Shown: positions 1 through 64,000 of the stretch, in pieces
Position numbering within the stretch: position 1 is the first letter of the stretch
Layout: each line of letters opens with the position of its first letter
NCBI GenBank assembly: GCA_027486655.1
Contig: JAIXOR010000039.1
Span: forward strand, 1 to 64,000
Direction: 5' to 3'
DNA length: 64,000 nt
Origin: Verrucomicrobiaceae bacterium
Lineage (GTDB): Bacteria; Verrucomicrobiota; Verrucomicrobiia; Verrucomicrobiales; Akkermansiaceae
Notes under the pieces: model-generated
Database searches by the model: none
What the model was told of the DNA's origin: nothing
Seen by the model: the letters and a program-made list of their open reading frames with translations, nothing else
Program-made: the position numbers and the translations under genes

Positions 1-2
1 CC

Positions 3-3000
3 CACTACCTGATCCGGGGTCCGCAGTATGGCACCGATGACGCGCAGGTGGAGTTTCACGAGCAGGGCCACGGCTACTTTTTTGACAAGTTCCCCGGCGA
101 GACCGAGTCCAACGTGAACCTGCCGTTTGTGCCCGTCCTGCACAGGAAATTTGGAGTCAATCTGGACACCGCCTTCCGGGCGTCGCTGGGTGATGGCATT
201 ACCTATCGCACGCTGGAGACGACTGCGATGGCGTGGATGACCGTGTTCAATTTCTCCCCGAACAAAGCGGAGATGGCCGATGGAGAAAAGGCCTACCAGC
301 TCAAGGGGCACGCGAAGTTCGTGGACATCGCCCGCATCTACGGTTGGGGCGTTCTGGGCAACTACTGGAAGTCGTTCGTGACCGATTCCGAGAATGGCAT
401 CAATTACGCGACGGACACGGATAGCCTCATACTGCGCTTGTCCAAAAACGTGGGCGCGGACATCCGACCGTTGCTCCACTTCTGGGGCATCTACCCACAG
501 AACGCCACCAACTTGCGCAATGCCATCAACAATGCCGGGCTCGTCGCGCCGGTGGAAATCTACGACCGGCTCTTGCGTTACAAATCCCTCGCGCCGGCCA
601 ACAATACCGCCTTCCGGGATTTCGCCTCCAAGTGGTGGAACAAGCAACCCAGCTCCAGCGGTTTCTGGGAGGAGCGCGAGCACGCCACCCAGTGGAACAA
701 CTACAATGAGAATTCCGCCCTCGGCATCACCAACCGGGTGCAGGAGCTCCTCGACCTCTACTACCCGAGCGGCCGCCCCACCACCGTCCTCGGGCCCGTC
801 GTCGGAAGTTTCAGCCCCGCCGACAATTCCACGAGCGTCGCTCTGGACGCCAACCTGGTGGTGACCTTCAACAAGGCGGTCGTCCGCGGCACGGGCAACA
901 TCACGCTCATGAACCTGACCGATGGCACCTCCACCACCATCGCCATCACCAATACAACCCAGGTTTCCATCGCTGGCGAAGTGATGACGATCAACCCAAC
1001 CGCGAATCTCCTTCCCGGCAAATCGTATGCCATCCAAATCGATCCGACCGCGCTTGACGGCGTGGTCACCAACAGTTGTGCCGGGATCACCGACACCACG
1101 ACTTGGAACTTCACGACCCTCACCCCACCACCGGCTGGCGTGACCGGCCTCGCCTTGTGGTTGGATGCTTCGCTGCTTACGGGCTTGAGCGACGGGGCCA
1201 CGCTCAATACTTGGAACGAAATGTCCGGGCTCGGCAATCATGCCACAAGGACGACCGGCGCACCCACCTATGAGACCAATGAACTCAACGGGCGACCGGT
1301 CGTACGTTTTCCCGTTGGCAACGGAGCCAGCTTTGGTTTTCCACGCATGACCAACATCCGCACGGTCTTCTGGGTGACGAAGCAGCAGAACCCCGGCGAA
1401 CTGCGTTTCTTATTGGGTGACACTACTACTTATCATTTTCATCGTGGCATCGATTCTCCCGCAACGATCTGGCATCCAGTGCATACTTCGTCCAATATCA
1501 GAAACGGCACGACAAGCTTGAATGGACTGGCCGTCAATGGCACCACGACCACTCTGCCAGGCGGTTGGAATTTGCTCTCGGTGACAACCACGGATGTCGT
1601 CACGGCCAGCACAGTGAGTAGCGATCGCACATTCAACCGATCCTGGGAAGGCGACATCGCCGAAGTTCTCGTTTACAACAGAGCCCTAAGCGCGGTTGAG
1701 ATCGAACAGGTCGGCAGCTATTTGACGGCAAAGTATGGAATGACCACCGCCTATGCCGCGCCCGTGATCTCCACCCACAGTCCCGCCGACGACGGGACGG
1801 GCGTGGCCGTCGACGCAGGCCTTGTAGCTACCTTCAGCGAACCCATCGCCAAGGGCACCGGCAACATCACGATCAAAAATCTTACAGACGGAACGGCCAC
1901 GAACATCGCGGTGACCGATGCCCAAGTGACGGTCTCAGGAGCAGCCCTGACGATCAACCCGACGGCAGACCTCCTGGCCGGAAAAAACTACGCCATCCAG
2001 ATCGCAGCGACCGCGATTGATGACCTGGCCGGGAACAGCTTCGCTGGCATCACCAATGACACCGCGTGGAACTTCGATACGGAAGAACCGCCGCCCGTTT
2101 TCATCCTGTTCGCGGACAACTTCGACCGGCCCAACAACACAGGCCTGAATGCCTCGAACGTCGGCAAGTCGGGGTCGCTTGGCGCGTTGAACTGGGTCGA
2201 GAAGGCCGGCTCTGGCGGAAACGCTTCGATCTCGGGCAATTCGCTCTTTGCCACCGGCTCCACCAGCGGCTTCTCCATGTCGTATGTCGATCACAACTTC
2301 ATCAATGCCTCAATTTCCAGCGGCGGTGGCTTCAGCATCAGCATCGACCTCGAGCATTACTCGACCCAGGGCACCATACGACTCGCCGGGATTGCCATGG
2401 GCATGTCGAAAGCCGAGGCGGAGGGATGGGCGCATAACGTTCCCACCAGTTTCACTTACGCGGACTTGTTCGTCGGCTACCGCGGCAATCAAAGCGCGAT
2501 CCAGGTTTTCGAAAACGGAACCGAAGTGATCAACAATGCGACCGCAGGCGATGCATCGACGCTCCCGAAGAAGCTCAAGATCGACTTCACATGCTCGGAC
2601 TTCAATGCCGGCTCGACGGTGAACTACAAAGTCACCTTCGGCGGTGCGGCGATGGGCACCGGATCATTCACATGGAGCGGCACCAATGAGAACTACATCG
2701 GGGTCTATTCCAACTTGTTCCCTGCGAGCGGCACGACCGGTCAATTGGACGACTTTGTTGTTAGCACTCTGGTTCCCGAGCCCTCGCCCTATGAAACATG
2801 GGCCGTAATCAACACCCTTGGCAGCACTCCGGAGGAGGACTTCGACGGCGACGGCGTGCCCAATGCCATCGAATTCGTGCTCGGAGGCGACAAGAACACC
2901 AACGACCTCGGCAAGCTCCCCGCCAGCACCACCAGCGGCGGCAACATGACTTTCACCTTCGTGCGCGACCGGGATTCGGTCGATGCAAACGTGAGCGTCG

Positions 3001-3188
3001 CCATCGAAGTAGGGACCGAACTTGGCGTCTGGCCGAACGTCTTCATGGTTGGTAGCAATACAGCCGGTTCCACGGCCGGTGTTACCGTCACCGATAATGG
3101 CAACGGCACCGATACGATCACCCTCACCGTTCCCCGAGTCCCGGACATCAGCAAATTCGCCCGGCTCAAGGTGGCCATCACACCGTGA
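3..3188 (+). CDS. M60-like (enhancin-type) secreted zinc metalloprotease, multidomain, 5' truncated
   Basis: The reading frame is open from the window edge, so the N-terminus and signal peptide lie outside; the GTG at 48 is not a credible start. The first visible residues hold a zinc motif HEQGH followed after nine residues by a glutamate (GETESNVN). This is the M60/enhancin arrangement; M60-like proteases cleave mucin-type O-glycoproteins. Downstream domains, in order, are a bacterial Ig-like (SbsA type) domain (about nt 795-1120), a LamG-like sandwich (1140-1740), a second Ig-like domain (1765-2090), and a further beta-sandwich opening with FADNFDRPNN (2095-2780). Last is a C-terminal module with YETW, DFDGDGVPNAIEFVLGG and a final FARLKV. 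That module recurs in four other proteins here. Substrate is inferred from the family only. Confidence 0.85.
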   Translation, partial: HYLIRGPQYGTDDAQVEFHEQGHGYFFDKFPGETESNVNLPFVPVLHRKFGVNLDTAFRASLGDGITYRTLETTAMAWMTVFNFSPNKAEMADGEKAYQLKGHAKFVDIARIYGWGVLGNYWKSFVTDSENGINYATDTDSLILRLSKNVGADIRPLLHFWGIYPQNATNLRNAINNAGLVAPVEIYDRLLRYKSLAPANNTAFRDFASKWWNKQPSSSGFWEEREHATQWNNYNENSALGITNRVQELLDLYYPSGRPTTVLGPVVGSFSPADNSTSVALDANLVVTFNKAVVRGTGNITLMNLTDGTSTTIAITNTTQVSIAGEVMTINPTANLLPGKSYAIQIDPTALDGVVTNSCAGITDTTTWNFTTLTPPPAGVTGLALWLDASLLTGLSDGATLNTWNEMSGLGNHATRTTGAPTYETNELNGRPVVRFPVGNGASFGFPRMTNIRTVFWVTKQQNPGELRFLLGDTTTYHFHRGIDSPATIWHPVHTSSNIRNGTTSLNGLAVNGTTTTLPGGWNLLSVTTTDVVTASTVSSDRTFNRSWEGDIAEVLVYNRALSAVEIEQVGSYLTAKYGMTTAYAAPVISTHSPADDGTGVAVDAGLVATFSEPIAKGTGNITIKNLTDGTATNIAVTDAQVTVSGAALTINPTADLLAGKNYAIQIAATAIDDLAGNSFAGITNDTAWNFDTEEPPPVFILFADNFDRPNNTGLNASNVGKSGSLGALNWVEKAGSGGNASISGNSLFATGSTSGFSMSYVDHNFINASISSGGGFSISIDLEHYSTQGTIRLAGIAMGMSKAEAEGWAHNVPTSFTYADLFVGYRGNQSAIQVFENGTEVINNATAGDASTLPKKLKIDFTCSDFNAGSTVNYKVTFGGAAMGTGSFTWSGTNENYIGVYSNLFPASGTTGQLDDFVVSTLVPEPSPYETWAVINTLGSTPEEDFDGDGVPNAIEFVLGGDKNTNDLGKLPASTTSGGNMTFTFVRDRDSVDANVSVAIEVGTELGVWPNVFMVGSNTAGSTAGVTVTDNGNGTDTITLTVPRVPDISKFARLKVAITP

Positions 3189-3224
3189 GCTGCCGTCTCC
3201 GAAAGTACGTTGATTTGCAATTCT

Positions 3225-4382
3225 ATGAAAACTGATACCAGGTCTGATTCCAACCCGGTCACCCGCAGGCGCTTCATGCGCGGGATCTCCGCAAGCGGCC
3301 TGCTGCTCGCGACATCACGCGCCTTGGCTAAGGAACCCGCACTTGAATCGCTCCGCGCCCTTGCGGGCGGACGACCGCTGGTCGGCACTTCCGTCCAGAC
3401 CCAGTTCGACAAGATCTACACACCGGCGGAAATCCACATCCTCAAGACCCAGTTTGACAGCGTCACGCCGGAGAACTGTATGAAGTGGCAGTTTCTCTGC
3501 CCGAAGGAAGGTGCATACCGATACGAGCCAGTGGACCGCCTCGTCGATTTCGCCACCAGCAACCAGCAACGCATCGTCGGCCACACTCTGATCTTCAACC
3601 GCGACGGAAACTACCCGAACTGGCTATTCAGGAACGGAGAAAAGGAGGCAGATGCGAAGCTTGTTTGGAAGCGCATCGAAGACCACGCAGGTAAACTTAT
3701 GGGGCGCTACGCGGGACGGATCGATTCCTGGGATGTGCTGAACGAATTCGTCGAAGTTCCTTCACCGGGATACCGCGTTACGGATCTCACGCGTATCCTC
3801 GGCCCGGATTATCCAGAGCGCTTGTTCAAAATCGCGGCTGGGATCGATCCCAAAGCAAAGCTGATCTACAACGACTTTGCCGTCGAGCGCCCCGACCGGC
3901 TCAAGGCCATTCTCAGCTTCGTCCGGGCCCTACGGGACAAGGGTTGCAAGATCGATGTGGTTGGCAGCCAGAGCCACCTGGAACTTGGGGATCAGGCCGC
4001 AGGAAATCTCGACCGAATGATTCAACAATTCGCATCGGAGGGATTCCGATGCGCCCTAACCGAACTTGATGTCGATGTGATTCCAAGGTCAAAGCATTGG
4101 AATCCGAAAACCCGCGACGAGGCCGGCAAACAAGACCCCTACACCGATGGCTGTCCCGATGAGGTTCTAGAACGGCAGGCAACGGTTTATCGCGAGGTCA
4201 TGGAAGCTGTCACCGCCAATAGGAACCACGTGGATCGAGTGACCCTTTGGGGAATCAGCGATCGTCACAGTTGGCTGAACAAATGGCCTTGGAAGCGGGT
4301 CAACCATGGCTTGCTTTTCGACCGCGACGCCACGCCCAAACCCGCATTCCGGGCGGTTGCGGGGATACTCAAGAGGTCATGA
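3225..4382 (+). CDS. GH10 endo-1,4-beta-xylanase-like glycoside hydrolase, Tat-type signal
   Basis: About 385 residues. The N-terminus TRRRFMRG followed by a hydrophobic stretch (ISASGLLLATSRALA) looks like a twin-arginine export signal. Family GH10 hallmarks are present: the acid/base glutamate in WDVLNE (about residue 174), the nucleophile in TELDVDV (about residue 280), GSQSHL, and the WGISDRHSW segment near the C-terminus. GH10 enzymes hydrolyse internal beta-1,4-xylan bonds by a retaining mechanism. ATG at 3225 was chosen over the in-frame TTG at 3210 because it leads directly into the signal. The protein is compact, with no binding module and without the C-terminal module of its upstream neighbour. 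It starts 37 bases after that gene, so co-transcription is possible. Confidence 0.88.
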   Translation: MKTDTRSDSNPVTRRRFMRGISASGLLLATSRALAKEPALESLRALAGGRPLVGTSVQTQFDKIYTPAEIHILKTQFDSVTPENCMKWQFLCPKEGAYRYEPVDRLVDFATSNQQRIVGHTLIFNRDGNYPNWLFRNGEKEADAKLVWKRIEDHAGKLMGRYAGRIDSWDVLNEFVEVPSPGYRVTDLTRILGPDYPERLFKIAAGIDPKAKLIYNDFAVERPDRLKAILSFVRALRDKGCKIDVVGSQSHLELGDQAAGNLDRMIQQFASEGFRCALTELDVDVIPRSKHWNPKTRDEAGKQDPYTDGCPDEVLERQATVYREVMEAVTANRNHVDRVTLWGISDRHSWLNKWPWKRVNHGLLFDRDATPKPAFRAVAGILKRS

Positions 4383-4938
4383 GTGTGGATGGCGACGACT
4401 TCCCTTGTGAACCCGGGCGAGGAAGTGTCGCCAACCACGGTTTGCCGAAATGACGGCACGTATGCCCATCTTTCCCTGTGTATTCGATTCCAATGGAAGG
4501 TGGTTTCAAACACGACCCGCCGTTTGGCTGAGTCACCTGGGGTGGTAGCGAACGCCATCCCTGAGGAATTCACCGTGGATTCTACCACCCCCCTCGGCCC
4601 GATGCGCTGGAGCCGAGCTCATGGAATTCCCAGTGGTTTCGAAAAATCCATCATTTCCGTTAACGCGGGGCTTCCTTCGGGAATACGCAGACTTACGGAG
4701 CCTTTTCGAACGATTCGAATGGACTCCGGGAAGCTCAGAAATCCCATCCCAAGAAAAATCCACGAAAATGACGAACCCTCTGCGAGTCGATCCCGCTCTC
4801 CGCCTCGGATCGATGGGGAACAATCGGCACAAGGTTTGATCAAGCAACCGTTAAAATTCGATTTCCAGCATAGGCATCTATCCTTGGGAGGAAAAAATCC
4901 TTCTCCACCAGAATCAACCCGAAACCCAATTAGCCGAA
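4383..4938. other. 556-base gap, no supported gene
   Basis: The plus-strand reading frame that spans this gap has no recognisable domain and low-complexity arginine/proline-rich sequence, and it runs out of frame into the next gene, so I do not call it. The promoter of the following PATR gene should be here, but I see no convincing -35/-10 pair, hairpin terminator or Shine-Dalgarno sequence. Confidence 0.5.
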
Positions 4939-7900
4939 ATGAAACCCAGCATTCTATCCACCGCCCGCCTCCCCTTCTGCCTCGCCACCGCCCTCGCCGC
5001 GCTGCTCTCCGCGCAGACCGTAAGAGCCCAGGACGGAACATGGCTTGGCGCTTCCGGAAATTGGAACGCCGCTGGCACCTGGTCAGGTGGCATCATCGCC
5101 GACGGCATCGGTTCCACCGCCAACTTCACGGGGGTGAACATCGCCGCGAATCAGACGATCACACTGGGAGCCGACCGTACCATTGGCAACATCACTTTCA
5201 CGGACGCCACCAATTCAACCCATGACATGGTCATCTCCGGAGCCAATAAACTGACCTTGGCGGTCGCGTCTGGAAGCCCGGTGATTGGTGTTACGAACCC
5301 GGAACCACGCCTCCTCTCCATTTCCAGTGAAGTCGCCGGAACCCAAGGACTGACCAAATCCGGCCCCGGTGTACTTTCACTCGCCGGTGCAAACACCTAC
5401 AGCGGAGTCACCAGTATCCTCAACGGCAGATTGGCAGTAAGCAGTCTGGGTGCTCTTGGATCGACCTCAAGCATCGTCATCGGCACTTCCAATGCCGTGA
5501 CCCTCTCCTCCAGCACTTCAGGCCTCATCGTCACTGCGCCGATCACCACGGCCAATACGGGGGTGAACTCCACTATTGCGTTCGGCCATACCGCAGCAGC
5601 CAACTTTACGCTCAACGGCCCGATTGGCGGCAACGGCAACGTGATTTTCACCACCGTCTCAGTCAGCAATAACAACCTCCAGACCATCAATTTGGGAGCG
5701 GCGGGCACCTATACCGGCAACACGACAATCACCAGCGGAAGCAACACCAACTCGAACGTCGTCAAAAACACGAGCGGAGCAGCCAACGTCCTGCCGACCA
5801 CCACGGTTCTGGCTTTCACCAATATCGACGCCTTGGGCAGCGGGCGCACGACGACCTTTGATCTTAATGGCCAGAACCAGACCCTCGCCGGTCTGAGCTT
5901 CACTGGCACTCTAGGGGCTAGGAGATTCTTCAACGTGAACAACACAGGGGCGGCCGCCACACTGACCATCAACAACACCGCCGACTACTCCTTCGGCGGG
6001 GCCACAAACGCGAACAGCACAGTGGCCCCCAACCCACTTGTCGCTGCAAATGCCCGAATCATTGGGGCGATTGCCCTGACCAAAAACGGAGCAGGCACCC
6101 TTTCTCTGGGCGGAACACTGACCGGTGGTGCCACTGTGAACGAGCACCCCTATACCGGTGCAACCAACATCCTTGGTGGCACGCTCCGCCTCTTCAGCGG
6201 GGGCGCAATCACCGCAAGCAGCGGCATCAACATCAACGGAAGCACCGCGAAACTCCTTCAAGCAAACACAGTAACAGCGATCAGTCCCACCGTCACCCTA
6301 ACCGAGGGCACCCTCACTGGCAGTGGCACGGTCAATACTGTCAATGTCGGCAATGCTACCGGCGGCATTATTTCCAACAACAACGGAGTTGCAGGAGCGG
6401 CACTGACCATCGGCGCTCTCACCTTCGACGGCGCGGCCACAATCAATACCTTCAGCAACAGCGCATCGGCCGCCATCGTCGCTACCAGCCTCGTAACCAA
6501 CGCCGCCGGCACGGTGACCATCAATCCGACCTCGGCATCCTGGGCACCCGGAACCTACGACTTGGTCAGCTACGGCGGCGGCAGCATTGGCGGAGCGGGC
6601 TTTGGCCAATTCGTTCTCGGAACGGTTGTGGGGGCCTCTTTGCGCCAGAATCCTGTTCTTGGCAATTCGGGGACGGCCATCACGCTTACGGTCGGTGCTG
6701 ACGATTCACCGTATTGGGTGGGTGACGGTGATGGAACATGGAATACCGCTTCCACCAACAACTGGAAACTCAATTCCAACAACAACCCGACGACTTACCT
6801 TACAGCGGACAATGCACTCTTCAATGACAGTGCATCGGGCTCTGGTCCGATTTCCGTGAACATTGATGCCGCAGACGTCACGCCAACCTCCACCACCTTC
6901 AACAACAGCACCAAGAACTACATTCTCAACAGCTCAAGCACCTTTGGGATCGCCAGCGGAACCCTGACCAAAAGCGGAACTGGCAGCCTGACTCTGAACA
7001 CCGTCAATACATTCACCGGCAATACAACCATCACTGGCGGTTCCTTGATCATTGGCGGAGCAGGGCAATTGGGCGGTGGCAACTATGCAGCGGCCATTCT
7101 CAACCACGCCTCCTTGATCTACAGCAGTTCGGCGGCCCAGACTTTGAGTGGAATTGTTTCCGGCACAGGCTCGATCATCCAAAATGGTCCGGGCACTCTC
7201 ACTTTGTCTGCAGCCAATACCTTCGCTGGCGGAATCGAGGTCAAGGGAGGCACAGTGGTTCTGAACAACAGTTCCGCGGCCGGCACGGGAACCATCGACT
7301 TTGACACCGGTGCCGCTACGAACGCCACCGTGCAGTTCGCTGGCGCAATTGCCGGTGTCTCCAATCCCATCACTGTAAGCTCCGGCAGCATTGGAACCAA
7401 CACCATAGCGAATGTAGGCACCGGCGCGCTTTCGTTGAGTGGAGCGATCCAAATCGCCGCAGGCACCACACTAACCGTCGATAACAGCAGCAGCAACAAC
7501 TCCGCTTTGGATCTGGGAACGGGACTCATTACCGGAAATGGTGGCATCATCGCCACTGGAACAAGCACCAACAGCTTCGGGTTCAGAGGAGCCAACACAT
7601 ACTCCGGCGGCACGACTCTCACCGGTGCCGGGCTCTTCATTCATACCGCAAGCACGACGGGCTCCGGAGCCGGAACGACCGATGGCATCTACGGAACCGG
7701 AACACTGACTTTGGGAAGCATTTCCATGCGCTCCACAAACACAGTAGATATCACCATCGGAAACACCCTTGTTCTTGATGGCAACCTAACGGCAATCACT
7801 GCAGCTTCCGAAAAGACACTCACATTTTCCGGTCCGGCCACATTGACGGGAAATCGGACAATCACCTCACAAGTCGGGACCACGGTCGCAGGGAAAAGCC

Positions 7901-9444
7901 TCACATTTTCCGGCGCCATTGGTGACGGCGGAAACAGTTTCGGTATCACCAAAGAAGGCGCGGGTGTCTTGCTGCTGACTGCGGCGAACACCTACGCCGG
8001 CACCACCACGGTGAACGCCGGAACTCTATCCATCACCGACAGCGCTTCGCTCGGAAGCACTGCCGGTGCAACCACCATCAACGGCGGCAATGGCACTAAC
8101 TCCGTGATTCTAAACCTGTCCGGCGCAGCCACAGACCTGACTATCGCAGAACCTCTCAATTTTTACGGAAACACCACAGGCCGTGCCCGCTTGTCGAACA
8201 GCAGTTCACTGAACCACACTTTGACAGGTCCCATCGACGTAAGTAGCGACACGAACCTCGTGCAGTTCTATTCGGAGGGTACCGGTTCCATCACCGTGAG
8301 TGGAGACATCACCGGAACGATGGCCAATGGTGCGGCATTCTTCATGCGCGGTTCTTCAACCAGCTCGTTGAATCGCGTGATTGGCAGCGTTAATCTGATT
8401 GGCAATCTGTCGAAGACCGATTCAGGAACTTGGTTGTTGGGAGCGCTTGGTAAAACCTACAATTGGACCGATACGATTGTAGCGGTTGGAACGTTGAAAA
8501 TGGGTGCTGCCAACGTTCTTCCATCTGCAACCCAGGTCATTCTTGGCAATATCACCGGCGGATCCACGTCGACTCTTGATCTAAATGGATTCAATCAGAC
8601 CGTCGGTAGCCTGAATTATAACGGTCAGGGAACTACTACAGGCACCCGCACGATCACCAGTTCCACTTCGGCAGTGCTGACGGTCGACAATTTCGCCGAC
8701 TCCGTCACTACCGGTGTGAACTCTGGGACCAACAATATCGTCCTTACCGGCGCGTTGGGCATCACCAAACAGGGAGCAGGCACACTCGCCCTGAATGGAG
8801 CCAATACCTACAGTGGCGATACCGTGGTGAATGCAGGCATTCTTTCTCTAACCAAAGCGGCTAGTCCCACAGATGCCAACACGGGCAACAATGGCTCCAC
8901 CGTCACCATCGCCGCCACCGCGAGCGCTATCCTGGACTTGGCCTACACCGGAACGGATCAAGTGGACAAGCTCTTCATCGGTGGAGTCCAGAAAGCCGCG
9001 GGCATCTGGGGCTCCGCCAGTTCTGGCGCGCCCAACATCGATCCGAAACTCACCGGCAACGGCACACTTACAGTGGCAAGCGGCCCTGCCGCTGGCTATA
9101 CGTCATGGGCTGCCACGAACGCCAACGGAGAGGTGGCTCATCTCGATTTCGACAAGGACGGTGTTTCAAACGGTGTGGAATTTTTCATGAACGCTCCGGC
9201 CGGCCTCACTGCAAATCCAGCGCTTAATGGCTCCAACACAGTGACATGGTCAAACGGTGGAAACATCCCGGCCTCCGCTTATGGAACGCAGTTTGTGGTT
9301 GAAACCTCATCAGATCTCTCGAATTGGACTCCGGTTCCGGTAGGAGACCTTAGCACCAACACCGACGGACCCGGAGGATCCCTCACCTACACCCTAACAG
9401 GAACATCACCGCGCTTCGTCCGCCTCAAAGTCACGCCGAATTGA
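4939..9444 (+). CDS. Giant secreted PATR (autotransporter-associated beta-strand repeat) protein
   Basis: 1501 residues with a Sec signal peptide (basic start, hydrophobic core, cleavage near SAQTVRAQD). The passenger is made of repeats of the form LTKSGPGVLSLAGANTYSG followed by a T.V..GTL turn, predicted to stack as a beta-helix. A unit-opening motif (W-x-G..W....NW) occurs at the start and again near residue 594 (YWVGDGDGTWNTAS), so the protein is two passenger units in tandem. It has no autotransporter beta-barrel. It ends with the shared C-terminal module (YTSWAATN, DFDKDGVSNGVEF, final FVRLKV). Probable role: cell-surface adhesion or matrix (inference). ATG at 4939 leads straight into the signal peptide; no Shine-Dalgarno is seen. 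Confidence 0.85.
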   Translation: MKPSILSTARLPFCLATALAALLSAQTVRAQDGTWLGASGNWNAAGTWSGGIIADGIGSTANFTGVNIAANQTITLGADRTIGNITFTDATNSTHDMVISGANKLTLAVASGSPVIGVTNPEPRLLSISSEVAGTQGLTKSGPGVLSLAGANTYSGVTSILNGRLAVSSLGALGSTSSIVIGTSNAVTLSSSTSGLIVTAPITTANTGVNSTIAFGHTAAANFTLNGPIGGNGNVIFTTVSVSNNNLQTINLGAAGTYTGNTTITSGSNTNSNVVKNTSGAANVLPTTTVLAFTNIDALGSGRTTTFDLNGQNQTLAGLSFTGTLGARRFFNVNNTGAAATLTINNTADYSFGGATNANSTVAPNPLVAANARIIGAIALTKNGAGTLSLGGTLTGGATVNEHPYTGATNILGGTLRLFSGGAITASSGININGSTAKLLQANTVTAISPTVTLTEGTLTGSGTVNTVNVGNATGGIISNNNGVAGAALTIGALTFDGAATINTFSNSASAAIVATSLVTNAAGTVTINPTSASWAPGTYDLVSYGGGSIGGAGFGQFVLGTVVGASLRQNPVLGNSGTAITLTVGADDSPYWVGDGDGTWNTASTNNWKLNSNNNPTTYLTADNALFNDSASGSGPISVNIDAADVTPTSTTFNNSTKNYILNSSSTFGIASGTLTKSGTGSLTLNTVNTFTGNTTITGGSLIIGGAGQLGGGNYAAAILNHASLIYSSSAAQTLSGIVSGTGSIIQNGPGTLTLSAANTFAGGIEVKGGTVVLNNSSAAGTGTIDFDTGAATNATVQFAGAIAGVSNPITVSSGSIGTNTIANVGTGALSLSGAIQIAAGTTLTVDNSSSNNSALDLGTGLITGNGGIIATGTSTNSFGFRGANTYSGGTTLTGAGLFIHTASTTGSGAGTTDGIYGTGTLTLGSISMRSTNTVDITIGNTLVLDGNLTAITAASEKTLTFSGPATLTGNRTITSQVGTTVAGKSLTFSGAIGDGGNSFGITKEGAGVLLLTAANTYAGTTTVNAGTLSITDSASLGSTAGATTINGGNGTNSVILNLSGAATDLTIAEPLNFYGNTTGRARLSNSSSLNHTLTGPIDVSSDTNLVQFYSEGTGSITVSGDITGTMANGAAFFMRGSSTSSLNRVIGSVNLIGNLSKTDSGTWLLGALGKTYNWTDTIVAVGTLKMGAANVLPSATQVILGNITGGSTSTLDLNGFNQTVGSLNYNGQGTTTGTRTITSSTSAVLTVDNFADSVTTGVNSGTNNIVLTGALGITKQGAGTLALNGANTYSGDTVVNAGILSLTKAASPTDANTGNNGSTVTIAATASAILDLAYTGTDQVDKLFIGGVQKAAGIWGSASSGAPNIDPKLTGNGTLTVASGPAAGYTSWAATNANGEVAHLDFDKDGVSNGVEFFMNAPAGLTANPALNGSNTVTWSNGGNIPASAYGTQFVVETSSDLSNWTPVPVGDLSTNTDGPGGSLTYTLTGTSPRFVRLKVTPN

Positions 9445-9676
9445 GATCAGAAGATCCGTCTTCCATCATGCTGCATTCCCAGTTCTTGTTTCATGAACTG
9501 ACGGATGTATCGCCATGACCGCCTCCACCGCCATCAGCAGCCTTTCGCGACAAAAGACTGCCATGGTGGTGGAGGAAAACCGGTGGCAGGTTCGAAATCC
9601 GGTTCGAATCGCTTGAGCATTCTCCAAACGCAGGTATGAAGCTTGCCGAAACCGGCCTAACCGACCTCCAGCAACC

Positions 9677-11050
9677 ATGATAAACCATTGCCTGCTCGCT
9701 CTGCTTTGCGCATCCTTCGCGTATTCCGCCGAGCCCAGACCTAACGTGCTTTTTATAGCAATCGATGACCTGCGGCCGGAAATCGGCTGCTTTGGCGGCA
9801 CGCAGGCGAAGACACCAAACATCGACAAACTGGCATCAAGAGGGGTGGTATTCACTCGCGCCTACTGCCAAGTCCCCGTCTGTGGAGCTTCACGTGCGAG
9901 CCTGATGACGGGCATTCTTCCCACACGCAGTCGTTTTGTTGGATTCTCCGCCAAGGCGGAACAGGACGCCCCCGTAGCCACGACGCTGCCCGAAGCATTC
10001 AGGAACGCAGGTTACACCACGCTTTCACACGGCAAGATTTTCCATCATAAGACCGATACCCAGAACCGTAGTTGGAGTGAACCTGCCTGGCGCCCCGTGG
10101 ACCGGATGTATGGCAACGACCCGGAAACCAAGAAGGAGGTGTCGGACTCCAGGAAGCGTGGTCGAATTTTCGAATCGCCCGACGTTCCTGACACGGCGTA
10201 TGCAGATGGACAGATCGCAGCCAGGACCATCAAGGAACTCCGGCGCTTCAAAGAGTCCGGGGATCCGTTTTTCATCGCCTGTGGTTTCTACAAACCCCAC
10301 CTCCCCTTCTATGCTCCCAAAAAATACTGGAACCTCTACGAACGGGACAAAATTGAGATCGCCAACAACCGGTATCGTCCTAAAGAAGCGCCCAAAGAGC
10401 TTGCCGGCAGCAATGAATTCCGCACTTACAGTTTCTCAGGCTACGATGAAGAGACCAAGGAATTTCACCGTTTGATGCGCCACGGATACCTTGCCTGCGT
10501 CAGCTATGTGGACAAACTGACCGGTGACATCCTCGCCGAGCTTGAGAATCTTGGCCTTGCCGATAACACAATCGTTGTTCTTTGGGGTGATCACGGCTGG
10601 CACCTCGGGGAACATGACTTCTGGGGCAAGCACAACACGATGCACGTTTCCACCCGTGTGCCGCTGATCGTGAGGGCCCCAGGAAAAAAGACAGGCACAA
10701 CGTCGTCGATCGTGGAGACTTCGGATTTATTCCCCACCCTTTGTGCCCTCGCCGGCATTGGCACACCAAAGACGGTTCAAGGTCGCGATTTCTCGTCGCT
10801 CCTTGAAGATCCCGGCAAGGCCTTCCGTGAGTCCGCATACAGTCGATACTTCAACGGCGATGCCATCATCACGAGTAACTTCACCCTCACCCAGTACAAC
10901 GGCGGCAAATCGCGCATGCTTTATGACCTCGAAAAGGACCCCGGCGAAAACATCAACGTCGCCGAGCAGCCCCGATACAGCGAGACGGTCAAACGGCTAT
11001 CGGCTTTGCTGGATCAGCGGAAGAGGGAGGCATTGCAGATGGGCAAGTGA
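9677..11050 (+). CDS. Sulfatase, iduronate-2-sulfatase-like
   Basis: 457 residues with an N-terminal signal peptide (cleavage near FAYSAEP). The alkaline-phosphatase-fold metal-binding start PNVLFIAIDDLRPEIGCFGG and the formylglycine site C69-G-A-S-R73 are both present; the CxASR form is typical of iduronate-2-sulfatase-like (S1_7-type) enzymes. WGDHGWHLGEHDFWGKH supplies further metal and substrate residues. It should hydrolyse sulfate esters on glycans after conversion of Cys69 to formylglycine by a maturase, and none is encoded in this window. First gene of a same-strand run of three sulfatases, with 35 bases to the next at its preferred start. Exact substrate is unknown. Confidence 0.92.
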   Translation: MINHCLLALLCASFAYSAEPRPNVLFIAIDDLRPEIGCFGGTQAKTPNIDKLASRGVVFTRAYCQVPVCGASRASLMTGILPTRSRFVGFSAKAEQDAPVATTLPEAFRNAGYTTLSHGKIFHHKTDTQNRSWSEPAWRPVDRMYGNDPETKKEVSDSRKRGRIFESPDVPDTAYADGQIAARTIKELRRFKESGDPFFIACGFYKPHLPFYAPKKYWNLYERDKIEIANNRYRPKEAPKELAGSNEFRTYSFSGYDEETKEFHRLMRHGYLACVSYVDKLTGDILAELENLGLADNTIVVLWGDHGWHLGEHDFWGKHNTMHVSTRVPLIVRAPGKKTGTTSSIVETSDLFPTLCALAGIGTPKTVQGRDFSSLLEDPGKAFRESAYSRYFNGDAIITSNFTLTQYNGGKSRMLYDLEKDPGENINVAEQPRYSETVKRLSALLDQRKREALQMGK

Positions 11051-11085
11051 GACTTACGATTGCGGAAAGGCGTTGTACCCTGTTT

Positions 11086-12462
11086 ATGAAGTCACTTTTC
11101 ATCACATTCTCAGCCAGCCTTTTCTTCCTCGCTTTGGGACGAGCTGCGCCACCCAACTTTCTGCTCATCATCGCCGACGACTGCACCTGCCGCGACCTCG
11201 GCGTGTATGGCGGGCAGGCGAAGACACCCCACCTCGAGAAGCTCGCAAGCCAGGGCATGAAGTTCACCCATTGCTTCCAAGCCGCTTCGATGTGCTCACC
11301 CACCCGTCACGCTCTTTATACCGGCCTCTATCCGGTGAAGTCCGGCGCGTATCCGAATCATACGATGGCTTACCACTGGGTCAAAAGCATCGCCCATTAC
11401 CTACAGTCTGCTGGCTACTCCACGCACCTCTCCGGAAAGACCCATGTCAGTCCGAAATCGGTTTTTCCTTTCAAGTATTCCGTACGTCCCGGTGATGATA
11501 ATCCCGACCCCGCTGCGTTTGCAAAAACTCTCCGGCAAAGTGAGGAGTCGAGACAACCATTTCTCTTCATCGCAGCCTCCCACGAGCCGCATGGACCATG
11601 GAACAAGGGGGATCCATCGCAGTATCCGCCTTCATCCCTGAAGCTTCCGCCCGTGTTTGTCGATACTCCCGACACACGCGAGGCCTTTTCACGTTATCTT
11701 GCTGAAGTCACCTACTTCGACTCGCAGGTCGGCGAACTTGTCGGACTGCTCGATCGCTCACTGCTGCGGGACAACACGCTGGTGATCGTGTTGAGCGAGC
11801 AGGGCAATAGCTTTCCTTTCGCCAAGTGGACCTGCTACGACGCCGGCCTCGGCAGCGCATTCATCACCCGCTGGCCCGGCAAGGTGAAACCCGGCTTGGT
11901 CAACGACGCACTCGTGGAATATGTGGACGTGGTTCCAACCTTTCTCGAAGCGGCAGGTTTTACGTGCCCGGAAATCCTCGATGGTCGCAGTTTCCTGCCA
12001 CTGCTCACTGGTGCGACGACCACGCACAAGACACACGTATTCGGAATGCAAACCACCCGCGGCGTCACCGGAGGTTCCGAATACTACGGCATCCGTTCCG
12101 TGCGGGATTCACGCTACCGCTACATCCGGAACCTAACACCCGAGGCAGCGTTCAGCAACAGCGTGACCATGGGATATCCTTTCAAGTCATGGAAAAGGAA
12201 AGCCGATGGCGGTGACACCCACGCGAGGCGGCTTGTCGACGACTACCAGCATCGTCCTGCCGAGGAACTGTTCGATTGCGAGTCGGATCCATGGAACCGC
12301 AACAATCTCGCGAGTGACACAAAGTTCACTTCACAACTCAACGATTTGCGCTCCCGGCTTGACCTATGGATGAAACAACAGGGCGATGAAGGCCAGGCTA
12401 CCGAAATGAAAGCATTCGAACGGATGCCGAAGATGTTGAAAGACAAGAAAGCCAATCAGTGA
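11086..12462 (+). CDS. Sulfatase, heparan N-sulfatase/arylsulfatase type
   Basis: 458 residues from the ATG at 11086, which begins a clear signal peptide (MKSLFITFSASLFFLALGRA). The upstream in-frame GTG at 11047 would overlap the previous gene's stop and add a charged, non-signal extension, so I reject it. Sulfatase core: PNFLLIIADDCTCRDLGVYGG for metal binding and C70-S-P-T-R74 for formylglycine. The size and the pattern DYQHRPAEELFDCESDPWN near the C-terminus resemble N-sulfoglucosamine sulfohydrolase-like (S1_8-type) enzymes; this is family-level only. Second of three sulfatases; nine bases separate it from the next, so they are probably one transcript. Confidence 0.9.
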   Translation: MKSLFITFSASLFFLALGRAAPPNFLLIIADDCTCRDLGVYGGQAKTPHLEKLASQGMKFTHCFQAASMCSPTRHALYTGLYPVKSGAYPNHTMAYHWVKSIAHYLQSAGYSTHLSGKTHVSPKSVFPFKYSVRPGDDNPDPAAFAKTLRQSEESRQPFLFIAASHEPHGPWNKGDPSQYPPSSLKLPPVFVDTPDTREAFSRYLAEVTYFDSQVGELVGLLDRSLLRDNTLVIVLSEQGNSFPFAKWTCYDAGLGSAFITRWPGKVKPGLVNDALVEYVDVVPTFLEAAGFTCPEILDGRSFLPLLTGATTTHKTHVFGMQTTRGVTGGSEYYGIRSVRDSRYRYIRNLTPEAAFSNSVTMGYPFKSWKRKADGGDTHARRLVDDYQHRPAEELFDCESDPWNRNNLASDTKFTSQLNDLRSRLDLWMKQQGDEGQATEMKAFERMPKMLKDKKANQ

Positions 12463-12471
12463 AACAGCGTC

Positions 12472-13884
12472 ATGAAGATCATTCTCACCACCCTTGCGGT
12501 TATCTTGTCGTTTTCTCAACCGGCGCGGGCCGAGCTGGACTCTCAGGGATCAACGAAAGCCAAAAGCCGTCCCAACTTCATTCTCGTCTTTACCGATGAC
12601 CAGGGATATGGTGATCTCGGTTGTTTCGGCTCGAAAACGATCCGCACTCCCCATCTCGACCGCCTCGCTGCCGAGGGCCGAAGGTTCACAAGCTTCGTTT
12701 CCGCATCTTCGGTATGCTCACCATCCCGCGCGGCGTTGCTCACCGGTTGTTATCCAAAGCGCTTGAATATGGCGAAAGGAGTGCTTTTTCCTGCTTCGAC
12801 CACCGGACTCCACCCGGATGAACACACCATCGCCGATCACCTGAAGCAGCAAGGCTATGCCACCGCATGCTTCGGTAAATGGCACCTCGGCCACCATCCG
12901 GAGACCCTGCCGCGCGCCCAAGGCTTCGACGTCTACTTCGGCATTCCCTATTCGAACGACATGAACCACCCCGATAACAGGGGCAAGCCTCCTGAGGACG
13001 CCGCCGGGATGGACATGCTTTGGAACGACCCCGGATCCAGTCTTACCAAGTGGAAGACTCCGCTGATGGAGAATGAGAGAATCATCGAATTGCCTGTCGA
13101 TCAGCGAACCATCACCCGACGGTGTACTGACCGCGGCGTGGCCTTTATCCGGGAAAACCGAAACCGTCCGTTCTTCCTCTACCTGCCCTACTCCATGCCG
13201 CACGTCCCCCTTTATGTTCCCGACGAGGTTCGCGACCCCGATCCCAAGCGCGCCTATATCAACACCGTCGAACATCTCGACACCGAGATCGGCCGCATTG
13301 TTACAATACTTCGCGAACTCGACCTCACCAAAGACACCTATATCCTCTTCGCCACCGACAATGGACCGTGGCTAAAGAACAAGCAATACGGTGGTTCCGC
13401 AGGGCCGTTGCGCGACGGAAAAATGAGCACTTTCGAGGGTGGCCATCGCGTGCCTGCCATCGTCTGGGGCCCCGGTCGAATCCCTCCTGCAACGCAGACC
13501 GACGCTCTCGTCTCGACCATCGACGTGCTGCCAACCATCGCATCCCTTACCGGGACGCCTTTGCCCGCCGATCGCCCAATCGATGGTGTGGACATCTCCG
13601 CTCTGCTCACCGGCGGCGAGGAATCTCCGCGCCACGAATTTCTTTATTATTCCATGGGTGGAGACATCCAAGGCATCCGCCAAGGCGACTGGAAGCTCCT
13701 GATCCTGCCCCCGAAGCACAACGGCAAGCCAGACATCATGCTCTTCAATCTCGCCAAAGACATCGGTGAAAAGAACAACCTCGCTACCAAAAAGCCGGAG
13801 CTTGTGGAACGTCTCACCCAGCGCATGAAGGAACTCGACGCCGCTATCGAAGCCGAAACCCGACCTGTTTGGAGACGGTCTTGA
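12472..13884 (+). CDS. Sulfatase, arylsulfatase A type
   Basis: 470 residues with a signal peptide (MKIILTTLAVILSFSQPARA). Canonical sulfatase signature C82-S-P-S-R86 followed by AALLTG, metal-binding TDDQGYGDLGCFG, and FGKWHLGHHPETLPRAQGFD, as in arylsulfatase A/N-acetylgalactosamine sulfatase-like (S1_A) enzymes. The YSNDMNHP segment and the FATDNGPW metal ligand motif also fit that group. Third gene in the sulfatase run. A stretch at 13862-14044 in another frame, overlapping its 3' end, reads like a protein fragment and is listed as a finding. Confidence 0.92.
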   Translation: MKIILTTLAVILSFSQPARAELDSQGSTKAKSRPNFILVFTDDQGYGDLGCFGSKTIRTPHLDRLAAEGRRFTSFVSASSVCSPSRAALLTGCYPKRLNMAKGVLFPASTTGLHPDEHTIADHLKQQGYATACFGKWHLGHHPETLPRAQGFDVYFGIPYSNDMNHPDNRGKPPEDAAGMDMLWNDPGSSLTKWKTPLMENERIIELPVDQRTITRRCTDRGVAFIRENRNRPFFLYLPYSMPHVPLYVPDEVRDPDPKRAYINTVEHLDTEIGRIVTILRELDLTKDTYILFATDNGPWLKNKQYGGSAGPLRDGKMSTFEGGHRVPAIVWGPGRIPPATQTDALVSTIDVLPTIASLTGTPLPADRPIDGVDISALLTGGEESPRHEFLYYSMGGDIQGIRQGDWKLLILPPKHNGKPDIMLFNLAKDIGEKNNLATKKPELVERLTQRMKELDAAIEAETRPVWRRS

Positions 13885-14036
13885 TCTCGGTTGGAGATCT
13901 ACCGGGCTCTCCATCATAATCCTCGATGATGACCTGCCCATGAATCACTGGATGGCCATGCCCACCGTGCTGCTGCCCGACTCGATTCCACGGGTGACTC
14001 CCGAAGGAGCCATGATGAAAGAGCATTCCTACAGTA

Positions 14037-16961
14037 ATGAAGGGGGTTGAAAAAACCACCACCCAGCCACAGTATGCAGTCAATCCGGTGTCCAAGTTCC
14101 TCCTCCATTTTCTTCTGATTGCCACGCCTGCCTTGGGCGAGGTTGATTTCTCGCGTGAGATCCGCCCGCTGCTCAACAAGCACTGCACTGCCTGCCACGG
14201 AGGGGTGAAAGAGGCAGGAGAGGTTTCATTCATTTATCGCGATCGTGCACTGGGCAAAGGCGAGTCGGGAAAACCCGTGATCGTGCCCGGTGATCCGGAG
14301 GCCTCAGAGATGATGGCACGTATCCTCTCTACCGACCCGGACGAGATCATGCCCAAGCCCGAGCACGGTCCGCCGCTCGCGAAGGAAGAAGTCGAGTTGC
14401 TGCGCCAGTGGATCAAAGAAGGCGCGAAATGGGGCGAACATTGGTCGTTTGTCGCCCCGCAGAACCATCCTCTTCCCGTGGTGAAACAGGCGGATTGGCC
14501 GAAACGCGATTTGGACCGTTTCATCCTTGCACGCCTCGAAAAGGAAAAACTCCGGCCCTCGAAGCCCGCCGCGCCTGAGGCCTGGTTGCGGCGGGCATCT
14601 CTGGATCTGATCGGCCTGCCACCCACCGTGGATGAACTCGATGCTTTCCAGAAGGCCGCGGCCATCAACATCGACGCGGCCATCGACGCCGAGACCGATC
14701 GCCTGCTTGCCTCGCCACGCTTTGGCGAGCGCTGGACTTCCGTCTGGCAGGACCTCGCCCGCTACGCCGATACCAACGGCTATGCCGACGACGCCCGCCG
14801 CCAGGTTTGGAAATACCGCGACTGGCTCATCGACGCCTTCAACCGCGACCTGCCTTTCGACCAGTTCACCATCGAACAGGTCGCCGGAGACCTGATCCCC
14901 GACGCCACCCTGGAGCAAAGAATCGCCCCGACCTTCCACCGCCTCTCACAGATCAACAGCGAAGGCGGCACCGACGACGAAGAGTTCCGTGTCGTCGCGG
15001 TGATGGATCGCATGAATACGACCTGGGAAACGTGGATGGGCGTGAGCTTCGGTTGCGTGCAGTGCCATTCGCATCCCTATGATCCCATTCGCCACGAAGA
15101 GTATTTCACCTTCATGGAGTTTTTCAACCAAACGGTCGACGCGGATTTGCAGGAAGATCTTCCCAAGCTATCCGTTCCCCAAGACAAGGGGCGTTATGCC
15201 GAAGCGAACGCGCTTCAAAAGGAAATCGTGGCTTCGGAAAACTCGCTTCATGTCATCCGCAAAAGCATCGATTCACAGACCACATGGACTCCTCCCGCAG
15301 AGATGCATGCGGCCGCGAAAAGAGCCAAGCTCACCGTTCACCGTGAAGCAGGAATCCCGGAATTCCGGGCCGATGCAAACGCAGCTGCAAGTGCGGAATA
15401 CACCCTGACATTGACTCCTTCCGGGCCGAATCTAACTGCGCTTCGCCTCGAACTCCTTCCCCGCGATCCGAAAGTGGCGGCACATACACCGGAATGGGGC
15501 AGTATCATCAACAAACTGCGGCTTGATCTCATCGATCCATCCGGCAAGGCCGAGAACGTCGCAATCCACGAAGTCATCGCGGACGAACCGCATCCATTGA
15601 TCGATCCAAACGGCTCGATCAACGGCAAGTCGCAGGGCTGGGGAGCCTACACGAAAATCAGCGCAGCCCGACACGCCACCTTCGTCCTCAATGATTCACT
15701 TTCCATCCCTGCGGGCTTCAAGCTTCGGGTCACCATCCAGAACGGCGGCATGTATCTGGCCAGCTTCCCGATGGTCGCGAAACGCGGCCGGGTTTTCCTG
15801 ACGGATCAGCCGGATTGGATCAATCACCGCAACCAGCCTGGAGTGATCGCAGACAAGATGCGCATCGCGGAGGCGAAAAACAAACTCCGCGCCATTCCGT
15901 CCACCACCGTTCCGCAGATGGCCGAGCTGGATGCCGGACACCGCCGCGCGACGCATGTTTTCGTCCGCGGCAACTGGTTGGACAAGGGTCAGGCCATTCC
16001 GGAGGCAAATACCCCTGGATTATTTCCTCCGTTAGAGAAATCCGGAGTCCGTGCCACCCGGCTTGATCTCGCTCGATGGATCGCATCGCCGAGGAATCCA
16101 CTCACCTCACGAGTAGCCGTCAATCGTCTCTGGCTTGAGCTTTTCGGAACCGGCATCGTCCCCACGCCCGAAGATTTCGGTTCCGCCGGCGAATCACCAA
16201 CCCACCCGGAATTGTTGGATCATCTCGCGTTGCGTTTCTCCGGAGAAATGAAATGGAGTGTGAAATCCATGCTGCGCGAACTGGTTTCCAGTGCCGCATA
16301 CCGCCAGGACTCCGCCGTTTCTGCGGAACTTGCCGAACGCGATGCCGACAATCGTCTCCTCGCGCGCGGCCCCCGCCAGCGTCTCACTGCGGAGATGATG
16401 CGCGACCAGGCCCTCACCGCTTCTGGGCTCATCAGCCACCGGATCGGCGGCGAACCCATCCACCCGCCCCTGCCGCCGGGTGTCTGGCAGCCCTTCGTCA
16501 AAGACACCTGGAACACCCCTCCGCCCGGGGATCCCCAGCGCTACAGACGCGCCGTCTATGTCTACTTCAAGCGCGGACTGCAGTATCCGCTCTTTGGTTC
16601 CTTCGACGCCCCTCCTCGGGACATGTGCTCGAAACGACGGCTTGTTTCCAACACGCCACTCCATGCCCTCACCATCCTCAACGACGAAGCGTTCCATGAA
16701 GCGGCCATCGCTCTCTCGAAACGCATGAACGCCGCCGCTGGGTCACTCGATCAACGCATCGCCTTCGGATACCGCATTATCACCTCACGCGCCATCACCC
16801 CGGATCGCGCCAAGGAGCTTCGTGAACTCCATCAGCGCCTTGTCCCTCAATACACCGCCGCCCCGGATGAAATGAAAAAACTCGGTGCAACGCCGGAAGA
16901 CGCCGCCCTTGCGGTGCTCGCATCCGTTCTCCTGAACCTCGACGAATCCTTCACCCGCTGA
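14037..16961 (+). CDS. Planctomycete-type cytochrome c / DUF1549 / DUF1553 (PSD1) protein
   Basis: 974 residues. After a hydrophobic export signal (FLLHFLLIATPALGE) comes VDFSREIRPLLNKHCTACHG, the planctomycete cytochrome c-like (PSCyt1) domain with a haem-binding CxxCH. DUF1549 follows (about residues 150-360) and contains a second CxxCH in FGCVQCHSHPYDP. A central beta-rich region leads to DUF1553 (about 660-930; LTSRVAVNRLW, GTGIVPTPEDFGSAGE, RRLVSNTPLHALTILND). These proteins are almost always paired with a DUF1501 protein, as here four bases downstream. Their biochemistry is not established; a periplasmic redox role coupled to polysaccharide breakdown is a guess from repeated co-location with sulfatases. 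Confidence 0.92.
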   Translation: MKGVEKTTTQPQYAVNPVSKFLLHFLLIATPALGEVDFSREIRPLLNKHCTACHGGVKEAGEVSFIYRDRALGKGESGKPVIVPGDPEASEMMARILSTDPDEIMPKPEHGPPLAKEEVELLRQWIKEGAKWGEHWSFVAPQNHPLPVVKQADWPKRDLDRFILARLEKEKLRPSKPAAPEAWLRRASLDLIGLPPTVDELDAFQKAAAINIDAAIDAETDRLLASPRFGERWTSVWQDLARYADTNGYADDARRQVWKYRDWLIDAFNRDLPFDQFTIEQVAGDLIPDATLEQRIAPTFHRLSQINSEGGTDDEEFRVVAVMDRMNTTWETWMGVSFGCVQCHSHPYDPIRHEEYFTFMEFFNQTVDADLQEDLPKLSVPQDKGRYAEANALQKEIVASENSLHVIRKSIDSQTTWTPPAEMHAAAKRAKLTVHREAGIPEFRADANAAASAEYTLTLTPSGPNLTALRLELLPRDPKVAAHTPEWGSIINKLRLDLIDPSGKAENVAIHEVIADEPHPLIDPNGSINGKSQGWGAYTKISAARHATFVLNDSLSIPAGFKLRVTIQNGGMYLASFPMVAKRGRVFLTDQPDWINHRNQPGVIADKMRIAEAKNKLRAIPSTTVPQMAELDAGHRRATHVFVRGNWLDKGQAIPEANTPGLFPPLEKSGVRATRLDLARWIASPRNPLTSRVAVNRLWLELFGTGIVPTPEDFGSAGESPTHPELLDHLALRFSGEMKWSVKSMLRELVSSAAYRQDSAVSAELAERDADNRLLARGPRQRLTAEMMRDQALTASGLISHRIGGEPIHPPLPPGVWQPFVKDTWNTPPPGDPQRYRRAVYVYFKRGLQYPLFGSFDAPPRDMCSKRRLVSNTPLHALTILNDEAFHEAAIALSKRMNAAAGSLDQRIAFGYRIITSRAITPDRAKELRELHQRLVPQYTAAPDEMKKLGATPEDAALAVLASVLLNLDESFTR

Positions 16962-16965
16962 TGCC

Positions 16966-18444
16966 ATGAACGCCCTCCAACATCTCGCCCAGGAAGAACT
17001 CCGGCACGTCACCCGCAGGCATTTTCTCCGGGAGTCTGCCTTCGGACTGGGCTCCCTCTGGCTTGGAGCCAACTCACTCTCCGCTGCCACGAATGAAACC
17101 ATCACACGCGACGCGGCAAATCCCCTTGAACCGCTCTCCCCGAAGTTCGCTCCGAAAGCCAAGCGCATCATCTTCCTCCACATGGCTGGCGCACCGAGCC
17201 AGGTGGAGCTTTTCGACTACAAGCCCGTCCTCCAGAAATACAACGGCAAGGATTGCCCCGCCGAATACCTCGCAGGCCAACGCTTCGCCTTCATCCAGGG
17301 CGTGCCCCAACTACTAGGCCCACAGTATCCATTCAAACAACATGGCCAGTCCGGCGCTTGGATTTCCGATCGACTCCCCTCGCTCTACAAGCATGCCGAC
17401 AAGCTCTGCATCATCAATTCCATGGTCACCGATCAGTTCAACCATGCGCCTGCCAAGCTCATGATGCACACCGGCCATGCGAACCTCGGCTACCCATCCA
17501 TGGGCGCATGGCTGACATGGGGGCTTGGCACGGAAAACCAAAACCTGCCCGGCTACATGGTGCTCTTGTCCGGCGGTCGCCCTCCACGCGCTGGTGCCGC
17601 CCTGTGGTCCACCGGCTTCCTGCCGACCGTTTACCAGGGCGTGCAATGCCGCTCGGGCCCGGACCCCATCCTCAACGCCGCCAACCCGCCCGGACTCACC
17701 CGCGACATCCGCCGTGCCGCGCTCGATTCGCTGCAACGTCTCAACCACCGCACCCACGAGGAGATCGGCGATCCGGAAACCGTCACCCGCATTTCGCAAT
17801 ACGAGATGGCCTATCGCATGCAGGTCTCCGTCCCCGAAATCATGACCATCAAGGACGAACCGGCGCCCGTCCTCGAAATGTATGGGGCCAACCCCGGGCA
17901 GACCTCCTTCGCCAACAACTGCCTGCTCGCGCGCAAACTCGCTGAAAACGGCGTCCGCTACATCCAACTCTTCGACTGGGGCTGGGACACGCACGGCTCC
18001 AACGCTCAGGAATCCCTGACAACCGGCTTCGTCAAGAAGTGCAACGACATCGACAAGGCCATCGGCGCCCTGCTTTCGGATCTCGAAATGCGAGGGATGC
18101 TTGAGGACACGCTCGTCGTTTGGGGCGGTGAATTCGGACGCACCCCCATGCAGGAAAACCGTGGAGGCGGGACGGCCAACAAGTTCGTCGGCCGTGACCA
18201 CAACCCGAACGCCTTTACCGTTTGGATGGCCGGCGGCGGCGTAAAACCCGGGATCACCTACGGCGAAACCGACGAACTCGGCTACCGCGTCGCCAAGGAC
18301 CCCGTGCATGTCCGCGACTTCCACGCAACCGTGCTCAACCTCTTCGGCTTCGACCACCAAAAACTCACCTTCCCCTTCCAGGGACTCAATCAGAAGCTCA
18401 CCGGCGTGAAGCCCGCCAAGGTCATCAAGGGCCTGTTGGCGTGA
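16966..18444 (+). CDS. DUF1501 family protein with Tat-type signal
   Basis: 492 residues. The N-terminus TRRHFLRESAFGLGSLWLGA is a twin-arginine-like export signal. The rest matches DUF1501, a family related to the alkaline phosphatase/sulfatase fold: KRIIFLHMAGAPSQVELFDYKP, the GWDTH motif (residues near 330) and VVWGGEFGRTP as likely metal ligands. It starts four bases after the DUF1549/DUF1553 gene, so the two are translated from one message. This partnership is characteristic of Planctomycetota and Verrucomicrobiota. No substrate has been shown for the family; sulfatases on both sides suggest an accessory role in sulfated glycan use. Confidence 0.93.
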   Translation: MNALQHLAQEELRHVTRRHFLRESAFGLGSLWLGANSLSAATNETITRDAANPLEPLSPKFAPKAKRIIFLHMAGAPSQVELFDYKPVLQKYNGKDCPAEYLAGQRFAFIQGVPQLLGPQYPFKQHGQSGAWISDRLPSLYKHADKLCIINSMVTDQFNHAPAKLMMHTGHANLGYPSMGAWLTWGLGTENQNLPGYMVLLSGGRPPRAGAALWSTGFLPTVYQGVQCRSGPDPILNAANPPGLTRDIRRAALDSLQRLNHRTHEEIGDPETVTRISQYEMAYRMQVSVPEIMTIKDEPAPVLEMYGANPGQTSFANNCLLARKLAENGVRYIQLFDWGWDTHGSNAQESLTTGFVKKCNDIDKAIGALLSDLEMRGMLEDTLVVWGGEFGRTPMQENRGGGTANKFVGRDHNPNAFTVWMAGGGVKPGITYGETDELGYRVAKDPVHVRDFHATVLNLFGFDHQKLTFPFQGLNQKLTGVKPAKVIKGLLA

Positions 18445-18612
18445 ACAAGGTCGGTTTGAGACCCAATGAATCGGGTCCTGCCTGCAGCGCGAATTGCTTT
18501 GAAACGGTCTCAGCGGTTCGTAATCGGAGAAACTGCAAGTCAGCGTTTACCTGTGGCGGTTCCGGGGAATAGTGAGTGAACCCCGGCCAACATCCTCCAC
18601 ACGGTCATATCC

Positions 18613-19944
18613 ATGAATCCATTGACGATCTTTCTCTCACTGTTGCTATCCACCTTTGTTCTGCAAGCCGCGGAGAAACCCAACGTCGTTGTCATTCTGT
18701 CGGATGACCAGGCATGGACCGACTATGGTTTCATGGGACATGACGCAATCAGGACGCCCAACCTCGACAAACTCGCGCAGCGCAGTCTCCTCCTTGAGCG
18801 GGGCTATGTTGCATCCCCCCTGTGCCGGCCCTCGCTAGCATCCATGCTCACGGGCCGCTACCCCTCGGAACATGGGGTCACAGGAAATGATGTGGATGGT
18901 AAAAACAATCGCACCGTGCTGGATGCGCCGGTCAAGGCAGCCTTCCACAAACTGCCCAGCTTTGTGAAACTTCTCACTGCAAACGGCTACCTCGCCCACC
19001 AATCCGGCAAGTGGTGGGAAGGTTCATTCCAGGATGGTGGATTCACCCACGGAATGACCACGGGCAATCCGGAAAACGGCGCACGTCACGGCGATGAAGG
19101 ACTCAACATCGGCCGCAAGGGGATGAAACCCATCAGCGATTTTCTCGATCACGCCGTTGCTGAAAAGAAACCCTTCCTGCTATGGTACGCGCCATTTCTC
19201 CCGCACACTCCCCACAACCCGCCTCAACGACTTCTCCGGAAATACGCCCGGCCTGGCCGCGCCGCCGATGTCGCCAAATACTATGCGATGTGTGAATGGT
19301 TCGACGAAACTTGTGGCACTCTTTTGGACAACATCCAACGCAGGGGCCTTGGCGAGAACACCCTGGTCATCTACATTTGTGACAACGGGTGGGCTGCAAC
19401 GAGTACAAACGCTGCCGACCCGAACCAGAAAAACTTCAATGGCTATGCCTTGCGCTCAAAAAGCTCTCCATTTGAAAACGGCATACGCTCGCCCATCATG
19501 GTGTCATGGCCTGCCCGGATCAAACCCGATCGATCCAAGGATCTCGCACACGCCATCGACATCTTCCCAACCATCGCCGCTGCGACCGGTCTCAAGGCTC
19601 CCGACGGCTTGCCCGGCATCAACCTGATGGATGAGACCGCCCGGAAGAATCGTGACACGGTGTTTGGCGCCACCCACTCCGTCCATAACATGACGCCCGG
19701 CGATCCGGACGATACGCTGCAGTACCGCTGGTGCATCTCAGGCGATTGGAAACTCATGCTCCGCCACAAGGGCACCGACACCACCGAATACAAATCCCTC
19801 CACGATTGGGACAATCAGCCCACCCGTCTTTACAACCTCAAGGACGATCCCCACGAAAAAAACGAACTGTCCGGCACCCGCCCTGACCTTGTCGAAGCAT
19901 TGAGAAAGAAAGTCGATGCCTGGCACCCGGTGAAGGAAAGATAG
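18613..19944 (+). CDS. Sulfatase-family protein with altered signature (CRPSL)
   Basis: 443 residues with a signal peptide (MNPLTIFLSLLLSTFVLQAA). The sulfatase fold is clear: PNVVVILSDDQAWTDYGFMG for metal binding, SGKWWEG, and YICDNGWA. The formylglycine signature reads C71-R-P-S-L75 then ASMLTGRYP, so the arginine normally found four residues after the cysteine is leucine. That arginine is part of the motif read by the formylglycine-generating enzyme and lies in the active site. Similar CRPSL forms exist in marine sulfatase sets as far as I recall, so this may be a subfamily trait and not a dead enzyme. Fourth sulfatase of the cluster; same strand as the rest, 168 bases after DUF1501. Confidence 0.88.
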   Translation: MNPLTIFLSLLLSTFVLQAAEKPNVVVILSDDQAWTDYGFMGHDAIRTPNLDKLAQRSLLLERGYVASPLCRPSLASMLTGRYPSEHGVTGNDVDGKNNRTVLDAPVKAAFHKLPSFVKLLTANGYLAHQSGKWWEGSFQDGGFTHGMTTGNPENGARHGDEGLNIGRKGMKPISDFLDHAVAEKKPFLLWYAPFLPHTPHNPPQRLLRKYARPGRAADVAKYYAMCEWFDETCGTLLDNIQRRGLGENTLVIYICDNGWAATSTNAADPNQKNFNGYALRSKSSPFENGIRSPIMVSWPARIKPDRSKDLAHAIDIFPTIAAATGLKAPDGLPGINLMDETARKNRDTVFGATHSVHNMTPGDPDDTLQYRWCISGDWKLMLRHKGTDTTEYKSLHDWDNQPTRLYNLKDDPHEKNELSGTRPDLVEALRKKVDAWHPVKER

Positions 19945-20043
19945 CGAATTCAGGTTCATTGAGAACTTGGCCAGACCCGTCTTGTCACCACCCCCTTTCT
20001 ATGACGGATCCATGGGGATCGGCTCGGGAGACTGCCTGTTTTC

Positions 20044-21648
20044 CTACCTCACCACAAACAGCGCCACGCCATTCGGGCTGAGGTGAACCGAAATGCCGTC
20101 CTTGTGTACACCGAGGGACTTCTGCCGCCAAACGTCGAACAAGGTGGATGCGTTGCCAGCGCCGATCTCCTTCCACTGGACCGTGATGGTTGCGTCGTTT
20201 TTCGCGTCACGGTTGAAGATCGCCAGTGCTTTTGATCCGTCAGCGATTTTCTTGACCATCACCGTTTCCGTCGTGTCATCGTTGCGGACGACTTCAGCTG
20301 TATGACAGAGCTCGTCCTGATTGATGTTCAGCACGTCGGCATTGCCCAGCAAATGGACGGTGAAATCATCGATGTGTTCGATGTCGCATGAAAAGAAGAA
20401 AGGTGCACAGACGATCGCCCACAAAGTGACATACTGGTAGCGCTGGTTGGTGTTGAGTTTGATCTCTACGGACGGCTCGCCCATTTTCGCGACATCCTTG
20501 ATCCGGTGGATGTACATGAAGTCGGGATCATTCCACTGGCCGGGCTTGTTGTAAGAACGCAGCTCCGTAGCGATGCGCAGAGCATTGATGAAGTAGTTGG
20601 TGACATTGTGGTTGAGGTCGCCACCGGTCCGCCACGATTGGATGCCCAGTTCCGGCGCCCAAGTCCAGGGATCATCCTGGCCGTATTGGCATAAGTTGAA
20701 GAGAATGTCGCGATTCTGAGAACGAAGGTAATTCGACATGGGTGCCCAGAAATCCTTGGTTTTGAAGCCCGGCACGGTACGTTTGAGGCGCTTCAGGAAG
20801 GCACCGCCACTGCATTGGTCATACTTGAGCAAATCAAATCCCCATTTCGCATATTGGTCGGCATCGGCGGATTCGTGACCATAGGACCCGGCCCATTCCT
20901 GGCAGGTCTGGAAACCCGGGCTGCTGTAGATGCCTGCCTTCAGTCCATGACTGTGGATGTAGGAGGTCATCGCCTTCATATCCGGAAATTTTCCATTCGG
21001 AAGGATGTTCCCCAATTCGTCACGGATCGGACCGATGGTCTGCGTCGCCTGGTGGTCGTAGGCCGAGTGTTTTTTCACCGTCCACTTCTTGCGCTTGTCG
21101 AACATCTCCTGATTGAGGCGCATCCAGCAGTCGTCGATGCCGACATACTGAAAGCCGACATCCGCCAGACCCCGATCCACTATCATGTCCGCCGCCTTTC
21201 GCATGATCGAATCACTGACATTGATCATTTGCCCGCCCCACGAATTCCATCCTGTTGGTGGAGTGAGTGCCAGTTTTCCACCCACCACGATCTTGAACGT
21301 TCTGCTGATTTCCCCGTGCCCGTTCCTCGCCGTGATTGTCATGAGGTGATCACCCTCCCGGGTGGGTGTCACACCGGTGATGATTCCACGATCGGCATCG
21401 AGCTTCAGCCCTTCGGGAAGGTCTTTGACCGTGAACCGGATGGGTCGTTCACCCTGGGTGGGGATGCGATAGAGGAATGGATTTCCGGGCCGCGCCCCGT
21501 AGACGACGGGGCCGTTGATCCGCGGTGAGACGGGCGGAGCTGGAGTAAGAATCTGCTTTTCAGCGATGCGGGCATCGTAGGGCCCGGCGGCAGCGGCTGG
21601 ATTGCAAGACAGGATGGAGCAGGCGATGAGCGTGAAGAGTGGTTTCAC
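20044..21648 (-). CDS. GH27 alpha-galactosidase-like glycoside hydrolase with N-terminal Ig-like domain
   Basis: About 534 residues from a GTG at 21648, chosen because it begins a signal peptide (VKPLFTLIACSILSCNPAAAA). The frame stays open upstream to 22131 but that part is arginine/proline-rich and has no domain. Residues about 45-130 form a putative Ig-like (He_PIG-type) domain (GNPFLYRIPTQGERPIRF). The GH27 barrel follows: PPTGWNSWGG, the YVGIDDCW motif, GFDLLKYDQCSGG with the nucleophile aspartate, and GQWNDPDFMY. The C-terminal beta-domain ends with GVALFVVR. Predicted to release terminal alpha-linked galactose (or N-acetylgalactosamine) outside the cytoplasm. It converges with the fourth sulfatase and belongs functionally with that cluster. 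Confidence 0.9.
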   Translation of the reverse strand: MKPLFTLIACSILSCNPAAAAGPYDARIAEKQILTPAPPVSPRINGPVVYGARPGNPFLYRIPTQGERPIRFTVKDLPEGLKLDADRGIITGVTPTREGDHLMTITARNGHGEISRTFKIVVGGKLALTPPTGWNSWGGQMINVSDSIMRKAADMIVDRGLADVGFQYVGIDDCWMRLNQEMFDKRKKWTVKKHSAYDHQATQTIGPIRDELGNILPNGKFPDMKAMTSYIHSHGLKAGIYSSPGFQTCQEWAGSYGHESADADQYAKWGFDLLKYDQCSGGAFLKRLKRTVPGFKTKDFWAPMSNYLRSQNRDILFNLCQYGQDDPWTWAPELGIQSWRTGGDLNHNVTNYFINALRIATELRSYNKPGQWNDPDFMYIHRIKDVAKMGEPSVEIKLNTNQRYQYVTLWAIVCAPFFFSCDIEHIDDFTVHLLGNADVLNINQDELCHTAEVVRNDDTTETVMVKKIADGSKALAIFNRDAKNDATITVQWKEIGAGNASTLFDVWRQKSLGVHKDGISVHLSPNGVALFVVR

Positions 21649-22467
21649 TGGGCTTGTTTTCTGAAGGGATGTTGGAGAGGACTGACGGACAACGGTGCGA
21701 ATAAGCAGGTGGCGCAGGCTGGGGTTTGCGGGACCGAAGGCGGAAATGATCACCCTGAAAACCCAAAGTCCGCTGAGTGTGAAGCCTGACGGGGGCCATG
21801 TCCGGATCCCGGATGCACGGGTTTGGGTTTGGTTTGGCTGCTGTGGATTCGCTTCGGAGATTGAGGACGTTCGGGAAACCGGTGGCCGGAAGGTTTTTTT
21901 GCAGGCTCCCTGACCCCAGAGCCTTGGTGAACGAGGTTGAGAGGACCCGATGGCGGCGCAGCGGAAGAATGCAGGAATGGGCCACACGACCCCGATTCCG
22001 CAGAAATGCCACGGGTTAATGAAGACTGGCAATTTGTTTGCATCATGAGGTTCGTTGACTCTTGTCATCGATTTGCGGACAGGCTCAGCAGGGTAGACCA
22101 GAGGTGACATCTGGGCATTGCGCACGAACACTGCTGGATTCGCGACAGGGTGTCACCAGCCCGCCACCCGCAGGGCGTGCCAGCCCAGGATGCGGCGATC
22201 GCCTGCAAGGGGGCAAAGGACCTTCAAGGCTCACACCGCAATCTGGCAACCGTTGGCACTGACACCACCGTCGGTTTCACGCTTCCGGTTGACACCCCGG
22301 GCCGGGCACCAAGTTCACTGTCCCGTTCACCGGGCCCCCGTGCGACTGCCTGTTCCTGCGTGCGAAAGTGTTGGAAAGCCGAGATGTCCACCGCCGGAGA
22401 GAGATTGTCAGACGACCTCGCATCGCCGGGAATCCGGAGATTCAGCCCCATTAACAAATAATACGCG

Positions 22468-22481
22468 AAACCGGTTAACCG
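22468..22481. promoter_or_regulatory. LacI-like palindrome, candidate operator
   Basis: AAACCGGTTAACCG contains the perfect 10-bp palindrome CGGTTAACCG and the near-symmetric AAACCGGTTA with a central CG. LacI-family operators are usually of this form. It lies about 90 bases upstream of the PEP-CTERM gene start. No matching regulator is present in the window, so the assignment is tentative. Confidence 0.3.
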
Positions 22482-22520
22482 ATCTTCCCTGTGTGGAATA
22501 GGTCTCCGAAATTTGAAATC

Positions 22521-22539
22521 GTCTCTGCCCTATAGAGAC
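22521..22539 (+). other. Small hairpin in the leader of the PEP-CTERM gene
   Basis: GTCTCT and AGAGAC form a 6-bp stem with a 7-base loop, 31 bases before the ATG at 22570. It has no T-tract, so it is not a terminator; it could affect translation, or be chance. Confidence 0.25.
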
Positions 22540-22569
22540 CCAAAACCCTCAAACCCTGCCATTAGGTTG

Positions 22570-23991
22570 ATGAAACTCAAAAAGTCCCCACTACTCTTGT
22601 TGGTCACCCTCGGCCTGAGCGTTCCCGCTGTTCACGCCCAAGTTTACTGGGATGGAGTATCGAGTGCAGCTTGGGGTACGGCTGCCAACTGGAGCACCGC
22701 CTCCGGTGCCACCACGCCTAATCCGGCATCAATTCCAGGAGCAGCAAGTGATGTGGTCTTCAACATAAGCACCGCCAACGGCACCCTAACGATGAATTTA
22801 AATGGGGCTCAGTCGGCTAATTCCGTTACCTTCCGCAGCACCGGACAGTTCACCGTCGCCGCCAATACCAGCGCTCAATCAGGAAACAGGTCTTTGACGA
22901 TCGGCACGGGCGGCATCACCAAAACCAGTAATTCGGGGGCCGTTTTCATCAATGGCAATACTGCTGCTGGCGCCGCCGGCACTGGCGTTATCACCGTTGC
23001 TATTCCGACAACATCGAGCCAGACTTGGACGAACAATAGCACCACCACCGCGCTGAACATTGGCACGGGTTTCATTAGTGGGACAAGCACCGCGGCGGTT
23101 ATCAGTCTCGGAGCCTTTGCCGGTGCCAGCGCCAATACTCTGACCCTCGCTGGCGACGGCAATTTCAATTTCGGTGCTAGCACTACAACCAATGCAGTAA
23201 TCACCGGCTCCACCGGATCCTTGATCAAGAACGGAGCTGGCACATTGACTATTGGCGGCGTTAATACTTACGGCGGGAAAACCACCATCGGTGGCGGAAA
23301 ACTGGCCCTGACTGGCACGGGATCCATCGCCAATTCCTCTACGATTATTGTCGGCGCTTCCACCACTTTCGACGTAACCAACTTGACAGCTGGCAGCTAC
23401 ACCCTTGGTTCTTCCCAGACTGTGGGAGGCTCGGGAACGATTCTCGCCACCGGAAAAACCGTCGTCGCAAACGGCACCCTTTCTCCTGGCGCAAGCCCCG
23501 GGACCCTCACCCAGGACGGCGGAAGTCTGCAGCTAGGGGTTGGCAGTGATTACAACTGGCAGATCCATGACGCCACCGCAGCAGCCGGAACCGGCTACGA
23601 CACCACCAACCTCATCAACGGCGCCACCTTGGATCTTTCCCTCCTCAGTGCCGGGAACACCTACAACATCAACCTCTGGAGTCTCTCCAGCATCTCGCCA
23701 AGCGATGTGAACGGGAATGCCATCAACTTCAATACAACGATCAGCCAGTCATGGACGTTGTTCTCGACAGGCAGTGTGATTGCCGGCTTCAGCACTGACA
23801 AATTCACGATCAACACAGGTGCTTTCAACGGCACGTCTGGTTTTTCCAACGCCTTAGGTGGCGGAGTATTCAGCGTCGGCTTGGGTGATAGCAATACCGA
23901 CCTCGTACTGAACTTCACCCCTGTCCCCGAGCCAGGTGCCGCTCTCATGGGCAGTCTTGGCATGCTTGCCCTCTTGCGCCGACGTCGTTGA
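22570..23991 (+). CDS. PEP-CTERM-anchored PATR surface protein
   Basis: 473 residues from the ATG at 22570, which opens a signal peptide (KKSPLLLLVTLGLSVPAVHA). The in-frame ATG at 22513 would add a non-signal extension. After the unit-opening motif VYWDGVSSAAWGTAANW come beta-strand repeats (LIKNGAGTLTIGGVNTYGG) and a closing region (NGTLSPGASPGTLTQDGGS). The end is a textbook PEP-CTERM tag: VPEP, a hydrophobic segment (ALMGSLGMLALL) and RRRR. PEP-CTERM proteins are processed by exosortase and linked to exopolysaccharide-producing surfaces; no exosortase is in this window. Unlike the other PATR proteins here, it lacks the shared C-terminal module. Confidence 0.9.
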   Translation: MKLKKSPLLLLVTLGLSVPAVHAQVYWDGVSSAAWGTAANWSTASGATTPNPASIPGAASDVVFNISTANGTLTMNLNGAQSANSVTFRSTGQFTVAANTSAQSGNRSLTIGTGGITKTSNSGAVFINGNTAAGAAGTGVITVAIPTTSSQTWTNNSTTTALNIGTGFISGTSTAAVISLGAFAGASANTLTLAGDGNFNFGASTTTNAVITGSTGSLIKNGAGTLTIGGVNTYGGKTTIGGGKLALTGTGSIANSSTIIVGASTTFDVTNLTAGSYTLGSSQTVGGSGTILATGKTVVANGTLSPGASPGTLTQDGGSLQLGVGSDYNWQIHDATAAAGTGYDTTNLINGATLDLSLLSAGNTYNINLWSLSSISPSDVNGNAINFNTTISQSWTLFSTGSVIAGFSTDKFTINTGAFNGTSGFSNALGGGVFSVGLGDSNTDLVLNFTPVPEPGAALMGSLGMLALLRRRR

Positions 23992-24042
23992 GTTCGATAC
24001 GTGCGAGAATTGATAGATAACGGAATCGGGCTCTTCCAAGGT

Positions 24043-24072
24043 GCCTCCGCCTCCCGGGTGGGTTGCGGAGGC
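24043..24072 (+). terminator. Candidate hairpin terminator after the PEP-CTERM gene
   Basis: GCCTCCGC at 24043-24050 pairs perfectly with GCGGAGGC at 24065-24072. It lies 50 bases past the stop. The following T-run is poor (TGTTC), so efficiency is uncertain. Confidence 0.45.
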
Positions 24073-24119
24073 TGTTCATGGCCTTTAATCTGAGGTTACT
24101 ACGCCGAAAGACCAAGACC

Positions 24120-24560
24120 ATGAACGAACCGAAAATCGATACCCTCCAGGACGAACTCAAAACTGCCATCAAGGCCGCCCAGCCGCCCCTGGCAGCGTTG
24201 CCAGCTCCATCTCCAGCAGAACGTCAGCCATCCCGTCACCAAACAGGACTCAGGTCCCTCATCGCATCCCAGATCAGCGCCATCTTCAACGCCGAGGAAC
24301 GTCTCCGCGTCCCGCTGGAAACGTCATGCGAAAAACAACCCAAGCTTGGCGCTTGGGCCGAAGAAAACCTCCCCGAAGGCTTCAACGACTTCGATCTACC
24401 CGGAGCGCGGCTTGGCCCAGACCAGATGCCGCACCCGCGTCGTCAGCCTCTTCCCTGGCAAGGAATCATTGCAACGGCTCGTCATTGCCGTTCCTCTCGA
24501 AATCTTCGAAGCGCGGGAATCCAAAGAATCCGACCTCAAAACACAGAATTCTCGGAAATC
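24120..24560 (+). pseudogene. Decayed IS256-family (Mutator-type) transposase remnant
   Basis: One frame gives LIASQISAIFNAEERLR, then PKLGAWAEENLPEGFNDFDLPGA, matching the C-terminal third of IS256-family transposases. After about nt 24410 the match jumps to another frame: ERGLAQTRCRTRVVSLFPG and ESLQRLVIAVPLEI, where the family has ER.NQ.IRRRTRVV.LFPN. The residues normally between these two parts are missing, so there is at least one deletion plus a frameshift. The catalytic aspartates upstream are absent. The first 40 residues from the ATG at 24120 (MNEPKIDTLQDELKT) may or may not belong to it. I could not find terminal inverted repeats. Confidence 0.75.
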
Positions 24561-24640
24561 TTGAGCCACAGCCCACGCTCCAGTTCAAAATTTTGAAGAA
24601 TTCAACGGATAAGATTTTGCCCGCAGAATCACGCGACCCA

Positions 24641-25213
24641 ATGAAAAAGACTACCTACACATTCCCATCCATCCTGCTTGCCGGCCTCATGGTCACGTCA
24701 TGCAATGTCAAATACGACATGGTGACCTTCAATGCCGCAGGCATCATGCCCGCATCCACGACCCCGGCGCCCAAAATCGAGATCGATACCAACGTGACTG
24801 CGGGAATGATGGGGGGCGACGTGAAGAGCAACAAGCCTTACGACATCCAGGCTTACTACATGGATGACACATTCACGTTCGAATCCGCCGAGTTCACAAA
24901 GGTAACAGTGACGTATCCCGATGGCACCGTGGATCCCGGGGTTTCCGCGCTCAAACTTCCGATGCGCGTCCAACACAGAGTGCATGAATCCTCAAACAGC
25001 ATGGCCGGCGGTGCTGTTGTCGTAACCCAATCGCGCATCATCCACGCGGAGTTCCCCGGCACCATCACCCGCGACGAGGGATTCACGCTCCTGATCGAGG
25101 GTGGATTCACCAAGGAAGACGGCACGGTCATCCCTTTCAAGGTTAGGGAAAAGTTCGATATTTCCCGGGAAAAGAGAACCGAATCCTGGGTGGATTTCGT
25201 GAGCGGCTGCTGA
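24641..25213 (+). CDS. Predicted lipoprotein of unknown function
   Basis: 190 residues from the ATG at 24641. The start MKKTTYTFPSILLAGLMVTSC is a lipoprotein signal with a lipobox ending at Cys21 (VTSC), so it should be lipidated and exported. The mature part is beta-rich and hydrophilic (FTKVTVTYPDGTVDPGVSAL, GTITRDEGFTLLIEGGFTK) without a family I recognise. The frame is open upstream to 24326 but that part lies inside the transposase remnant in another frame. It converges with the gene at 25290. Confidence 0.65.
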   Translation: MKKTTYTFPSILLAGLMVTSCNVKYDMVTFNAAGIMPASTTPAPKIEIDTNVTAGMMGGDVKSNKPYDIQAYYMDDTFTFESAEFTKVTVTYPDGTVDPGVSALKLPMRVQHRVHESSNSMAGGAVVVTQSRIIHAEFPGTITRDEGFTLLIEGGFTKEDGTVIPFKVREKFDISREKRTESWVDFVSGC

Positions 25214-25289
25214 TGGCTCCGCCGGATGGAACTCTCCGGGTTGGAAGAGGCTGGGAACGATATCGGGAGCTCCCAGATCCGGATTTCCT

Positions 25290-26117
25290 TCACTCTTTCA
25301 GGGATGGCTCGGCCTGCGAATGAAGCCATGTGCGCTGCACGGTGTTCGCCTCGTGCACGAATGTGCTGAGTTCCCTGATGTCCGCCGATGGTGGCAGGAT
25401 GGCGAGCATGGAAGCAAGCTGCGCCTTGAATGCGGGATTGAGGACTTTCGCATTGCGGGTCTGCTGGATCCTCGCCGCCGAGAAGGTCTTTTCGATGTCT
25501 CCTTCCAGCCACCCGAGGCTGCTGTTCCAATCATCCATGAGAAGCGGCTCGATCGTTTCGACACGGCTGCGGATGGCCTCCGGATCTGCCGCGAGCGAAC
25601 CGGTTCCGAGTTCCCTCGCAAGTGTCTGATAGAGATTACGATCATCGGAGCGGAAGAAAACCTTCAGCATGGCCCGCTGAACCGCCTCGCCGTGTGAGTC
25701 TGAAAAGACAGGATTCAGATGGATTCTCAGGGCTGGCAGCGTGGCAGCTTCTTCCGAGGCATATAGCTCTTGCAACGTCTTGAAGGTGGCCCGGGTTTCC
25801 GCGTCGCTCCAGTCGTGCACCCATGAGAGTTGGACGGTTCGCAAGACGTTGGCACCGATGACGATGCTGGGTAGCTGACCATTCGGCACAGGCATTTCGC
25901 CGCCGTCCAAAGCCACGGCGACCTGATCGGGGTGGACGAAGAAAGGTTTGATCAGAAAGCGAGAGGGATCCAGTTCGATGAGCAGATCCCGGCTTTTGCT
26001 CGCGGAAGAGTTGTGGGTTGGCCTTGAAGGCGGATTCATCCAGACGAGCACGAGTGCGACGAGAACGCCGAGCGGGATGATCGGTTTGAGCAAGGTGAAT
26101 CGCACTTTGGAAATCAA
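25290..26117 (-). CDS. Membrane-anchored protein, possibly a cysteine-less thioredoxin/DsbA-like fold
   Basis: About 275 residues. Start is TTG at 26117 or GTG at 26105; both precede one hydrophobic segment (LKPIIPLGVLVALVLVWM), so it is a single-pass or signal-anchored protein. The pattern VLRTVQLSWVHDWSDAETR followed by LPALRIHLNPVFSDSHGEAV and a helical region resembles the layout of DsbA-like thioredoxin folds. The CxxC active site is absent and the whole protein has no cysteine that I can see. This fold call is weak. It lies 43 bases downstream of the M66-PATR gene on the same strand and could be its partner. Confidence 0.6.
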   Translation of the reverse strand: MISKVRFTLLKPIIPLGVLVALVLVWMNPPSRPTHNSSASKSRDLLIELDPSRFLIKPFFVHPDQVAVALDGGEMPVPNGQLPSIVIGANVLRTVQLSWVHDWSDAETRATFKTLQELYASEEAATLPALRIHLNPVFSDSHGEAVQRAMLKVFFRSDDRNLYQTLARELGTGSLAADPEAIRSRVETIEPLLMDDWNSSLGWLEGDIEKTFSAARIQQTRNAKVLNPAFKAQLASMLAILPPSADIRELSTFVHEANTVQRTWLHSQAEPSLKE

Positions 26118-26159
26118 TCGTCAATCAACGGAAGCAATCCATGTTGGGTGGCAGGCTGT

Positions 26160-29100
26160 TCACGGCACCAGCACCTTGAGTCGTCCGAACTGCGTGGCAT
26201 TCGACGCGCGTGGCACATAGACTCTCACCCGGTCGGTGGGCGAGTTGGCGGGTGGAGTGAAGTTGAAATTGTCATCCACCTGGATCACCACGCCCGGGAT
26301 TGCGATCGTCGGTATCCAGGATCCTGCCAGGCTGCTGGCTGTTTCGCAAGTCGCGGTGATGCCTGCGTTGGTCGATAGATCGCTGCGACGATAAGTGAAA
26401 AGGAGATAGCTTCCGGAGGGAATGGTCGGTGAGGTGACGGGATGGGTCACCATTTCAAGGGTGGGCAGCAGAGAGGCATCCATGATGAGTTGAGGATTGC
26501 CGCCGATGACCATTTCCACGCCATTGGGGATGCCATCTTGGTCGGGGTCTCGATCCGCGCCAATGATTGTCAGGTCGCTCACACCCGGGAAGAAGCCTTC
26601 GATCCAGGAAGTGTAGGAGGCGGCAGAGCTCAGCGTGAGGATGCCGGTGGCCTCGGTGAAGGTGTATTTTTTGTTCCCCACGGTCCTGGTCCAGACATTG
26701 TTGGCCTCCGACCATCCGGCACCAGCGATGGCAAACGTCGAACCGTAGGATTCTGTGAGGCCCGCCGTATTGACGATCATCCATGAACCGGAGGTCAGCG
26801 GTGATGCGTCTGTCAGGGTGGTATCCATATTGAAATCACCATTGACGGCGACGATCCCCGATCCCGTGATGCGGTTGTTGGTGCCTGAGGTGGCACCGAT
26901 CACGAAGGTGAGTTGGGCATTGTCGGCGAGAATAAGGGTGCCATCGCTCACGGTGGTATCGCCCTTGTAGGTGTTGTTGCCTTGAAGAACCAAAGTTCCG
27001 GTCGAGGTTTTGTTCAGGCCGCTTGTGCCGTTGATGCTAGCGACGTTTTGCAGAGTGCCGGATTCAACGGTGAAAGTGATCCCTCCAATGCCTGAGGCAC
27101 CGATGTCGTGATTGTTCATGTTGAGTGTGCCGCCGTTGAGATTCACAGCGGCGTTGCTGGTTCCGGTTGAGGCACCCCGGATGATGTCTCCCGCGACCGT
27201 GAGTGTGCCGCCGGTGAGGTTGAGTGTGCCGTTGGCTGTTCCGGAGGCTGCGGGTGCGTTTCCGAGGCGGATGGAGTTCCCGCCATTCGCCGCCACGATC
27301 ACGCTGCCGCCGGAGATGTTCAGGGTTCCTGACGCGGTTCCTGAGCCTAGGGTGTTTACTCCGAGTTGGACGGGGTTGGTGGTGTTGTTGATGGTGACCG
27401 AACCACCTCCGAGGGAGATGATGCCGGTGGCGCTTGCTGCGGCTCCTGCGCTTCCACCGCGGCTGCCGGAGGTAAGATCGTTGGCATCGAGCGTCCCGGC
27501 GTCGAATTTGAACTGGGCCGTGGTAGGGCCGGTCCCCAGTGTGCGGATTCCGAGGTTCATCGTGCCGAATCTCAGGTCGGCGGAGTGGCCTGTCGTGTCA
27601 AACAGGTTGCTTGGTTGGCCGACGCCGGTGTTCATGTTGACGACCCCGATATTCAGGTTCGTGCGTCCGTTGACGGAGTCGGTCTGACTGCGGATCTTCA
27701 GTGTTCCGGTGGCTCCGCTGAAAGTGAGGCTGCCATTGCTGCGGCCGTCGCCGGTTCCGATCCCACCGAGGTTCAGGGTGTCCACGTTGATGACAGTGGC
27801 TCCGCTGCCGAGCTTGAGTGACTGGACGGCTGTGGCACCGCCGTTGGCTGAGCCATCGGGCGATCCGAGGAGGAGAGTGGCCGCCTGGATGGTGCTGTTA
27901 GAGGCGAGCAAGACGGTGGACCCGCCGCCGTTGGCGCTGCCGCTGTTGGTTGGGCTTCCGACACGGAAGCTGCCGGTTCCGAGATTGGCGAAGAAGGTGG
28001 AGAGCCCGCTCATGTCAAGGATGCCGGAGTTTCCCACATTGGTCGTTGCCCCGTTGCCTATCTGGACGGTGGCGTTGGTCGGTGCGGCACTGTTTCCGAT
28101 GGAAAGGGTTCCCGATCCCGTGATTTCCACTCCGGTGGACGAATGCGGCAGGGCCGTGGTGTTGAAACCGACGGTGAATGCGGCGTTGATCTGAAGGGTC
28201 CTGCCACTGCCGATGGTGATGGAGTTGGTGGAGTTGGTGCGTGCGAGGAACGCTCCGGCAAACGTGGCACTGGAACTGGTGAGATCCAGAATTCCTGAAT
28301 TCGTGCCACCGGTGGTTGAGCCGAAAGTAAGGCTTCCTGTGAGTGAGGGATTGGTGCTGGTGATCCGCAGCGTGCCGTTGTCGATGAGGGTGCCACCACT
28401 GTAGTTGTCCGTGGCGGTGGCGCTGAGACCGGAGAGGGTCCACGTGCCGGTGTTGCTCTTGGTGAGAGAAAGGGTTCCGATGCCGTTGGTGATCGCACCG
28501 TTGATGGAATTGCCGATGCTGGTCCCTCCCAGATTGAGGGCCTTGGTGGTGCCTCCGCTGGGAATGGTCAATCCACCGGCGATGGTGAGGTTTGCGGTAG
28601 TTGGGTTGAAAAGGGTGGAGCCGTCGACACCACCCGAAAGGTTCACCTTGGGAAACGAGATCCCGCCTGTTCCGCTTGTGACGTTCGTGCCGCTGGTGAA
28701 GTGGTAGGTGTTTACGCCGAAATTCGCTTCACCGAGCACGTGGGTAATTCCCGCGCCGGCGGTTGCGCGATCGGACACGATGGTGGCCTGTGCGCTCGAA
28801 CCGCCGCCGATGATCGGGAACGTTGCAAAGGCGGTATCGGTGGCAAGGTGGAGGGTGCCTGGGTTGGTTCCGTTGTTGATATTGACCTGGCGGGAGTTTT
28901 GCACTGCTGCCGGATTGGTGAGACGGAGCGTGCCGCCGCCGATGATGGTGAGTCCTGTGTAGGTGTTTGCGCCGGAGAGCACCCAGGTGCCGGTGCCGGA
29001 CTTGGTGAGGGAAGTCACTCCTGTGGTGATGTCCTGGTTGCCGATGGTGACTGTGGTTAGATTGTCACCGATAATTGCGGCAAGTGTGTTCGCGCCAGTG

Positions 29101-32100
29101 TTGGCACCTGTCAGCGTGAGGGTCTTGTCAGCCGTGCTGCTGCTGAAGCCCATGGCACCGGTGTTGGTGAAGTTCACTGCGCCTGTTCCTGAGGCGTCGA
29201 TACTGCTGGAGGCTTGAAGCGAGAAGAGACGGTTTGTGCTGACAGCCGGCCCCGTGTATTGGAGGGTGCCACCATTGAGAATGAGATTGCCCACCGCATT
29301 GGAGGAGGCACCGATGCTGCTGTTGCTGCTGCCGTTCGCAAGGGTGGCGGCTTGAAGTGTGCCGGCGCTGATGCGGGTGACGCCGGTGTAGGTGTTGTTG
29401 CCGTTGAGGAACAAGGTGCCCGTGCCGGTCTTGGCAAGGCCCGCTGTGCCAGCCACGACGTTGTTGAGTTGTGTCGTGTTGTTCTTCACCTCGATGGTGG
29501 GCGTTGTTCCAGCCAGCGTCATCGTATTGCCGGAACTGACGGTCCAATTCTGAGTGCCTGAAGTGTCGCCAAATTTCCAGATCCGCGCCGTGCGGTTCGC
29601 GCCCATCGAGAGGTTTGTGTCGGCGAGGAGGTCCACCGCGCTGAAATCCATCGTCGTGCTGCTCGTCGGGGCCGGCACGATGGCGTCTTCCCAGTTTGTA
29701 GGGGTCGTCCAATTCTGTGCGCCGCCTGCGGTCTGGGCCCAGATGTTGGGTTGAGGTGGTTTCGCCGGAAACTCCGCGGCGGCGAGGTTGATGCTGTATC
29801 CACTCCCCGTGGTGGTGGTGAACGCCGGGGTAACCGCACTGGGCGTGGCGACCAATCGATAGCCCGAGGCATGGCCTCCATATCCACCGCCCCATGATCC
29901 GGAGCTGACTTGAGTCAGCGGTGTGGCAGCAGCCGCGTTGACCGTGGGCGTGCCTGACGAGTTGGGATTGCCTGAGTTTTCGAGAACGGCGATCACCGCT
30001 GAGTTCACTCCAGCGGTGGTGAAACTCACGGAGTTCGCCGTGGTACCGGTCCTGCTGTTGGTAACGGCGAATCCGGCCATCGTGTTCGACAAGGCGTAAG
30101 CGGCTCCGATCCCGCCATTGGGGTTCTCCGCAGAGACCTCGATGGTGCCGGTGCCAATAGGGCCCGGATTGTCGAGGTAGAAAATGGCAGCCGTTCCATT
30201 GCCGCTTCCGGCCTCCTCCTGGATGACTTCCGTCATCACCTTGCCATTGTAGCGGACGTCATAGACGTAGCCGGTGCCACTATTGTTCCTGTCCTCGGTG
30301 GAGACGACCACAACGAGTTTGTCCGCCGTGCCTGCATCGAAGGTGCCAAGGCCTGTGACGGGTTGGAAGCCTTCGAGATTTGCCGGGAGGCTGAACTGTT
30401 GTGTGGAGTTGACCGTGACGGACCTGGTCGTGGCAGCGGCGAGCGTGGTTGCAGATGCGGCCGCCGAAGTCGTTGCGGTCTGCGTGCCGGCCCGCATGGA
30501 CACGGTGTAGGAGTAGGGGGTGCCCGCTTGGAGTCCGGTGTCGGTGTAAGTCCGGCTGGTTTGCCAAGCGCTGGACGTCGCACCGGGATTTCCTGAGGTC
30601 TCGGTGAACTGGTATTCCACCGTTCCTGTAAAACCGAAGGCGAGATTGCCTTTCACCGCCTTCATGGTGACGGCTGAGTTGCTGAAAGCCGTCGGTGCCA
30701 GTTCAAACTCAGCTGGCTCGGGTGTGAGCGGAGCCCATGTGGAGAGCACCTGCGGATTGGCGGGCAGGCCGTTCACTTCGGCATCCGGCGTGAGGAGCAG
30801 CTCGATCTTGGTCACGGCTCCATCGGAGGCAGGGAGGTTGATCGCCTCGGTGACAAGGCTGCCAGTGGAAAACGGATCCTGGCTGGTCACCCAGGAGGCC
30901 GCCAGCATGTAAGTCTTCGTCACGCCACCCTGCACCACCCGCACGCAAAGGTCCGAGCCTGAGGAGGGACTGAAGATGTTGTTGGCCGCAGTCCGGTCGG
31001 CCGCGACCGTGGGATCGAACAAGCGGATCAACCCGGATGTGTAGGGGCCGATCGGCGGATACACCATGGTCACGTCCGGATCCGAGCCGGAAATGGAAGC
31101 CATGATGCTGATCACCTGGGTATCGCGTGTGGTGGGAAATTGCACACCGTTGTTCGAGACGGTCGTCGTGTAGCCACCCGTCGTTTGGTTCCACTCCGCC
31201 CAACTGCCGCTGCTGCCGAGCGCCGGGTTCCACACCACGACGTGGTCATTGAGATAGTTCCGCATTTGATTCGCCGAGTAGTCGGAGAAGTGGTTCAGCA
31301 GGTAGCCCGGCTCCTGGTATCCGGTTCCGCCGCCTTGCATCGGGTCCACCTTGTATGTGCCGACCGGTTTTCCACCGACGTTCCCCGATTGCACGGTGGG
31401 CGGGATGAACTTTTTCGTGGGCAAGTGGAAGGCCCAGGCGGGACCTGCATGGGTATCGTTGTAAATCGCGGGTGCCTGAATGCCGTGCATATCCCCCTTG
31501 TAAGGATAGGCCGCACTATCGCCCCAATGCGGCAGGGAAAGCGCATGACCCAGTTCATGATGCAGAATGCCCTCCGAAGTCCCGCTGCCGACACCTGCGA
31601 AACCTCCCGCCTGCCCGCCTGCAAACGCGTTGTAAACATTCAGGTAATACAGGCTCCAGCGGCCGGAGCGGCCTGCCGCCCGCTTGAGCGCGCCATTCCA
31701 TGCCAGGGCTGCGGCCTGCTCTCCATCAAAAGCCAGACCGGTCTTGGCGGTGTATTCCGCCTTTGACCTGATGCGTGCGGCCTTGGTCCCGACGTCCGTT
31801 CGCGGAGGGATGACCAGTTCGGGGAAAACGACATGGCCGAGGCGTCTTACCTCCAAATCCGCCACCGGCAACTTGGCCTCGAGTTCGGCGAACAGCCCGC
31901 TCGGGTAGTCCGAGTTCGTGTCCGAGAAATACTGCACGTCGGTCATGGTCATCACGATTTTCGTCGGTGCGCCGACTTTCATGTTCGTGATCGTGGTGCT
32001 GGCCGTTCCCGCGTTCACCGTGACCTGCAAGCCGGTCTTGACCCAAGCCGCGGGGATGTAGCCGGTGAAGGTGTTTGCAAACGAATGCTGCACCACTCCC

Positions 32101-32381
32101 AAACCGTCCGGAATCGAGGCAGGCAGCGTGGCAGGTCCTGTGAGCGGGAGAACCAAGGGTGCCTGCCCACTGAGTGAGAGCGTGGCGGTGACCGCAGGTG
32201 ATGCAGGCGCTCCGGGTGCGGTCACGTGCACCTTGATCAAGGCTTCCCGGTTTCCGACCAGACCGAAGTAGGGGTCCGTGGCCTTCAACACATGCGTCTG
32301 GCCAAAGTAAACGGCGTTGATCGTCTGCGCTCGTACGAGGGATGAGGCAAGAGCCAAAGCCAGAATGAAAATCAGTCTCAT
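26160..32381 (-). CDS. Giant secreted M66 (StcE-like) metalloprotease fused to PATR repeats
   Basis: 2073 residues with a signal peptide (MRLIFILALALASSLVRAQ). Residues about 20-520 form a peptidase region whose zinc site HHELGHALSLPHWGD (HExxHx5H, near residue 275) and preceding GGQAGGFAGVGSG fit family M66; its best-known member, StcE, cuts mucin-type glycoproteins. A fibronectin III-like domain follows (EYQFTETSGNPG, about 580-650), then a beta-sandwich. A PATR region from about residue 880 (WAQTAGGAQNWTTPTNWED) carries many LTKSGTGTWVLSGANTYTG repeats. The shared C-terminal module closes it: YTSWIEGFF, DPDQDGIPNGVEMVIGGNP, FGRLKV. No beta-barrel is present. A likely surface-held glycoprotein-degrading enzyme. 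Confidence 0.85.
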   Translation of the reverse strand: MRLIFILALALASSLVRAQTINAVYFGQTHVLKATDPYFGLVGNREALIKVHVTAPGAPASPAVTATLSLSGQAPLVLPLTGPATLPASIPDGLGVVQHSFANTFTGYIPAAWVKTGLQVTVNAGTASTTITNMKVGAPTKIVMTMTDVQYFSDTNSDYPSGLFAELEAKLPVADLEVRRLGHVVFPELVIPPRTDVGTKAARIRSKAEYTAKTGLAFDGEQAAALAWNGALKRAAGRSGRWSLYYLNVYNAFAGGQAGGFAGVGSGTSEGILHHELGHALSLPHWGDSAAYPYKGDMHGIQAPAIYNDTHAGPAWAFHLPTKKFIPPTVQSGNVGGKPVGTYKVDPMQGGGTGYQEPGYLLNHFSDYSANQMRNYLNDHVVVWNPALGSSGSWAEWNQTTGGYTTTVSNNGVQFPTTRDTQVISIMASISGSDPDVTMVYPPIGPYTSGLIRLFDPTVAADRTAANNIFSPSSGSDLCVRVVQGGVTKTYMLAASWVTSQDPFSTGSLVTEAINLPASDGAVTKIELLLTPDAEVNGLPANPQVLSTWAPLTPEPAEFELAPTAFSNSAVTMKAVKGNLAFGFTGTVEYQFTETSGNPGATSSAWQTSRTYTDTGLQAGTPYSYTVSMRAGTQTATTSAAASATTLAAATTRSVTVNSTQQFSLPANLEGFQPVTGLGTFDAGTADKLVVVVSTEDRNNSGTGYVYDVRYNGKVMTEVIQEEAGSGNGTAAIFYLDNPGPIGTGTIEVSAENPNGGIGAAYALSNTMAGFAVTNSRTGTTANSVSFTTAGVNSAVIAVLENSGNPNSSGTPTVNAAAATPLTQVSSGSWGGGYGGHASGYRLVATPSAVTPAFTTTTGSGYSINLAAAEFPAKPPQPNIWAQTAGGAQNWTTPTNWEDAIVPAPTSSTTMDFSAVDLLADTNLSMGANRTARIWKFGDTSGTQNWTVSSGNTMTLAGTTPTIEVKNNTTQLNNVVAGTAGLAKTGTGTLFLNGNNTYTGVTRISAGTLQAATLANGSSNSSIGASSNAVGNLILNGGTLQYTGPAVSTNRLFSLQASSSIDASGTGAVNFTNTGAMGFSSSTADKTLTLTGANTGANTLAAIIGDNLTTVTIGNQDITTGVTSLTKSGTGTWVLSGANTYTGLTIIGGGTLRLTNPAAVQNSRQVNINNGTNPGTLHLATDTAFATFPIIGGGSSAQATIVSDRATAGAGITHVLGEANFGVNTYHFTSGTNVTSGTGGISFPKVNLSGGVDGSTLFNPTTANLTIAGGLTIPSGGTTKALNLGGTSIGNSINGAITNGIGTLSLTKSNTGTWTLSGLSATATDNYSGGTLIDNGTLRITSTNPSLTGSLTFGSTTGGTNSGILDLTSSSATFAGAFLARTNSTNSITIGSGRTLQINAAFTVGFNTTALPHSSTGVEITGSGTLSIGNSAAPTNATVQIGNGATTNVGNSGILDMSGLSTFFANLGTGSFRVGSPTNSGSANGGGSTVLLASNSTIQAATLLLGSPDGSANGGATAVQSLKLGSGATVINVDTLNLGGIGTGDGRSNGSLTFSGATGTLKIRSQTDSVNGRTNLNIGVVNMNTGVGQPSNLFDTTGHSADLRFGTMNLGIRTLGTGPTTAQFKFDAGTLDANDLTSGSRGGSAGAAASATGIISLGGGSVTINNTTNPVQLGVNTLGSGTASGTLNISGGSVIVAANGGNSIRLGNAPAASGTANGTLNLTGGTLTVAGDIIRGASTGTSNAAVNLNGGTLNMNNHDIGASGIGGITFTVESGTLQNVASINGTSGLNKTSTGTLVLQGNNTYKGDTTVSDGTLILADNAQLTFVIGATSGTNNRITGSGIVAVNGDFNMDTTLTDASPLTSGSWMIVNTAGLTESYGSTFAIAGAGWSEANNVWTRTVGNKKYTFTEATGILTLSSAASYTSWIEGFFPGVSDLTIIGADRDPDQDGIPNGVEMVIGGNPQLIMDASLLPTLEMVTHPVTSPTIPSGSYLLFTYRRSDLSTNAGITATCETASSLAGSWIPTIAIPGVVIQVDDNFNFTPPANSPTDRVRVYVPRASNATQFGRLKVLVP

Positions 32382-33174
32382 GGGTTTGATCCTCCGGCAA
32401 TCCAGCCCGGGACATTGACGGCAGGAAGGTGGGGGAAAGGGAAGGTGGGTTTACAAGGCCGTTTTAAACTGCTCCCTATTCCGATCAGACGCTCCGGGTT
32501 AATGCAAACCGGAAAATGGCCATCCGGGAACAAGTCGGTGTGTCGCCCGGAAAGAAGCAAAAGACGCATCGAGGCGCGCAAGTGAGCTTGTGGGCTCTCC
32601 AAGCCTGACTTTTCAGGATTTCGAAGTAGAGCCGCAGTGGCGTTTTGTTGCATCCCGTGGGCATCATTCGGCAGACAAGCGGTTGGGTTCCACCTGTCGT
32701 TTGAATCGGATTCGAAGCCGCTTTTCGTTGGTTCGCCAAGACTGCGTATGGTGGATCAGAAGTTGGGAACAAGACTGCAAGTGCCGGAGCTAGGATGCTC
32801 CAACGGATCGTCCTCGATTCAAACCAGCACTTCCTACCTCGGCAATCAGGGTTACGATTTCATGACCGGTTCCTCTGGGCCTTATGACATCGATTGGGTC
32901 AATCTTGGGTGAACGCCGAATGTCCACACCCCGGGATCGCCGTCGTTCGCGGGCTTGAGCTTTCCGGACTTCGGAAGGCGGAGGTGGACCTTGGGATGAC
33001 TTGATGTCGGCCATGCTGCCTGTGCCGTTGCGCCATGATGAGGGAGGAGCCGGCCCCCTCCGCTGGGGCTGGCGGTCGCCCTCGGTTCTTGCAGGTTGCA
33101 GCGAGGGCGGCTGGTCCGGAAACGGGCGAATCCGCAGCGGATGGCCGGGGTGCCTTCAGAATCGGATTTTCTTG
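32382..33174. other. About 790-base intergenic region, no supported gene
   Basis: Lies between the divergent M66-PATR gene and the feo operon, so both promoters are here. A 91-codon frame at 32637-32912 ends in GSSGPYDIDWVNLG, which resembles the tail of a LamG-like protein, but the upstream part has no domain; at most it is a gene relic. No RNA gene or repeat is seen. Confidence 0.45.
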
Positions 33175-33195
33175 TTGCAAATCAGTCTCAATTGC
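33175..33195. promoter_or_regulatory. Fur-box-like inverted repeat upstream of feoA
   Basis: The partly symmetric element starts TTGCAAATCAG and ends CTCAATTGC. Read on the minus strand, its core ATTGAGACTGATTTGC is close to typical Fur boxes. It sits 15 bases before the first possible feoA ATG and 57 before the second. Iron-repressed expression is the expected consequence. The position and the target genes support the call; a 19-bp consensus comparison was done by eye only. Confidence 0.5.
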
Positions 33196-33210
33196 GGATC
33201 TTCAAAGCAG

Positions 33211-33462
33211 ATGGCACACGGACTTGCAGCCGAGCTCGAAATCGACAGCGCGATGACCTTGAATCAGGTCGGCGTGGGCTGTGATGTTCGGATTCGTGTG
33301 CTGAGTGGTCCGGGCTGTGACCGGCTTCGGGACCTAGGGTTTTGCGAGCAGCTGCAGGTGCGCAAGCTTTCCGGCGGGCGGAATCTGATCTGCTCGGTGT
33401 GCGGCACGCGCATGGCCATCAGCCGCGAGCTTGCGGAGCAGGTGCTGGTGGAAGTCGCGTGA
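33211..33462 (+). CDS. feoA: Ferrous iron transport protein A (FeoA), SH3-like
   Basis: 83 residues from ATG 33211, or 69 from ATG 33253 (MTLNQVGVGCDVRI), which fits the usual FeoA N-terminus better. Neither has a Shine-Dalgarno sequence. The FeoA fold signature is clear: LRDLGFCEQLQVRKL and ICSVCGTRMAISRELAEQVLVEV. FeoA is a small cytoplasmic partner of the FeoB transporter. The gene ends seven bases before feoB, and a Fur-box-like element lies just upstream. The extra cysteines (CSVCG) are common in this subgroup. Confidence 0.9.
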   Translation: MAHGLAAELEIDSAMTLNQVGVGCDVRIRVLSGPGCDRLRDLGFCEQLQVRKLSGGRNLICSVCGTRMAISRELAEQVLVEVA

Positions 33463-33469
33463 CAGGGCC

Positions 33470-35350
33470 ATGCAGGACAGCCCCACGACCATCGCCCTTG
33501 TTGGCAACCCGAATTCCGGGAAGACCACGATTTTCAACGCACTGACGGGGTCGAACGAGAAGGTTGGCAATTATTCCGGGGTGACGGTCGCATTGAAGAG
33601 CGGCGAGTGTTACACCCCCCACGGGCGCAAGCTGCGGGTGCTGGACCTGCCGGGGTGCTATTCGCTGAGGGCTCCTTCTCCGGACGAGAAGGTGGCGGTG
33701 GATGCCTTGAAGGGGGAACTGCCCGGTTATCCGCTGCCGGACCTGGTGGTTTGTGTGGTGGATGCCTCGAACCTCGAACGACACCTCCAGTTGGTGCTTC
33801 AGGTCATCGAGTTGAAGCTGCCGGTGGTGGTCGCTCTGAACATGGTGGACATGGCGGAGAAATCCGGGCTCAGGCTGGATCCGGCGAAGTTGTCCGAGGA
33901 GCTTGGTGTTCCCGTCGTGCCGATGCAGGCCAGTGCGGGGAAGGGGATCATCGAGTTGAAACAAGCGCTGCGTTTCCCGCTTCCGTCATGCCCGGAGCCC
34001 TCGTGGACCGAAGGCGGCACCGACGTGGAAGCCGGGCGGCGCGCCTTCGTCGGCAGGGTTTGCGAACTTGCCGCACGTCGGCCGGATGCCCACCAGCAGA
34101 CGCTTTCGGACCGCCTTGATGCCTGGTTGCTTCATCCATTCTGGGGTTGGCTTGCGTTTCTGGTCACGATGTTCGCGGTGTTCTGGTCCATCTTCTCCTT
34201 CGCGGAGATCCCGATGGGTTGGATCGAATCCGGGCAGGGTGCGATCGCTTCGTGGGTCGAGGGTTTGATGCCGGAGGGCGACCTTCGTTCGCTGCTGATC
34301 GACGGCGTCATCGGCGGTGTGGGTGGCGTGGTGGTTTTCCTGCCGCAGATCCTCCTTCTGTTCTTTTTCATCGGGCTGTTGGAAAGCTCCGGCTACATGG
34401 CCCGGGCGGCCTTTCTGATGGACGGGGTGATGGCCAAGGCCGGCTTGAGCGGCAAGGCCTTCCTGCCGCTTTTCAGTGCGTATGCATGTGCCATTCCCGG
34501 AGTGATGGCCACCCGCACGATCGACTCCGCGAAGGAGCGCCTCGTCACGATTTTCGTGGCTCCGTGGATGAGTTGCTCCGCGCGGCTCCCGGTTTACTTC
34601 CTGATTGTTCCGATGCTGCTGCACGAGAATGAGGGTTCCTGGATGCAGGCGCTGGTTCTTTTCGGCGTGTATGCGCTCGGCACGCTGACGGCCTTCCTCG
34701 CCGCCCGATGGTTGCGCGGCCGCCTGGGTCCGGATGCGGGTGCCAATCACTTTTTGTTAGAGCTGCCTCCTTACCGGGCCCCGCAGTGGGGATACATCCT
34801 GCGGCACGTGGCGGAGCGCGGATGGGCCTTTGTCGCGAAGGCGGGTACCATCATTCTCGGGCTTTCGATCCTGCTGTGGGCGCTGGGCACCTATCCCAAG
34901 CCGAAGGATGAGTCGGTCGATCCGCTGTCTTACAGCGCGATGGGCCGCATCGGCGCGGTGATCGAGCCGGTGGTGAAGCCGCTCGGCTTTGATGGCAGGA
35001 TCGGCACGGCCATCCTGACCTCCTTTGCCGCGCGCGAGGTTTTCAATTCGTCTCTCGCGGTGATTTTCCGGGTGGAGGAGGGGGATGATGAGGAGGAAAC
35101 CCGCGCCACGCTGCGTGAGAAGATTTCCGCCGCCACCTGGCCGGATGGTTCGCCCTTGTTCACTCCGCTCACGCTGGTCTCGATCCTGGTGTTTTTCATC
35201 TATGCCCTGCAATGCCTGCCGACTTCGGCCGTGGTCGCCCGCGAGGCGAGATCCTGGAAGTGGGCGCTCGGGCAGTTTGTGTTCATGTCCGCCTTCGCCT
35301 ATGCGGCGGCTTTGATGGTCTATCAGGGCGGGCGGCTCATCGGATTCTGA
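33470..35350 (+). CDS. feoB: Ferrous iron transporter B (FeoB)
   Basis: About 626 residues from the ATG at 33470; the GTG-type extension back to 33431 would overlap feoA. The N-terminal GTPase has G1 GNPNSGKT, the VGNYSGVTV switch, G3 DLPG, and G4 NMVD. The membrane part carries two Gate-type repeats (FFIGLLESSGYMARAAFLMD, AYACAIPGVMATRTI, TSFAAREVFNSSLAVIF) and about eight or more helices. It is slightly shorter than E. coli FeoB (773), as usual for FeoB lacking a long C-terminal tail. It imports Fe2+ across the inner membrane. Second gene of the operon feoA-feoB-small Cys-rich peptide. Confidence 0.95.
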   Translation: MQDSPTTIALVGNPNSGKTTIFNALTGSNEKVGNYSGVTVALKSGECYTPHGRKLRVLDLPGCYSLRAPSPDEKVAVDALKGELPGYPLPDLVVCVVDASNLERHLQLVLQVIELKLPVVVALNMVDMAEKSGLRLDPAKLSEELGVPVVPMQASAGKGIIELKQALRFPLPSCPEPSWTEGGTDVEAGRRAFVGRVCELAARRPDAHQQTLSDRLDAWLLHPFWGWLAFLVTMFAVFWSIFSFAEIPMGWIESGQGAIASWVEGLMPEGDLRSLLIDGVIGGVGGVVVFLPQILLLFFFIGLLESSGYMARAAFLMDGVMAKAGLSGKAFLPLFSAYACAIPGVMATRTIDSAKERLVTIFVAPWMSCSARLPVYFLIVPMLLHENEGSWMQALVLFGVYALGTLTAFLAARWLRGRLGPDAGANHFLLELPPYRAPQWGYILRHVAERGWAFVAKAGTIILGLSILLWALGTYPKPKDESVDPLSYSAMGRIGAVIEPVVKPLGFDGRIGTAILTSFAAREVFNSSLAVIFRVEEGDDEEETRATLREKISAATWPDGSPLFTPLTLVSILVFFIYALQCLPTSAVVAREARSWKWALGQFVFMSAFAYAAALMVYQGGRLIGF

Positions 35351-35352
35351 TC

Positions 35353-35496
35353 ATGGATTGGCAGACCTACACCGCGGCCGGCATCGTCACCCTCACACTG
35401 GTGGTTTTTCTCGTGCGTCTCTCCAGGCGCAAACCGAAGGCCGGTTGCGGCCATTCCTGCGGCTGCGAAAAGTCCGGGCCTCATCGGCATTCCTGA
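35353..35496 (+). CDS. FeoB-associated Cys-rich membrane peptide
   Basis: 47 residues, starting two bases after the feoB stop. One transmembrane helix (YTAAGIVTLTLVVFLVRL) is followed by a basic segment (SRRKPKAG) and a cysteine/histidine tail CGHSCGCEKSGPHRHS. This matches the FeoB-associated Cys-rich membrane protein family, which takes the place of FeoC in many bacteria. The tail may bind or relay Fe2+ at the cytoplasmic face; that role is inferred from location and composition. Confidence 0.8.
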   Translation: MDWQTYTAAGIVTLTLVVFLVRLSRRKPKAGCGHSCGCEKSGPHRHS

Positions 35497-35520
35497 TCCA
35501 GCGGGGTTTTGGAAAACGTG

Positions 35521-35559
35521 TAGGGGAAATCCCCCGACATGCTTTTAGGGGTTTCCCCC
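35521..35559. repeat. Tandem G4/C4 near-palindromes, 25 bp apart
   Basis: TAGGGGAAATCCCCC (35521-35535) and TAGGGGTTTCCCCC (35546-35559) are two near-palindromic boxes whose starts are 25 bases apart; GGGGAAA at 35523 also pairs with TTTCCCC at 35552. They lie after the feo operon and about 95 bases before the next small gene. They could be a two-site operator or a weak terminator; no T-run follows. Confidence 0.35.
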
Positions 35560-35652
35560 AGTGGACGCTGTGCGGGATACATGTAGCCTCCATTGGCTCG
35601 CGCTGGCTGGGATATGACGGCGGCCGCGAGGCTTTCAAAGGATCGAAAACCC

Positions 35653-35904
35653 ATGATTTCAAGTCTTCAGCGGATTCCCGTGGCATTGGTGGTTTTGCCC
35701 TGCCTCGTCTTTGTCTTTTCGCGCCCGTTCGACGATGCGGCGGAGGCGAAAATCCCGGTTACTCCGGAAGCGGCTGACGGTCCCCGCGTGCCTGCCGCCG
35801 GATGGCCCGGGCTGTGGAGAGGTGTGGATGCGGAAGATCCGGCCCGCTGGTTTGGCATCATCGGCTGCGTCCTTCTCCTGATGGGGGGACGGCACCGCCG
35901 TTGA
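35653..35904 (+). CDS. Small exported protein with a C-terminal hydrophobic-basic tail
   Basis: 83 residues from the ATG at 35653, preceded by AAAGGA about ten bases upstream, one of the few Shine-Dalgarno-like sites here. An N-terminal hydrophobic stretch (IPVALVVLPCLVFVFS) could be a signal or anchor. The end WFGIIGCVLLLMGGRHRR, a hydrophobic helix closed by basic residues, has the shape of a PEP-CTERM-type tail, though the PEP motif itself is missing. I do not recognise a family. It may be real, but the short length leaves doubt. Confidence 0.45.
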   Translation: MISSLQRIPVALVVLPCLVFVFSRPFDDAAEAKIPVTPEAADGPRVPAAGWPGLWRGVDAEDPARWFGIIGCVLLLMGGRHRR

Positions 35905-35964
35905 GCCCCTGCGAGGGAAATCCATTGCGCGCGCCGCGGCGGCGTTTCATGCTGCGCGCCCCGC

Positions 35965-37188
35965 ATGACACCGCGTCCACCGAAAAAGTTCGTCCCTGTT
36001 CCCTTCGAGTATCATCAGGAGATCGAGCTGACGATCGACTCTCTCACCAATCTGGGAGCCGGCGTCGGCCGCATCGATGGATGGGTGGTCTTCGTGCCCT
36101 TTGCCCTGCCTGGAGAAGTGGTGAAGGCCCGGGTGCACCGGAATGACAAGAACTGCTCCCATGCCGACCTCGCCGAGGTACTGGTGCCCTCTCCGGACCG
36201 GGTGGCTGCGCGTTGTCCGTTGTTCGGCGAATGCGGAGGGTGCCAGTACCAGCATCTCGATTACCCGAAGCAGCTCGAATGGAAGGCCCGCCAGGTTGCC
36301 GAGCTCATGAAACACATGGCCGGTATCGAATTTCCCGTCAATCCCTGCCTGACCACGCCGCAGCTGTGGAACTACCGCTCGAAAATCACTCCGCACTTCG
36401 ACAAGCCGCGTGATGGAGTGGTGGGGGAAATCGGTTTCCTCGCCTTTGGCCGCCGGTCGAAGCTGGTGGATGTGCCGGAGTGCGCGATCGCCATGGATGC
36501 GATCAACGCCGCGCTTCCCGGGATACGGGCGGATCTGAGGGCCCACGCGGCGCGCTATCGCCGGGGATCCACGGTGTTGATCCGCGCAACCTTGGAGGGC
36601 GTGGAAACCGACTTCAAGGCGACCGCCACCGAGCGGGTGGGGGACCTGACCTTCCGATTCCTCGCCGGGGATTTCTTTCAAAACAACCCCTTCATCCTGC
36701 CCTCGTTCACAGGCTACGTGGCGGACCGGGCGGCGGAGGGCGGTGCCCGCTTTCTGGTGGATGCCTACTGCGGCTCCGGGCTGTTCGCACTCACGCTTGC
36801 CGGGCGTTTTGAAAAGGTCGCCGGGGTCGAGGTTTCGGAAACTTCCTGTGATTGGGCGCGCCGCAATGCGGAATCCAACGGCATCGCCAACGCCACGTTC
36901 CTCACCGCCTCCGCGGAAGCGATTTTCGGAAACATCTCCTTTCCGGCGGATCAAACGGCCGTGGTCATCGATCCGCCGCGCAAGGGGTGCACGCCGGAGT
37001 TCATCGACCAACTGGCCGCCTTCGCGCCGTCCCGAGTGGTCTATGTGTCCTGCGATCCCGCCACCCAGGCGAGGGATCTCAAGCTGCTGGACGCCCGCGG
37101 TTATTCGCTGGCGGATGTGCAGCCCTTCGATTTGTTCCCGCACACTCGCCACCTTGAGTGCGTGATGACCTTGGTGAAGCGCGGATGA
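35965..37188 (+). CDS. 23S rRNA/tRNA (uracil-C5)-methyltransferase, RlmD/TrmA type
   Basis: 407 residues. An N-terminal TRAM-like RNA-binding domain (IDSLTNLGAGVGRIDGWVVFVPFALPGEVV in the first 65 residues) precedes an iron-sulfur motif with CPLFGECGGCQYQHL. The Rossmann methyltransferase domain follows: the SAM-binding loop DAYCGSGLFALTLA, VIDPPRKGC, and the catalytic cysteine in VYVSCDPATQARDL. It transfers a methyl group to C5 of uracil in RNA through a covalent cysteine intermediate. Sequence alone does not tell RlmD from RlmC or TrmA, so no symbol is given. It converges with the ion channel gene, with seven bases between the stops. Confidence 0.92.
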   Translation: MTPRPPKKFVPVPFEYHQEIELTIDSLTNLGAGVGRIDGWVVFVPFALPGEVVKARVHRNDKNCSHADLAEVLVPSPDRVAARCPLFGECGGCQYQHLDYPKQLEWKARQVAELMKHMAGIEFPVNPCLTTPQLWNYRSKITPHFDKPRDGVVGEIGFLAFGRRSKLVDVPECAIAMDAINAALPGIRADLRAHAARYRRGSTVLIRATLEGVETDFKATATERVGDLTFRFLAGDFFQNNPFILPSFTGYVADRAAEGGARFLVDAYCGSGLFALTLAGRFEKVAGVEVSETSCDWARRNAESNGIANATFLTASAEAIFGNISFPADQTAVVIDPPRKGCTPEFIDQLAAFAPSRVVYVSCDPATQARDLKLLDARGYSLADVQPFDLFPHTRHLECVMTLVKRG

Positions 37189-37195
37189 TTTCCGC

Positions 37196-38041
37196 TCAGC
37201 CGCGGCGGGAGAGTCGGTCGTGCAGCTTTCCGAGGTTTTCCTGAAGACCGGCGAGTTGGGAACGGAGCATTTCGATTTCCACCGTCTCGTCGCCCGGGTC
37301 ATTCGCGAGTCGTTTCGCCGCGCGGGCGTCATCGAGTTCCCGGTGCATTTCCTCCATGCTGTTCATGATGATACCGATGAAGAGATTGAGCATGATCATC
37401 GTGCCCAGCAGGATGAAGCTGATGAAGTAGATGCCGGCGGTGACCGGTGAGGCCTTGCCGGCGCTTTCAAACAGGTTTCTCCAGTCGTCGAGCGTGATCG
37501 TCTGGAACAGGGTGAGGAATGCGGCGGGAAGGCTGCCGAAGTGCTCCGGCGAGTGCTTTCCGAAGAGATGCACGCCGGTGATCGCATAGATGTAGAGCAT
37601 CAACCCCAGCAGCAGGCTCACGTATCCCATCGAGCTGAAGCTCTTGATCAGCGCGCCGACGAGCAACTGGAGCTTGGGCAGGGCGGAGACCAGTCGCAGC
37701 AATCGCAGCGTGCGGGCGAGCCGCAGAACCACCGCGAAGCGCGAGTCCATCGGCAGCAGGCACAAGGCCACCACCGCGAAGTCGAACACGTTCCAGCCGT
37801 CCTTGAAATAATCCCAGGGCCGGCGGCCGTGGGAGAGAAGCTTGAGCACCACCTCGATGACAAAGATCCCGAGAACGACCGCATCGAGCGTACCCAGCAG
37901 CCGCGTGTGGCGGGCCACCAGGCCTGCGTCCGTCTCGATCCCGGCGAGGACGCCGGCGAGCACGATCGTCAGGAGGATGAGGCGTTGGAACCAGCGGGCG
38001 CGGACGATGCGCCCGCTGGTCTCGGTAAGGTGCTCCATCAT
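37196..38041 (-). CDS. Single-domain voltage-gated cation channel, predicted Ca2+-selective filter
   Basis: 281 residues with the layout of NaChBac/NavAb: six membrane helices, a voltage-sensing S4 with arginines every third residue (RLARTLRLLRLV, R107-R116), a pore loop TLFQTITLDDW, an S6 helix (IMLNLFIGIIMNSMEE) and a C-terminal coiled coil. Bacterial sodium channels carry TLESW in the filter; here residues 183-189 read TLDDWRN. Two aspartates at these positions, plus Asn at the last, are the changes that make the engineered NavAb derivative CavAb calcium-selective. It follows the terC gene with five bases between, so it is likely in one transcript with HPF and TerC. Homotetramer expected. 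Confidence 0.9.
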   Translation of the reverse strand: MMEHLTETSGRIVRARWFQRLILLTIVLAGVLAGIETDAGLVARHTRLLGTLDAVVLGIFVIEVVLKLLSHGRRPWDYFKDGWNVFDFAVVALCLLPMDSRFAVVLRLARTLRLLRLVSALPKLQLLVGALIKSFSSMGYVSLLLGLMLYIYAITGVHLFGKHSPEHFGSLPAAFLTLFQTITLDDWRNLFESAGKASPVTAGIYFISFILLGTMIMLNLFIGIIMNSMEEMHRELDDARAAKRLANDPGDETVEIEMLRSQLAGLQENLGKLHDRLSRRG

Positions 38042-38046
38042 GGCCC

Positions 38047-39219
38047 TCAGTGTGCCGCAGGTTCGCCTTTCGAGGGGATCAACACGGACATCACCGTGGC
38101 CGCAGCCAGAGTGCCGAGCACCACGACCAGCGAAATGAAGGGATCAATCTTGATGCTCTTGATTTCCGTGGCGCTCAGACCGATGTCATTCAGATACGGC
38201 GGCAGGGCCAGCAGCAGCAGCTTGATGCCGATGAAGGCAAGGATCAGGATCAGCGCGGGCTTCAGGAAGCGGAACTTGGCGATCAGCGCGGCCAGACAGA
38301 AGTAGAGCGCACGCAGGCCGAGGATCGCGAAGATGTTGCTGGTGAACACGATGAAGGGATCCGGAGTGATCGCGAAAATCGCCGGGATCGAGTCCACCGC
38401 GAAGACCAGGTCGGTGATTTCCACCATGATCAAGGCGAGGAAGAGCGGGGTGATCGCCCAGCGCGTGGAAAGCGTGGCCGGATCGGCGGGTGCCAGCACA
38501 TCCTTGCCGGTCTGCGGGTCTTTCACGTAGGTGGGAGCCACCGTGCGCCGGGTGAAGAACTTCTGCCCGTCATAGAAATCCACGGTCCGGAAGAAGCGCT
38601 TTGCGAAGCGCACGACCGGGTTGTTTCCCGGGTCGTTGTTGCTCTCGATGAGCGCCATCTTCGCGGCGGTGAGCAGCAGGAAGACCCCGAAGACGATCAG
38701 GATCCATGTGTAGCGCATGATGAGCTCTGCACCGAGGAAGATCATCCCGCCACGCATGATCAGCGCGCCGATGATGCCCCAGAAAAGAACGCGGTGCTGA
38801 TACTTCGCGGGGATCGCGAAATAGCCGAAGATCATCGCGATCACGAAGATGTTGTCCATGGCGAGCGATTTCTCAACGATGTAGCCGGTGAGATACTGGA
38901 TCGACGCCGTCGCCCCCGTCACCTCGCCGAGAACGATCGTCCCGCCCGCATAGGTGGGCGAGTTGAGTCCGAGGCCGAGCCAGTGGTTCTGATAGGCGAG
39001 ATAGATGAAGCCGGTGAACGAGACGCCGCAGGCGAGCCAGATGCACGACCAGGTGATGGACTCCTTCATGGTGACCTCGTGTGCCTCGCGGTGGAACACC
39101 CCGAGGTCGAGGGCGAGGAAGATCATCACCAGGGCGATGAAGCCGACGTAGGCCCACATCTTCATGTCGGTGGATGGGGCGGCGGCGGCCGTGGTGGTCA
39201 GCAGGTAGAGCATGTTCAT
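38047..39219 (-). CDS. TerC/Alx family integral membrane protein
   Basis: 390 residues, about nine membrane helices. TerC hallmarks include MIFLALDLGVFHREAHEVTMKES at the N-terminus, the segment EKSLAMDNIFVIAMIFGYF, and LVFAVDSIPAIFAITPDPFIVFTSN with conserved acidic residues in the membrane. Alx-type members export manganese and respond to alkaline pH; others load metals onto exported proteins. A long loop (residues about 190-245) links the halves. Start ATG at 39219. Middle gene of the leftward run HPF-TerC-channel, divergent from a NhaR-like regulator. Confidence 0.92.
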   Translation of the reverse strand: MNMLYLLTTTAAAAPSTDMKMWAYVGFIALVMIFLALDLGVFHREAHEVTMKESITWSCIWLACGVSFTGFIYLAYQNHWLGLGLNSPTYAGGTIVLGEVTGATASIQYLTGYIVEKSLAMDNIFVIAMIFGYFAIPAKYQHRVLFWGIIGALIMRGGMIFLGAELIMRYTWILIVFGVFLLLTAAKMALIESNNDPGNNPVVRFAKRFFRTVDFYDGQKFFTRRTVAPTYVKDPQTGKDVLAPADPATLSTRWAITPLFLALIMVEITDLVFAVDSIPAIFAITPDPFIVFTSNIFAILGLRALYFCLAALIAKFRFLKPALILILAFIGIKLLLLALPPYLNDIGLSATEIKSIKIDPFISLVVVLGTLAAATVMSVLIPSKGEPAAH

Positions 39220-39246
39220 GGTTTCAGTGTGCGGGTCGTGTGTGGT

Positions 39247-39564
39247 TCAGTGAGAATGGCGGTCGACGGAGCGGTTTTGCGAGCCGGCCGGGCGGCGCTG
39301 GCCGATTTTGCCGACGATGCGTTCGAAGGCCTTGAGGATCGCCGCTCGCAGCGTGTGGTCCGAGGTCTTGACGATGATGTTCGGTCCGGGCGTGACGAGG
39401 TGGAAGGAGACGCTGAAGGGCGGGCCGTCCGTGAGGTTGCGCTCGATGCGGACGCGGGCCTCGTCGATCTGCAGATCGGGCAGCAGGGACTCGAGCTCGT
39501 GTTCGATCATGGCGATGATCGATCGGGAGGGCTCGTGATTGCGGTGGCTCAGGGTCAGCTTCAT
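39247..39564 (-). CDS. Ribosome hibernation factor, HPF/RaiA family
   Basis: 105 residues. The pattern KLTLSHRNHEPSRSIIAMIEHELESL, then DEARVRIERN, FSVSFHLVTPGPNIIVKTSDHTLRAAILKAFERIVGKI matches the S30EA/HPF beta-alpha-beta-beta-alpha fold. This is the short form without the dimerisation domain. Such proteins bind the 30S subunit and shut down translation in stress or stationary phase. The tail is basic and histidine-containing (RSVDRHSH). First gene of the leftward operon; its promoter region (39565-39648) is shared with the divergent LysR-type gene and is AT-rich. Confidence 0.85.
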   Translation of the reverse strand: MKLTLSHRNHEPSRSIIAMIEHELESLLPDLQIDEARVRIERNLTDGPPFSVSFHLVTPGPNIIVKTSDHTLRAAILKAFERIVGKIGQRRPAGSQNRSVDRHSH

Positions 39565-39648
39565 GGTCGGCGGATGTCGCGTGCCGGGAAGATGGGGTAG
39601 GGGAAATCATTTGAATAATACTTAAAATCACAATAAAAGTTCCAGAAA
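39565..39648. promoter_or_regulatory. AT-rich divergent promoter region between hpf and the NhaR-like regulator
   Basis: The 84 bases include the stretch ATTTGAATAATACTTAAAAT (from 39609), far more AT-rich than the surroundings. LysR-type regulators usually control a divergently transcribed neighbour from such a region, so the hpf-terC-channel operon is a likely target. Individual -10/-35 elements cannot be assigned with confidence. Confidence 0.45.
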
Positions 39649-40611
39649 ATGAAATCAAACGAAGAGACCGAGTTTCTCAACTACCACCACCTGCGTTACT
39701 TCTGGACCGTGGCGCGGGAGGGCAGCCTGCGGCGGGCGTCCGAAGTGCTCCGGGTATCCCAGCCCTCGATGTGCACGCAGATCAAGCTGCTGGAGGCGAA
39801 TCTCGGTGAGGCGCTGTTCCGGCCGAGCGGGCGCTCGCTGGCGCTCACCGAGTTCGGCCAGATGGTGTTCGGCTACGCGGAGGAGATTTTCGCGTTGGGC
39901 GGCGAGATCCTGCGGGCCACGCAGCAGGCACCGGGGGCGCGGGCGCTCAAGCTCAACGTCGGCATCGTCGATTCATTCCCGAAGCTGATGAGCTGTGAAA
40001 TCCTGAGACCGGTTTTCGAGCGTCAGCCGCCGGTCAAGCTCACCTGCCATGAAGGCAAGCTGCCGGATCTTGCGGCGCAACTGAGCACGCACCGGCTCGA
40101 TGTCGTGCTCTCGGACGAACCGGCCTCCCCCGGGGTGGCCGGCAAGGTGTTCAACCACCTGCTCGGCTCGTCCGATGTCACGTTCTGCGCGATGCCCGGC
40201 TTTGCCCGTCGGCTGACCGGCCGCTTTCCCCGCAACCTGCACCAGCTGCCGGCGCTACTGCCCACCCAGAATTGCGCGCTGCGCCGGGATCTCGAAAAGT
40301 GGTTCCGCAGCCATGGGATCGAACCCAGGGTGGTGGCGGAATTCGAGGATGCGGCCCTGACCAAGATCGTGGCCACGGGCGGGCAGGGATACATCGTGGT
40401 GCCCTCGGTCATCGTCGCCGAAGTCGCTGAAACCTACGGATTCGTCGCACTCGGCCGCGTCAAAGCCGTCGAAACCGCGTTCTACGCGATCACCGCCGAA
40501 CGCCGCTTCACCCACCCCGCGGTGATCGCCATGACGAACTTCCGCAATGCCGGAAAACCCCGGTCAAGCCGCCGTCTCTCCGCCACCCGCAAGCCGCAGG
40601 AGCCTGCTTGA
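39649..40611 (+). CDS. LysR-family transcriptional regulator, NhaR-like
   Basis: 320 residues. N-terminal winged helix-turn-helix (YHHLRYFWTVAREGSLRRAS, VSQPSMCTQIKLLEANLG, LFRPSGRSLALTEFG) then a periplasmic-binding-protein-like sensor domain (LNVGIVDSFPKLMSCEILRP, LPDLAAQLSTHRLDVVLSDEP, FRSHGIEPRVVAEFEDAALTKIVATGGQGY). These features are those of NhaR, which in enterobacteria activates the Na+/H+ antiporter gene nhaA in response to sodium. No antiporter is adjacent here; instead the divergent genes are HPF, TerC and a cation channel, pointing to an ion or pH stress response (inference). Confidence 0.9.
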   Translation: MKSNEETEFLNYHHLRYFWTVAREGSLRRASEVLRVSQPSMCTQIKLLEANLGEALFRPSGRSLALTEFGQMVFGYAEEIFALGGEILRATQQAPGARALKLNVGIVDSFPKLMSCEILRPVFERQPPVKLTCHEGKLPDLAAQLSTHRLDVVLSDEPASPGVAGKVFNHLLGSSDVTFCAMPGFARRLTGRFPRNLHQLPALLPTQNCALRRDLEKWFRSHGIEPRVVAEFEDAALTKIVATGGQGYIVVPSVIVAEVAETYGFVALGRVKAVETAFYAITAERRFTHPAVIAMTNFRNAGKPRSSRRLSATRKPQEPA

Positions 40612-40651
40612 TTCGTGGTCTGTGGGAATCGATCGAACGCTTGTTCCAGCC

Positions 40652-40673
40652 GATTGTGAATAACTTGGGAAAA
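40652..40673 (+). repeat. Direct repeat copy 1 with DnaA-box-like core
   Basis: Begins GATTGTGAATAACTTGGG and is identical over 22 bases to 40997-41018. The box TGTGAATAA lies at 40655-40663. Confidence 0.7.
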
Positions 40674-40996
40674 TCCCCGGTTTTCCCTCAAATCACGGGG
40701 TTTCCCGGGCGTTTCGGCGCTGCTCCGGCGGGATTGCTCCGTTTTCAATGACGGTCCCCGGATCGAGAGGGATTCGGTCGCCCGATGCAGGCTCAACCGA
40801 CTCTTTCAAACGGGTGATCCACGAGCAGGTTGTTGGAAATTAGTGGTTTGCGGGTTTGTTGGCAGAACTTGCCAAGTTGTCCGCAGGATATTCACAGGTT
40901 TGCCTGCGGCCGGAAAAGTCCCTGGATTTTCAGGGTTTGGGAGGATCGAAGGCCTGAAAAACCGGCGAAACCTGCGGATTTCACCGTGTTTTCAGC

Positions 40997-41018
40997 GATT
41001 GTGAATAACTTGGGAAAA
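40997..41018 (+). repeat. Direct repeat copy 2 with DnaA-box-like core
   Basis: Identical to the copy at 40652, 345 bases away and in the same orientation. The box TGTGAATAA lies at 41000-41008. Confidence 0.7.
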
Positions 41019-41215
41019 CCCGAGTGGCAGTGAGGCGGTGCGAGGTCGGACGGGTGCCCGGGCAGGGGACCCTGCGGCCGCTGCCGGGCAGGCTGGGTGG
41101 GCCGATGTCTTTCCGCTTTACGGGTTGACCGCTTCCCTTCAGAGAAGAGCTGCCGCCGGGCGGATTCGATGATCCGCTACCGGCTTTTTCATCCAATTCA
41201 GACCCTCATTCCATC

Positions 41216-41647
41216 ATGGACATCCAGATCGCCACCCTTTGCGACTTCGCGGCCGACTACAATGGCAAGCTCGTCATTTCCGGAACCTTCGATACCCTTG
41301 CCGCCCGTGCTCTGCCGGTCGTGCACCCCGCCTGCGCGCTTGCCATGCGGTTTTGCTTCACTCCGGAGGACGCCGGCCGCCACAAGCTCTCGATCAACAT
41401 CATCAATGAAGACGGCGAGTCGCTCGATCCGAACAACATGCCGATCGAGCCCGAGTTCGAGGTGGCCCTTCCGAAGAACGTGCCCTTCCTCACCCGCAAC
41501 ATCGTGATGAACCTCCAGGGCCTGCGTTTCCCGGAGTCCGGCATCTACTCGATCGACATCGGCTGCGATGGCGAGATCCTCGTCCGTCTGCCGCTGCGCA
41601 TCGTGCACGTGACCCAGGGACCGAATGGTGAGGCGCAAATGTCCTGA
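41216..41647 (+). CDS. DUF6941-type hypothetical protein
   Basis: 143 residues, soluble, no signal peptide. The sequence MDIQIATLCDFAADYNGKLVI, then SGTFDTLAARALPVVHPACAL and VHVTQGPNGEAQ matches a widespread small family (DUF6941) of unknown function, predicted to be a beta-sandwich. It stands alone between a long gap and a strong terminator, so it is probably monocistronic. Confidence 0.8.
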   Translation: MDIQIATLCDFAADYNGKLVISGTFDTLAARALPVVHPACALAMRFCFTPEDAGRHKLSINIINEDGESLDPNNMPIEPEFEVALPKNVPFLTRNIVMNLQGLRFPESGIYSIDIGCDGEILVRLPLRIVHVTQGPNGEAQMS

Positions 41648-41680
41648 TCGGGCCCTCGCACTCCCATTTGCCATTTTCAG

Positions 41681-41714
41681 CGCGCCGTGGGCTCCCGTCC
41701 GCGGCGCGTTTTTC
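41681..41714 (+). terminator. Intrinsic terminator after the DUF6941 gene
   Basis: CGCGCCG (41681-41687) pairs with CGGCGCG (41702-41708) and is followed at once by TTTTTCTTT. It sits 34 bases past the stop. Confidence 0.75.
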
Positions 41715-41799
41715 TTTAGCAGGGCCCTTTCTAACAACCCGGCCATAACCCTCTCCGGGGATCTGGACAAAGCGGCGCGGATGTCGGAGGGTCGAAAGC

Positions 41800-44586
41800 A
41801 TGCGGATCGTCCGGCTCCTCGCACTCGTCTTCCTCGCGGTCCGCGCGGAGGCGGCGGATCCTCTGGTCTCGACCGGTGTGGTGACCCGCGTGTGGCAGTC
41901 CCAGGACGGGCTGCCGAGCAATGTGGTGAGGTCCGTGGTGCAATCGACCGATGGTCACATCTGGGTGGCCACGGCGGAGGGTGTGGCGCGGTTCAACGGT
42001 TACGAGTTCGAGCTGATCGAGCCGGAAGGCGATCTCCGGCGCTACCGACTGGCGTTTTCGCGTTTGTTCACCACCTCGCGCGGGGAAGTCTGGGCCGCCA
42101 CCTATCAGGGCGGTTTGTTCCGGGTTCGTGGCGCGGCGCTCGCCATGATCCTCGACAACACGCGCAGTCCCAGGCCGCCCATCGTCACCCAGGTGGTGGA
42201 GGACGAGCGGGGAGACGTGTTCTTCATGCGCGGGACGGACATCGGCCGCATCCGCGAATCCGGCGAGGTGGAGGAGCTTGAGGCGGACGACGCCCTGCGC
42301 CGCTTGTTTTCCGAGGATCTGAAACGCAAGGTCGAGCGCGGGCAGGTATTCGAAGCGGGGGCCACTCCGGTCCTGCGGGATCGCGATGGACGCATCTGGG
42401 CGGCTGCGGCTTCCGGCGGGCTCACCGTCACCGACGGCGACCGGGCGGGGGTGGCGGTGGTGTTTCCCCAGCGGGGCCTGGCTTTTGGCGTGAATGAAAT
42501 GCTGCTCGACCGCGAGGGCAACGTCTGGGTGGCATCGCCCGTCAACGGCCTGGCACGGGTGCGGCCCGCGCGTGTGGACGTGCCGGATGTGAATGGCAGC
42601 GAGGGCGAGCGATCGTTCTCGGCATTGCTGCAGGAGAAGTCCGGAGCCTGGTGGGTGGCGGACCGCCGTGGTGGCTTGGTGCACTGGACACCTGGCGACG
42701 CAAGGCATGTGGATTTCTCACCCACGCGACACTACCGGCCGGCAGCGGCTTTGTTCGAGGATCGCGACTCGCGGCTCTGGGTGGCATCGCGGGATGGCAG
42801 CGTTTTCCTGGAGGAAAACGGCGGCTTCGAGCCCCAGTTCGTGAAAAGCCAGACTCCGTCCAAAGTGCGGGCGATCACCCAGGATGCCGAGGGCACGCTC
42901 TGGTTTGGCGGCACCCAGGGGCTGGCCTCGCTCCGTGAAGGAAGGGTGCGCAGTTTCGGAAGGGCGGAGGGGCTGGCCGATGTGGACGTCACCGTGCTCC
43001 ATCCGTTTCCCGACGGCAGGATTCTCGCCGGCACCAGCAATGGCAGGATTCTTCTGGGGAATGGCCGCGGTTTCCAATCGATCGCGTCTCCGGAAGTCAC
43101 CAACCACCAGTGGATCTCCGGCATCCTCGCGATCTCCCCGACGGAAGTCTGGGTCTCCACTCTCGGCAGCGGACTGTTTCTCTGGAACGGAAAATCCTGG
43201 CGCGGCTTTGGCCCGAACGATGGATTGCCCGATCACCGGCTCACCTGCGTGCTCGGCGATGGCGGCAACAACCTGTGGCTCGGATCGCTGGGTGGCATCA
43301 TCCGCGCCGAGCGCGACGAATTGCTCGCCCGCATCAATGACCCCGATGTGCCGATTCACTGGCTCCGGCTCGACCATACCGACGGGCTGCCCTCGCGCGA
43401 GTGCATCGGCGGTTTCCAACCCGCCGGCTGGCGCGGATCGGACGGCACGCTCTGGTTCCCCACCGGCGGGGGCGTCGTCCGCGTCTGGCCGGGACTGGTC
43501 CGCCCGAACCGGGAGGCTCCACCGGTTTTTCTCCAGTCGGTGCGTTCCAATGGCGTGCTCCACACCGACGAACGAGGTCCCATCACCACCGAACCCGGCC
43601 GGGCGCGTTTGGAGTTCCGCTTCGTCGGCCTGAGCTACAGCGCTCCGGAGAAAACCAGCTACCGCGCCCGCCTCGCCGGGCTCGACGAGACCTGGCGCGA
43701 GCTTGGAAACCAGCGGGTCGCCGCCTTTGAAGCCGTGCCTCCGGGCCGCTACACCTTCGAGGTGATGGCCGTGAATGGCGATGGCGTGCGCAGCGTCACT
43801 CCCGCCCGCATCCAGGTGGTGGTCACGCCGCGGTTCTGGCAGACCGCCTGGTTTTACCTCACCGCCGGGGCCACCGTGCTCTCCGCCGCGGCGGGCAGCG
43901 GATGGTTTGGTGCCCGTCTGCGGATGCGCCGCCGCATCCAGAGCCTGAAGATCCGCAGTGCCCGCGAAACCGAGCGATCCCGAATCGCCCGCGACCTGCA
44001 CGACGACCTGGGTGCCAGCCTCACCGAGATCTCCATCCTCGCCGCCCTCGCCGCGGAAGATGCTGAGAAAACCCCGCTGCAGCCGTCCCTCGAACAACTT
44101 TCCGCCAAAGCCAAGCACGTCGTCAGCAGCCTCGACGAAATCGTCTGGGCCGTGAACCCGCGCGAGGACAACCTCGCCTCCTTGGTCGAGTATCTTGCCG
44201 CATTCGCACGGGAGTTCCTCGACGTCGCCCGCATTCCGCTCCGCGTCGACATGGCCGCGGAAATCCCCGATCGTCCGCTTGCCGCCTCCCAGCGGCACGG
44301 CGTTTTCCTCGCCGCCAGAGAGGCCCTCAACAACATCGTCAAGCACTCCAACGCCACCGAAGTCCACCTCGCCGTCGCCATTCGCGACGACGTTCTGGTC
44401 ATGACTCTCGCCGACAATGGCAAGGGCTTCTCGCCCGACTACGCCGCGGGAGGAAACGGCCTCGGCAACCTGCGCCTCCGCATGCAAGAGGCCGGGGGCG
44501 ATTGCCGTATCGACACCCGCCTCGGCGAGGGCACCACGGTTTCGCTCAGTCTTCCCTTGCAGCCACCTTCCAAAACCGCTCCCTAG
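41800..44586 (+). CDS. Two-component sensor kinase with periplasmic beta-propeller and Y_Y_Y domain
   Basis: 928 residues. A signal peptide (MRIVRLLALVFLAVRAEA) leads to about 600 residues of Reg_prop propeller repeats (VWQSQDGLPSNVVRSVVQ, DGHIWVATAEGVARF, GLWLGSLGG-like blades), then a Y_Y_Y Ig-like domain (YSAPEKTSYRARLAGLDETW). One membrane helix (AWFYLTAGATVLSAAAG) precedes a HisKA_3 dimerisation domain with the phosphoacceptor H734 in ARDLHDDLG, and a NarX/DesK-type ATPase (LADNGKGFSPDY, GNGLGNLRLRM). Similar extracytoplasmic propellers sense oligosaccharides in Bacteroidetes hybrid systems; here the regulator is a separate LuxR-type protein eight bases downstream. The ligand is unknown. 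Confidence 0.93.
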   Translation: MRIVRLLALVFLAVRAEAADPLVSTGVVTRVWQSQDGLPSNVVRSVVQSTDGHIWVATAEGVARFNGYEFELIEPEGDLRRYRLAFSRLFTTSRGEVWAATYQGGLFRVRGAALAMILDNTRSPRPPIVTQVVEDERGDVFFMRGTDIGRIRESGEVEELEADDALRRLFSEDLKRKVERGQVFEAGATPVLRDRDGRIWAAAASGGLTVTDGDRAGVAVVFPQRGLAFGVNEMLLDREGNVWVASPVNGLARVRPARVDVPDVNGSEGERSFSALLQEKSGAWWVADRRGGLVHWTPGDARHVDFSPTRHYRPAAALFEDRDSRLWVASRDGSVFLEENGGFEPQFVKSQTPSKVRAITQDAEGTLWFGGTQGLASLREGRVRSFGRAEGLADVDVTVLHPFPDGRILAGTSNGRILLGNGRGFQSIASPEVTNHQWISGILAISPTEVWVSTLGSGLFLWNGKSWRGFGPNDGLPDHRLTCVLGDGGNNLWLGSLGGIIRAERDELLARINDPDVPIHWLRLDHTDGLPSRECIGGFQPAGWRGSDGTLWFPTGGGVVRVWPGLVRPNREAPPVFLQSVRSNGVLHTDERGPITTEPGRARLEFRFVGLSYSAPEKTSYRARLAGLDETWRELGNQRVAAFEAVPPGRYTFEVMAVNGDGVRSVTPARIQVVVTPRFWQTAWFYLTAGATVLSAAAGSGWFGARLRMRRRIQSLKIRSARETERSRIARDLHDDLGASLTEISILAALAAEDAEKTPLQPSLEQLSAKAKHVVSSLDEIVWAVNPREDNLASLVEYLAAFAREFLDVARIPLRVDMAAEIPDRPLAASQRHGVFLAAREALNNIVKHSNATEVHLAVAIRDDVLVMTLADNGKGFSPDYAAGGNGLGNLRLRMQEAGGDCRIDTRLGEGTTVSLSLPLQPPSKTAP

Positions 44587-44594
44587 TCCCCGCC

Positions 44595-45266
44595 ATGCCC
44601 GCCGCCAAGGAACCGACCACCGACGTCGCCATCGTTGAAGACAACGCCGCCCTCGGTGCGGGCTTGAGAAAAATCGTCGAATCCGCCTCGGATTGCCGCT
44701 GCGTAGGCGTCTGGACCTCCGCAGAGGACGCCCTGCGCAAGATCGATGCCTTCCGCCCCCACGTTGTCCTGATGGACATCAACCTGCCCGGCATGTCCGG
44801 CATTGAGGCCACCGCCCGCATCCGCAGGCACCTCCCGGACATCCAGGTGATCATGGTCACCGTCTATCGGGATCACGACCAGATCTTCGCCGCTCTCAAG
44901 GCGGGAGCCTCCGGCTACCTTCTCAAGCGCTCGACCCCGGAAGAAGTCCGCCAGGCCATCCGCGACGTGCGCTCCGGCGGCGCACCGATGAGCGCGGAGA
45001 TCGCCCGTCGTGTCGTCGAGGCCTTCCACCAACCCGCCAAGGCCAGCGAGGCCGAGGAGGTGAAGCTCTCGAAACGCGAAACCGAGATCCTCGAACTCCT
45101 CACCAAAGGCCTCGCCAACAAGGAGATCGCCGACCGCCTCGACATCAGCGTGGAAACCGTCCGCGTCCACCTCCGGCGCGTTTACGAGAAACTCCACGTC
45201 CACTCCCGCACCGAGGCCGCCATGAAGTTCCGGGACTCCAAAGAGGACTCCCGCGGCCCGCTCTGA
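44595..45266 (+). CDS. LuxR/NarL-family response regulator
   Basis: 223 residues from the ATG at 44595, eight bases after the kinase stop. The longer frame from 44502 would overlap the kinase and is rejected. The receiver domain has acidic pocket residues (IVEDN), the phosphoacceptor D61 in VVLMDINLPGMSG, and the conserved Lys in LLKRSTPEEV. The DNA-binding domain is a LuxR helix-turn-helix (LSKRETEILELLTKGLANKE, ISVETVRVHLRRVYEKLHV). It is the obvious partner of the upstream kinase. The perfect palindrome 45 bases downstream, before the giant PATR gene, is a candidate binding site. Confidence 0.94.
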   Translation: MPAAKEPTTDVAIVEDNAALGAGLRKIVESASDCRCVGVWTSAEDALRKIDAFRPHVVLMDINLPGMSGIEATARIRRHLPDIQVIMVTVYRDHDQIFAALKAGASGYLLKRSTPEEVRQAIRDVRSGGAPMSAEIARRVVEAFHQPAKASEAEEVKLSKRETEILELLTKGLANKEIADRLDISVETVRVHLRRVYEKLHVHSRTEAAMKFRDSKEDSRGPL

Positions 45267-45310
45267 AACGGGTTGCTTGGCGTGTTTGTCTGAATGAGGG
45301 ATTCCGGCAC

Positions 45311-45324
45311 CCCCAATATTGGGG
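45311..45324. promoter_or_regulatory. Perfect 14-bp palindrome CCCCAATATTGGGG, candidate operator
   Basis: Located between the response regulator stop (45266) and the PATR gene start (45442), about 120 bases before the latter. LuxR-family dimers bind such short inverted repeats. It is not followed by a T-run, so it is a poor terminator. Confidence 0.45.
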
Positions 45325-45441
45325 ATGGGGAATAACGCACATGGGTTATCGACCGCATCGCGGAACCAGTCATTTGATTGAGCCTTAATGGTATGACGTA
45401 AACTCATCCTTCCATTCAAAACCCCAAAAACCCCAGATCCC

Positions 45442-48400
45442 ATGAAACCCAAATTCGGCTCTCTCGCCGCCGCTTTGTCGCCTATTTCCCGTGTCACCCT
45501 GATTGTCTTCGCGTCGATGTGCGCGGCTGGAAACGCATCCGCAGCCAGTGGTGTGTGGACCGGCACCACCACCGGAGGCACCTGGAGCAATGTCGCCAAC
45601 TGGAACGCGGGAGTCGTCGCGGATGGTTCCGGCTTCCTGGCCGACTTCACCACTCTTGATCTCCCGGTGGGCGCATTCACGGTCAGCCTCGACACCGCCC
45701 GCACCATCGGCTCGCTCTCGTTCGGTGACAGCGATGGTGGCACCGCGGGTACTTGGACTCTCTCCGGGGCCAATACGCTGACACTCGCCGGAACTCCGGT
45801 CATTACCACCGGGGTGAACACCACCATTTCCTCTGTGGTCGGCGGCACGGTGGGCTATTCAAAAGAAGGGACTGGCACCCTGACTCTTACCGGTGACAAC
45901 TCCACCGCTCTCACGGGCACAGTTACCCTCAAAGGCGGCACCCTCAGTCTGATTACCGGTTCTGCCACGAACCTTCAGAAAGCTATCGGCAATGCGGCCA
46001 ATCCAGTGGTCTTCCAAGGAGGAACGCTTGCGCTGAACGGCAGCACCTCCAATGACAACGGCTCCACGATCTGGGGACCCTTCGCCAATCCGATCTCAGT
46101 CGCAAGCGGTCAATCCGGAACAATCAACACGTTTCCTCGTGGGGCGATTACCAGCGTGCTGACCGGCGCAGGCACCATGAACTTGCGCGTCCGCGCCACC
46201 CGCTGTGACCTTACCGGAAACTGGAATGCGTTCACCGGAAATGTGGTGGTTAGTTCTCAGCTCAATCCCACTTTCGGAGATCTCAGAGTCAATGGCACCA
46301 ACCAGTTCGCCAATTCAAAACTCCATCTGAACCCGGCAGTCTTCATGTCGCAGGTGTTCAATCCTCCGAATGGTGGAACGACCGCTTCCACCACGATTCA
46401 GAACATCGGGGAACTCAGTGGATCCGCCGGCAGCATCCTCTCAGGCAACCCGGTTTCAGGGCGTTTTGTCGCATGGACCATCGGAGCGCTCAATACGAAC
46501 TCCACCTTCGCGGGCACGATCCAGAATGCCGCCGGTGCCTGCCGGATTATCAAAGTCGGCACTGGCACACTCACGCTTACCGGAAACAACACCTACACCG
46601 GGAACAATGGCGCGACCGCCGGCACCCAGGTGACGGCCGGAACCCTCTCGGTTGGAGATGGCGGTGCCACCGGCAGCCTAGGGGCTACCGACACCGCGGT
46701 CTCAACCGGGGCCACTTTGATCTTCAATCGCGATGATTCGTCCGTCAGTTCTTATCCAGGGATCCTGTCGGGCAGCGGATCGGTTATCAAACGGGGAACC
46801 GGTCAGGTGACTTTCTCCGGCGTCAATACCTTCATCAGTGGCATTACCATCGAGGGAGGGCGCATCGGGGTGGCGAACCCCTCATCCCTTGGAGCCTCCT
46901 CCGGGAATGTCGCTTTCAGCATTGGGAACGGCGGACTTGTTTCGACAGCTCCCTCCGTGGTCATCGCCAATCCGATGACCATCGACTCCGGCATCACCGC
47001 CAGCTTCGCCAGCTCCGCAGCAACGAATTCTCTGGAACTTTCCGGAACCATTTCCGGCAGCGGCTCCGCCAACATCGACGGCTCCGGATTGGTGGCCATT
47101 AGCTCCACGACCAACTCATACTCGGGCACGACCACTGTCTCTTCCGGATCGCTTGTGCTGACCAATACCTCCGGCAGTGCCACGGGAACGGGAAGTGTCT
47201 CCTTATCGGGTGGAACCCTTGCTGGAACCGGCTTCATCAGCGGTGCGGTCAGTGCAGGCTCCACCTCGAGCATCCGCCCCGGTACTCTGAATCTGGCATC
47301 CTCCGGGGTGGGTGCTCCCATCACGGTCGGTTCCCTCGCTCTTGCCGGTGGATCGACGATTTACAACGAATTTGTCGATTCGTCGACTTACGACCGCATC
47401 GTCGTCACCGATGCCAACGGCCTGACTTCGTCTGCAAACTCGGGCAATCCGGTCCTTGTCGACCTCCGATCCTCGAACTCCTCCGCCAAGTGGACCAACC
47501 CGGGCACGTATGACATCATCCAGTTTTCCGGCAGTTTCACCGGTGACCCTGATCAGATCTTCGAAGTCACTCCAGCCAGCCAGCAGGTCGGACTGACCTA
47601 CGCTTTCAGCGTCAGCGGCAACTTCATCCGACTCACCATCTCGGGTGCGCTGCCTTCGCAATGGAACGTGGATTCCGATGGACTGTGGAGTGTCACTGGC
47701 AACTGGCTCAATGGCGTGCCCGGTGCGGCGGGGGCCACTGCCAATTTTGCCAGCGCGATCACGTCGCCGCGCACCGTCACCCTGGACTCGAACCGCACCG
47801 TCGGATTGGTTCAGTTCAACAACGCCAATGCTTACTCCATTTCCGGCACCTCGACGCTGACGTTCGACCAGTCGTCAGGAAACGCCGGGATCACCGTGGT
47901 TCAGGGGGATCATGGGATCCAAAGCCCTGTCGCGCTCACGGATACTCTTGATGTGGTCATGTCATCCGCCTCCGATTCTTTGGTCCTCGGTGGAGCGGTC
48001 AGTGGCGCGGGCGGTATTGTGAAGAGTTCCGCCGGAGATCTCACCCTCGGTGCAGCGGGAACCTACTCAGGAGCTGTTAGCTTCTCGAATGGCACCCTTT
48101 CATTCGCCTCAGGTGGTCTTGGAACCGGCAGTCTTTCGCTCGCCAACTCCACGCTGGCCTGGCTCGGAAGCAATACTCAGGACATCACTAATCGCGCCAT
48201 CACCTTTGCTTCCGGAACCAACACCTTCGATGTGGGAGCCAACGCCGTGCAGCTCGCAAATGCGTTTGGTGGCGGTTCTTCGGACCCATTCATCAAAAAA
48301 GGCAGCGGCAAGCTCACATTGGCCGCCGATGCGGATTTCTTCGGCACCGTGACGGTCAACGATGGTCCGCTTCAGCTTGGAAACGGTGGTGCGAATGGCA

Positions 48401-50457
48401 GTCTCACCGGAGCCATCACGAACAACGGCGGCCTGATCGTGGAAAGATCCGCGGATTTGTCTCTCAGCCAGGTGATTTCCGGGACCGGAAGCCTTCAGCA
48501 GGCAGGAGCTTCGGTGCTCACCCTGGCCGGAACGAACACATTCACCGGCAATACCTCAATCACCAACACCTCGGGATCGATTCTTCTGGCCAATCCCTTG
48601 GCTCTTCAGGGAAGCACTCTTTCCTATGTTACCTCGGGCGGGAGTGTGAGCTTCGGCTCCCTCATCGCCGTCACGCTTGGCGGACTCTCCGGAGGTCGCC
48701 CGATCACTCTGGAGAATGCCACTCCAGCAGCTATCGCCCTTACCGTTGGTGCGAACGGTGAGAGCACGACCTACAGTGGCGCCATCAGTGGCGCTGGTTC
48801 GTTGACCAAATCCGGTGCCGGGATCCTGACTCTTTCGGGAATCAGTTCGATCGCAGGATCAAACACTGTCACTGGGGGAACCATTCTACTCTCCGGGGCG
48901 ATGACAACGCCCTTTGTGGCTGTCAACTCGGGTCAGATCCACGTCAGTGGTGGCACCTTGTCTTGCTCGGCGGGTTCCACTTTGGGCACCAGCGGGTTGG
49001 CCGGTACTCTGCGTGTCAGCAACGGCGGATCCGTGACGTTGGCATCCGTGCAAACCGGAACAGCGGATAACAGTCTGTTGATCGTTGAGGATGGAACCCT
49101 CACGGCGGCTTCGGTTGTGCTTCAGCGCACCTCCAACGGCGGCACCGGGGCTGATCCGGTAGCTGCTCCCGCTGGCAGCGGCTTTGTCGTCACCGGCGGC
49201 ACGGCCTCGATCAGCGGAGCACTCACCGTCGGCACCAGCAACTCCAGCGCCACCTCGCTGATCTCCGGAGGGACCACCACCGTGGGTGGAGTGGTCACCA
49301 TTGGCAATACGTCCAATACCCGATGGAACATGCTCGAAGTAAGTGGTGGTGTGTTTACTTCCACGGACACAACGACCGGCGTCTTGCTGTCTCCCAATGC
49401 GGGCACCGCCAACCGTAGCGCGTTGATCGTCAGTTCTTCGGGTATCGCGACTGTAGAGAAAGTCACCATGGGAACCCCCACGTCCGCCGCAGGGACGGGC
49501 CGGGTGACCGTGTCGGGAGGGACCCTGTATGTCGGCTCTGGAGGAATCGTACAGAATGCGGCACCAGCTTTCACCTCGGAACTCCGCCTGAGCGGCGGCA
49601 CCCTCGCTGGTAAGGCTTCCTGGTCCACCTCCGTGCCTGTCTCCATCACGGGAACCGGCACCTCTACCATCAAGGCGGCGGATGCGTCGGATCTTCCGGT
49701 GGACATCATGCTCAACGGCCCGGTTTCCGGAACAGGAAGCTTCGATAAGACAGGGGGAGGCACCCTCACCCTGAGTGCGGTGAACACCCATTCCGGAAAC
49801 ACCACGGTTCTCGGTGGTGTGCTCAAGGTGCAGACCAAGAGTTTCGCGGATGATGCGCTGGTGTCCGTGGATCTTGCCGCCGGAGCGGCTTTGAATCTGG
49901 ACTTTAGCGGCGGAGACAAAGTGGGAACCTTCCTGATCGACAGCAACACGCAGCCAGATGGCATCTACGGTTCGCTCACCAACACGACTCCCGGAATCAC
50001 CCAGACCGCCGCCATCACCGGAACCGGGCTGCTCTACGTGAACCTGGATCCCCCCAGCTCGCCCTACGCCTCCTGGACCTCCGCCAACGGCCTCACCGCC
50101 GGCGTCAATGACGGACCGACCCAGGATCCCGATAACGACGGCATCGAGAACCTTCTCGAGTTCGTCCTCGGAGGGCTTCCGCTGACACCGAACACCAGCA
50201 TCCTGCCCACGCTCGACGCTTCCGGTTCGAACTTCGTCTTCACCTTCAACCGGAGTGACGAATCCGAAGCCGAGGTGACCCTGGCCTTCCAACACGGTGC
50301 CGACCTCGCTGCGTGGACGAACGTCTCGATCGGCGCCGCAGACAGCCTGCCCAGCGTCGCGGTGGCGGAAAATGGTGCTTCTCCGGACCAGATCACGGTC
50401 ACCATTCCCAAGGGCCTGAATACCAGTATCTTCGGCCGCCTCCAAGGCACCAAGTAA
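45442..50457 (+). CDS. Giant secreted PATR protein, first of a tandem pair
   Basis: 1671 residues. The signal region is long (KPKFGSLAAALSPISRVTLI through AAGNASAAS). Unit-opening motifs occur at the start (VWTGTTTGGTWSNVANW) and again near residue 736 (WNVDSDGLWSVTGNW), so there are two tandem passenger units. Repeats such as LTKSGAGILTLSGISSIAGS predict a long beta-helix. The last third (VSGGVFTSTDTTTGV, TVSGGTLYVGSGGIVQNA) closely parallels the next gene. The end is the shared module: YASWTSANGL, DPDNDGIENLLEFVLGGLP, FGRLQGTK. No beta-barrel domain. Probably a surface or matrix protein under control of the upstream two-component system (inference from position and palindrome). Confidence 0.86.
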   Translation: MKPKFGSLAAALSPISRVTLIVFASMCAAGNASAASGVWTGTTTGGTWSNVANWNAGVVADGSGFLADFTTLDLPVGAFTVSLDTARTIGSLSFGDSDGGTAGTWTLSGANTLTLAGTPVITTGVNTTISSVVGGTVGYSKEGTGTLTLTGDNSTALTGTVTLKGGTLSLITGSATNLQKAIGNAANPVVFQGGTLALNGSTSNDNGSTIWGPFANPISVASGQSGTINTFPRGAITSVLTGAGTMNLRVRATRCDLTGNWNAFTGNVVVSSQLNPTFGDLRVNGTNQFANSKLHLNPAVFMSQVFNPPNGGTTASTTIQNIGELSGSAGSILSGNPVSGRFVAWTIGALNTNSTFAGTIQNAAGACRIIKVGTGTLTLTGNNTYTGNNGATAGTQVTAGTLSVGDGGATGSLGATDTAVSTGATLIFNRDDSSVSSYPGILSGSGSVIKRGTGQVTFSGVNTFISGITIEGGRIGVANPSSLGASSGNVAFSIGNGGLVSTAPSVVIANPMTIDSGITASFASSAATNSLELSGTISGSGSANIDGSGLVAISSTTNSYSGTTTVSSGSLVLTNTSGSATGTGSVSLSGGTLAGTGFISGAVSAGSTSSIRPGTLNLASSGVGAPITVGSLALAGGSTIYNEFVDSSTYDRIVVTDANGLTSSANSGNPVLVDLRSSNSSAKWTNPGTYDIIQFSGSFTGDPDQIFEVTPASQQVGLTYAFSVSGNFIRLTISGALPSQWNVDSDGLWSVTGNWLNGVPGAAGATANFASAITSPRTVTLDSNRTVGLVQFNNANAYSISGTSTLTFDQSSGNAGITVVQGDHGIQSPVALTDTLDVVMSSASDSLVLGGAVSGAGGIVKSSAGDLTLGAAGTYSGAVSFSNGTLSFASGGLGTGSLSLANSTLAWLGSNTQDITNRAITFASGTNTFDVGANAVQLANAFGGGSSDPFIKKGSGKLTLAADADFFGTVTVNDGPLQLGNGGANGSLTGAITNNGGLIVERSADLSLSQVISGTGSLQQAGASVLTLAGTNTFTGNTSITNTSGSILLANPLALQGSTLSYVTSGGSVSFGSLIAVTLGGLSGGRPITLENATPAAIALTVGANGESTTYSGAISGAGSLTKSGAGILTLSGISSIAGSNTVTGGTILLSGAMTTPFVAVNSGQIHVSGGTLSCSAGSTLGTSGLAGTLRVSNGGSVTLASVQTGTADNSLLIVEDGTLTAASVVLQRTSNGGTGADPVAAPAGSGFVVTGGTASISGALTVGTSNSSATSLISGGTTTVGGVVTIGNTSNTRWNMLEVSGGVFTSTDTTTGVLLSPNAGTANRSALIVSSSGIATVEKVTMGTPTSAAGTGRVTVSGGTLYVGSGGIVQNAAPAFTSELRLSGGTLAGKASWSTSVPVSITGTGTSTIKAADASDLPVDIMLNGPVSGTGSFDKTGGGTLTLSAVNTHSGNTTVLGGVLKVQTKSFADDALVSVDLAAGAALNLDFSGGDKVGTFLIDSNTQPDGIYGSLTNTTPGITQTAAITGTGLLYVNLDPPSSPYASWTSANGLTAGVNDGPTQDPDNDGIENLLEFVLGGLPLTPNTSILPTLDASGSNFVFTFNRSDESEAEVTLAFQHGADLAAWTNVSIGAADSLPSVAVAENGASPDQITVTIPKGLNTSIFGRLQGTK

Positions 50458-50516
50458 GGGTTCTCCGTCCGACCCAACCGGCCGGTCCGCGAAAAAGGTG
50501 GGCCGGCCCTTTCGAA

Positions 50517-50561
50517 CCCTCTCCCCTGAATCATCCGGGGAGAGGGGGTACCCGCTTTTTT
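50517..50561 (+). terminator. Hairpin terminator between the tandem PATR genes
   Basis: CCCTCTCCCC (50517-50526) pairs perfectly with GGGGAGAGGG (50537-50546); a T6 run follows at 50556-50561 after a ten-base spacer. It suggests the second PATR gene has its own promoter. Confidence 0.6.
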
Positions 50562-50671
50562 GTGCAGTAACTCCGTTGTGGTAGTGGACGACGGGGCGGG
50601 GATGGCTGACTTTGATGGATAGCAGATGGAACTCCGGTTCCCGTGCTTCCCCAATCCCATCCCACCATCCC

Positions 50672-53600
50672 ATGAAACCCAGATTCCGTCGCCTCGCGTC
50701 CACCGCGCTTCAATCCGTCTTCGTCGCCTCGTCCATCACCGGCTTCGCCCTTGCAGCCGACCAGACTTGGACCGGAGCCACCAGCACTCTTTGGTCTGAT
50801 TCAGGCAACTGGTCCAGCGCGCCACCAGTAGCCACCGATCTTGCTGTTTTTGATGCATCTTCCACAGCTAATCTCGCGACATCGCTTGGCGCGGATCGCT
50901 CGATTCTTGGTCTGAAGATTGTTGATCCATTGGGTGCCGTGAGCGTAGCGGCAGGAAACATTCTGACTCTCGGCTCTTCGGGTATTGACATGAGCGCTGC
51001 CACTCAGAATTTGACGGTGAATTCTCCCGTCTCCTTGGCGGTTGCTCAGAGTTGGAACGTGCAGACCGGAAGATCTCTCGTTGTGGCGGGCAACCTTACC
51101 GGCACAGGGCCTCTCACGAAGTCTGGAGCAGGTGCCGCTTCCCTCACGGGGACCAATACCTACACAGGGGTCACAAACGTCAGCGGTGGAACACTTTCTT
51201 TTGGTAGTGCGGTTTCCACACCCGGCACTGGATTCGTCTTCAGCAACGGTGGAGCCATCACCGGAATCGGAAATTCGGCAAGTGATGCAGTGGGTCCGGT
51301 GACGTTCACCTCCGGAGGTGGTTCATTTACATCAGCATTGGGCGTGGCCCAGACGCGTGTGGTCTCTATGGGTAACATCGTTGTGGATTCCGGGGTCACT
51401 GGGAATATGACTCACAACGCTAGAGCTATAATTGGCGAGGGCACCGGGGCAACTGTGTCAGGTTCAGGCACTCTTAACATTACTGCAAACGGGGCCAGTG
51501 CAACTGCGAACAACACGGATGGCCGGTTTTACCTGGGAGGAAACTGGAGCACTTTCACCGGAAATCTCAACCTGATCGGAAACAATGCCAACAGCACCAT
51601 TCAATTGAACCAGAATGGTGGCAACTTTGTGGCGGCTTCGATGGCTTCGACAAAAATCAATTTGAGTGCCACAGGTGCCGGTGTGATGTCGTTGCTAGGC
51701 AGGTTTGGGACTAACGCCACAATCGCGCTTGGCGAGCTTTCGGGAACGTCGGCTTCTGCCATCAGAACCGTAAGCACTTCAGGTGCCGGAACATTCCAAA
51801 TTGGCGGCCTTGGCACTAGTTCCACATTCGCGGGAGGAATAACGAATGGAGGCGCTGTGGTGCTTTCTATCTCCAAAGTTGGTGCAGGTACTCTGACGCT
51901 TACAAATACGACGAACATCACCTACACCGGGCCGACAACAATCAATGAAGGAACGCTGAAGGTGAATGGTGTCAAGGCTGGTGCAGGAGTGACGACTGTA
52001 AACAGCGGTGCGACACTTGCTGGAACCGGCAGTGTAGCCGGCACCACCACGGTCGCTTCCGGCGGCATCCTTTCTCCGGGAGACGCCGGTGTGGGGACCA
52101 TCACCCACTCTTCGCTCTCGCTGGCATCCGGTGGCGTGTTGGATTTGGAATTCGGTAGCGGCAACGACCAGATCACCGTGGCCACCGGCGGCACGCTGGC
52201 CCTCTCGACCGGCGTGAAGGTCAACCTTTACGACGGAGCCGTCGGCAGCCCCACACTCGCCACCAACGGCACCTACACGCTCATCAACACCACGGGTGCC
52301 ACCGTCACCGGATTCAATTCCTCCAGCTTTGAAGTCCAGAACCCGGTTTCCGGAAAAAGCTACACCTTCGCCAACACCGGCACCGCCATCACCGTCACCG
52401 TCGGTGACTTCGTGGTGGATCCCAGCAACTATTGGAACGTCGACGGCGGAGGATCCTGGAACACCGCCTCCAACTGGACCAAGGGCACCGTGCCCAATGC
52501 GATCGGTGCCAATGCGAAGTTCGGCCCAGGCATCGGTGGTGCGGGTGGTTCGTTCTCCAATATCACCATGACGATCCCCCTCGACGGGGCGCAAACCGTG
52601 GGTGAACTCCTCATCAACGAAGACTTCGGAAGCTCGTTCATCATTGCTCCCGGCACCGGCGGAAGCCTCCTCCTCGACAATGGAGCCGGGCCTTCCAGTG
52701 TTTCAGTCGTCGCCGGTGACCACCGCATCGAGGCTCCTGTTGCTGTGGATCCCGATGACGTCTCGATCGACGTCGCCAGCATCTTCAACTTCGAGGTTTC
52801 GGGCGTCCTTTCGTCCTCGGCACCGGGCGGTGGCATCACCAAATCCGGTTCCGGCACACTGCTGCTTTCCGGAGCCAACACCTACGATGGCGGCTCCATC
52901 CTTGCCGGAGGCGTGGTGGCGGTCAACTCGTCCTCGAGCCTCGGTTCCTCGGATGCTTCGTTCTTCGGAGGCTCCATCCGTCTCCTTGCCGATCTCGCAG
53001 ACTCCCGGCCCTACAAGGTCTCCGGTGCCAACAGCGCCACCTTCGACACCAATGCCTTCAACTACGCATTGACCGGAGCGATCACGTCTCTCCCATCCGC
53101 TACCGGCGGCCTGGTCAAGAACGGAGCGGGAACCCTCTCGCTCGGAGCCGTCAACGCCTACATCGGTGCCACCAACATCAACGTCGGCGTGGTGGACGTC
53201 GTCACAGGGGGGGCGATCGCGACGAGCGCCGTGAACATCGCCAACGCCGGCAGCGCCCGCCTCGTCGTCAGCGGCGGCGGGGCCACCGTCAGTGGAGCCA
53301 CCACCGTGAGCAATGGCAGCTCGGGCATCCTCGTCTCGGGCGGTTCCGCCTCGTTCAACGGCGGCATCACCGCGACGAACAACTCGAATGCCAACCACCT
53401 CATCGCCGCCACCGGTGGCAGTTTCAGCGCCAGTTCGATTGCGTTGGGCCGTTCGGCTTTGGTGATCGGAACTCCGACCGCGGGTGCGACCGGCACCGGG
53501 TTCTATGTGAACGGTGCGACCTCCTCGGTCACGGGTAACCTCAGTGTTGGAGCCGCGAGCACCAGCGTCAACTCCACCGCCAGTGCGAGAATCGATAGTG

Positions 53601-54898
53601 GAAGTCTCACCGTCGGCGGCGTGGTGCTGGTCACGATTTCCAGCCCAGACCGCTGGTCGGTTCTGGACGTCAACGGAGGCATCTTCACCTCGACCAACAG
53701 CGCCACGGGCGTGCAGGTGGGTAGCACGGTGATTGGAAGCAGTGCCTTCCTGGTCCGCAACGGAACCGCGACTGTCGAGCGCATCCTCCTCACCCAGCCG
53801 GCCACCTCCACGGAGACCAGCATGTTGAATGTCTCCGGAGGCAGCCTCTACATCGGTGCGGGCGGCATCGTTGGCAATGTCAACGCCGGCACGGGCATTC
53901 TGGACGTGCAATTGGGCACCGCGACCCTCGGTGCGAAGGCCAACTGGACCTCCTCCGTGGCCGCCACGCTCACGGGCACCACCACCATCAAGGCCGCCAG
54001 CGAGCTGAATGTGGCCGCCAACATCACGCTCTCGGGCGCGATTGGCGGTGTGGGTGGCTTCGACAAGACGGGAGCGGGAGCACTCACCCTGTCCGGAACC
54101 AACACCTACGCCGGCAACACCAACGTCAATGAAGGAACCCTGGCCATCAGCGGCGATCAATCCGCCTCGCTCGGAACGGTCGCAGTTGCCTCAGGAGCCA
54201 CGCTTGCCGGCACCGGTTCGATCGGCGGAAGCGTGAGCATCGCCTCTGGTGGTCGTCAGGCCTTCGCACTCGCCGCCACCGCAGGAGCCCAAACCACGCG
54301 CCAGATCACCGGTGCGCTCTCGATGGACTCTGGAAGCGTGATCGACCTGACCGCCGCAGGCACCGTGGCCAATGGAGTCTACGTGCTCGCAACCGCCGCA
54401 GGCGGCATCACCGGCCTGCCCGGGACGGTCAACCTTCCGGAAGGTGTGCCCGGCACGCTTTCCGTCAGTGAGAACAGCCTCGTGCTCACGGTGGGCAGTT
54501 CCGGATACGCCTCCTGGGCCTCCACCAACGGGCTCACCTCCGGCGTGAACGACGGACCCACCCAGGATCCGGATGCCGATGGCGTGGAGAACTTGCTGGA
54601 GTTCGTGCTTGGCGGTCTTCCGCTGACACCGAACACCGGCATCCTGCCCACGCTCAACGCATCCGGCACGGACTTCGTGTTCACCTTCAACCGCAGCGAT
54701 GAATCCGAGGCGGAAGTGGCGCTCACCTTCCAGCACTCGCCGGATCTCGCCACCTGGACGCCGGTGGCCGTCGGTGCTTCGTCCAACCTGCCCACCGTTT
54801 CCGTCGCGGAAAACGGAGCGGCTGCGGACACCATCACCGTGACGGTTCCCAAGGGCTCGAACACGAAGCTCTTCGGCCGCATCCAAGGCACCAAGTAA
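50672..54898 (+). CDS. Giant secreted PATR protein, second of a tandem pair
   Basis: About 1408 residues from the ATG at 50672, which opens the signal peptide (KPRFRRLASTALQSVFVASS to FALAAD). The earlier in-frame ATG at 50612 adds a non-signal extension. Two passenger units open with TWTGATSTLWSDSGNW and, near residue 590, YWNVDGGGSWNTASNW. Beta-strand repeats (ITKSGSGTLLLSGANTYDGG) fill the middle. The C-terminal third is paralogous to the preceding protein (VNGGIFTSTNSATGV, VSGGSLYIGAGGIVGN) and the final module is nearly the same (YASWASTNGL, DPDADGVENLLEFVLGGLP, FGRIQGTK), pointing to gene duplication. A strong terminator follows. Confidence 0.86.
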   Translation: MKPRFRRLASTALQSVFVASSITGFALAADQTWTGATSTLWSDSGNWSSAPPVATDLAVFDASSTANLATSLGADRSILGLKIVDPLGAVSVAAGNILTLGSSGIDMSAATQNLTVNSPVSLAVAQSWNVQTGRSLVVAGNLTGTGPLTKSGAGAASLTGTNTYTGVTNVSGGTLSFGSAVSTPGTGFVFSNGGAITGIGNSASDAVGPVTFTSGGGSFTSALGVAQTRVVSMGNIVVDSGVTGNMTHNARAIIGEGTGATVSGSGTLNITANGASATANNTDGRFYLGGNWSTFTGNLNLIGNNANSTIQLNQNGGNFVAASMASTKINLSATGAGVMSLLGRFGTNATIALGELSGTSASAIRTVSTSGAGTFQIGGLGTSSTFAGGITNGGAVVLSISKVGAGTLTLTNTTNITYTGPTTINEGTLKVNGVKAGAGVTTVNSGATLAGTGSVAGTTTVASGGILSPGDAGVGTITHSSLSLASGGVLDLEFGSGNDQITVATGGTLALSTGVKVNLYDGAVGSPTLATNGTYTLINTTGATVTGFNSSSFEVQNPVSGKSYTFANTGTAITVTVGDFVVDPSNYWNVDGGGSWNTASNWTKGTVPNAIGANAKFGPGIGGAGGSFSNITMTIPLDGAQTVGELLINEDFGSSFIIAPGTGGSLLLDNGAGPSSVSVVAGDHRIEAPVAVDPDDVSIDVASIFNFEVSGVLSSSAPGGGITKSGSGTLLLSGANTYDGGSILAGGVVAVNSSSSLGSSDASFFGGSIRLLADLADSRPYKVSGANSATFDTNAFNYALTGAITSLPSATGGLVKNGAGTLSLGAVNAYIGATNINVGVVDVVTGGAIATSAVNIANAGSARLVVSGGGATVSGATTVSNGSSGILVSGGSASFNGGITATNNSNANHLIAATGGSFSASSIALGRSALVIGTPTAGATGTGFYVNGATSSVTGNLSVGAASTSVNSTASARIDSGSLTVGGVVLVTISSPDRWSVLDVNGGIFTSTNSATGVQVGSTVIGSSAFLVRNGTATVERILLTQPATSTETSMLNVSGGSLYIGAGGIVGNVNAGTGILDVQLGTATLGAKANWTSSVAATLTGTTTIKAASELNVAANITLSGAIGGVGGFDKTGAGALTLSGTNTYAGNTNVNEGTLAISGDQSASLGTVAVASGATLAGTGSIGGSVSIASGGRQAFALAATAGAQTTRQITGALSMDSGSVIDLTAAGTVANGVYVLATAAGGITGLPGTVNLPEGVPGTLSVSENSLVLTVGSSGYASWASTNGLTSGVNDGPTQDPDADGVENLLEFVLGGLPLTPNTGILPTLNASGTDFVFTFNRSDESEAEVALTFQHSPDLATWTPVAVGASSNLPTVSVAENGAAADTITVTVPKGSNTKLFGRIQGTK

Positions 54899-54919
54899 GC
54901 GGAGTCCAAACTCCTTCGA

Positions 54920-54955
54920 AACCGCTCCATCCCCCGCGGGTGGAGCGGTTTTTTT
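54920..54955 (+). terminator. Strong intrinsic terminator after the second PATR gene
   Basis: AACCGCTCCA (54920-54929) pairs with TGGAGCGGTT (54941-54950), followed by a T7 run to 54955. Lies 22 bases past the stop. Confidence 0.85.
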
Positions 54956-54979
54956 GTCTCAGCCGGGTTGCTCATCTAA

Positions 54980-55010
54980 CAAAAAAGGCGCTCCCCGTGA
55001 AGGGAGCGCC
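54980..55010 (-). terminator. Intrinsic terminator of serA
   Basis: On the minus strand GGCGCTCCC pairs with GGGAGCGCC (55010-55002 and 54995-54987) around a six-base loop and runs into TTTTTT (54986-54981). It is 33 bases past the serA stop. Confidence 0.85.
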
Positions 55011-55042
55011 CTGGATCAAAGGTCGATTCGATCTCCGTGGAA

Positions 55043-56647
55043 TCAGAGCTCGAAGCTCAGCACCCGGATGATGCCCGGCGTGGCGCGGAGTTTCTCCAGC
55101 AGGTCCGCCTGGGGCTCGGTGTCCACCTCGATCACCGTGACGGCGCGGGTGCGGTCGCTGGTGCGGCTCAGGTCCATGTTGGCGATGTTCACTCCGGCGG
55201 TGCCCAGTGCGGTGCCGACCACGCCGACGATGCCGGGGCGGTCGTCATTCTCGACGAACAGGAAGCGGCCGGCGATGTTGCAGTCGACGTAAAGGTGGTC
55301 CATTTCGACGATCCTCGGCGAGCGGCCGATGATGGTGCCGGCGACGCGGTAGCGGGTGTCCCCCTTGCGGAGTTCGGCGACGAGCAGTTCGTTGAATTCG
55401 GTCTTCGCGTTGATGGTGGATTCCACCATGTCGAGCCCGAGCTGCGAGGCGATGGCCGGGGCGTTGACGATGTTCACCTGGCCGTCCGGGCGGGAGGCTT
55501 CCAACAGCGCGGTGAGCGTGGTGCGGGAAACCAGGCCGGTGTCTTTCTTGGCCAGCGCGCCGTGGTAGGAAACCCGGAGCGAGTCGGCATTCTCGGGGCC
55601 CAGCTTGGCGAGCAGCTTGCCGAGCGCGCGGGCGAGGTCGAGGTAGGGACCCACGGCGGCGAGTGCCGCGGCATCGAGTGAAGGCATGTTGATCGCATTG
55701 CGGATCTCGCCGGTGACGAAGAAGTCGCGCAGTTGCTCGGCCACCTGGATGCCCACGTTTTCCTGGGCCTCATTGGTGGAGGCTCCGAGGTGGGGCGTGA
55801 GGACCACATGCTTGTCCAGCGAGAAGAGCGGATGGTCATTCGGCGGCGGCTCGGTCTCGAACACGTCGAGCGCGCAACCGGCGATGTGGCCGGAGTCGAT
55901 GGCCGCCTTGAGCGCGACTTCATCGATGAGGCCGCCACGGGCGCAGTTCACGACGATGGCTCCCTTGTTCATCAGGGCGAGGCGCTCGGTGTTGAGAATG
56001 TGGTTGGTGTCCGGGGTGAGCGGGACGTGGAGGGTGACGACGTCCGCCCCGGTGAGAGCGATGTCCGGAGTGGCGGCGAGCTCCACCTTCAACTCGTCGG
56101 CACGGGCCTGGGAGAGGAAGGGATCGTAGGCGACGACCGTCATGTTGAAAGCCTGGGCGCGTTTGGCGAACTCGGTGCCGATGCGGCCCATGCCGAGGAT
56201 GGCGAGGCGCTTGGTGTTGAGCTCGATGCCCTGATAGGCCTTGCGGGCGGCCTTGAAGTTGCCCTTCAGGACGGCGGCGTGCGCCGGGGCGATGTTGCGG
56301 GCGGCGCTGAGCATCAGGGTGAAGGCGTGCTCGGCGGTGGAAATGGTGTTGCCGGTGGGCGTGTTCATCACGATCACGCCGTGATCGGTGGCGGCCTTGC
56401 GGTCGATGTTGTCCACACCCACACCGGCGCGGCCCACGGCCTTGAGGTTCTTGGCGGCGGCGAGAAGCTCGGCGGTCACCTTGGTTTCGGAGCGCACGAC
56501 GAGTCCGTGGTAGTCACCGATGATGTTGAGGAGTTCTTCCGGCTTGAGGCCGGTGTTCACGTCCACGGAGATGCCCGGAGCATTTCGCAGGGCGTCCACG
56601 CCCTTGTCCGAGATCGGGTCCGATACCAGCACGCGATAGTTTGCCAT
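55043..56647 (-). CDS. serA: D-3-phosphoglycerate dehydrogenase (SerA), with ACT domain
   Basis: 534 residues, the usual length of the long (type I) enzymes. Order: substrate domain, NAD-binding Rossmann domain (LGMGRIGTEFAKRAQAF; VTLHVPLTPDTNHILN; VVNCARGGLIDEVALKAA), catalytic GAS segment LTPHLGASTNEAQENVG, an intervening allosteric substrate-binding domain, and a C-terminal ACT domain (RFLFVENDDRPGIVGVVGTALG) that normally binds serine for feedback inhibition. It oxidises 3-phosphoglycerate to phosphohydroxypyruvate, the first step of serine synthesis. The start MANYRVLVSDPISDKGVDAL is typical. Monocistronic, flanked by terminators on both sides. Confidence 0.96.
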   Translation of the reverse strand: MANYRVLVSDPISDKGVDALRNAPGISVDVNTGLKPEELLNIIGDYHGLVVRSETKVTAELLAAAKNLKAVGRAGVGVDNIDRKAATDHGVIVMNTPTGNTISTAEHAFTLMLSAARNIAPAHAAVLKGNFKAARKAYQGIELNTKRLAILGMGRIGTEFAKRAQAFNMTVVAYDPFLSQARADELKVELAATPDIALTGADVVTLHVPLTPDTNHILNTERLALMNKGAIVVNCARGGLIDEVALKAAIDSGHIAGCALDVFETEPPPNDHPLFSLDKHVVLTPHLGASTNEAQENVGIQVAEQLRDFFVTGEIRNAINMPSLDAAALAAVGPYLDLARALGKLLAKLGPENADSLRVSYHGALAKKDTGLVSRTTLTALLEASRPDGQVNIVNAPAIASQLGLDMVESTINAKTEFNELLVAELRKGDTRYRVAGTIIGRSPRIVEMDHLYVDCNIAGRFLFVENDDRPGIVGVVGTALGTAGVNIANMDLSRTSDRTRAVTVIEVDTEPQADLLEKLRATPGIIRVLSFEL

Positions 56648-56779
56648 AGGCGCGGGGGCTTAAACCAGCGGCCCGCCACTGGCAAGGGTGGGTTTGTCGA
56701 AAAACACGGGATAAGCCGTGGAATCAGCCAAATTTTGGACTCCTTCCCGGATTTTCGCGCGTTCGGCCCCGGCATGGAA

Positions 56780-56809
56780 AAGGCGGCCGGAACGAATCCC
56801 GGCCGCCTT
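56780..56809 (-). terminator. Intrinsic terminator of gnd
   Basis: AAGGCGGCCGG (56780-56790) and CCGGCCGCCTT (56799-56809) form an 11-bp perfect stem with an 8-base loop; on the minus strand it ends in TTTT. It is 38 bases past the gnd stop. Confidence 0.8.
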
Positions 56810-56847
56810 GGAATGGATCGATGGAGCGGCGCTTCCGCCGCGCTTCC

Positions 56848-58266
56848 TCAGCCGATGACGTCCGGCCAATTGGTGTGGAACATCTCGCCGCGCGGCTTGT
56901 CGGTGCGCTCGTAGGTGTGGGCACCGAAGAAGTCGCGCTGGGCCTGGAGCAGGTTGGCGGGCAGGAAGGCCGCGCGGTAGCTGTCGTAGTAGCCGAGCGA
57001 GGCGCTGAACGCGGGCACCGGGATGCCGGCGAGGGTGGCCATGGAGATGACCTCACGCCAGTTCTGTTGGAACTCGTTGAGCAGGTTCTTGAAGAACGGG
57101 GCGAGCATCAGGTTGCTGAGGCCGGGATCGGTGCGGTAGGCGTCCGTGATGTCGTTGAGGAAGCGGGCGCGGATGATGCAACCGCCGCGCCAGATGGCGG
57201 CGATCTTGCCAAGGTCGAGGTTCCAGCCCTTTTCCTTGCTCATCGCGGTGATGAGGTCGAGGCCCTGGGCGTAGGAAATGATCTTGGAGGCGAAAAGCGC
57301 GTCATGGACCTTCTTCACCAGAGCGGCCTTGTCGCCGGTGATCTCGGATTTGGGGCCTTGCAGCTCGGTGCTGGCGGCCACGCGCTTGTCCTTCATCGAG
57401 GAAAGGATGCGGGCTTCCACGGCGGCGTTGATGGTGGAGATGACCACGGCGTTTTCCACCGCGTTCATGATGGTCCATTTGCCGGTGCCTTTCTGGCCTG
57501 CGGTGTCGAGGATCACATCGACGATCGGTTTTCCGGTCTCGGGGTCCTTCTGCTTGAAGATCTCCGCGGTGATCTGGATGAGGTAGCTCTCCAGATCGCC
57601 GGCATACCAGTCGCTGAAGACCTGGCCGAGTTCGTCGGCGGTGAATCCGGCGGCCTTGAAGATGTTGTAGGCCTCGCAGATGAGCTGCATGTCGCCGTAT
57701 TCGATGCCGTTGTGGATCATCTTCACGTAGTGGCCGGCACCACCGGGGCCAATGTGGGTCACGCAGGGCTCGCCCTCGGCCTTGGCGGCGATGCTTTCGA
57801 AGATCGGCTGCATGACTTCCCAGGTGGAGGCCGGGCCGCCGGGCATGATCGCCGGTCCCTTGCGGGCTCCTTCCTCACCACCGGACACGCCTGCGCCGAT
57901 GAATCGGAAGCCAAGATCGCCGAGCCATTTGTCGCGGCGCTCGGTGTCGGTGTAGAGCGAGTTTCCGCCGTCGATGATGATGTCGCCCTTGTCGAGCAGG
58001 GGAATGAGGGACTCGATGACAGCGTCCACCGGGCCACCGGCCTTGACCATGATCATGATCTTGCGCGGCGAGGCGAGGGATTGCACGAAGTCCTCCAGCG
58101 ACTGCGCGCCGACCAGCTTCTTGCCGGGGTGTGCGGCGACGAATTCGTCGGTCACCGAGGTGGTGCGGTTGTACACCGAGACCTGGAAGCCGCGGGATTC
58201 CACATTGAGTACGAGATTCTGGCCCATGACGGCCAGACCGATGAGTCCGAAGTCGCTTTTGCTCAT
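56848..58266 (-). CDS. gnd: 6-phosphogluconate dehydrogenase, decarboxylating
   Basis: 472 residues, the normal length. N-terminal NADP-binding motif GLIGLAVMGQNLVLN, then YNRTTSVTDEF with a neutral/basic pocket fitting NADP+, IMIMVKAGGPVD, IDGGNSLYTDTERR, the catalytic GGAGHYVKMIHNGIEYGDMQ, and the C-terminal all-helical domain with WRGGCIIRARFLNDI and QRDFFGAHTYERTD. It converts 6-phosphogluconate to ribulose 5-phosphate with NADPH and CO2 in the oxidative pentose phosphate pathway. Divergent from pgsA; no other pathway gene is adjacent. Confidence 0.97.
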   Translation of the reverse strand: MSKSDFGLIGLAVMGQNLVLNVESRGFQVSVYNRTTSVTDEFVAAHPGKKLVGAQSLEDFVQSLASPRKIMIMVKAGGPVDAVIESLIPLLDKGDIIIDGGNSLYTDTERRDKWLGDLGFRFIGAGVSGGEEGARKGPAIMPGGPASTWEVMQPIFESIAAKAEGEPCVTHIGPGGAGHYVKMIHNGIEYGDMQLICEAYNIFKAAGFTADELGQVFSDWYAGDLESYLIQITAEIFKQKDPETGKPIVDVILDTAGQKGTGKWTIMNAVENAVVISTINAAVEARILSSMKDKRVAASTELQGPKSEITGDKAALVKKVHDALFASKIISYAQGLDLITAMSKEKGWNLDLGKIAAIWRGGCIIRARFLNDITDAYRTDPGLSNLMLAPFFKNLLNEFQQNWREVISMATLAGIPVPAFSASLGYYDSYRAAFLPANLLQAQRDFFGAHTYERTDKPRGEMFHTNWPDVIG

Positions 58267-58364
58267 GAGAAAGTGCCGGTTTCCGGCGCGGTTGGTTTAG
58301 GGGACCGGCGGCATTGCTGCAACCCCTTGTTGCCATCCGCCCATGGATTTCCCACATTCCGCCC

Positions 58365-58946
58365 GTGAACGTTCCGAATGCCATCACTTTTTCCCGCCTG
58401 GTCCTGACGGCTGTTTTTGTGGCGGGCACGGCGATGGAGAGCGCTCTCGGGCATTGGATTGCCCTGGTTTCCTTCGTGATCGCGGCGATTTCCGATTTCG
58501 TGGACGGCTGGCTGGCCCGCAAACTCGGGCTGGTCACCCCGATGGGCAAGCTGATGGATCCGCTGGCGGACAAGGTGCTCGTCTGCTCGGCCTACGTGTA
58601 TCTGAGCCAACGCGGCTTCTGCCCGGTGTGGGTGACGGTGATGATCATCGCCCGTGAGTTTCTGGTCACCGGGCTGCGCCAGATCGCCGTGGAGGCGGGG
58701 CAGGTGATGGCGGCGGATCGCCTCGGAAAATGGAAAACCGGGCTCCAGCTCACGTTTTGCATCACCTGCCTGGTCTGGTTCGCCTTCGAGCCGCTGAGCC
58801 CGGGAAACCCGTTCGTCGATCTGATCCGCTACCTCTCGAATCCCGCGAGCTGGCTCACTCCGGCCTCGATGTGGCTGGCGCTGGGGCTCACGCTGCTCTC
58901 CGGCTGGAACTACCTGTGGACCAGCCGCGGGCTGCTGAAGTCCTGA
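58365..58946 (+). CDS. pgsA: CDP-diacylglycerol-glycerol-3-phosphate 3-phosphatidyltransferase
   Basis: About 193 residues from a GTG at 58365 (VNVPNAITFSRLVLTA), the usual PgsA N-terminus; the ATG-type extension from 58314 adds residues not found in the family. The CDP-alcohol phosphotransferase signature D-x2-DG-x2-AR-x8-G-x3-D-x3-D is complete in DFVDGWLARKLGLVTPMG followed by KLMDPLADK. Five or six membrane helices. It makes phosphatidylglycerophosphate, the committed step to phosphatidylglycerol and cardiolipin. It converges with the cyclotransferase-like gene, 13 bases away. Confidence 0.93.
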   Translation: MNVPNAITFSRLVLTAVFVAGTAMESALGHWIALVSFVIAAISDFVDGWLARKLGLVTPMGKLMDPLADKVLVCSAYVYLSQRGFCPVWVTVMIIAREFLVTGLRQIAVEAGQVMAADRLGKWKTGLQLTFCITCLVWFAFEPLSPGNPFVDLIRYLSNPASWLTPASMWLALGLTLLSGWNYLWTSRGLLKS

Positions 58947-58959
58947 GCGGGGACTCCGC

Positions 58960-59706
58960 TCAATCGGTGATCTCGATCTCGAAGCTCAGTGGCCAGAGTT
59001 TTCCGGCGATGAGGAAGCGGCCGGTGGCGGGATCGCGGGCGATGCCGTTGAGGGCCTCCGCGCGGTTGGGCTTGGGCAGTTGTTTGCGGAGGGCGGAAAG
59101 ATCCAGCCAGCCGGTCACCTTGCCGGTCTCCGCGGAGATGCGGGCGATGCGGTCTTCCTGATAGATGTTGGCGAAGATCGCTCCGTCCACGTATTCGAGT
59201 TCATTGAGGCGCTCGACGGGGCGGCCTCCATCGAGCACCTTGAGGGTCTTGATGACCGCAAAGGTCTTGGGGTCGATGAATCGGAGGGTGTTCGACCCGT
59301 CGCTCATGATGAGCTGCGTGCCGTCGTGGGTGAGGCCCCAGCCTTCGCCCTGATAGTCGTGGGTGCGGAGGAACTTGAAGGTCCCCGGCTCGAGCACATA
59401 GCAGGTTTTTTCCTTCCAGGTGAGCACGAAGAGCTCGTTGTTGAACACCGTGATGCCCTCGGCGAAGACATGCTTGGCCATCGGCCGCTTGCGCAGTACG
59501 GCCCCATTCGCGGGATCCACCTCGCGGAGCGTGGAGGAGCCGTATCCGCCGCTGCTTTCAAAAAGCCGGCCCTCGGAAAACTCAAGGCCCTGAGTGTAGG
59601 ATTCCGCGTCGTGCGGCTTGGTTCCGGCGACCTTGTAACCCAGAGTGGCGGGTTTGCCGCAGGCGCTGAGAAACACGGCGGCGGCCAGGATCAGGAGGCG
59701 TTTCAT
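58960..59706 (-). CDS. Glutaminyl-peptide cyclotransferase-like lipoprotein
   Basis: 248 residues from the ATG at 59706, which opens a lipoprotein signal (MKRLLILAAAVFLSAC, lipobox LSAC). The mature part is a five-bladed beta-propeller of the plant-type glutamine cyclotransferase family: ESYTQGLEFSEGRLFESSGGYG, FAEGITVFNNELFVLTWKEK, GEGWGLTHDGTQLIMSDGS, VERLNELEYVDGAIFANIYQED, EALNGIARDPATGRFLIAGK. It would form N-terminal pyroglutamate on exported proteins in the periplasm. Its ATG overlaps the stop of the upstream RsmA-Nudix gene (ATGA), so the two are translationally coupled. Confidence 0.9.
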   Translation of the reverse strand: MKRLLILAAAVFLSACGKPATLGYKVAGTKPHDAESYTQGLEFSEGRLFESSGGYGSSTLREVDPANGAVLRKRPMAKHVFAEGITVFNNELFVLTWKEKTCYVLEPGTFKFLRTHDYQGEGWGLTHDGTQLIMSDGSNTLRFIDPKTFAVIKTLKVLDGGRPVERLNELEYVDGAIFANIYQEDRIARISAETGKVTGWLDLSALRKQLPKPNRAEALNGIARDPATGRFLIAGKLWPLSFEIEITD

Positions 59707-61061
59707 GGGGCAGGGGAGGCGTCGGGGGTTTTGAGATAAGCGTTCCAGCACTCGATGAAGCCGGAGGCGAAGTCTTCCGGGCGGGAGCGGATCCATGCGG
59801 TGAGTTCCACCACGGGAAACCAGGCGGCCGCCTCCACCTCCGCGGCGGGGAATTTCACCGAGCCGGAATGCCGGGTGCGGTAAAGACGCACGTGTTCCCA
59901 ACCGGTGGCCTCGCAGGCGGCGATCCGCGCGATTTCCTCCGGTGCTTCATCCGTGCGGATTCCCATCTCCTCCTCCAGTTCTCTAACAGCCGCAGGCAGG
60001 TAGTCCTCACCCGCATCCAGGTGGCCGGAGACGCTGGAGTCCCAGACGCCGGGATGCGCGTCCTTGAACATCGAGCGCTGCTGGAGCAGCAAATCCCCGC
60101 GTTTGTTGAAGACGAACACGTGCACCGCCCGGTGCAGAAGCTTTTGCGCATGCACCTCGCCGCGGGTTTTGCGGCAGACGACCTCGTCATGTTCGTCCAC
60201 CACATCGAAGATCTCGCCGGACTTCTGCGGCAGGTCCTTGAGCGGATGCGGATCGCAGAACCGGGTGAGCTCCACCCACTGGGCGAGTGATAGCTCTTCG
60301 GCGCGCGCGGTCGCCGTCACGCCGATGGCCTCGGCCGCTTGCTCCCATGCGATGCCATCCGGGAGCTGCTTTTTGAGCTGCTTGCGCCGCTGCGCGAAAC
60401 CACGACGGATCAATTCATCGAACAAACGGTGATCAAAGGCCGGCAGGCCCGAGCGCCGGGGACGCAGCACGGCCACGCTCGAATCGATCGTCGGCCGCGG
60501 ATGAAAGGCTTCCGGCGGCACGGTGCGGCCGATGTCCACTTCCCAGTCCACCTGCGTGCGCAGCGAGAGGATGCCGTAGTTCCTGCCATCTCCCGGTTTT
60601 GCGGCGAGGCGCTCGATGACTTCCTTCTGCAGCATGACCACGGCCCGCTCGAAGGGATGAGGACGGCTGAGCAGATTCTTCAAAATCGCACCGCCGCTGG
60701 AGTAGGGGAGGTTGCCGAGAAACTTGAGCGGCCGGTGTTTGAAAAGCTTCCTGCCATCAAACTTCGCGCCGTCCGCATGGTGGACCTCCACGCTGGGGTC
60801 GTCCCGGAAGCGCTCCGCAAGCGCCGCGGCCAGGCGGGCGTCGAACTCGATGAGGATGATCTTCCGCACCCGCCCGAGAAGTTGCTCGGTGAGCGATCCG
60901 GTGCCGGGACCCACCTCGACGACGGCATCGTCCTCGGTGATTTCCAGTTGGGAAACGATCCAACGCGCCATGTTGGGATCGATCAGGAAATTCTGCCCGA
61001 GTTGTTTGCTCGGCAGCACACCCGCCCGATCCAGCACCTCCTTGATTTCGCGTCCCGTCAT
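59703..61061 (-). CDS. rsmA: RsmA (KsgA) 16S rRNA dimethyltransferase fused to a Nudix hydrolase
   Basis: 452 residues from the ATG at 61061 (MTGREIKEVLDRAG); a longer start at 61106 adds a dispensable 15 residues. Residues 1-270 are a full KsgA/RsmA: KQLGQNFLIDPNMA, the SAM loop VEVGPGTGSLTEQL, the NLPYSSGG catalytic motif, and FHPRPTIDSSV. Residues about 285-445 are a Nudix domain of the YfcD/IDI type, beginning EIFDVVDEHDEVVCRKTRGE, with the complete Nudix box G-x5-E-x7-REL-x-EE-x-GI in GHLDAGEDYLPAAV plus RELEEEMGI. RsmA methylates two adenines in 16S rRNA; the Nudix substrate is unknown. Both halves keep their catalytic residues in one frame. Confidence 0.92.
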   Translation of the reverse strand: MTGREIKEVLDRAGVLPSKQLGQNFLIDPNMARWIVSQLEITEDDAVVEVGPGTGSLTEQLLGRVRKIILIEFDARLAAALAERFRDDPSVEVHHADGAKFDGRKLFKHRPLKFLGNLPYSSGGAILKNLLSRPHPFERAVVMLQKEVIERLAAKPGDGRNYGILSLRTQVDWEVDIGRTVPPEAFHPRPTIDSSVAVLRPRRSGLPAFDHRLFDELIRRGFAQRRKQLKKQLPDGIAWEQAAEAIGVTATARAEELSLAQWVELTRFCDPHPLKDLPQKSGEIFDVVDEHDEVVCRKTRGEVHAQKLLHRAVHVFVFNKRGDLLLQQRSMFKDAHPGVWDSSVSGHLDAGEDYLPAAVRELEEEMGIRTDEAPEEIARIAACEATGWEHVRLYRTRHSGSVKFPAAEVEAAAWFPVVELTAWIRSRPEDFASGFIECWNAYLKTPDASPAP

Positions 61062-61136
61062 CCGGACGCGTTCATGCCCGATGCCCGGCCCGGGCGCAAT
61101 CCGCATTTGAACGGGACTCCGAACCCGGATGCCGAT

Positions 61137-62462
61137 TCACGGTTTCACCTGACGGTATCCCACCGGGGACTTGAGTTCGCGGTAAGCCTCTCCCGCCGGG
61201 GTGAGCGAGCCGTCCTTGCGTTGGAGTTCGCGGCAGGGCTCCACCCAGTTGTAGGGAGCGTAGCGTTCGACGAAGTCGGCCTTGTCGAGCATTTCAGTCA
61301 TGGCCTCGATGGCCTTTCGTTGTTCCTTGGCGTCGGGATCGGGGGCCTTGGTCCAGTTGGCACCGTTGTTCCACTCGGTGATCCAGATCGGGCGTTTGGT
61401 GCGCTTGTGGATGGCTTCGAGAAAGTTCTTCATCTGCGCCGCCGCCCCGCGGGCATCGCCGGGATCATTCACAGCCCGGTAGTAATGCACGGCCACGAAA
61501 TCGACGCGCAGTTTGGCGGCATCCGCCTTTTCCATGAATTCGTAGAGCCAGCTCAACCCGCCATCCGAGACGGCGGGGGAACCGAGGCGCAGGCCGGTTT
61601 TCATCAGCTCCGGCCACGCGGCGATGGCCTCGTCCACCTTCATGTTCGCCTGATCCGGCCGGTCCGGCTCGTTGTGGCCTAACAGATGGATCGATCCCTT
61701 GCGCTTCCAATCCTGGTTGAGCCCCGGCCACCAGCGGTTTTGGCGGATGGGCACATATTCGACATCCGGAGTGGTCTTGCCGCCGATGTTCCAATCGTAG
61801 TACCAAGCCACGTTGAGCTTGTCCACGAGGTTGCCCGCGATGCCCTTCTTGGAGGTCCAACGCCACGGGAAAACGCGGATGAACCTGACCTCGCCCGCAA
61901 GGTCGGCGGGCAGGGAGCGGACCTCGATGTCCTGATCCTGCGCCACATAGTTCCGGCTGATGCCGGTGCCGTCCGCCTTGGACGCCAGCGTGGCCATGTA
62001 GCCGCGCTTGAGGCGGAAGGAGCGGATGCCGGATTTCACGCCATCCAGCGATTTGTCGTTGTAGGGCGTGTGGATCCTCAGCGCCATCGATGCTCCGGAA
62101 AGCGATGCTCCTTCATACACCGTGAGCGCCGGGTAAGTGGAGCCGTGCGGGATGACGAGCGTGCCGTCCTCGTAGGGCGTGATGCGCAGATTGGCATCGG
62201 GAAATGCCGGCTCGTAGGCCACCCACATCCGCTTGAGGTGGCTGGCGATGACCTCGGAGGGCCGCATCCCGCTGATGAAAAGCCACGCGTCCTGCGAGTC
62301 GAAATTGAAGGCTCCCTGGGCAAACTGCTCTGCGGTCACGCGGACGTGGCGGCTGCCTTCCAGCACGACGCGGCGCGCCACGGTGGAAGGATCCAGCTTC
62401 TCGGACCCAAGTGCGTGCGGCAGACCGGTGAGGGCGAGGATCAGGATGGCGATGCGGATCAT
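61137..62462 (-). CDS. GH128-like (Asl1-type catalytic core) secreted glycosidase
   Basis: 441 residues from the ATG at 62462, which opens a signal peptide (MIRIAILILALTGLPHALGS). Residues about 20-190 form a beta-rich region without a family I recognise (RVVLEGSRHVRVTAEQFAQG). The C-terminal half is a TIM-barrel of the Glyco_hydro_cc/Asl1 type, now GH128: VAWYYDWNIGG, HLLGHNEPDRPDQANM with a likely acid/base glutamate, VHYYRAV, and PIWITEWNNGANW with the probable nucleophile. GH128 enzymes cut beta-1,3-glucans. The gene is on the same strand as the RsmA-Nudix gene, 75 bases upstream of it. Confidence 0.83.
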   Translation of the reverse strand: MIRIAILILALTGLPHALGSEKLDPSTVARRVVLEGSRHVRVTAEQFAQGAFNFDSQDAWLFISGMRPSEVIASHLKRMWVAYEPAFPDANLRITPYEDGTLVIPHGSTYPALTVYEGASLSGASMALRIHTPYNDKSLDGVKSGIRSFRLKRGYMATLASKADGTGISRNYVAQDQDIEVRSLPADLAGEVRFIRVFPWRWTSKKGIAGNLVDKLNVAWYYDWNIGGKTTPDVEYVPIRQNRWWPGLNQDWKRKGSIHLLGHNEPDRPDQANMKVDEAIAAWPELMKTGLRLGSPAVSDGGLSWLYEFMEKADAAKLRVDFVAVHYYRAVNDPGDARGAAAQMKNFLEAIHKRTKRPIWITEWNNGANWTKAPDPDAKEQRKAIEAMTEMLDKADFVERYAPYNWVEPCRELQRKDGSLTPAGEAYRELKSPVGYRQVKP

Positions 62463-62535
62463 CTCGGGCGCAATCTGGATCAAAGTCCTCCACTGTGCCA
62501 GCCGCACTTGTCCCGGGGCCCGAAATGGGGAGCGT

Positions 62536-63354
62536 CTAACAAAACCGGACCATGTCCTTGATGAATTGCCCCCAGAGGAAAACCAGACCGCGCTTCGAAT
62601 ATTGGAAATGCCCGTCACCGGTGAGCCGGATGATGCCGGATTCCAGGTTGTGCTCCACCTGGCGGCGCATTTCAGCCTCGATCGCCTGCTCGATTTCTTC
62701 CGGATCCGGCACGCGCAGCTGACTGTTGGCGATGCTCAGGCGGCGCAGGTAGGCCTGGTGGTCGCCGAGGATCTGGTGGAAGCAGTTTCTCCCGCAGGGC
62801 ACGTGGTTCCAGCGCACGCCCGGCGGGCAGCGCAGGGTGGGGGCGAAGGGGAAGTTCGTGGTGCGCAGAATCCGCCCCTCCGTATCGTGAGAAGTGATGG
62901 AGATGAAGGCGAAGGCCACGTCGCTCTGCTCGCAGAGGCAGACGGCCGCCACGGCGCGCTCTTCGGGATTCCAGAAAAGCCGGAAAAACTGCCGCATGCC
63001 GTCCCACTCCCAGCCGCAGTCCGAGACGTGTTCAAACCCGGCCTCCTCCATCGCCGCGGCCGCCTCGGTGGCGTTCGGGAAAAACGAGGGATTCGGGATC
63101 GGCCGGTGATGAAGGCGGTTCTCGATCGGCAGACGCATCCGCCGGATTCGGGTGAGCAGCTCCACCCAGGGCAGGAAAAACCAAAGCACGGCACCCAGGC
63201 TGCCCGCGCACAGGCTTCCGGTCAGGAAGTAAAACAAACAGAAGCTCGCAAACAGAAACGTGAGCGCCCCGAGCTTGCGGATGCCATTCAGGCGTGACGA
63301 ACGCAGTGCCACGGCGAGCACCACGAGTCCGGTCACAATCAATGTTTCACGCAT
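62536..63354 (-). CDS. Hypothetical membrane protein
   Basis: 272 residues with two or three N-terminal hydrophobic segments (ETLIVTGLVVLAVAL, LGALTFLFASFCLFYFLTG, LGAVLWFFLPWVELL) followed by a soluble domain of about 190 residues. That domain contains VCLCEQSDVAFAFISITSHD, LRCPPGVRWNHVPCGRNCFHQ with clustered cysteines, and a helical tail (PDPEEIEQAIEAEMRRQVEH). I do not recognise the family. It lies 73 bases upstream of the GH128-like gene on the same strand. Confidence 0.7.
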   Translation of the reverse strand: MRETLIVTGLVVLAVALRSSRLNGIRKLGALTFLFASFCLFYFLTGSLCAGSLGAVLWFFLPWVELLTRIRRMRLPIENRLHHRPIPNPSFFPNATEAAAAMEEAGFEHVSDCGWEWDGMRQFFRLFWNPEERAVAAVCLCEQSDVAFAFISITSHDTEGRILRTTNFPFAPTLRCPPGVRWNHVPCGRNCFHQILGDHQAYLRRLSIANSQLRVPDPEEIEQAIEAEMRRQVEHNLESGIIRLTGDGHFQYSKRGLVFLWGQFIKDMVRFC

Positions 63355-63440
63355 GTCGATCAGATTCCAATGAGATCACAGGGCGGGCATCCGGAACGGG
63401 TTCCACGCATCCGGCCGCCGCGCAAGCCCTTGTTTCTCCT

Positions 63441-63998
63441 TCATGATAAACCGTCGCCTTCCCGCGGTTTCCAGCATTTTTCCAGCAGCTCGCGCAAGCG
63501 CTCCGGGCTGGTGGCCGAGGTCTTGGCCACAAAGCCACGGGCATGGGCGAAGTGCACATCCTCGCAGTCCCCGATCCGCGTGAAATCCAAACCCGGGTGG
63601 TCGTTGTGCCGGGACAAACCGAAGCCGCCTCCCCGGCGGTCCGGATACACCAGCCCCACGATCTTGTGGCCCTCCGGATGGCTTTCCACAAAGCGGCCGA
63701 GGCCCGCGGACGGCTCGTCCGGCAGCGGCTCGGTGCGCGGAAGGAAAAGCACGTGGAAGGAGCCGTGGGACGATGGCACTTCCCAGAATTCCCCGGTTTT
63801 TTCGATGAAATCGAGCCGTTCGCGCAGATTCCGCAGGTAGGCGATCAGGTCCGTGCCGATCCAGCTCATGACCTCCCACAAGGCCTCACCCGGTTCCAGC
63901 CGGCGGCAGGCGGCGAAGCGGCGCAGCAGCGTGACGTCGATCGGCGAGTTGAGCCGCGCCAGCGTGTCGCGGCCGATGCCGAGCCAGCGGGACGTTTC
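63441..63998 (-). CDS. Hypothetical protein, 5' end beyond the window
   Basis: The frame is open to the window edge, so the start is outside; the TTG at 63881 is internal. The visible 185 residues begin ETSRWLGIGRDTLARLNSPI and continue through a helical part (YLRNLRERLDFIEKTGEFWE) to an alpha/beta region (GSFHVLFLPRTEPLPDEP, HKIVGLVYPDRRGGGFGLSR, DCEDVHFAHARGFVAK). No signal peptide or membrane helix is visible in this part. I do not recognise a family. Confidence 0.6.
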   Translation of the reverse strand, partial: ETSRWLGIGRDTLARLNSPIDVTLLRRFAACRRLEPGEALWEVMSWIGTDLIAYLRNLRERLDFIEKTGEFWEVPSSHGSFHVLFLPRTEPLPDEPSAGLGRFVESHPEGHKIVGLVYPDRRGGGFGLSRHNDHPGLDFTRIGDCEDVHFAHARGFVAKTSATSPERLRELLEKCWKPREGDGLS

Positions 63999-64000
63999 CA

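Follow-up and report, generated by a model that had tools for sequence, protein, structure and literature searches.

GlyGly-CTERM is a short processing signal with an architecture as in LPXTG and PEP-CTERM. An excerpt of PMC3237569 mentions GlyGly-CTERM/rhombosortase as occasional in Verrucomicrobia. PEP-CTERM, as described in an excerpt of PMC1569441, is a C-terminal signal found on many proteins per genome, together with a signal peptide and a few residues from the protein end, and the exosortase/PEP-CTERM programme is linked there to exopolysaccharide. The CTD of RgpB (T9SS) is, according to an excerpt of PMC4804311, a seven-stranded Ig-like sandwich with the targeting signal in its last 22 residues. 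In the window (the whole 64,000-nucleotide stretch analyzed), five proteins end in a common module, which sequence comparison and structure modeling lead us to regard, on balance, as a C-terminal Verrucomicrobiota domain that probably serves in sorting or attachment.

The module in five window proteins

The initial annotation proposed that the ORFs ending at 3188, 9444, 50457 and 54898 (plus strand) and at 26160 (minus strand) close with a common module. This was borne out: the module closes all five proteins, is 115–151 residues long and can be aligned over its whole length (Table 1). Fourteen columns are invariant among the five copies, including the predicted Y-x-x-W start (Y1, W4) and a second W, the D-x-D-x-DG-x-x-N-x-x-E loop, and the F-x-R close to the C-terminus. 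A further proposed motif, F.FxRxxxS, can be made out clearly in no more than four copies; the 9444 protein, whose module is the shortest and most divergent, is not among them.

Four of the five proteins carry PATR-type repeats, which had been called helices and are in fact beta-strand repeats. The M66 peptidase proposed for the 26160 protein was confirmed (2e-20, Pfam), while Pfam found no M60 protease in the 3188 protein, in which Big_5 was the sole family over cut-off and an HExGH-like motif is visible. The N-terminus of this protein is cut off by the start of the contig, as its reading frame extends without a stop to base 1. The bodies, originally described as unrelated, are not all so, given the shared PATR-type repeats and the 27–47% identity, in parts, of the 50457 and 54898 bodies. 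As had been noted, none of the modules has a PEP-CTERM end: even in the 3188 protein, where VPEP directly precedes the module, a PEP-CTERM-type helix and basic cluster are absent. No C-terminal beta-barrel family, such as PF03797 (which we take to be the autotransporter (T5aSS) C-terminal beta-barrel), was found by Pfam in four of the window proteins, the fifth being scanned with NCBIfam only.

Table 1. Module copies and an alternative C-terminal tail in the window
Feature	Coordinates	Strand	Details	Evidence
Module of protein 48-3188	2790..3188	+	EF-hand-like loop 2838-2873; body Big_5, cut by contig start	Alignment, genome profile search
Module of protein 4939-9444 (PATR)	9097..9444	+	Loop 9145-9180; weak F5/8 type C match	Alignment, profile search, Pfam, structure model
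Module of protein 26160-32381 (M66 peptidase and PATR)	26160..26615	-	Loop 26514-26549	Alignment, Pfam, profile search
Module of protein 45442-50457 (PATR)	50065..50457	+	Loop 50125-50160	Alignment, Pfam, profile search
Module of protein 50612-54898 (autotransporter-type beta-strand repeats)	54506..54898	+	Loop 54566-54601; last strand with F-x-R from 54872	Alignment, NCBIfam, profile search, structure model
PEP-CTERM-tailed protein without module (alternative tail)	22513..23991	+	PEP-CTERM 20.1 bits and PATR 24.7 bits (Pfam), both slightly below cut-off; tail canonical by eye	

The module, of approximately 125 residues, is composed of the EF-hand-like loop (DxDxDGxxNxxE) and a predicted Fn3/Ig-like beta-sandwich. 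The AlphaFold model of the 54898 module reached a pLDDT of 91.2 and a pTM of 0.84, and the best VIA structural matches of this well-predicted module were Fn3/Ig domains (Z 8.4; rmsd 2.6 across 78 residues); no solved T9SS CTD was among the VIA matches listed, and at a threshold of E ≤ 0.001 Foldseek found nothing. The 9444 module gave a model of low confidence (pLDDT 73.3), in which both helices and five of the seven strands recur. In an alignment of 48 members, mean column identity is 27%, with the loop and strand residues conserved: D21, D23, D25, G26 and E32 are invariant, and N29 is kept in at least 90%. Searches of Pfam, NCBIfam and the PDB returned no match to the module better than weak, the best E values in the PDB sequence search being 0.36 and 0.057. 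The weak Pfam matches among the 48 members included those to DUF3999 (seven members, best 0.0019), CFSR (three) and F5/8 type C (three).

Copies, positions and carriers

A profile of the five modules matched 115 places in the 5.3-Mb source genome at E ≤ 0.01. Of these, 110 lie beyond the original five (best match 4.0e-36), and the recurrence is far beyond chance. The expectation that matches would sit at C-termini held in this six-frame search, in which 113 of the 115 end at most 97 residues from a stop codon. After re-profiling of the last 190 residues, 109 of 113 matches end at most eight residues before the stop, the commonest distance being three (44/113), and 110 of 111 full-length copies are C-terminal, the exception being a frame read beyond its true stop. 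This iterated profile was run on the last 190 residues of source-genome proteins only and is therefore blind to internal copies, whereas the six-frame search counts positions without this bias. In three source-genome matches the real stop directly follows the module, and the frame had been read through it. The last strand (F-x-R-L-x-V) is usually 1–8 residues from the protein end, and [FY]-x-R, followed by a few residues, falls within the last 14 residues in 97 of 115 module ends. One source-genome protein carries two copies in tandem.

C-terminal copies also predominate elsewhere: 52 of 55 in named relatives, 19 of 19 best-of-genome loci, and 40 of 41 full-length copies in 40 stretches from other genomes. 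These stretches (39 held a match; L299 was misplaced) were hand-picked from the strongest listed matches and thus favor good copies. Position was also examined in eight of 12 low-copy genomes (no full-length match was seen in G062, G122, G143 and G155), where five of 11 modules are internal, with 309–731 residues behind them; two of these five matches are partial. A terminal position is therefore not needed for retention of the module. The genomes with internal modules G018, G080, G099 and G160 have exosortase.

The module was detected in 117 of 194 Verrucomicrobiota genomes, copies per genome being counted to a ceiling of 22; genus g2 of the genome set, which may correspond to Akkermansia, has 0–8 copies per genome. 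An outgroup phylum gave partial matches only, in 9 of 148 genomes. Phages and plasmids yielded no tblastn match to one window module. A mobile or viral origin was rejected on this result; one viral contig (L193) was matched by profile A3, and none by the 50457 module alone.

These data bear on the idea that the module is a mobile, multiplied generic domain (Fn3-type with a calcium loop of the TSP3 type) that duplication has spread at the 3' ends of genes and that has no common function. Such spread would account for the tandem copies and for the neighboring window modules 50065-50457 and 54506-54898, which are approximately 77% identical above bodies so much less alike; it would hardly account for a domain found in so many of the genomes, mostly kept at C-termini, with loop and strand residues conserved despite the low mean identity. 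We consider this explanation highly improbable.

Signal-peptide carriers had also been anticipated: 82 of 103 carriers have signal-peptide-like starts, compared to 58 of 188 other frames (a control that includes non-genes) and 19 of 103 shuffled sequences, as judged by a crude, home-made rule. The bodies of 113 carriers form families of 39 and 20, besides small families and singletons. Among 17 source-genome carriers scanned with Pfam, four had no match, and the others included (i) S8 subtilase, (ii) GH16, (iii) GDSL lipase, (iv) CotH kinase, (v) two BNR-repeat proteins, (vi) glucose/sorbosone dehydrogenase, and (vii) exo/endonuclease-phosphatase; the window carriers add M66 and PATR. The prominence of the two large families, the beta-repeats in four of the five window proteins and the confident prediction that the module folds alone would all suit a structural C-cap, which would have no partner and would keep secreted proteins, long beta-helix (PATR) ones included, from unfolding or being proteolysed at their ends. 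However, the module also ends globular enzymes such as S8, GDSL lipase and GH16 proteins, and that related bodies end in either the module or a PEP-CTERM tail (see below) is not obviously expected of a cap, which makes this an improbable explanation.

Alternation with PEP-CTERM tails and association with exosortase

Twelve source-genome frames, the query included, are homologous to one body: ten end in the module, two in PEP-CTERM (one of these, on contig C14, scores 19.8 bits, slightly below the Pfam cut-off) and none in neither. On C14, tandem neighbor genes carry different tails, one the module and the other PEP-CTERM. Their common body ends approximately 140 residues ahead of the module, and the exchanged piece is therefore larger than the module. 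Among 20 PEP-CTERM bodies, all from loci fetched around module genes, ten match a module-protein body, from 38% identity over 71 aa to 78% over 724 aa; the 20 were obtained from 24 regex matches, four of which (L068, L103, L122 and window 47597) were dropped as false by eye. Tail exchange can also come from ordinary domain shuffling.

The source genome has 114 module proteins and 48 PEP-CTERM matches (40 over cut-off), a ratio of more than two to one. Nineteen of the 48 lie no more than 1 kb from a module gene, 18 of them sharing its strand, against 7.3 expected, and none of 2000 random placements gave as high a number. PEP occurs within the 20 residues before the module in one of 113 source-genome module proteins. 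The alternation of module and PEP-CTERM on sister proteins is the best evidence, at the level of sequence, for a role in sorting.

Exosortase (PF09721) was found in 108 of 117 module genomes and 36 of 77 module-less genomes (108/9/36/41, p = 1.4e-12), compared to a sulfatase control of 105/12/62/15 (p = 0.09); these Fisher tests count genomes as independent and are uncorrected for phylogeny and genome size. All 78 genomes with at least five counted module copies have PF09721. This co-occurrence is an association rather than PEP-CTERM membership. Exosortase was rejected as an obligate partner, since nine of the 117 module genomes have no PF09721 match; the module, moreover, has no PEP-CTERM-type end. 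No recurrent neighbor gene was found beside the module in ten stretches from seven low-copy genomes (greedy ORFs), apart from paralogues within G099 and the loci of G024 and G113, which resemble each other. In L224, L225 and L226, a PEP-CTERM-like gene adjoins a module gene.

The association with a programme linked to exopolysaccharide (excerpt of PMC1569441) is also compatible with a calcium-dependent docking or adhesion domain (dockerin- or lectin-like) that would keep proteins, once secreted, attached to exopolysaccharide or cell wall, with export following a separate, tag-free route. The 12-residue EF-hand-like loop with its near-complete conservation in 48 sequences, the sandwich, a common binding fold, the weak F5/8 type C (discoidin) matches and the internal copies in some genomes point the same way. 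A plain binding domain, in contrast, has no reason to be terminal in 113 of 115 cases, usually with 1–8 residues behind it, when the loop sub-motif itself is found internal and repeated (L165), and no member matched a dockerin family at E ≤ 0.1. We therefore regard docking as possible, if rather unlikely.

Proposed role and comparison with known systems

Because the module trades places with PEP-CTERM on sister proteins and ends more than 100 different, mostly exported proteins, it is probably a sorting or attachment signal. Of the original suggestion of an export or attachment tag, the C-terminal position and the signal peptides stand, and the PEP-CTERM swap adds support; the internal modules of low-copy genomes speak against a strict tag, and the search for a co-occurring translocon or processing gene identified no partner.

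A pathway may be envisaged as follows. Most carriers appear to begin with a Sec-type signal peptide (by the crude rule), followed by a body drawn from a wide range of unrelated enzymes and beta-repeat proteins; the chain would end in a compact EF-hand-like loop packed with the Fn3/Ig-like sandwich, the last strand being predicted to be nearly terminal. After Sec export, the module would fold in the periplasm with calcium and might be read by a dedicated outer-membrane machine, for which the end of the last strand would be a natural handle. The machine would move the protein to, or hold it in, the cell-surface and exopolysaccharide layer, so that the module would act as export signal, anchor or both and serve one set of paralogues as the exosortase-processed PEP-CTERM tail serves the other. 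We tentatively propose, as a conceivable if not the likeliest extension, that the module could be the cargo signal of an undescribed Verrucomicrobiota sorting or secretion system: an independently evolved, calcium-locked version of the principle known from the T9SS of Bacteroidota, in which an outer-membrane machine recognizes a folded Ig/Fn3-type domain at the C-terminus, operating in parallel to exosortase on the same extracellular matrix proteins. If so, a C-terminal signature that outnumbers PEP-CTERM in this genome, and is nameless in the libraries searched, would be a marker of the secretome in the phylum Verrucomicrobiota, which includes Akkermansia, and how these bacteria put large, often polymer-degrading proteins outside the cell would become directly testable.

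Several described families share single features with the module. Bacterial TSP3 and dockerin calcium loops (PF18884, PF00404) have the same D-x-D-x-DG-x-x-N-x-x-E loop; in the module this putative calcium-binding loop makes up only the first third; one of 48 members matched TSP3_bac (E 0.028, Pfam) and none a dockerin family at E ≤ 0.1. TSP3_bac can reach cut-off elsewhere in whole carrier proteins. F5/8 type C (discoidin, PF00754) is also a beta-sandwich and gave three weak matches among the 48 members, the best (1.7e-5) in the 9444 module, but 45 members had no match at E ≤ 0.1 and the best structural matches are Fn3/Ig; the whole 9444 protein scored 18.2 bits against a cut-off of 28.2.

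The Amuc_1099 family (NF042425, a protein of a pilus-like system) has the loop segment in common with the module (30 columns at an hhalign probability of 91), and its profile was matched by 13 of the 48 members (best 9.5e-5); it differs in being a protein of approximately 350 residues with an N-terminal hydrophobic stretch. In one genome the module profile matched Amuc_1099 over positions 16-98 (E 2.6e-5), beyond the loop, whereas profile-profile comparison aligns the loop only. The pilus-like system was rejected as a partner, as only the 30-column loop is in common and the family is missing in several many-module genomes, e.g., G085.

T9SS CTDs, in the families that we take to represent them (Por_Secre_tail PF18962, TIGR04183/TIGR04131), are folded C-terminal Ig-like beta-sandwiches on many Sec-exported proteins, a common fold that is predicted for the module. 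The module differs by an additional N-terminal W-helix and EF-hand-like loop, and by its phylum, Verrucomicrobiota. T9SS membership was rejected: no CTD family matched any of the 48 members at E ≤ 0.1 (Pfam, NCBIfam) or five members at E ≤ 1. SprA_N was found in 0 of 194 genomes, a count without a positive control, as the control genomes gave no match either.

GlyGly-CTERM/rhombosortase has in common the concept of a many-to-one C-terminal signal, whereas the module is a folded domain without an end of the processing-signal type. PEP-CTERM/exosortase (TIGR02595, PF07589, PF09721) resembles the module in its C-terminal position, many copies and signal peptide, and swaps and clusters with it; PEP-CTERM is a short PEP motif with a transmembrane helix and basic cluster, none of which the module has, its predicted form being a folded domain. 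The general properties of C-terminal sorting domains (terminal position, signal peptide, diverse bodies, many copies per genome) were found for the module, the exceptions being the five internal copies among 11 in low-copy genomes and isolated internal ones elsewhere. We read the module as one that would act like T9SS CTDs and PEP-CTERM without belonging to either.

The module in the window and its genome of origin

The ends of the five window proteins proposed in the initial annotation (3188, 9444, 50457 and 54898 on the plus strand, 26160 on the minus strand) were all confirmed, and the C-terminal module described as common to them was found in each, with a length of 115–151 residues. Fourteen columns of the five-module alignment are invariant, including Y1, W4, a second W and a P; they also include the loop D-x-D-x-D-G-x-x-N-x-x-E and an F-x-R near the end. 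The bodies (the proteins without this end piece) had been called unrelated. They are less so than claimed, because four of the five have PATR-type beta-strand repeats. The window opens a contig of 66,451 bases, and the protein ending at 3188 is truncated at that contig start; its M60 label was not confirmed by a Pfam scan. The visible N-terminal part of this protein (48–3188) contains an HExGH-like motif, and its module is immediately preceded by VPEP. In the neighbouring proteins ending at 50457 and 54898, the modules are ~77% identical and the bodies 27–47% identical in parts, a pattern as if the modules had been homogenised or recently copied.

Features of the window and their coordinates
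Feature	Coordinates	Remark
Four sulfatases, PSCyt/DUF1553 protein and DUF1501 protein	9677–19944	
GH10	3210–4382	
Alpha-galactosidase-type protein	20044–22131	
Module	50065–50457	neighbour pair member, ~77% identical to 54506–54898
Module	54506–54898	neighbour pair member, ~77% identical to 50065–50457

In the 5.3-Mb assembly holding the window, the five-module profile matched 115 places at E ≤ 0.01 (the five window modules included), located in 114 distinct proteins. A stop codon lay no more than 97 residues away in 113 of the 115 cases; the exceptions were, on contig C54, the leading copy of two arranged in tandem and, at C64:89021, a weak match that covers only model positions 9–79 (E 0.002). 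The profile was iterated on the last 190 residues of the proteins of this genome to locate the module ends, and at most 8 residues then followed the last model position in 109/113 matches, the commonest distance being 3 (44/113). The motif [FY]-x-R was present within the final 14 residues of 97/115 matches. The consensus for this genome reads YDSW ... ADPDGDGLSNLLEYALGLNP ... NLVFTYTRR ... LTYTVETSTDLSSWTEV ... VTVTLPAGSAGRRFVRLRV.

The bodies of the 17 carriers (module-bearing proteins) scanned in this genome are highly diverse. Four gave no Pfam match, and the matches comprised S8 subtilase, GH16, GDSL lipase, CotH kinase, two BNR-repeat proteins, glucose/sorbosone dehydrogenase, exo/endonuclease-phosphatase, and lamin-tail and LamG proteins; the window carriers add M66, Big_5 and PATR. 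According to a home-made rule, a signal-peptide-like start was present in 82 of the 103 carriers with a complete N-terminus, compared to 58/188 other frames of the same loci and 19/103 codon-shuffled sequences, which is in favour of the initial annotation, where it was proposed to ask whether the matches are signal-peptide proteins. The module is mostly terminal, is shared by many different bodies, and its carriers mostly start in a signal-peptide-like manner.

The sulfatase region of the window, adjoined by the GH10 and alpha-galactosidase-type proteins, looks like a polysaccharide-degradation region, judging from its gene content. The sulfatases, GH10 and the cytochrome/DUF1553 protein were absent from the matches of the five-module profile in this genome.

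Position and distribution in other genomes

Among the loci from named collections, 52 of 55 full-length copies were terminal. Of the other three, one abuts the end of its contig, another, on a viral contig, has 18 residues after it, and the third is internal. In 39 stretches chosen from among the best matches in other genomes, 40/41 full-length copies were terminal, with 306 residues following the remaining one, and three more matches covered the loop only. The module was also terminal in all 19 best-of-genome loci checked in a survey of 194 Verrucomicrobiota genomes. The C-terminal position asked about in the initial annotation is the rule in these sets, but not in eight genomes chosen for few copies, where 5 of 11 modules were internal, with 309–731 residues behind them; these residues form Ig-like repeats in one protein, and two of the five are partial matches. 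Behind the internal copies (loci L218, L219, L220, L221 and L223) come Ig-like repeats or C-terminal parts of other kinds. The loop sub-motif by itself also lies inside proteins, in repeated copies: at locus L165, for instance, a single protein has nine internal partial matches of the loop type besides its terminal module. The viral-collection contig L193, whose encoded protein has the module 18 residues before its end, may be host DNA.

At E ≤ 1e-5, the module was detected in 117/194 Verrucomicrobiota genomes and in 74/107 genera (a per-genome count of 22 in this survey means at least 22 copies). The named collection yielded at least 45 loci and, among the matches listed, 43 were titled Verrucomicrobiota, one "bacterium" and one Desulfobacterales, the match in the last being confined to the loop part. 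In the phylum of the Desulfobacterales organism (148 genomes, itself counted), nine genomes matched at E ≤ 1e-5, all partially (best E 5.9e-10). A tblastn search with one window module gave no match in phage and plasmid records.

Alternation with PEP-CTERM and the search for a partner

The module alternates with a known sorting tail. The genome of origin has 48 PEP-CTERM matches at E ≤ 0.05 (40 above the cut-off) and three exosortase matches. Ten of the 20 PEP-CTERM bodies found around module genes matched a module-protein body, led by 78% over 724 aa, 77% over 412, 59% over 517, 69% over 257 and 52% over 490, down to 38% over 71 for the weakest. A search with the body of a single module protein gave 14 matches in 12 frames of this genome (the query's own included), of which ten end in the module, two in PEP-CTERM, and none is tail-less. 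Contig C14 carries three consecutive paralogues of this set, the second and third of which differ in their tails, one having the module and the other PEP-CTERM; clear similarity between them ends ~140 residues ahead of the module, and the exchanged piece is therefore larger than the module. A module gene was found within 1 kb of 19/48 PEP-CTERM matches (18 on the same strand), where 7.3 would be expected; none of 2000 random placements gave a number as high as that observed.

Of the 194 genomes, 108 have both the module and an exosortase, 9 the module only, 36 an exosortase only and 41 neither (p 1.4e-12), and every one of the 78 genomes in which at least five module copies were counted has an exosortase. 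The sulfatase control in the same genomes showed no such association (105, 12, 62 and 15, respectively; p 0.09). These tests take genomes as independent, ignoring shared ancestry and genome size.

The initial annotation had also raised the question of a co-occurring translocon or processing gene, and no dedicated partner was found. SprA_N was matched in 0/194 Verrucomicrobiota genomes, with control genomes giving no match either. No gene was seen to recur beside low-copy modules, except for a PEP-CTERM-like one, which adjoins the module gene at three loci of two Akkermansia-like genomes. Loci L225 and L226 of the Akkermansia-like genome G113 encode PEP-CTERM-like proteins beside module genes, and this genome has no PF09721 match. 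Amuc_1099, a pilus-like system protein, was rejected as a partner, being absent from several genomes with many modules. It has the loop in common with the module (30 columns), and the Amuc_1099-family pilus-like proteins of loci L195 (G000:C12) and L196 (G113) contain the W and the EF-hand-like loop segment of the module.

Predicted fold and possible role

The fold was predicted with AlphaFold from 48 aligned sequences, taken from the window and related loci only (pLDDT 91.2, pTM 0.84). In the model, the invariant W sits in a short helix, after which come the loop, a helix and seven strands, with one short helix among the strands. The known structures most similar to it are Fn3/Ig domains (beta-common receptor, Z 8.4, rmsd 2.6 over 78 residues), although Z values of this size can reflect no more than a widespread arrangement. 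For the RgpB CTD, a match to Ig domains with a Z of about 8.5 is reported in PMC4804311. The model of the most divergent window module (9444) was of lower confidence (pLDDT 73.3) and shares two helices and five strands with the first; this module also has a weak match to F5/8 type C (1.7e-5).

None of the 48 module members matched a T9SS CTD or dockerin family of Pfam or NCBIfam at E ≤ 0.1. The weak matches were to Amuc_1099 (loop part, 13 members, best 9.5e-5), DUF3999 (7, best 0.0019), F5/8 type C (3, best 1.7e-5) and TSP3_bac (1, 0.028). No published account of the module was found in the openly licensed literature, searches with consensus fragments as text included, and one may exist elsewhere.

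We lean slightly towards a sorting role. In the proposed pathway, the carrier would be exported by Sec, the module would then fold with calcium, a role suggested by its loop, and a machine would recognise its end and deliver the protein to the surface or into the matrix. The module might instead be a docking domain, which we consider rather doubtful, or a structural cap, which seems improbable; against both stands the strict C-terminal placement, usually with only 1–8 residues past the last strand, and this is the main reason for preferring sorting. Caution is called for mainly because of the internal copies in low-copy genomes.

In kind, the module can be filed provisionally as a C-terminal sorting domain outside the T9SS CTD and PEP-CTERM. 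It resembles PEP-CTERM in the features by which, according to PMC1569441, that tail was first recognised: a C-terminal location a few residues from the end, a signal peptide and many occurrences per genome.
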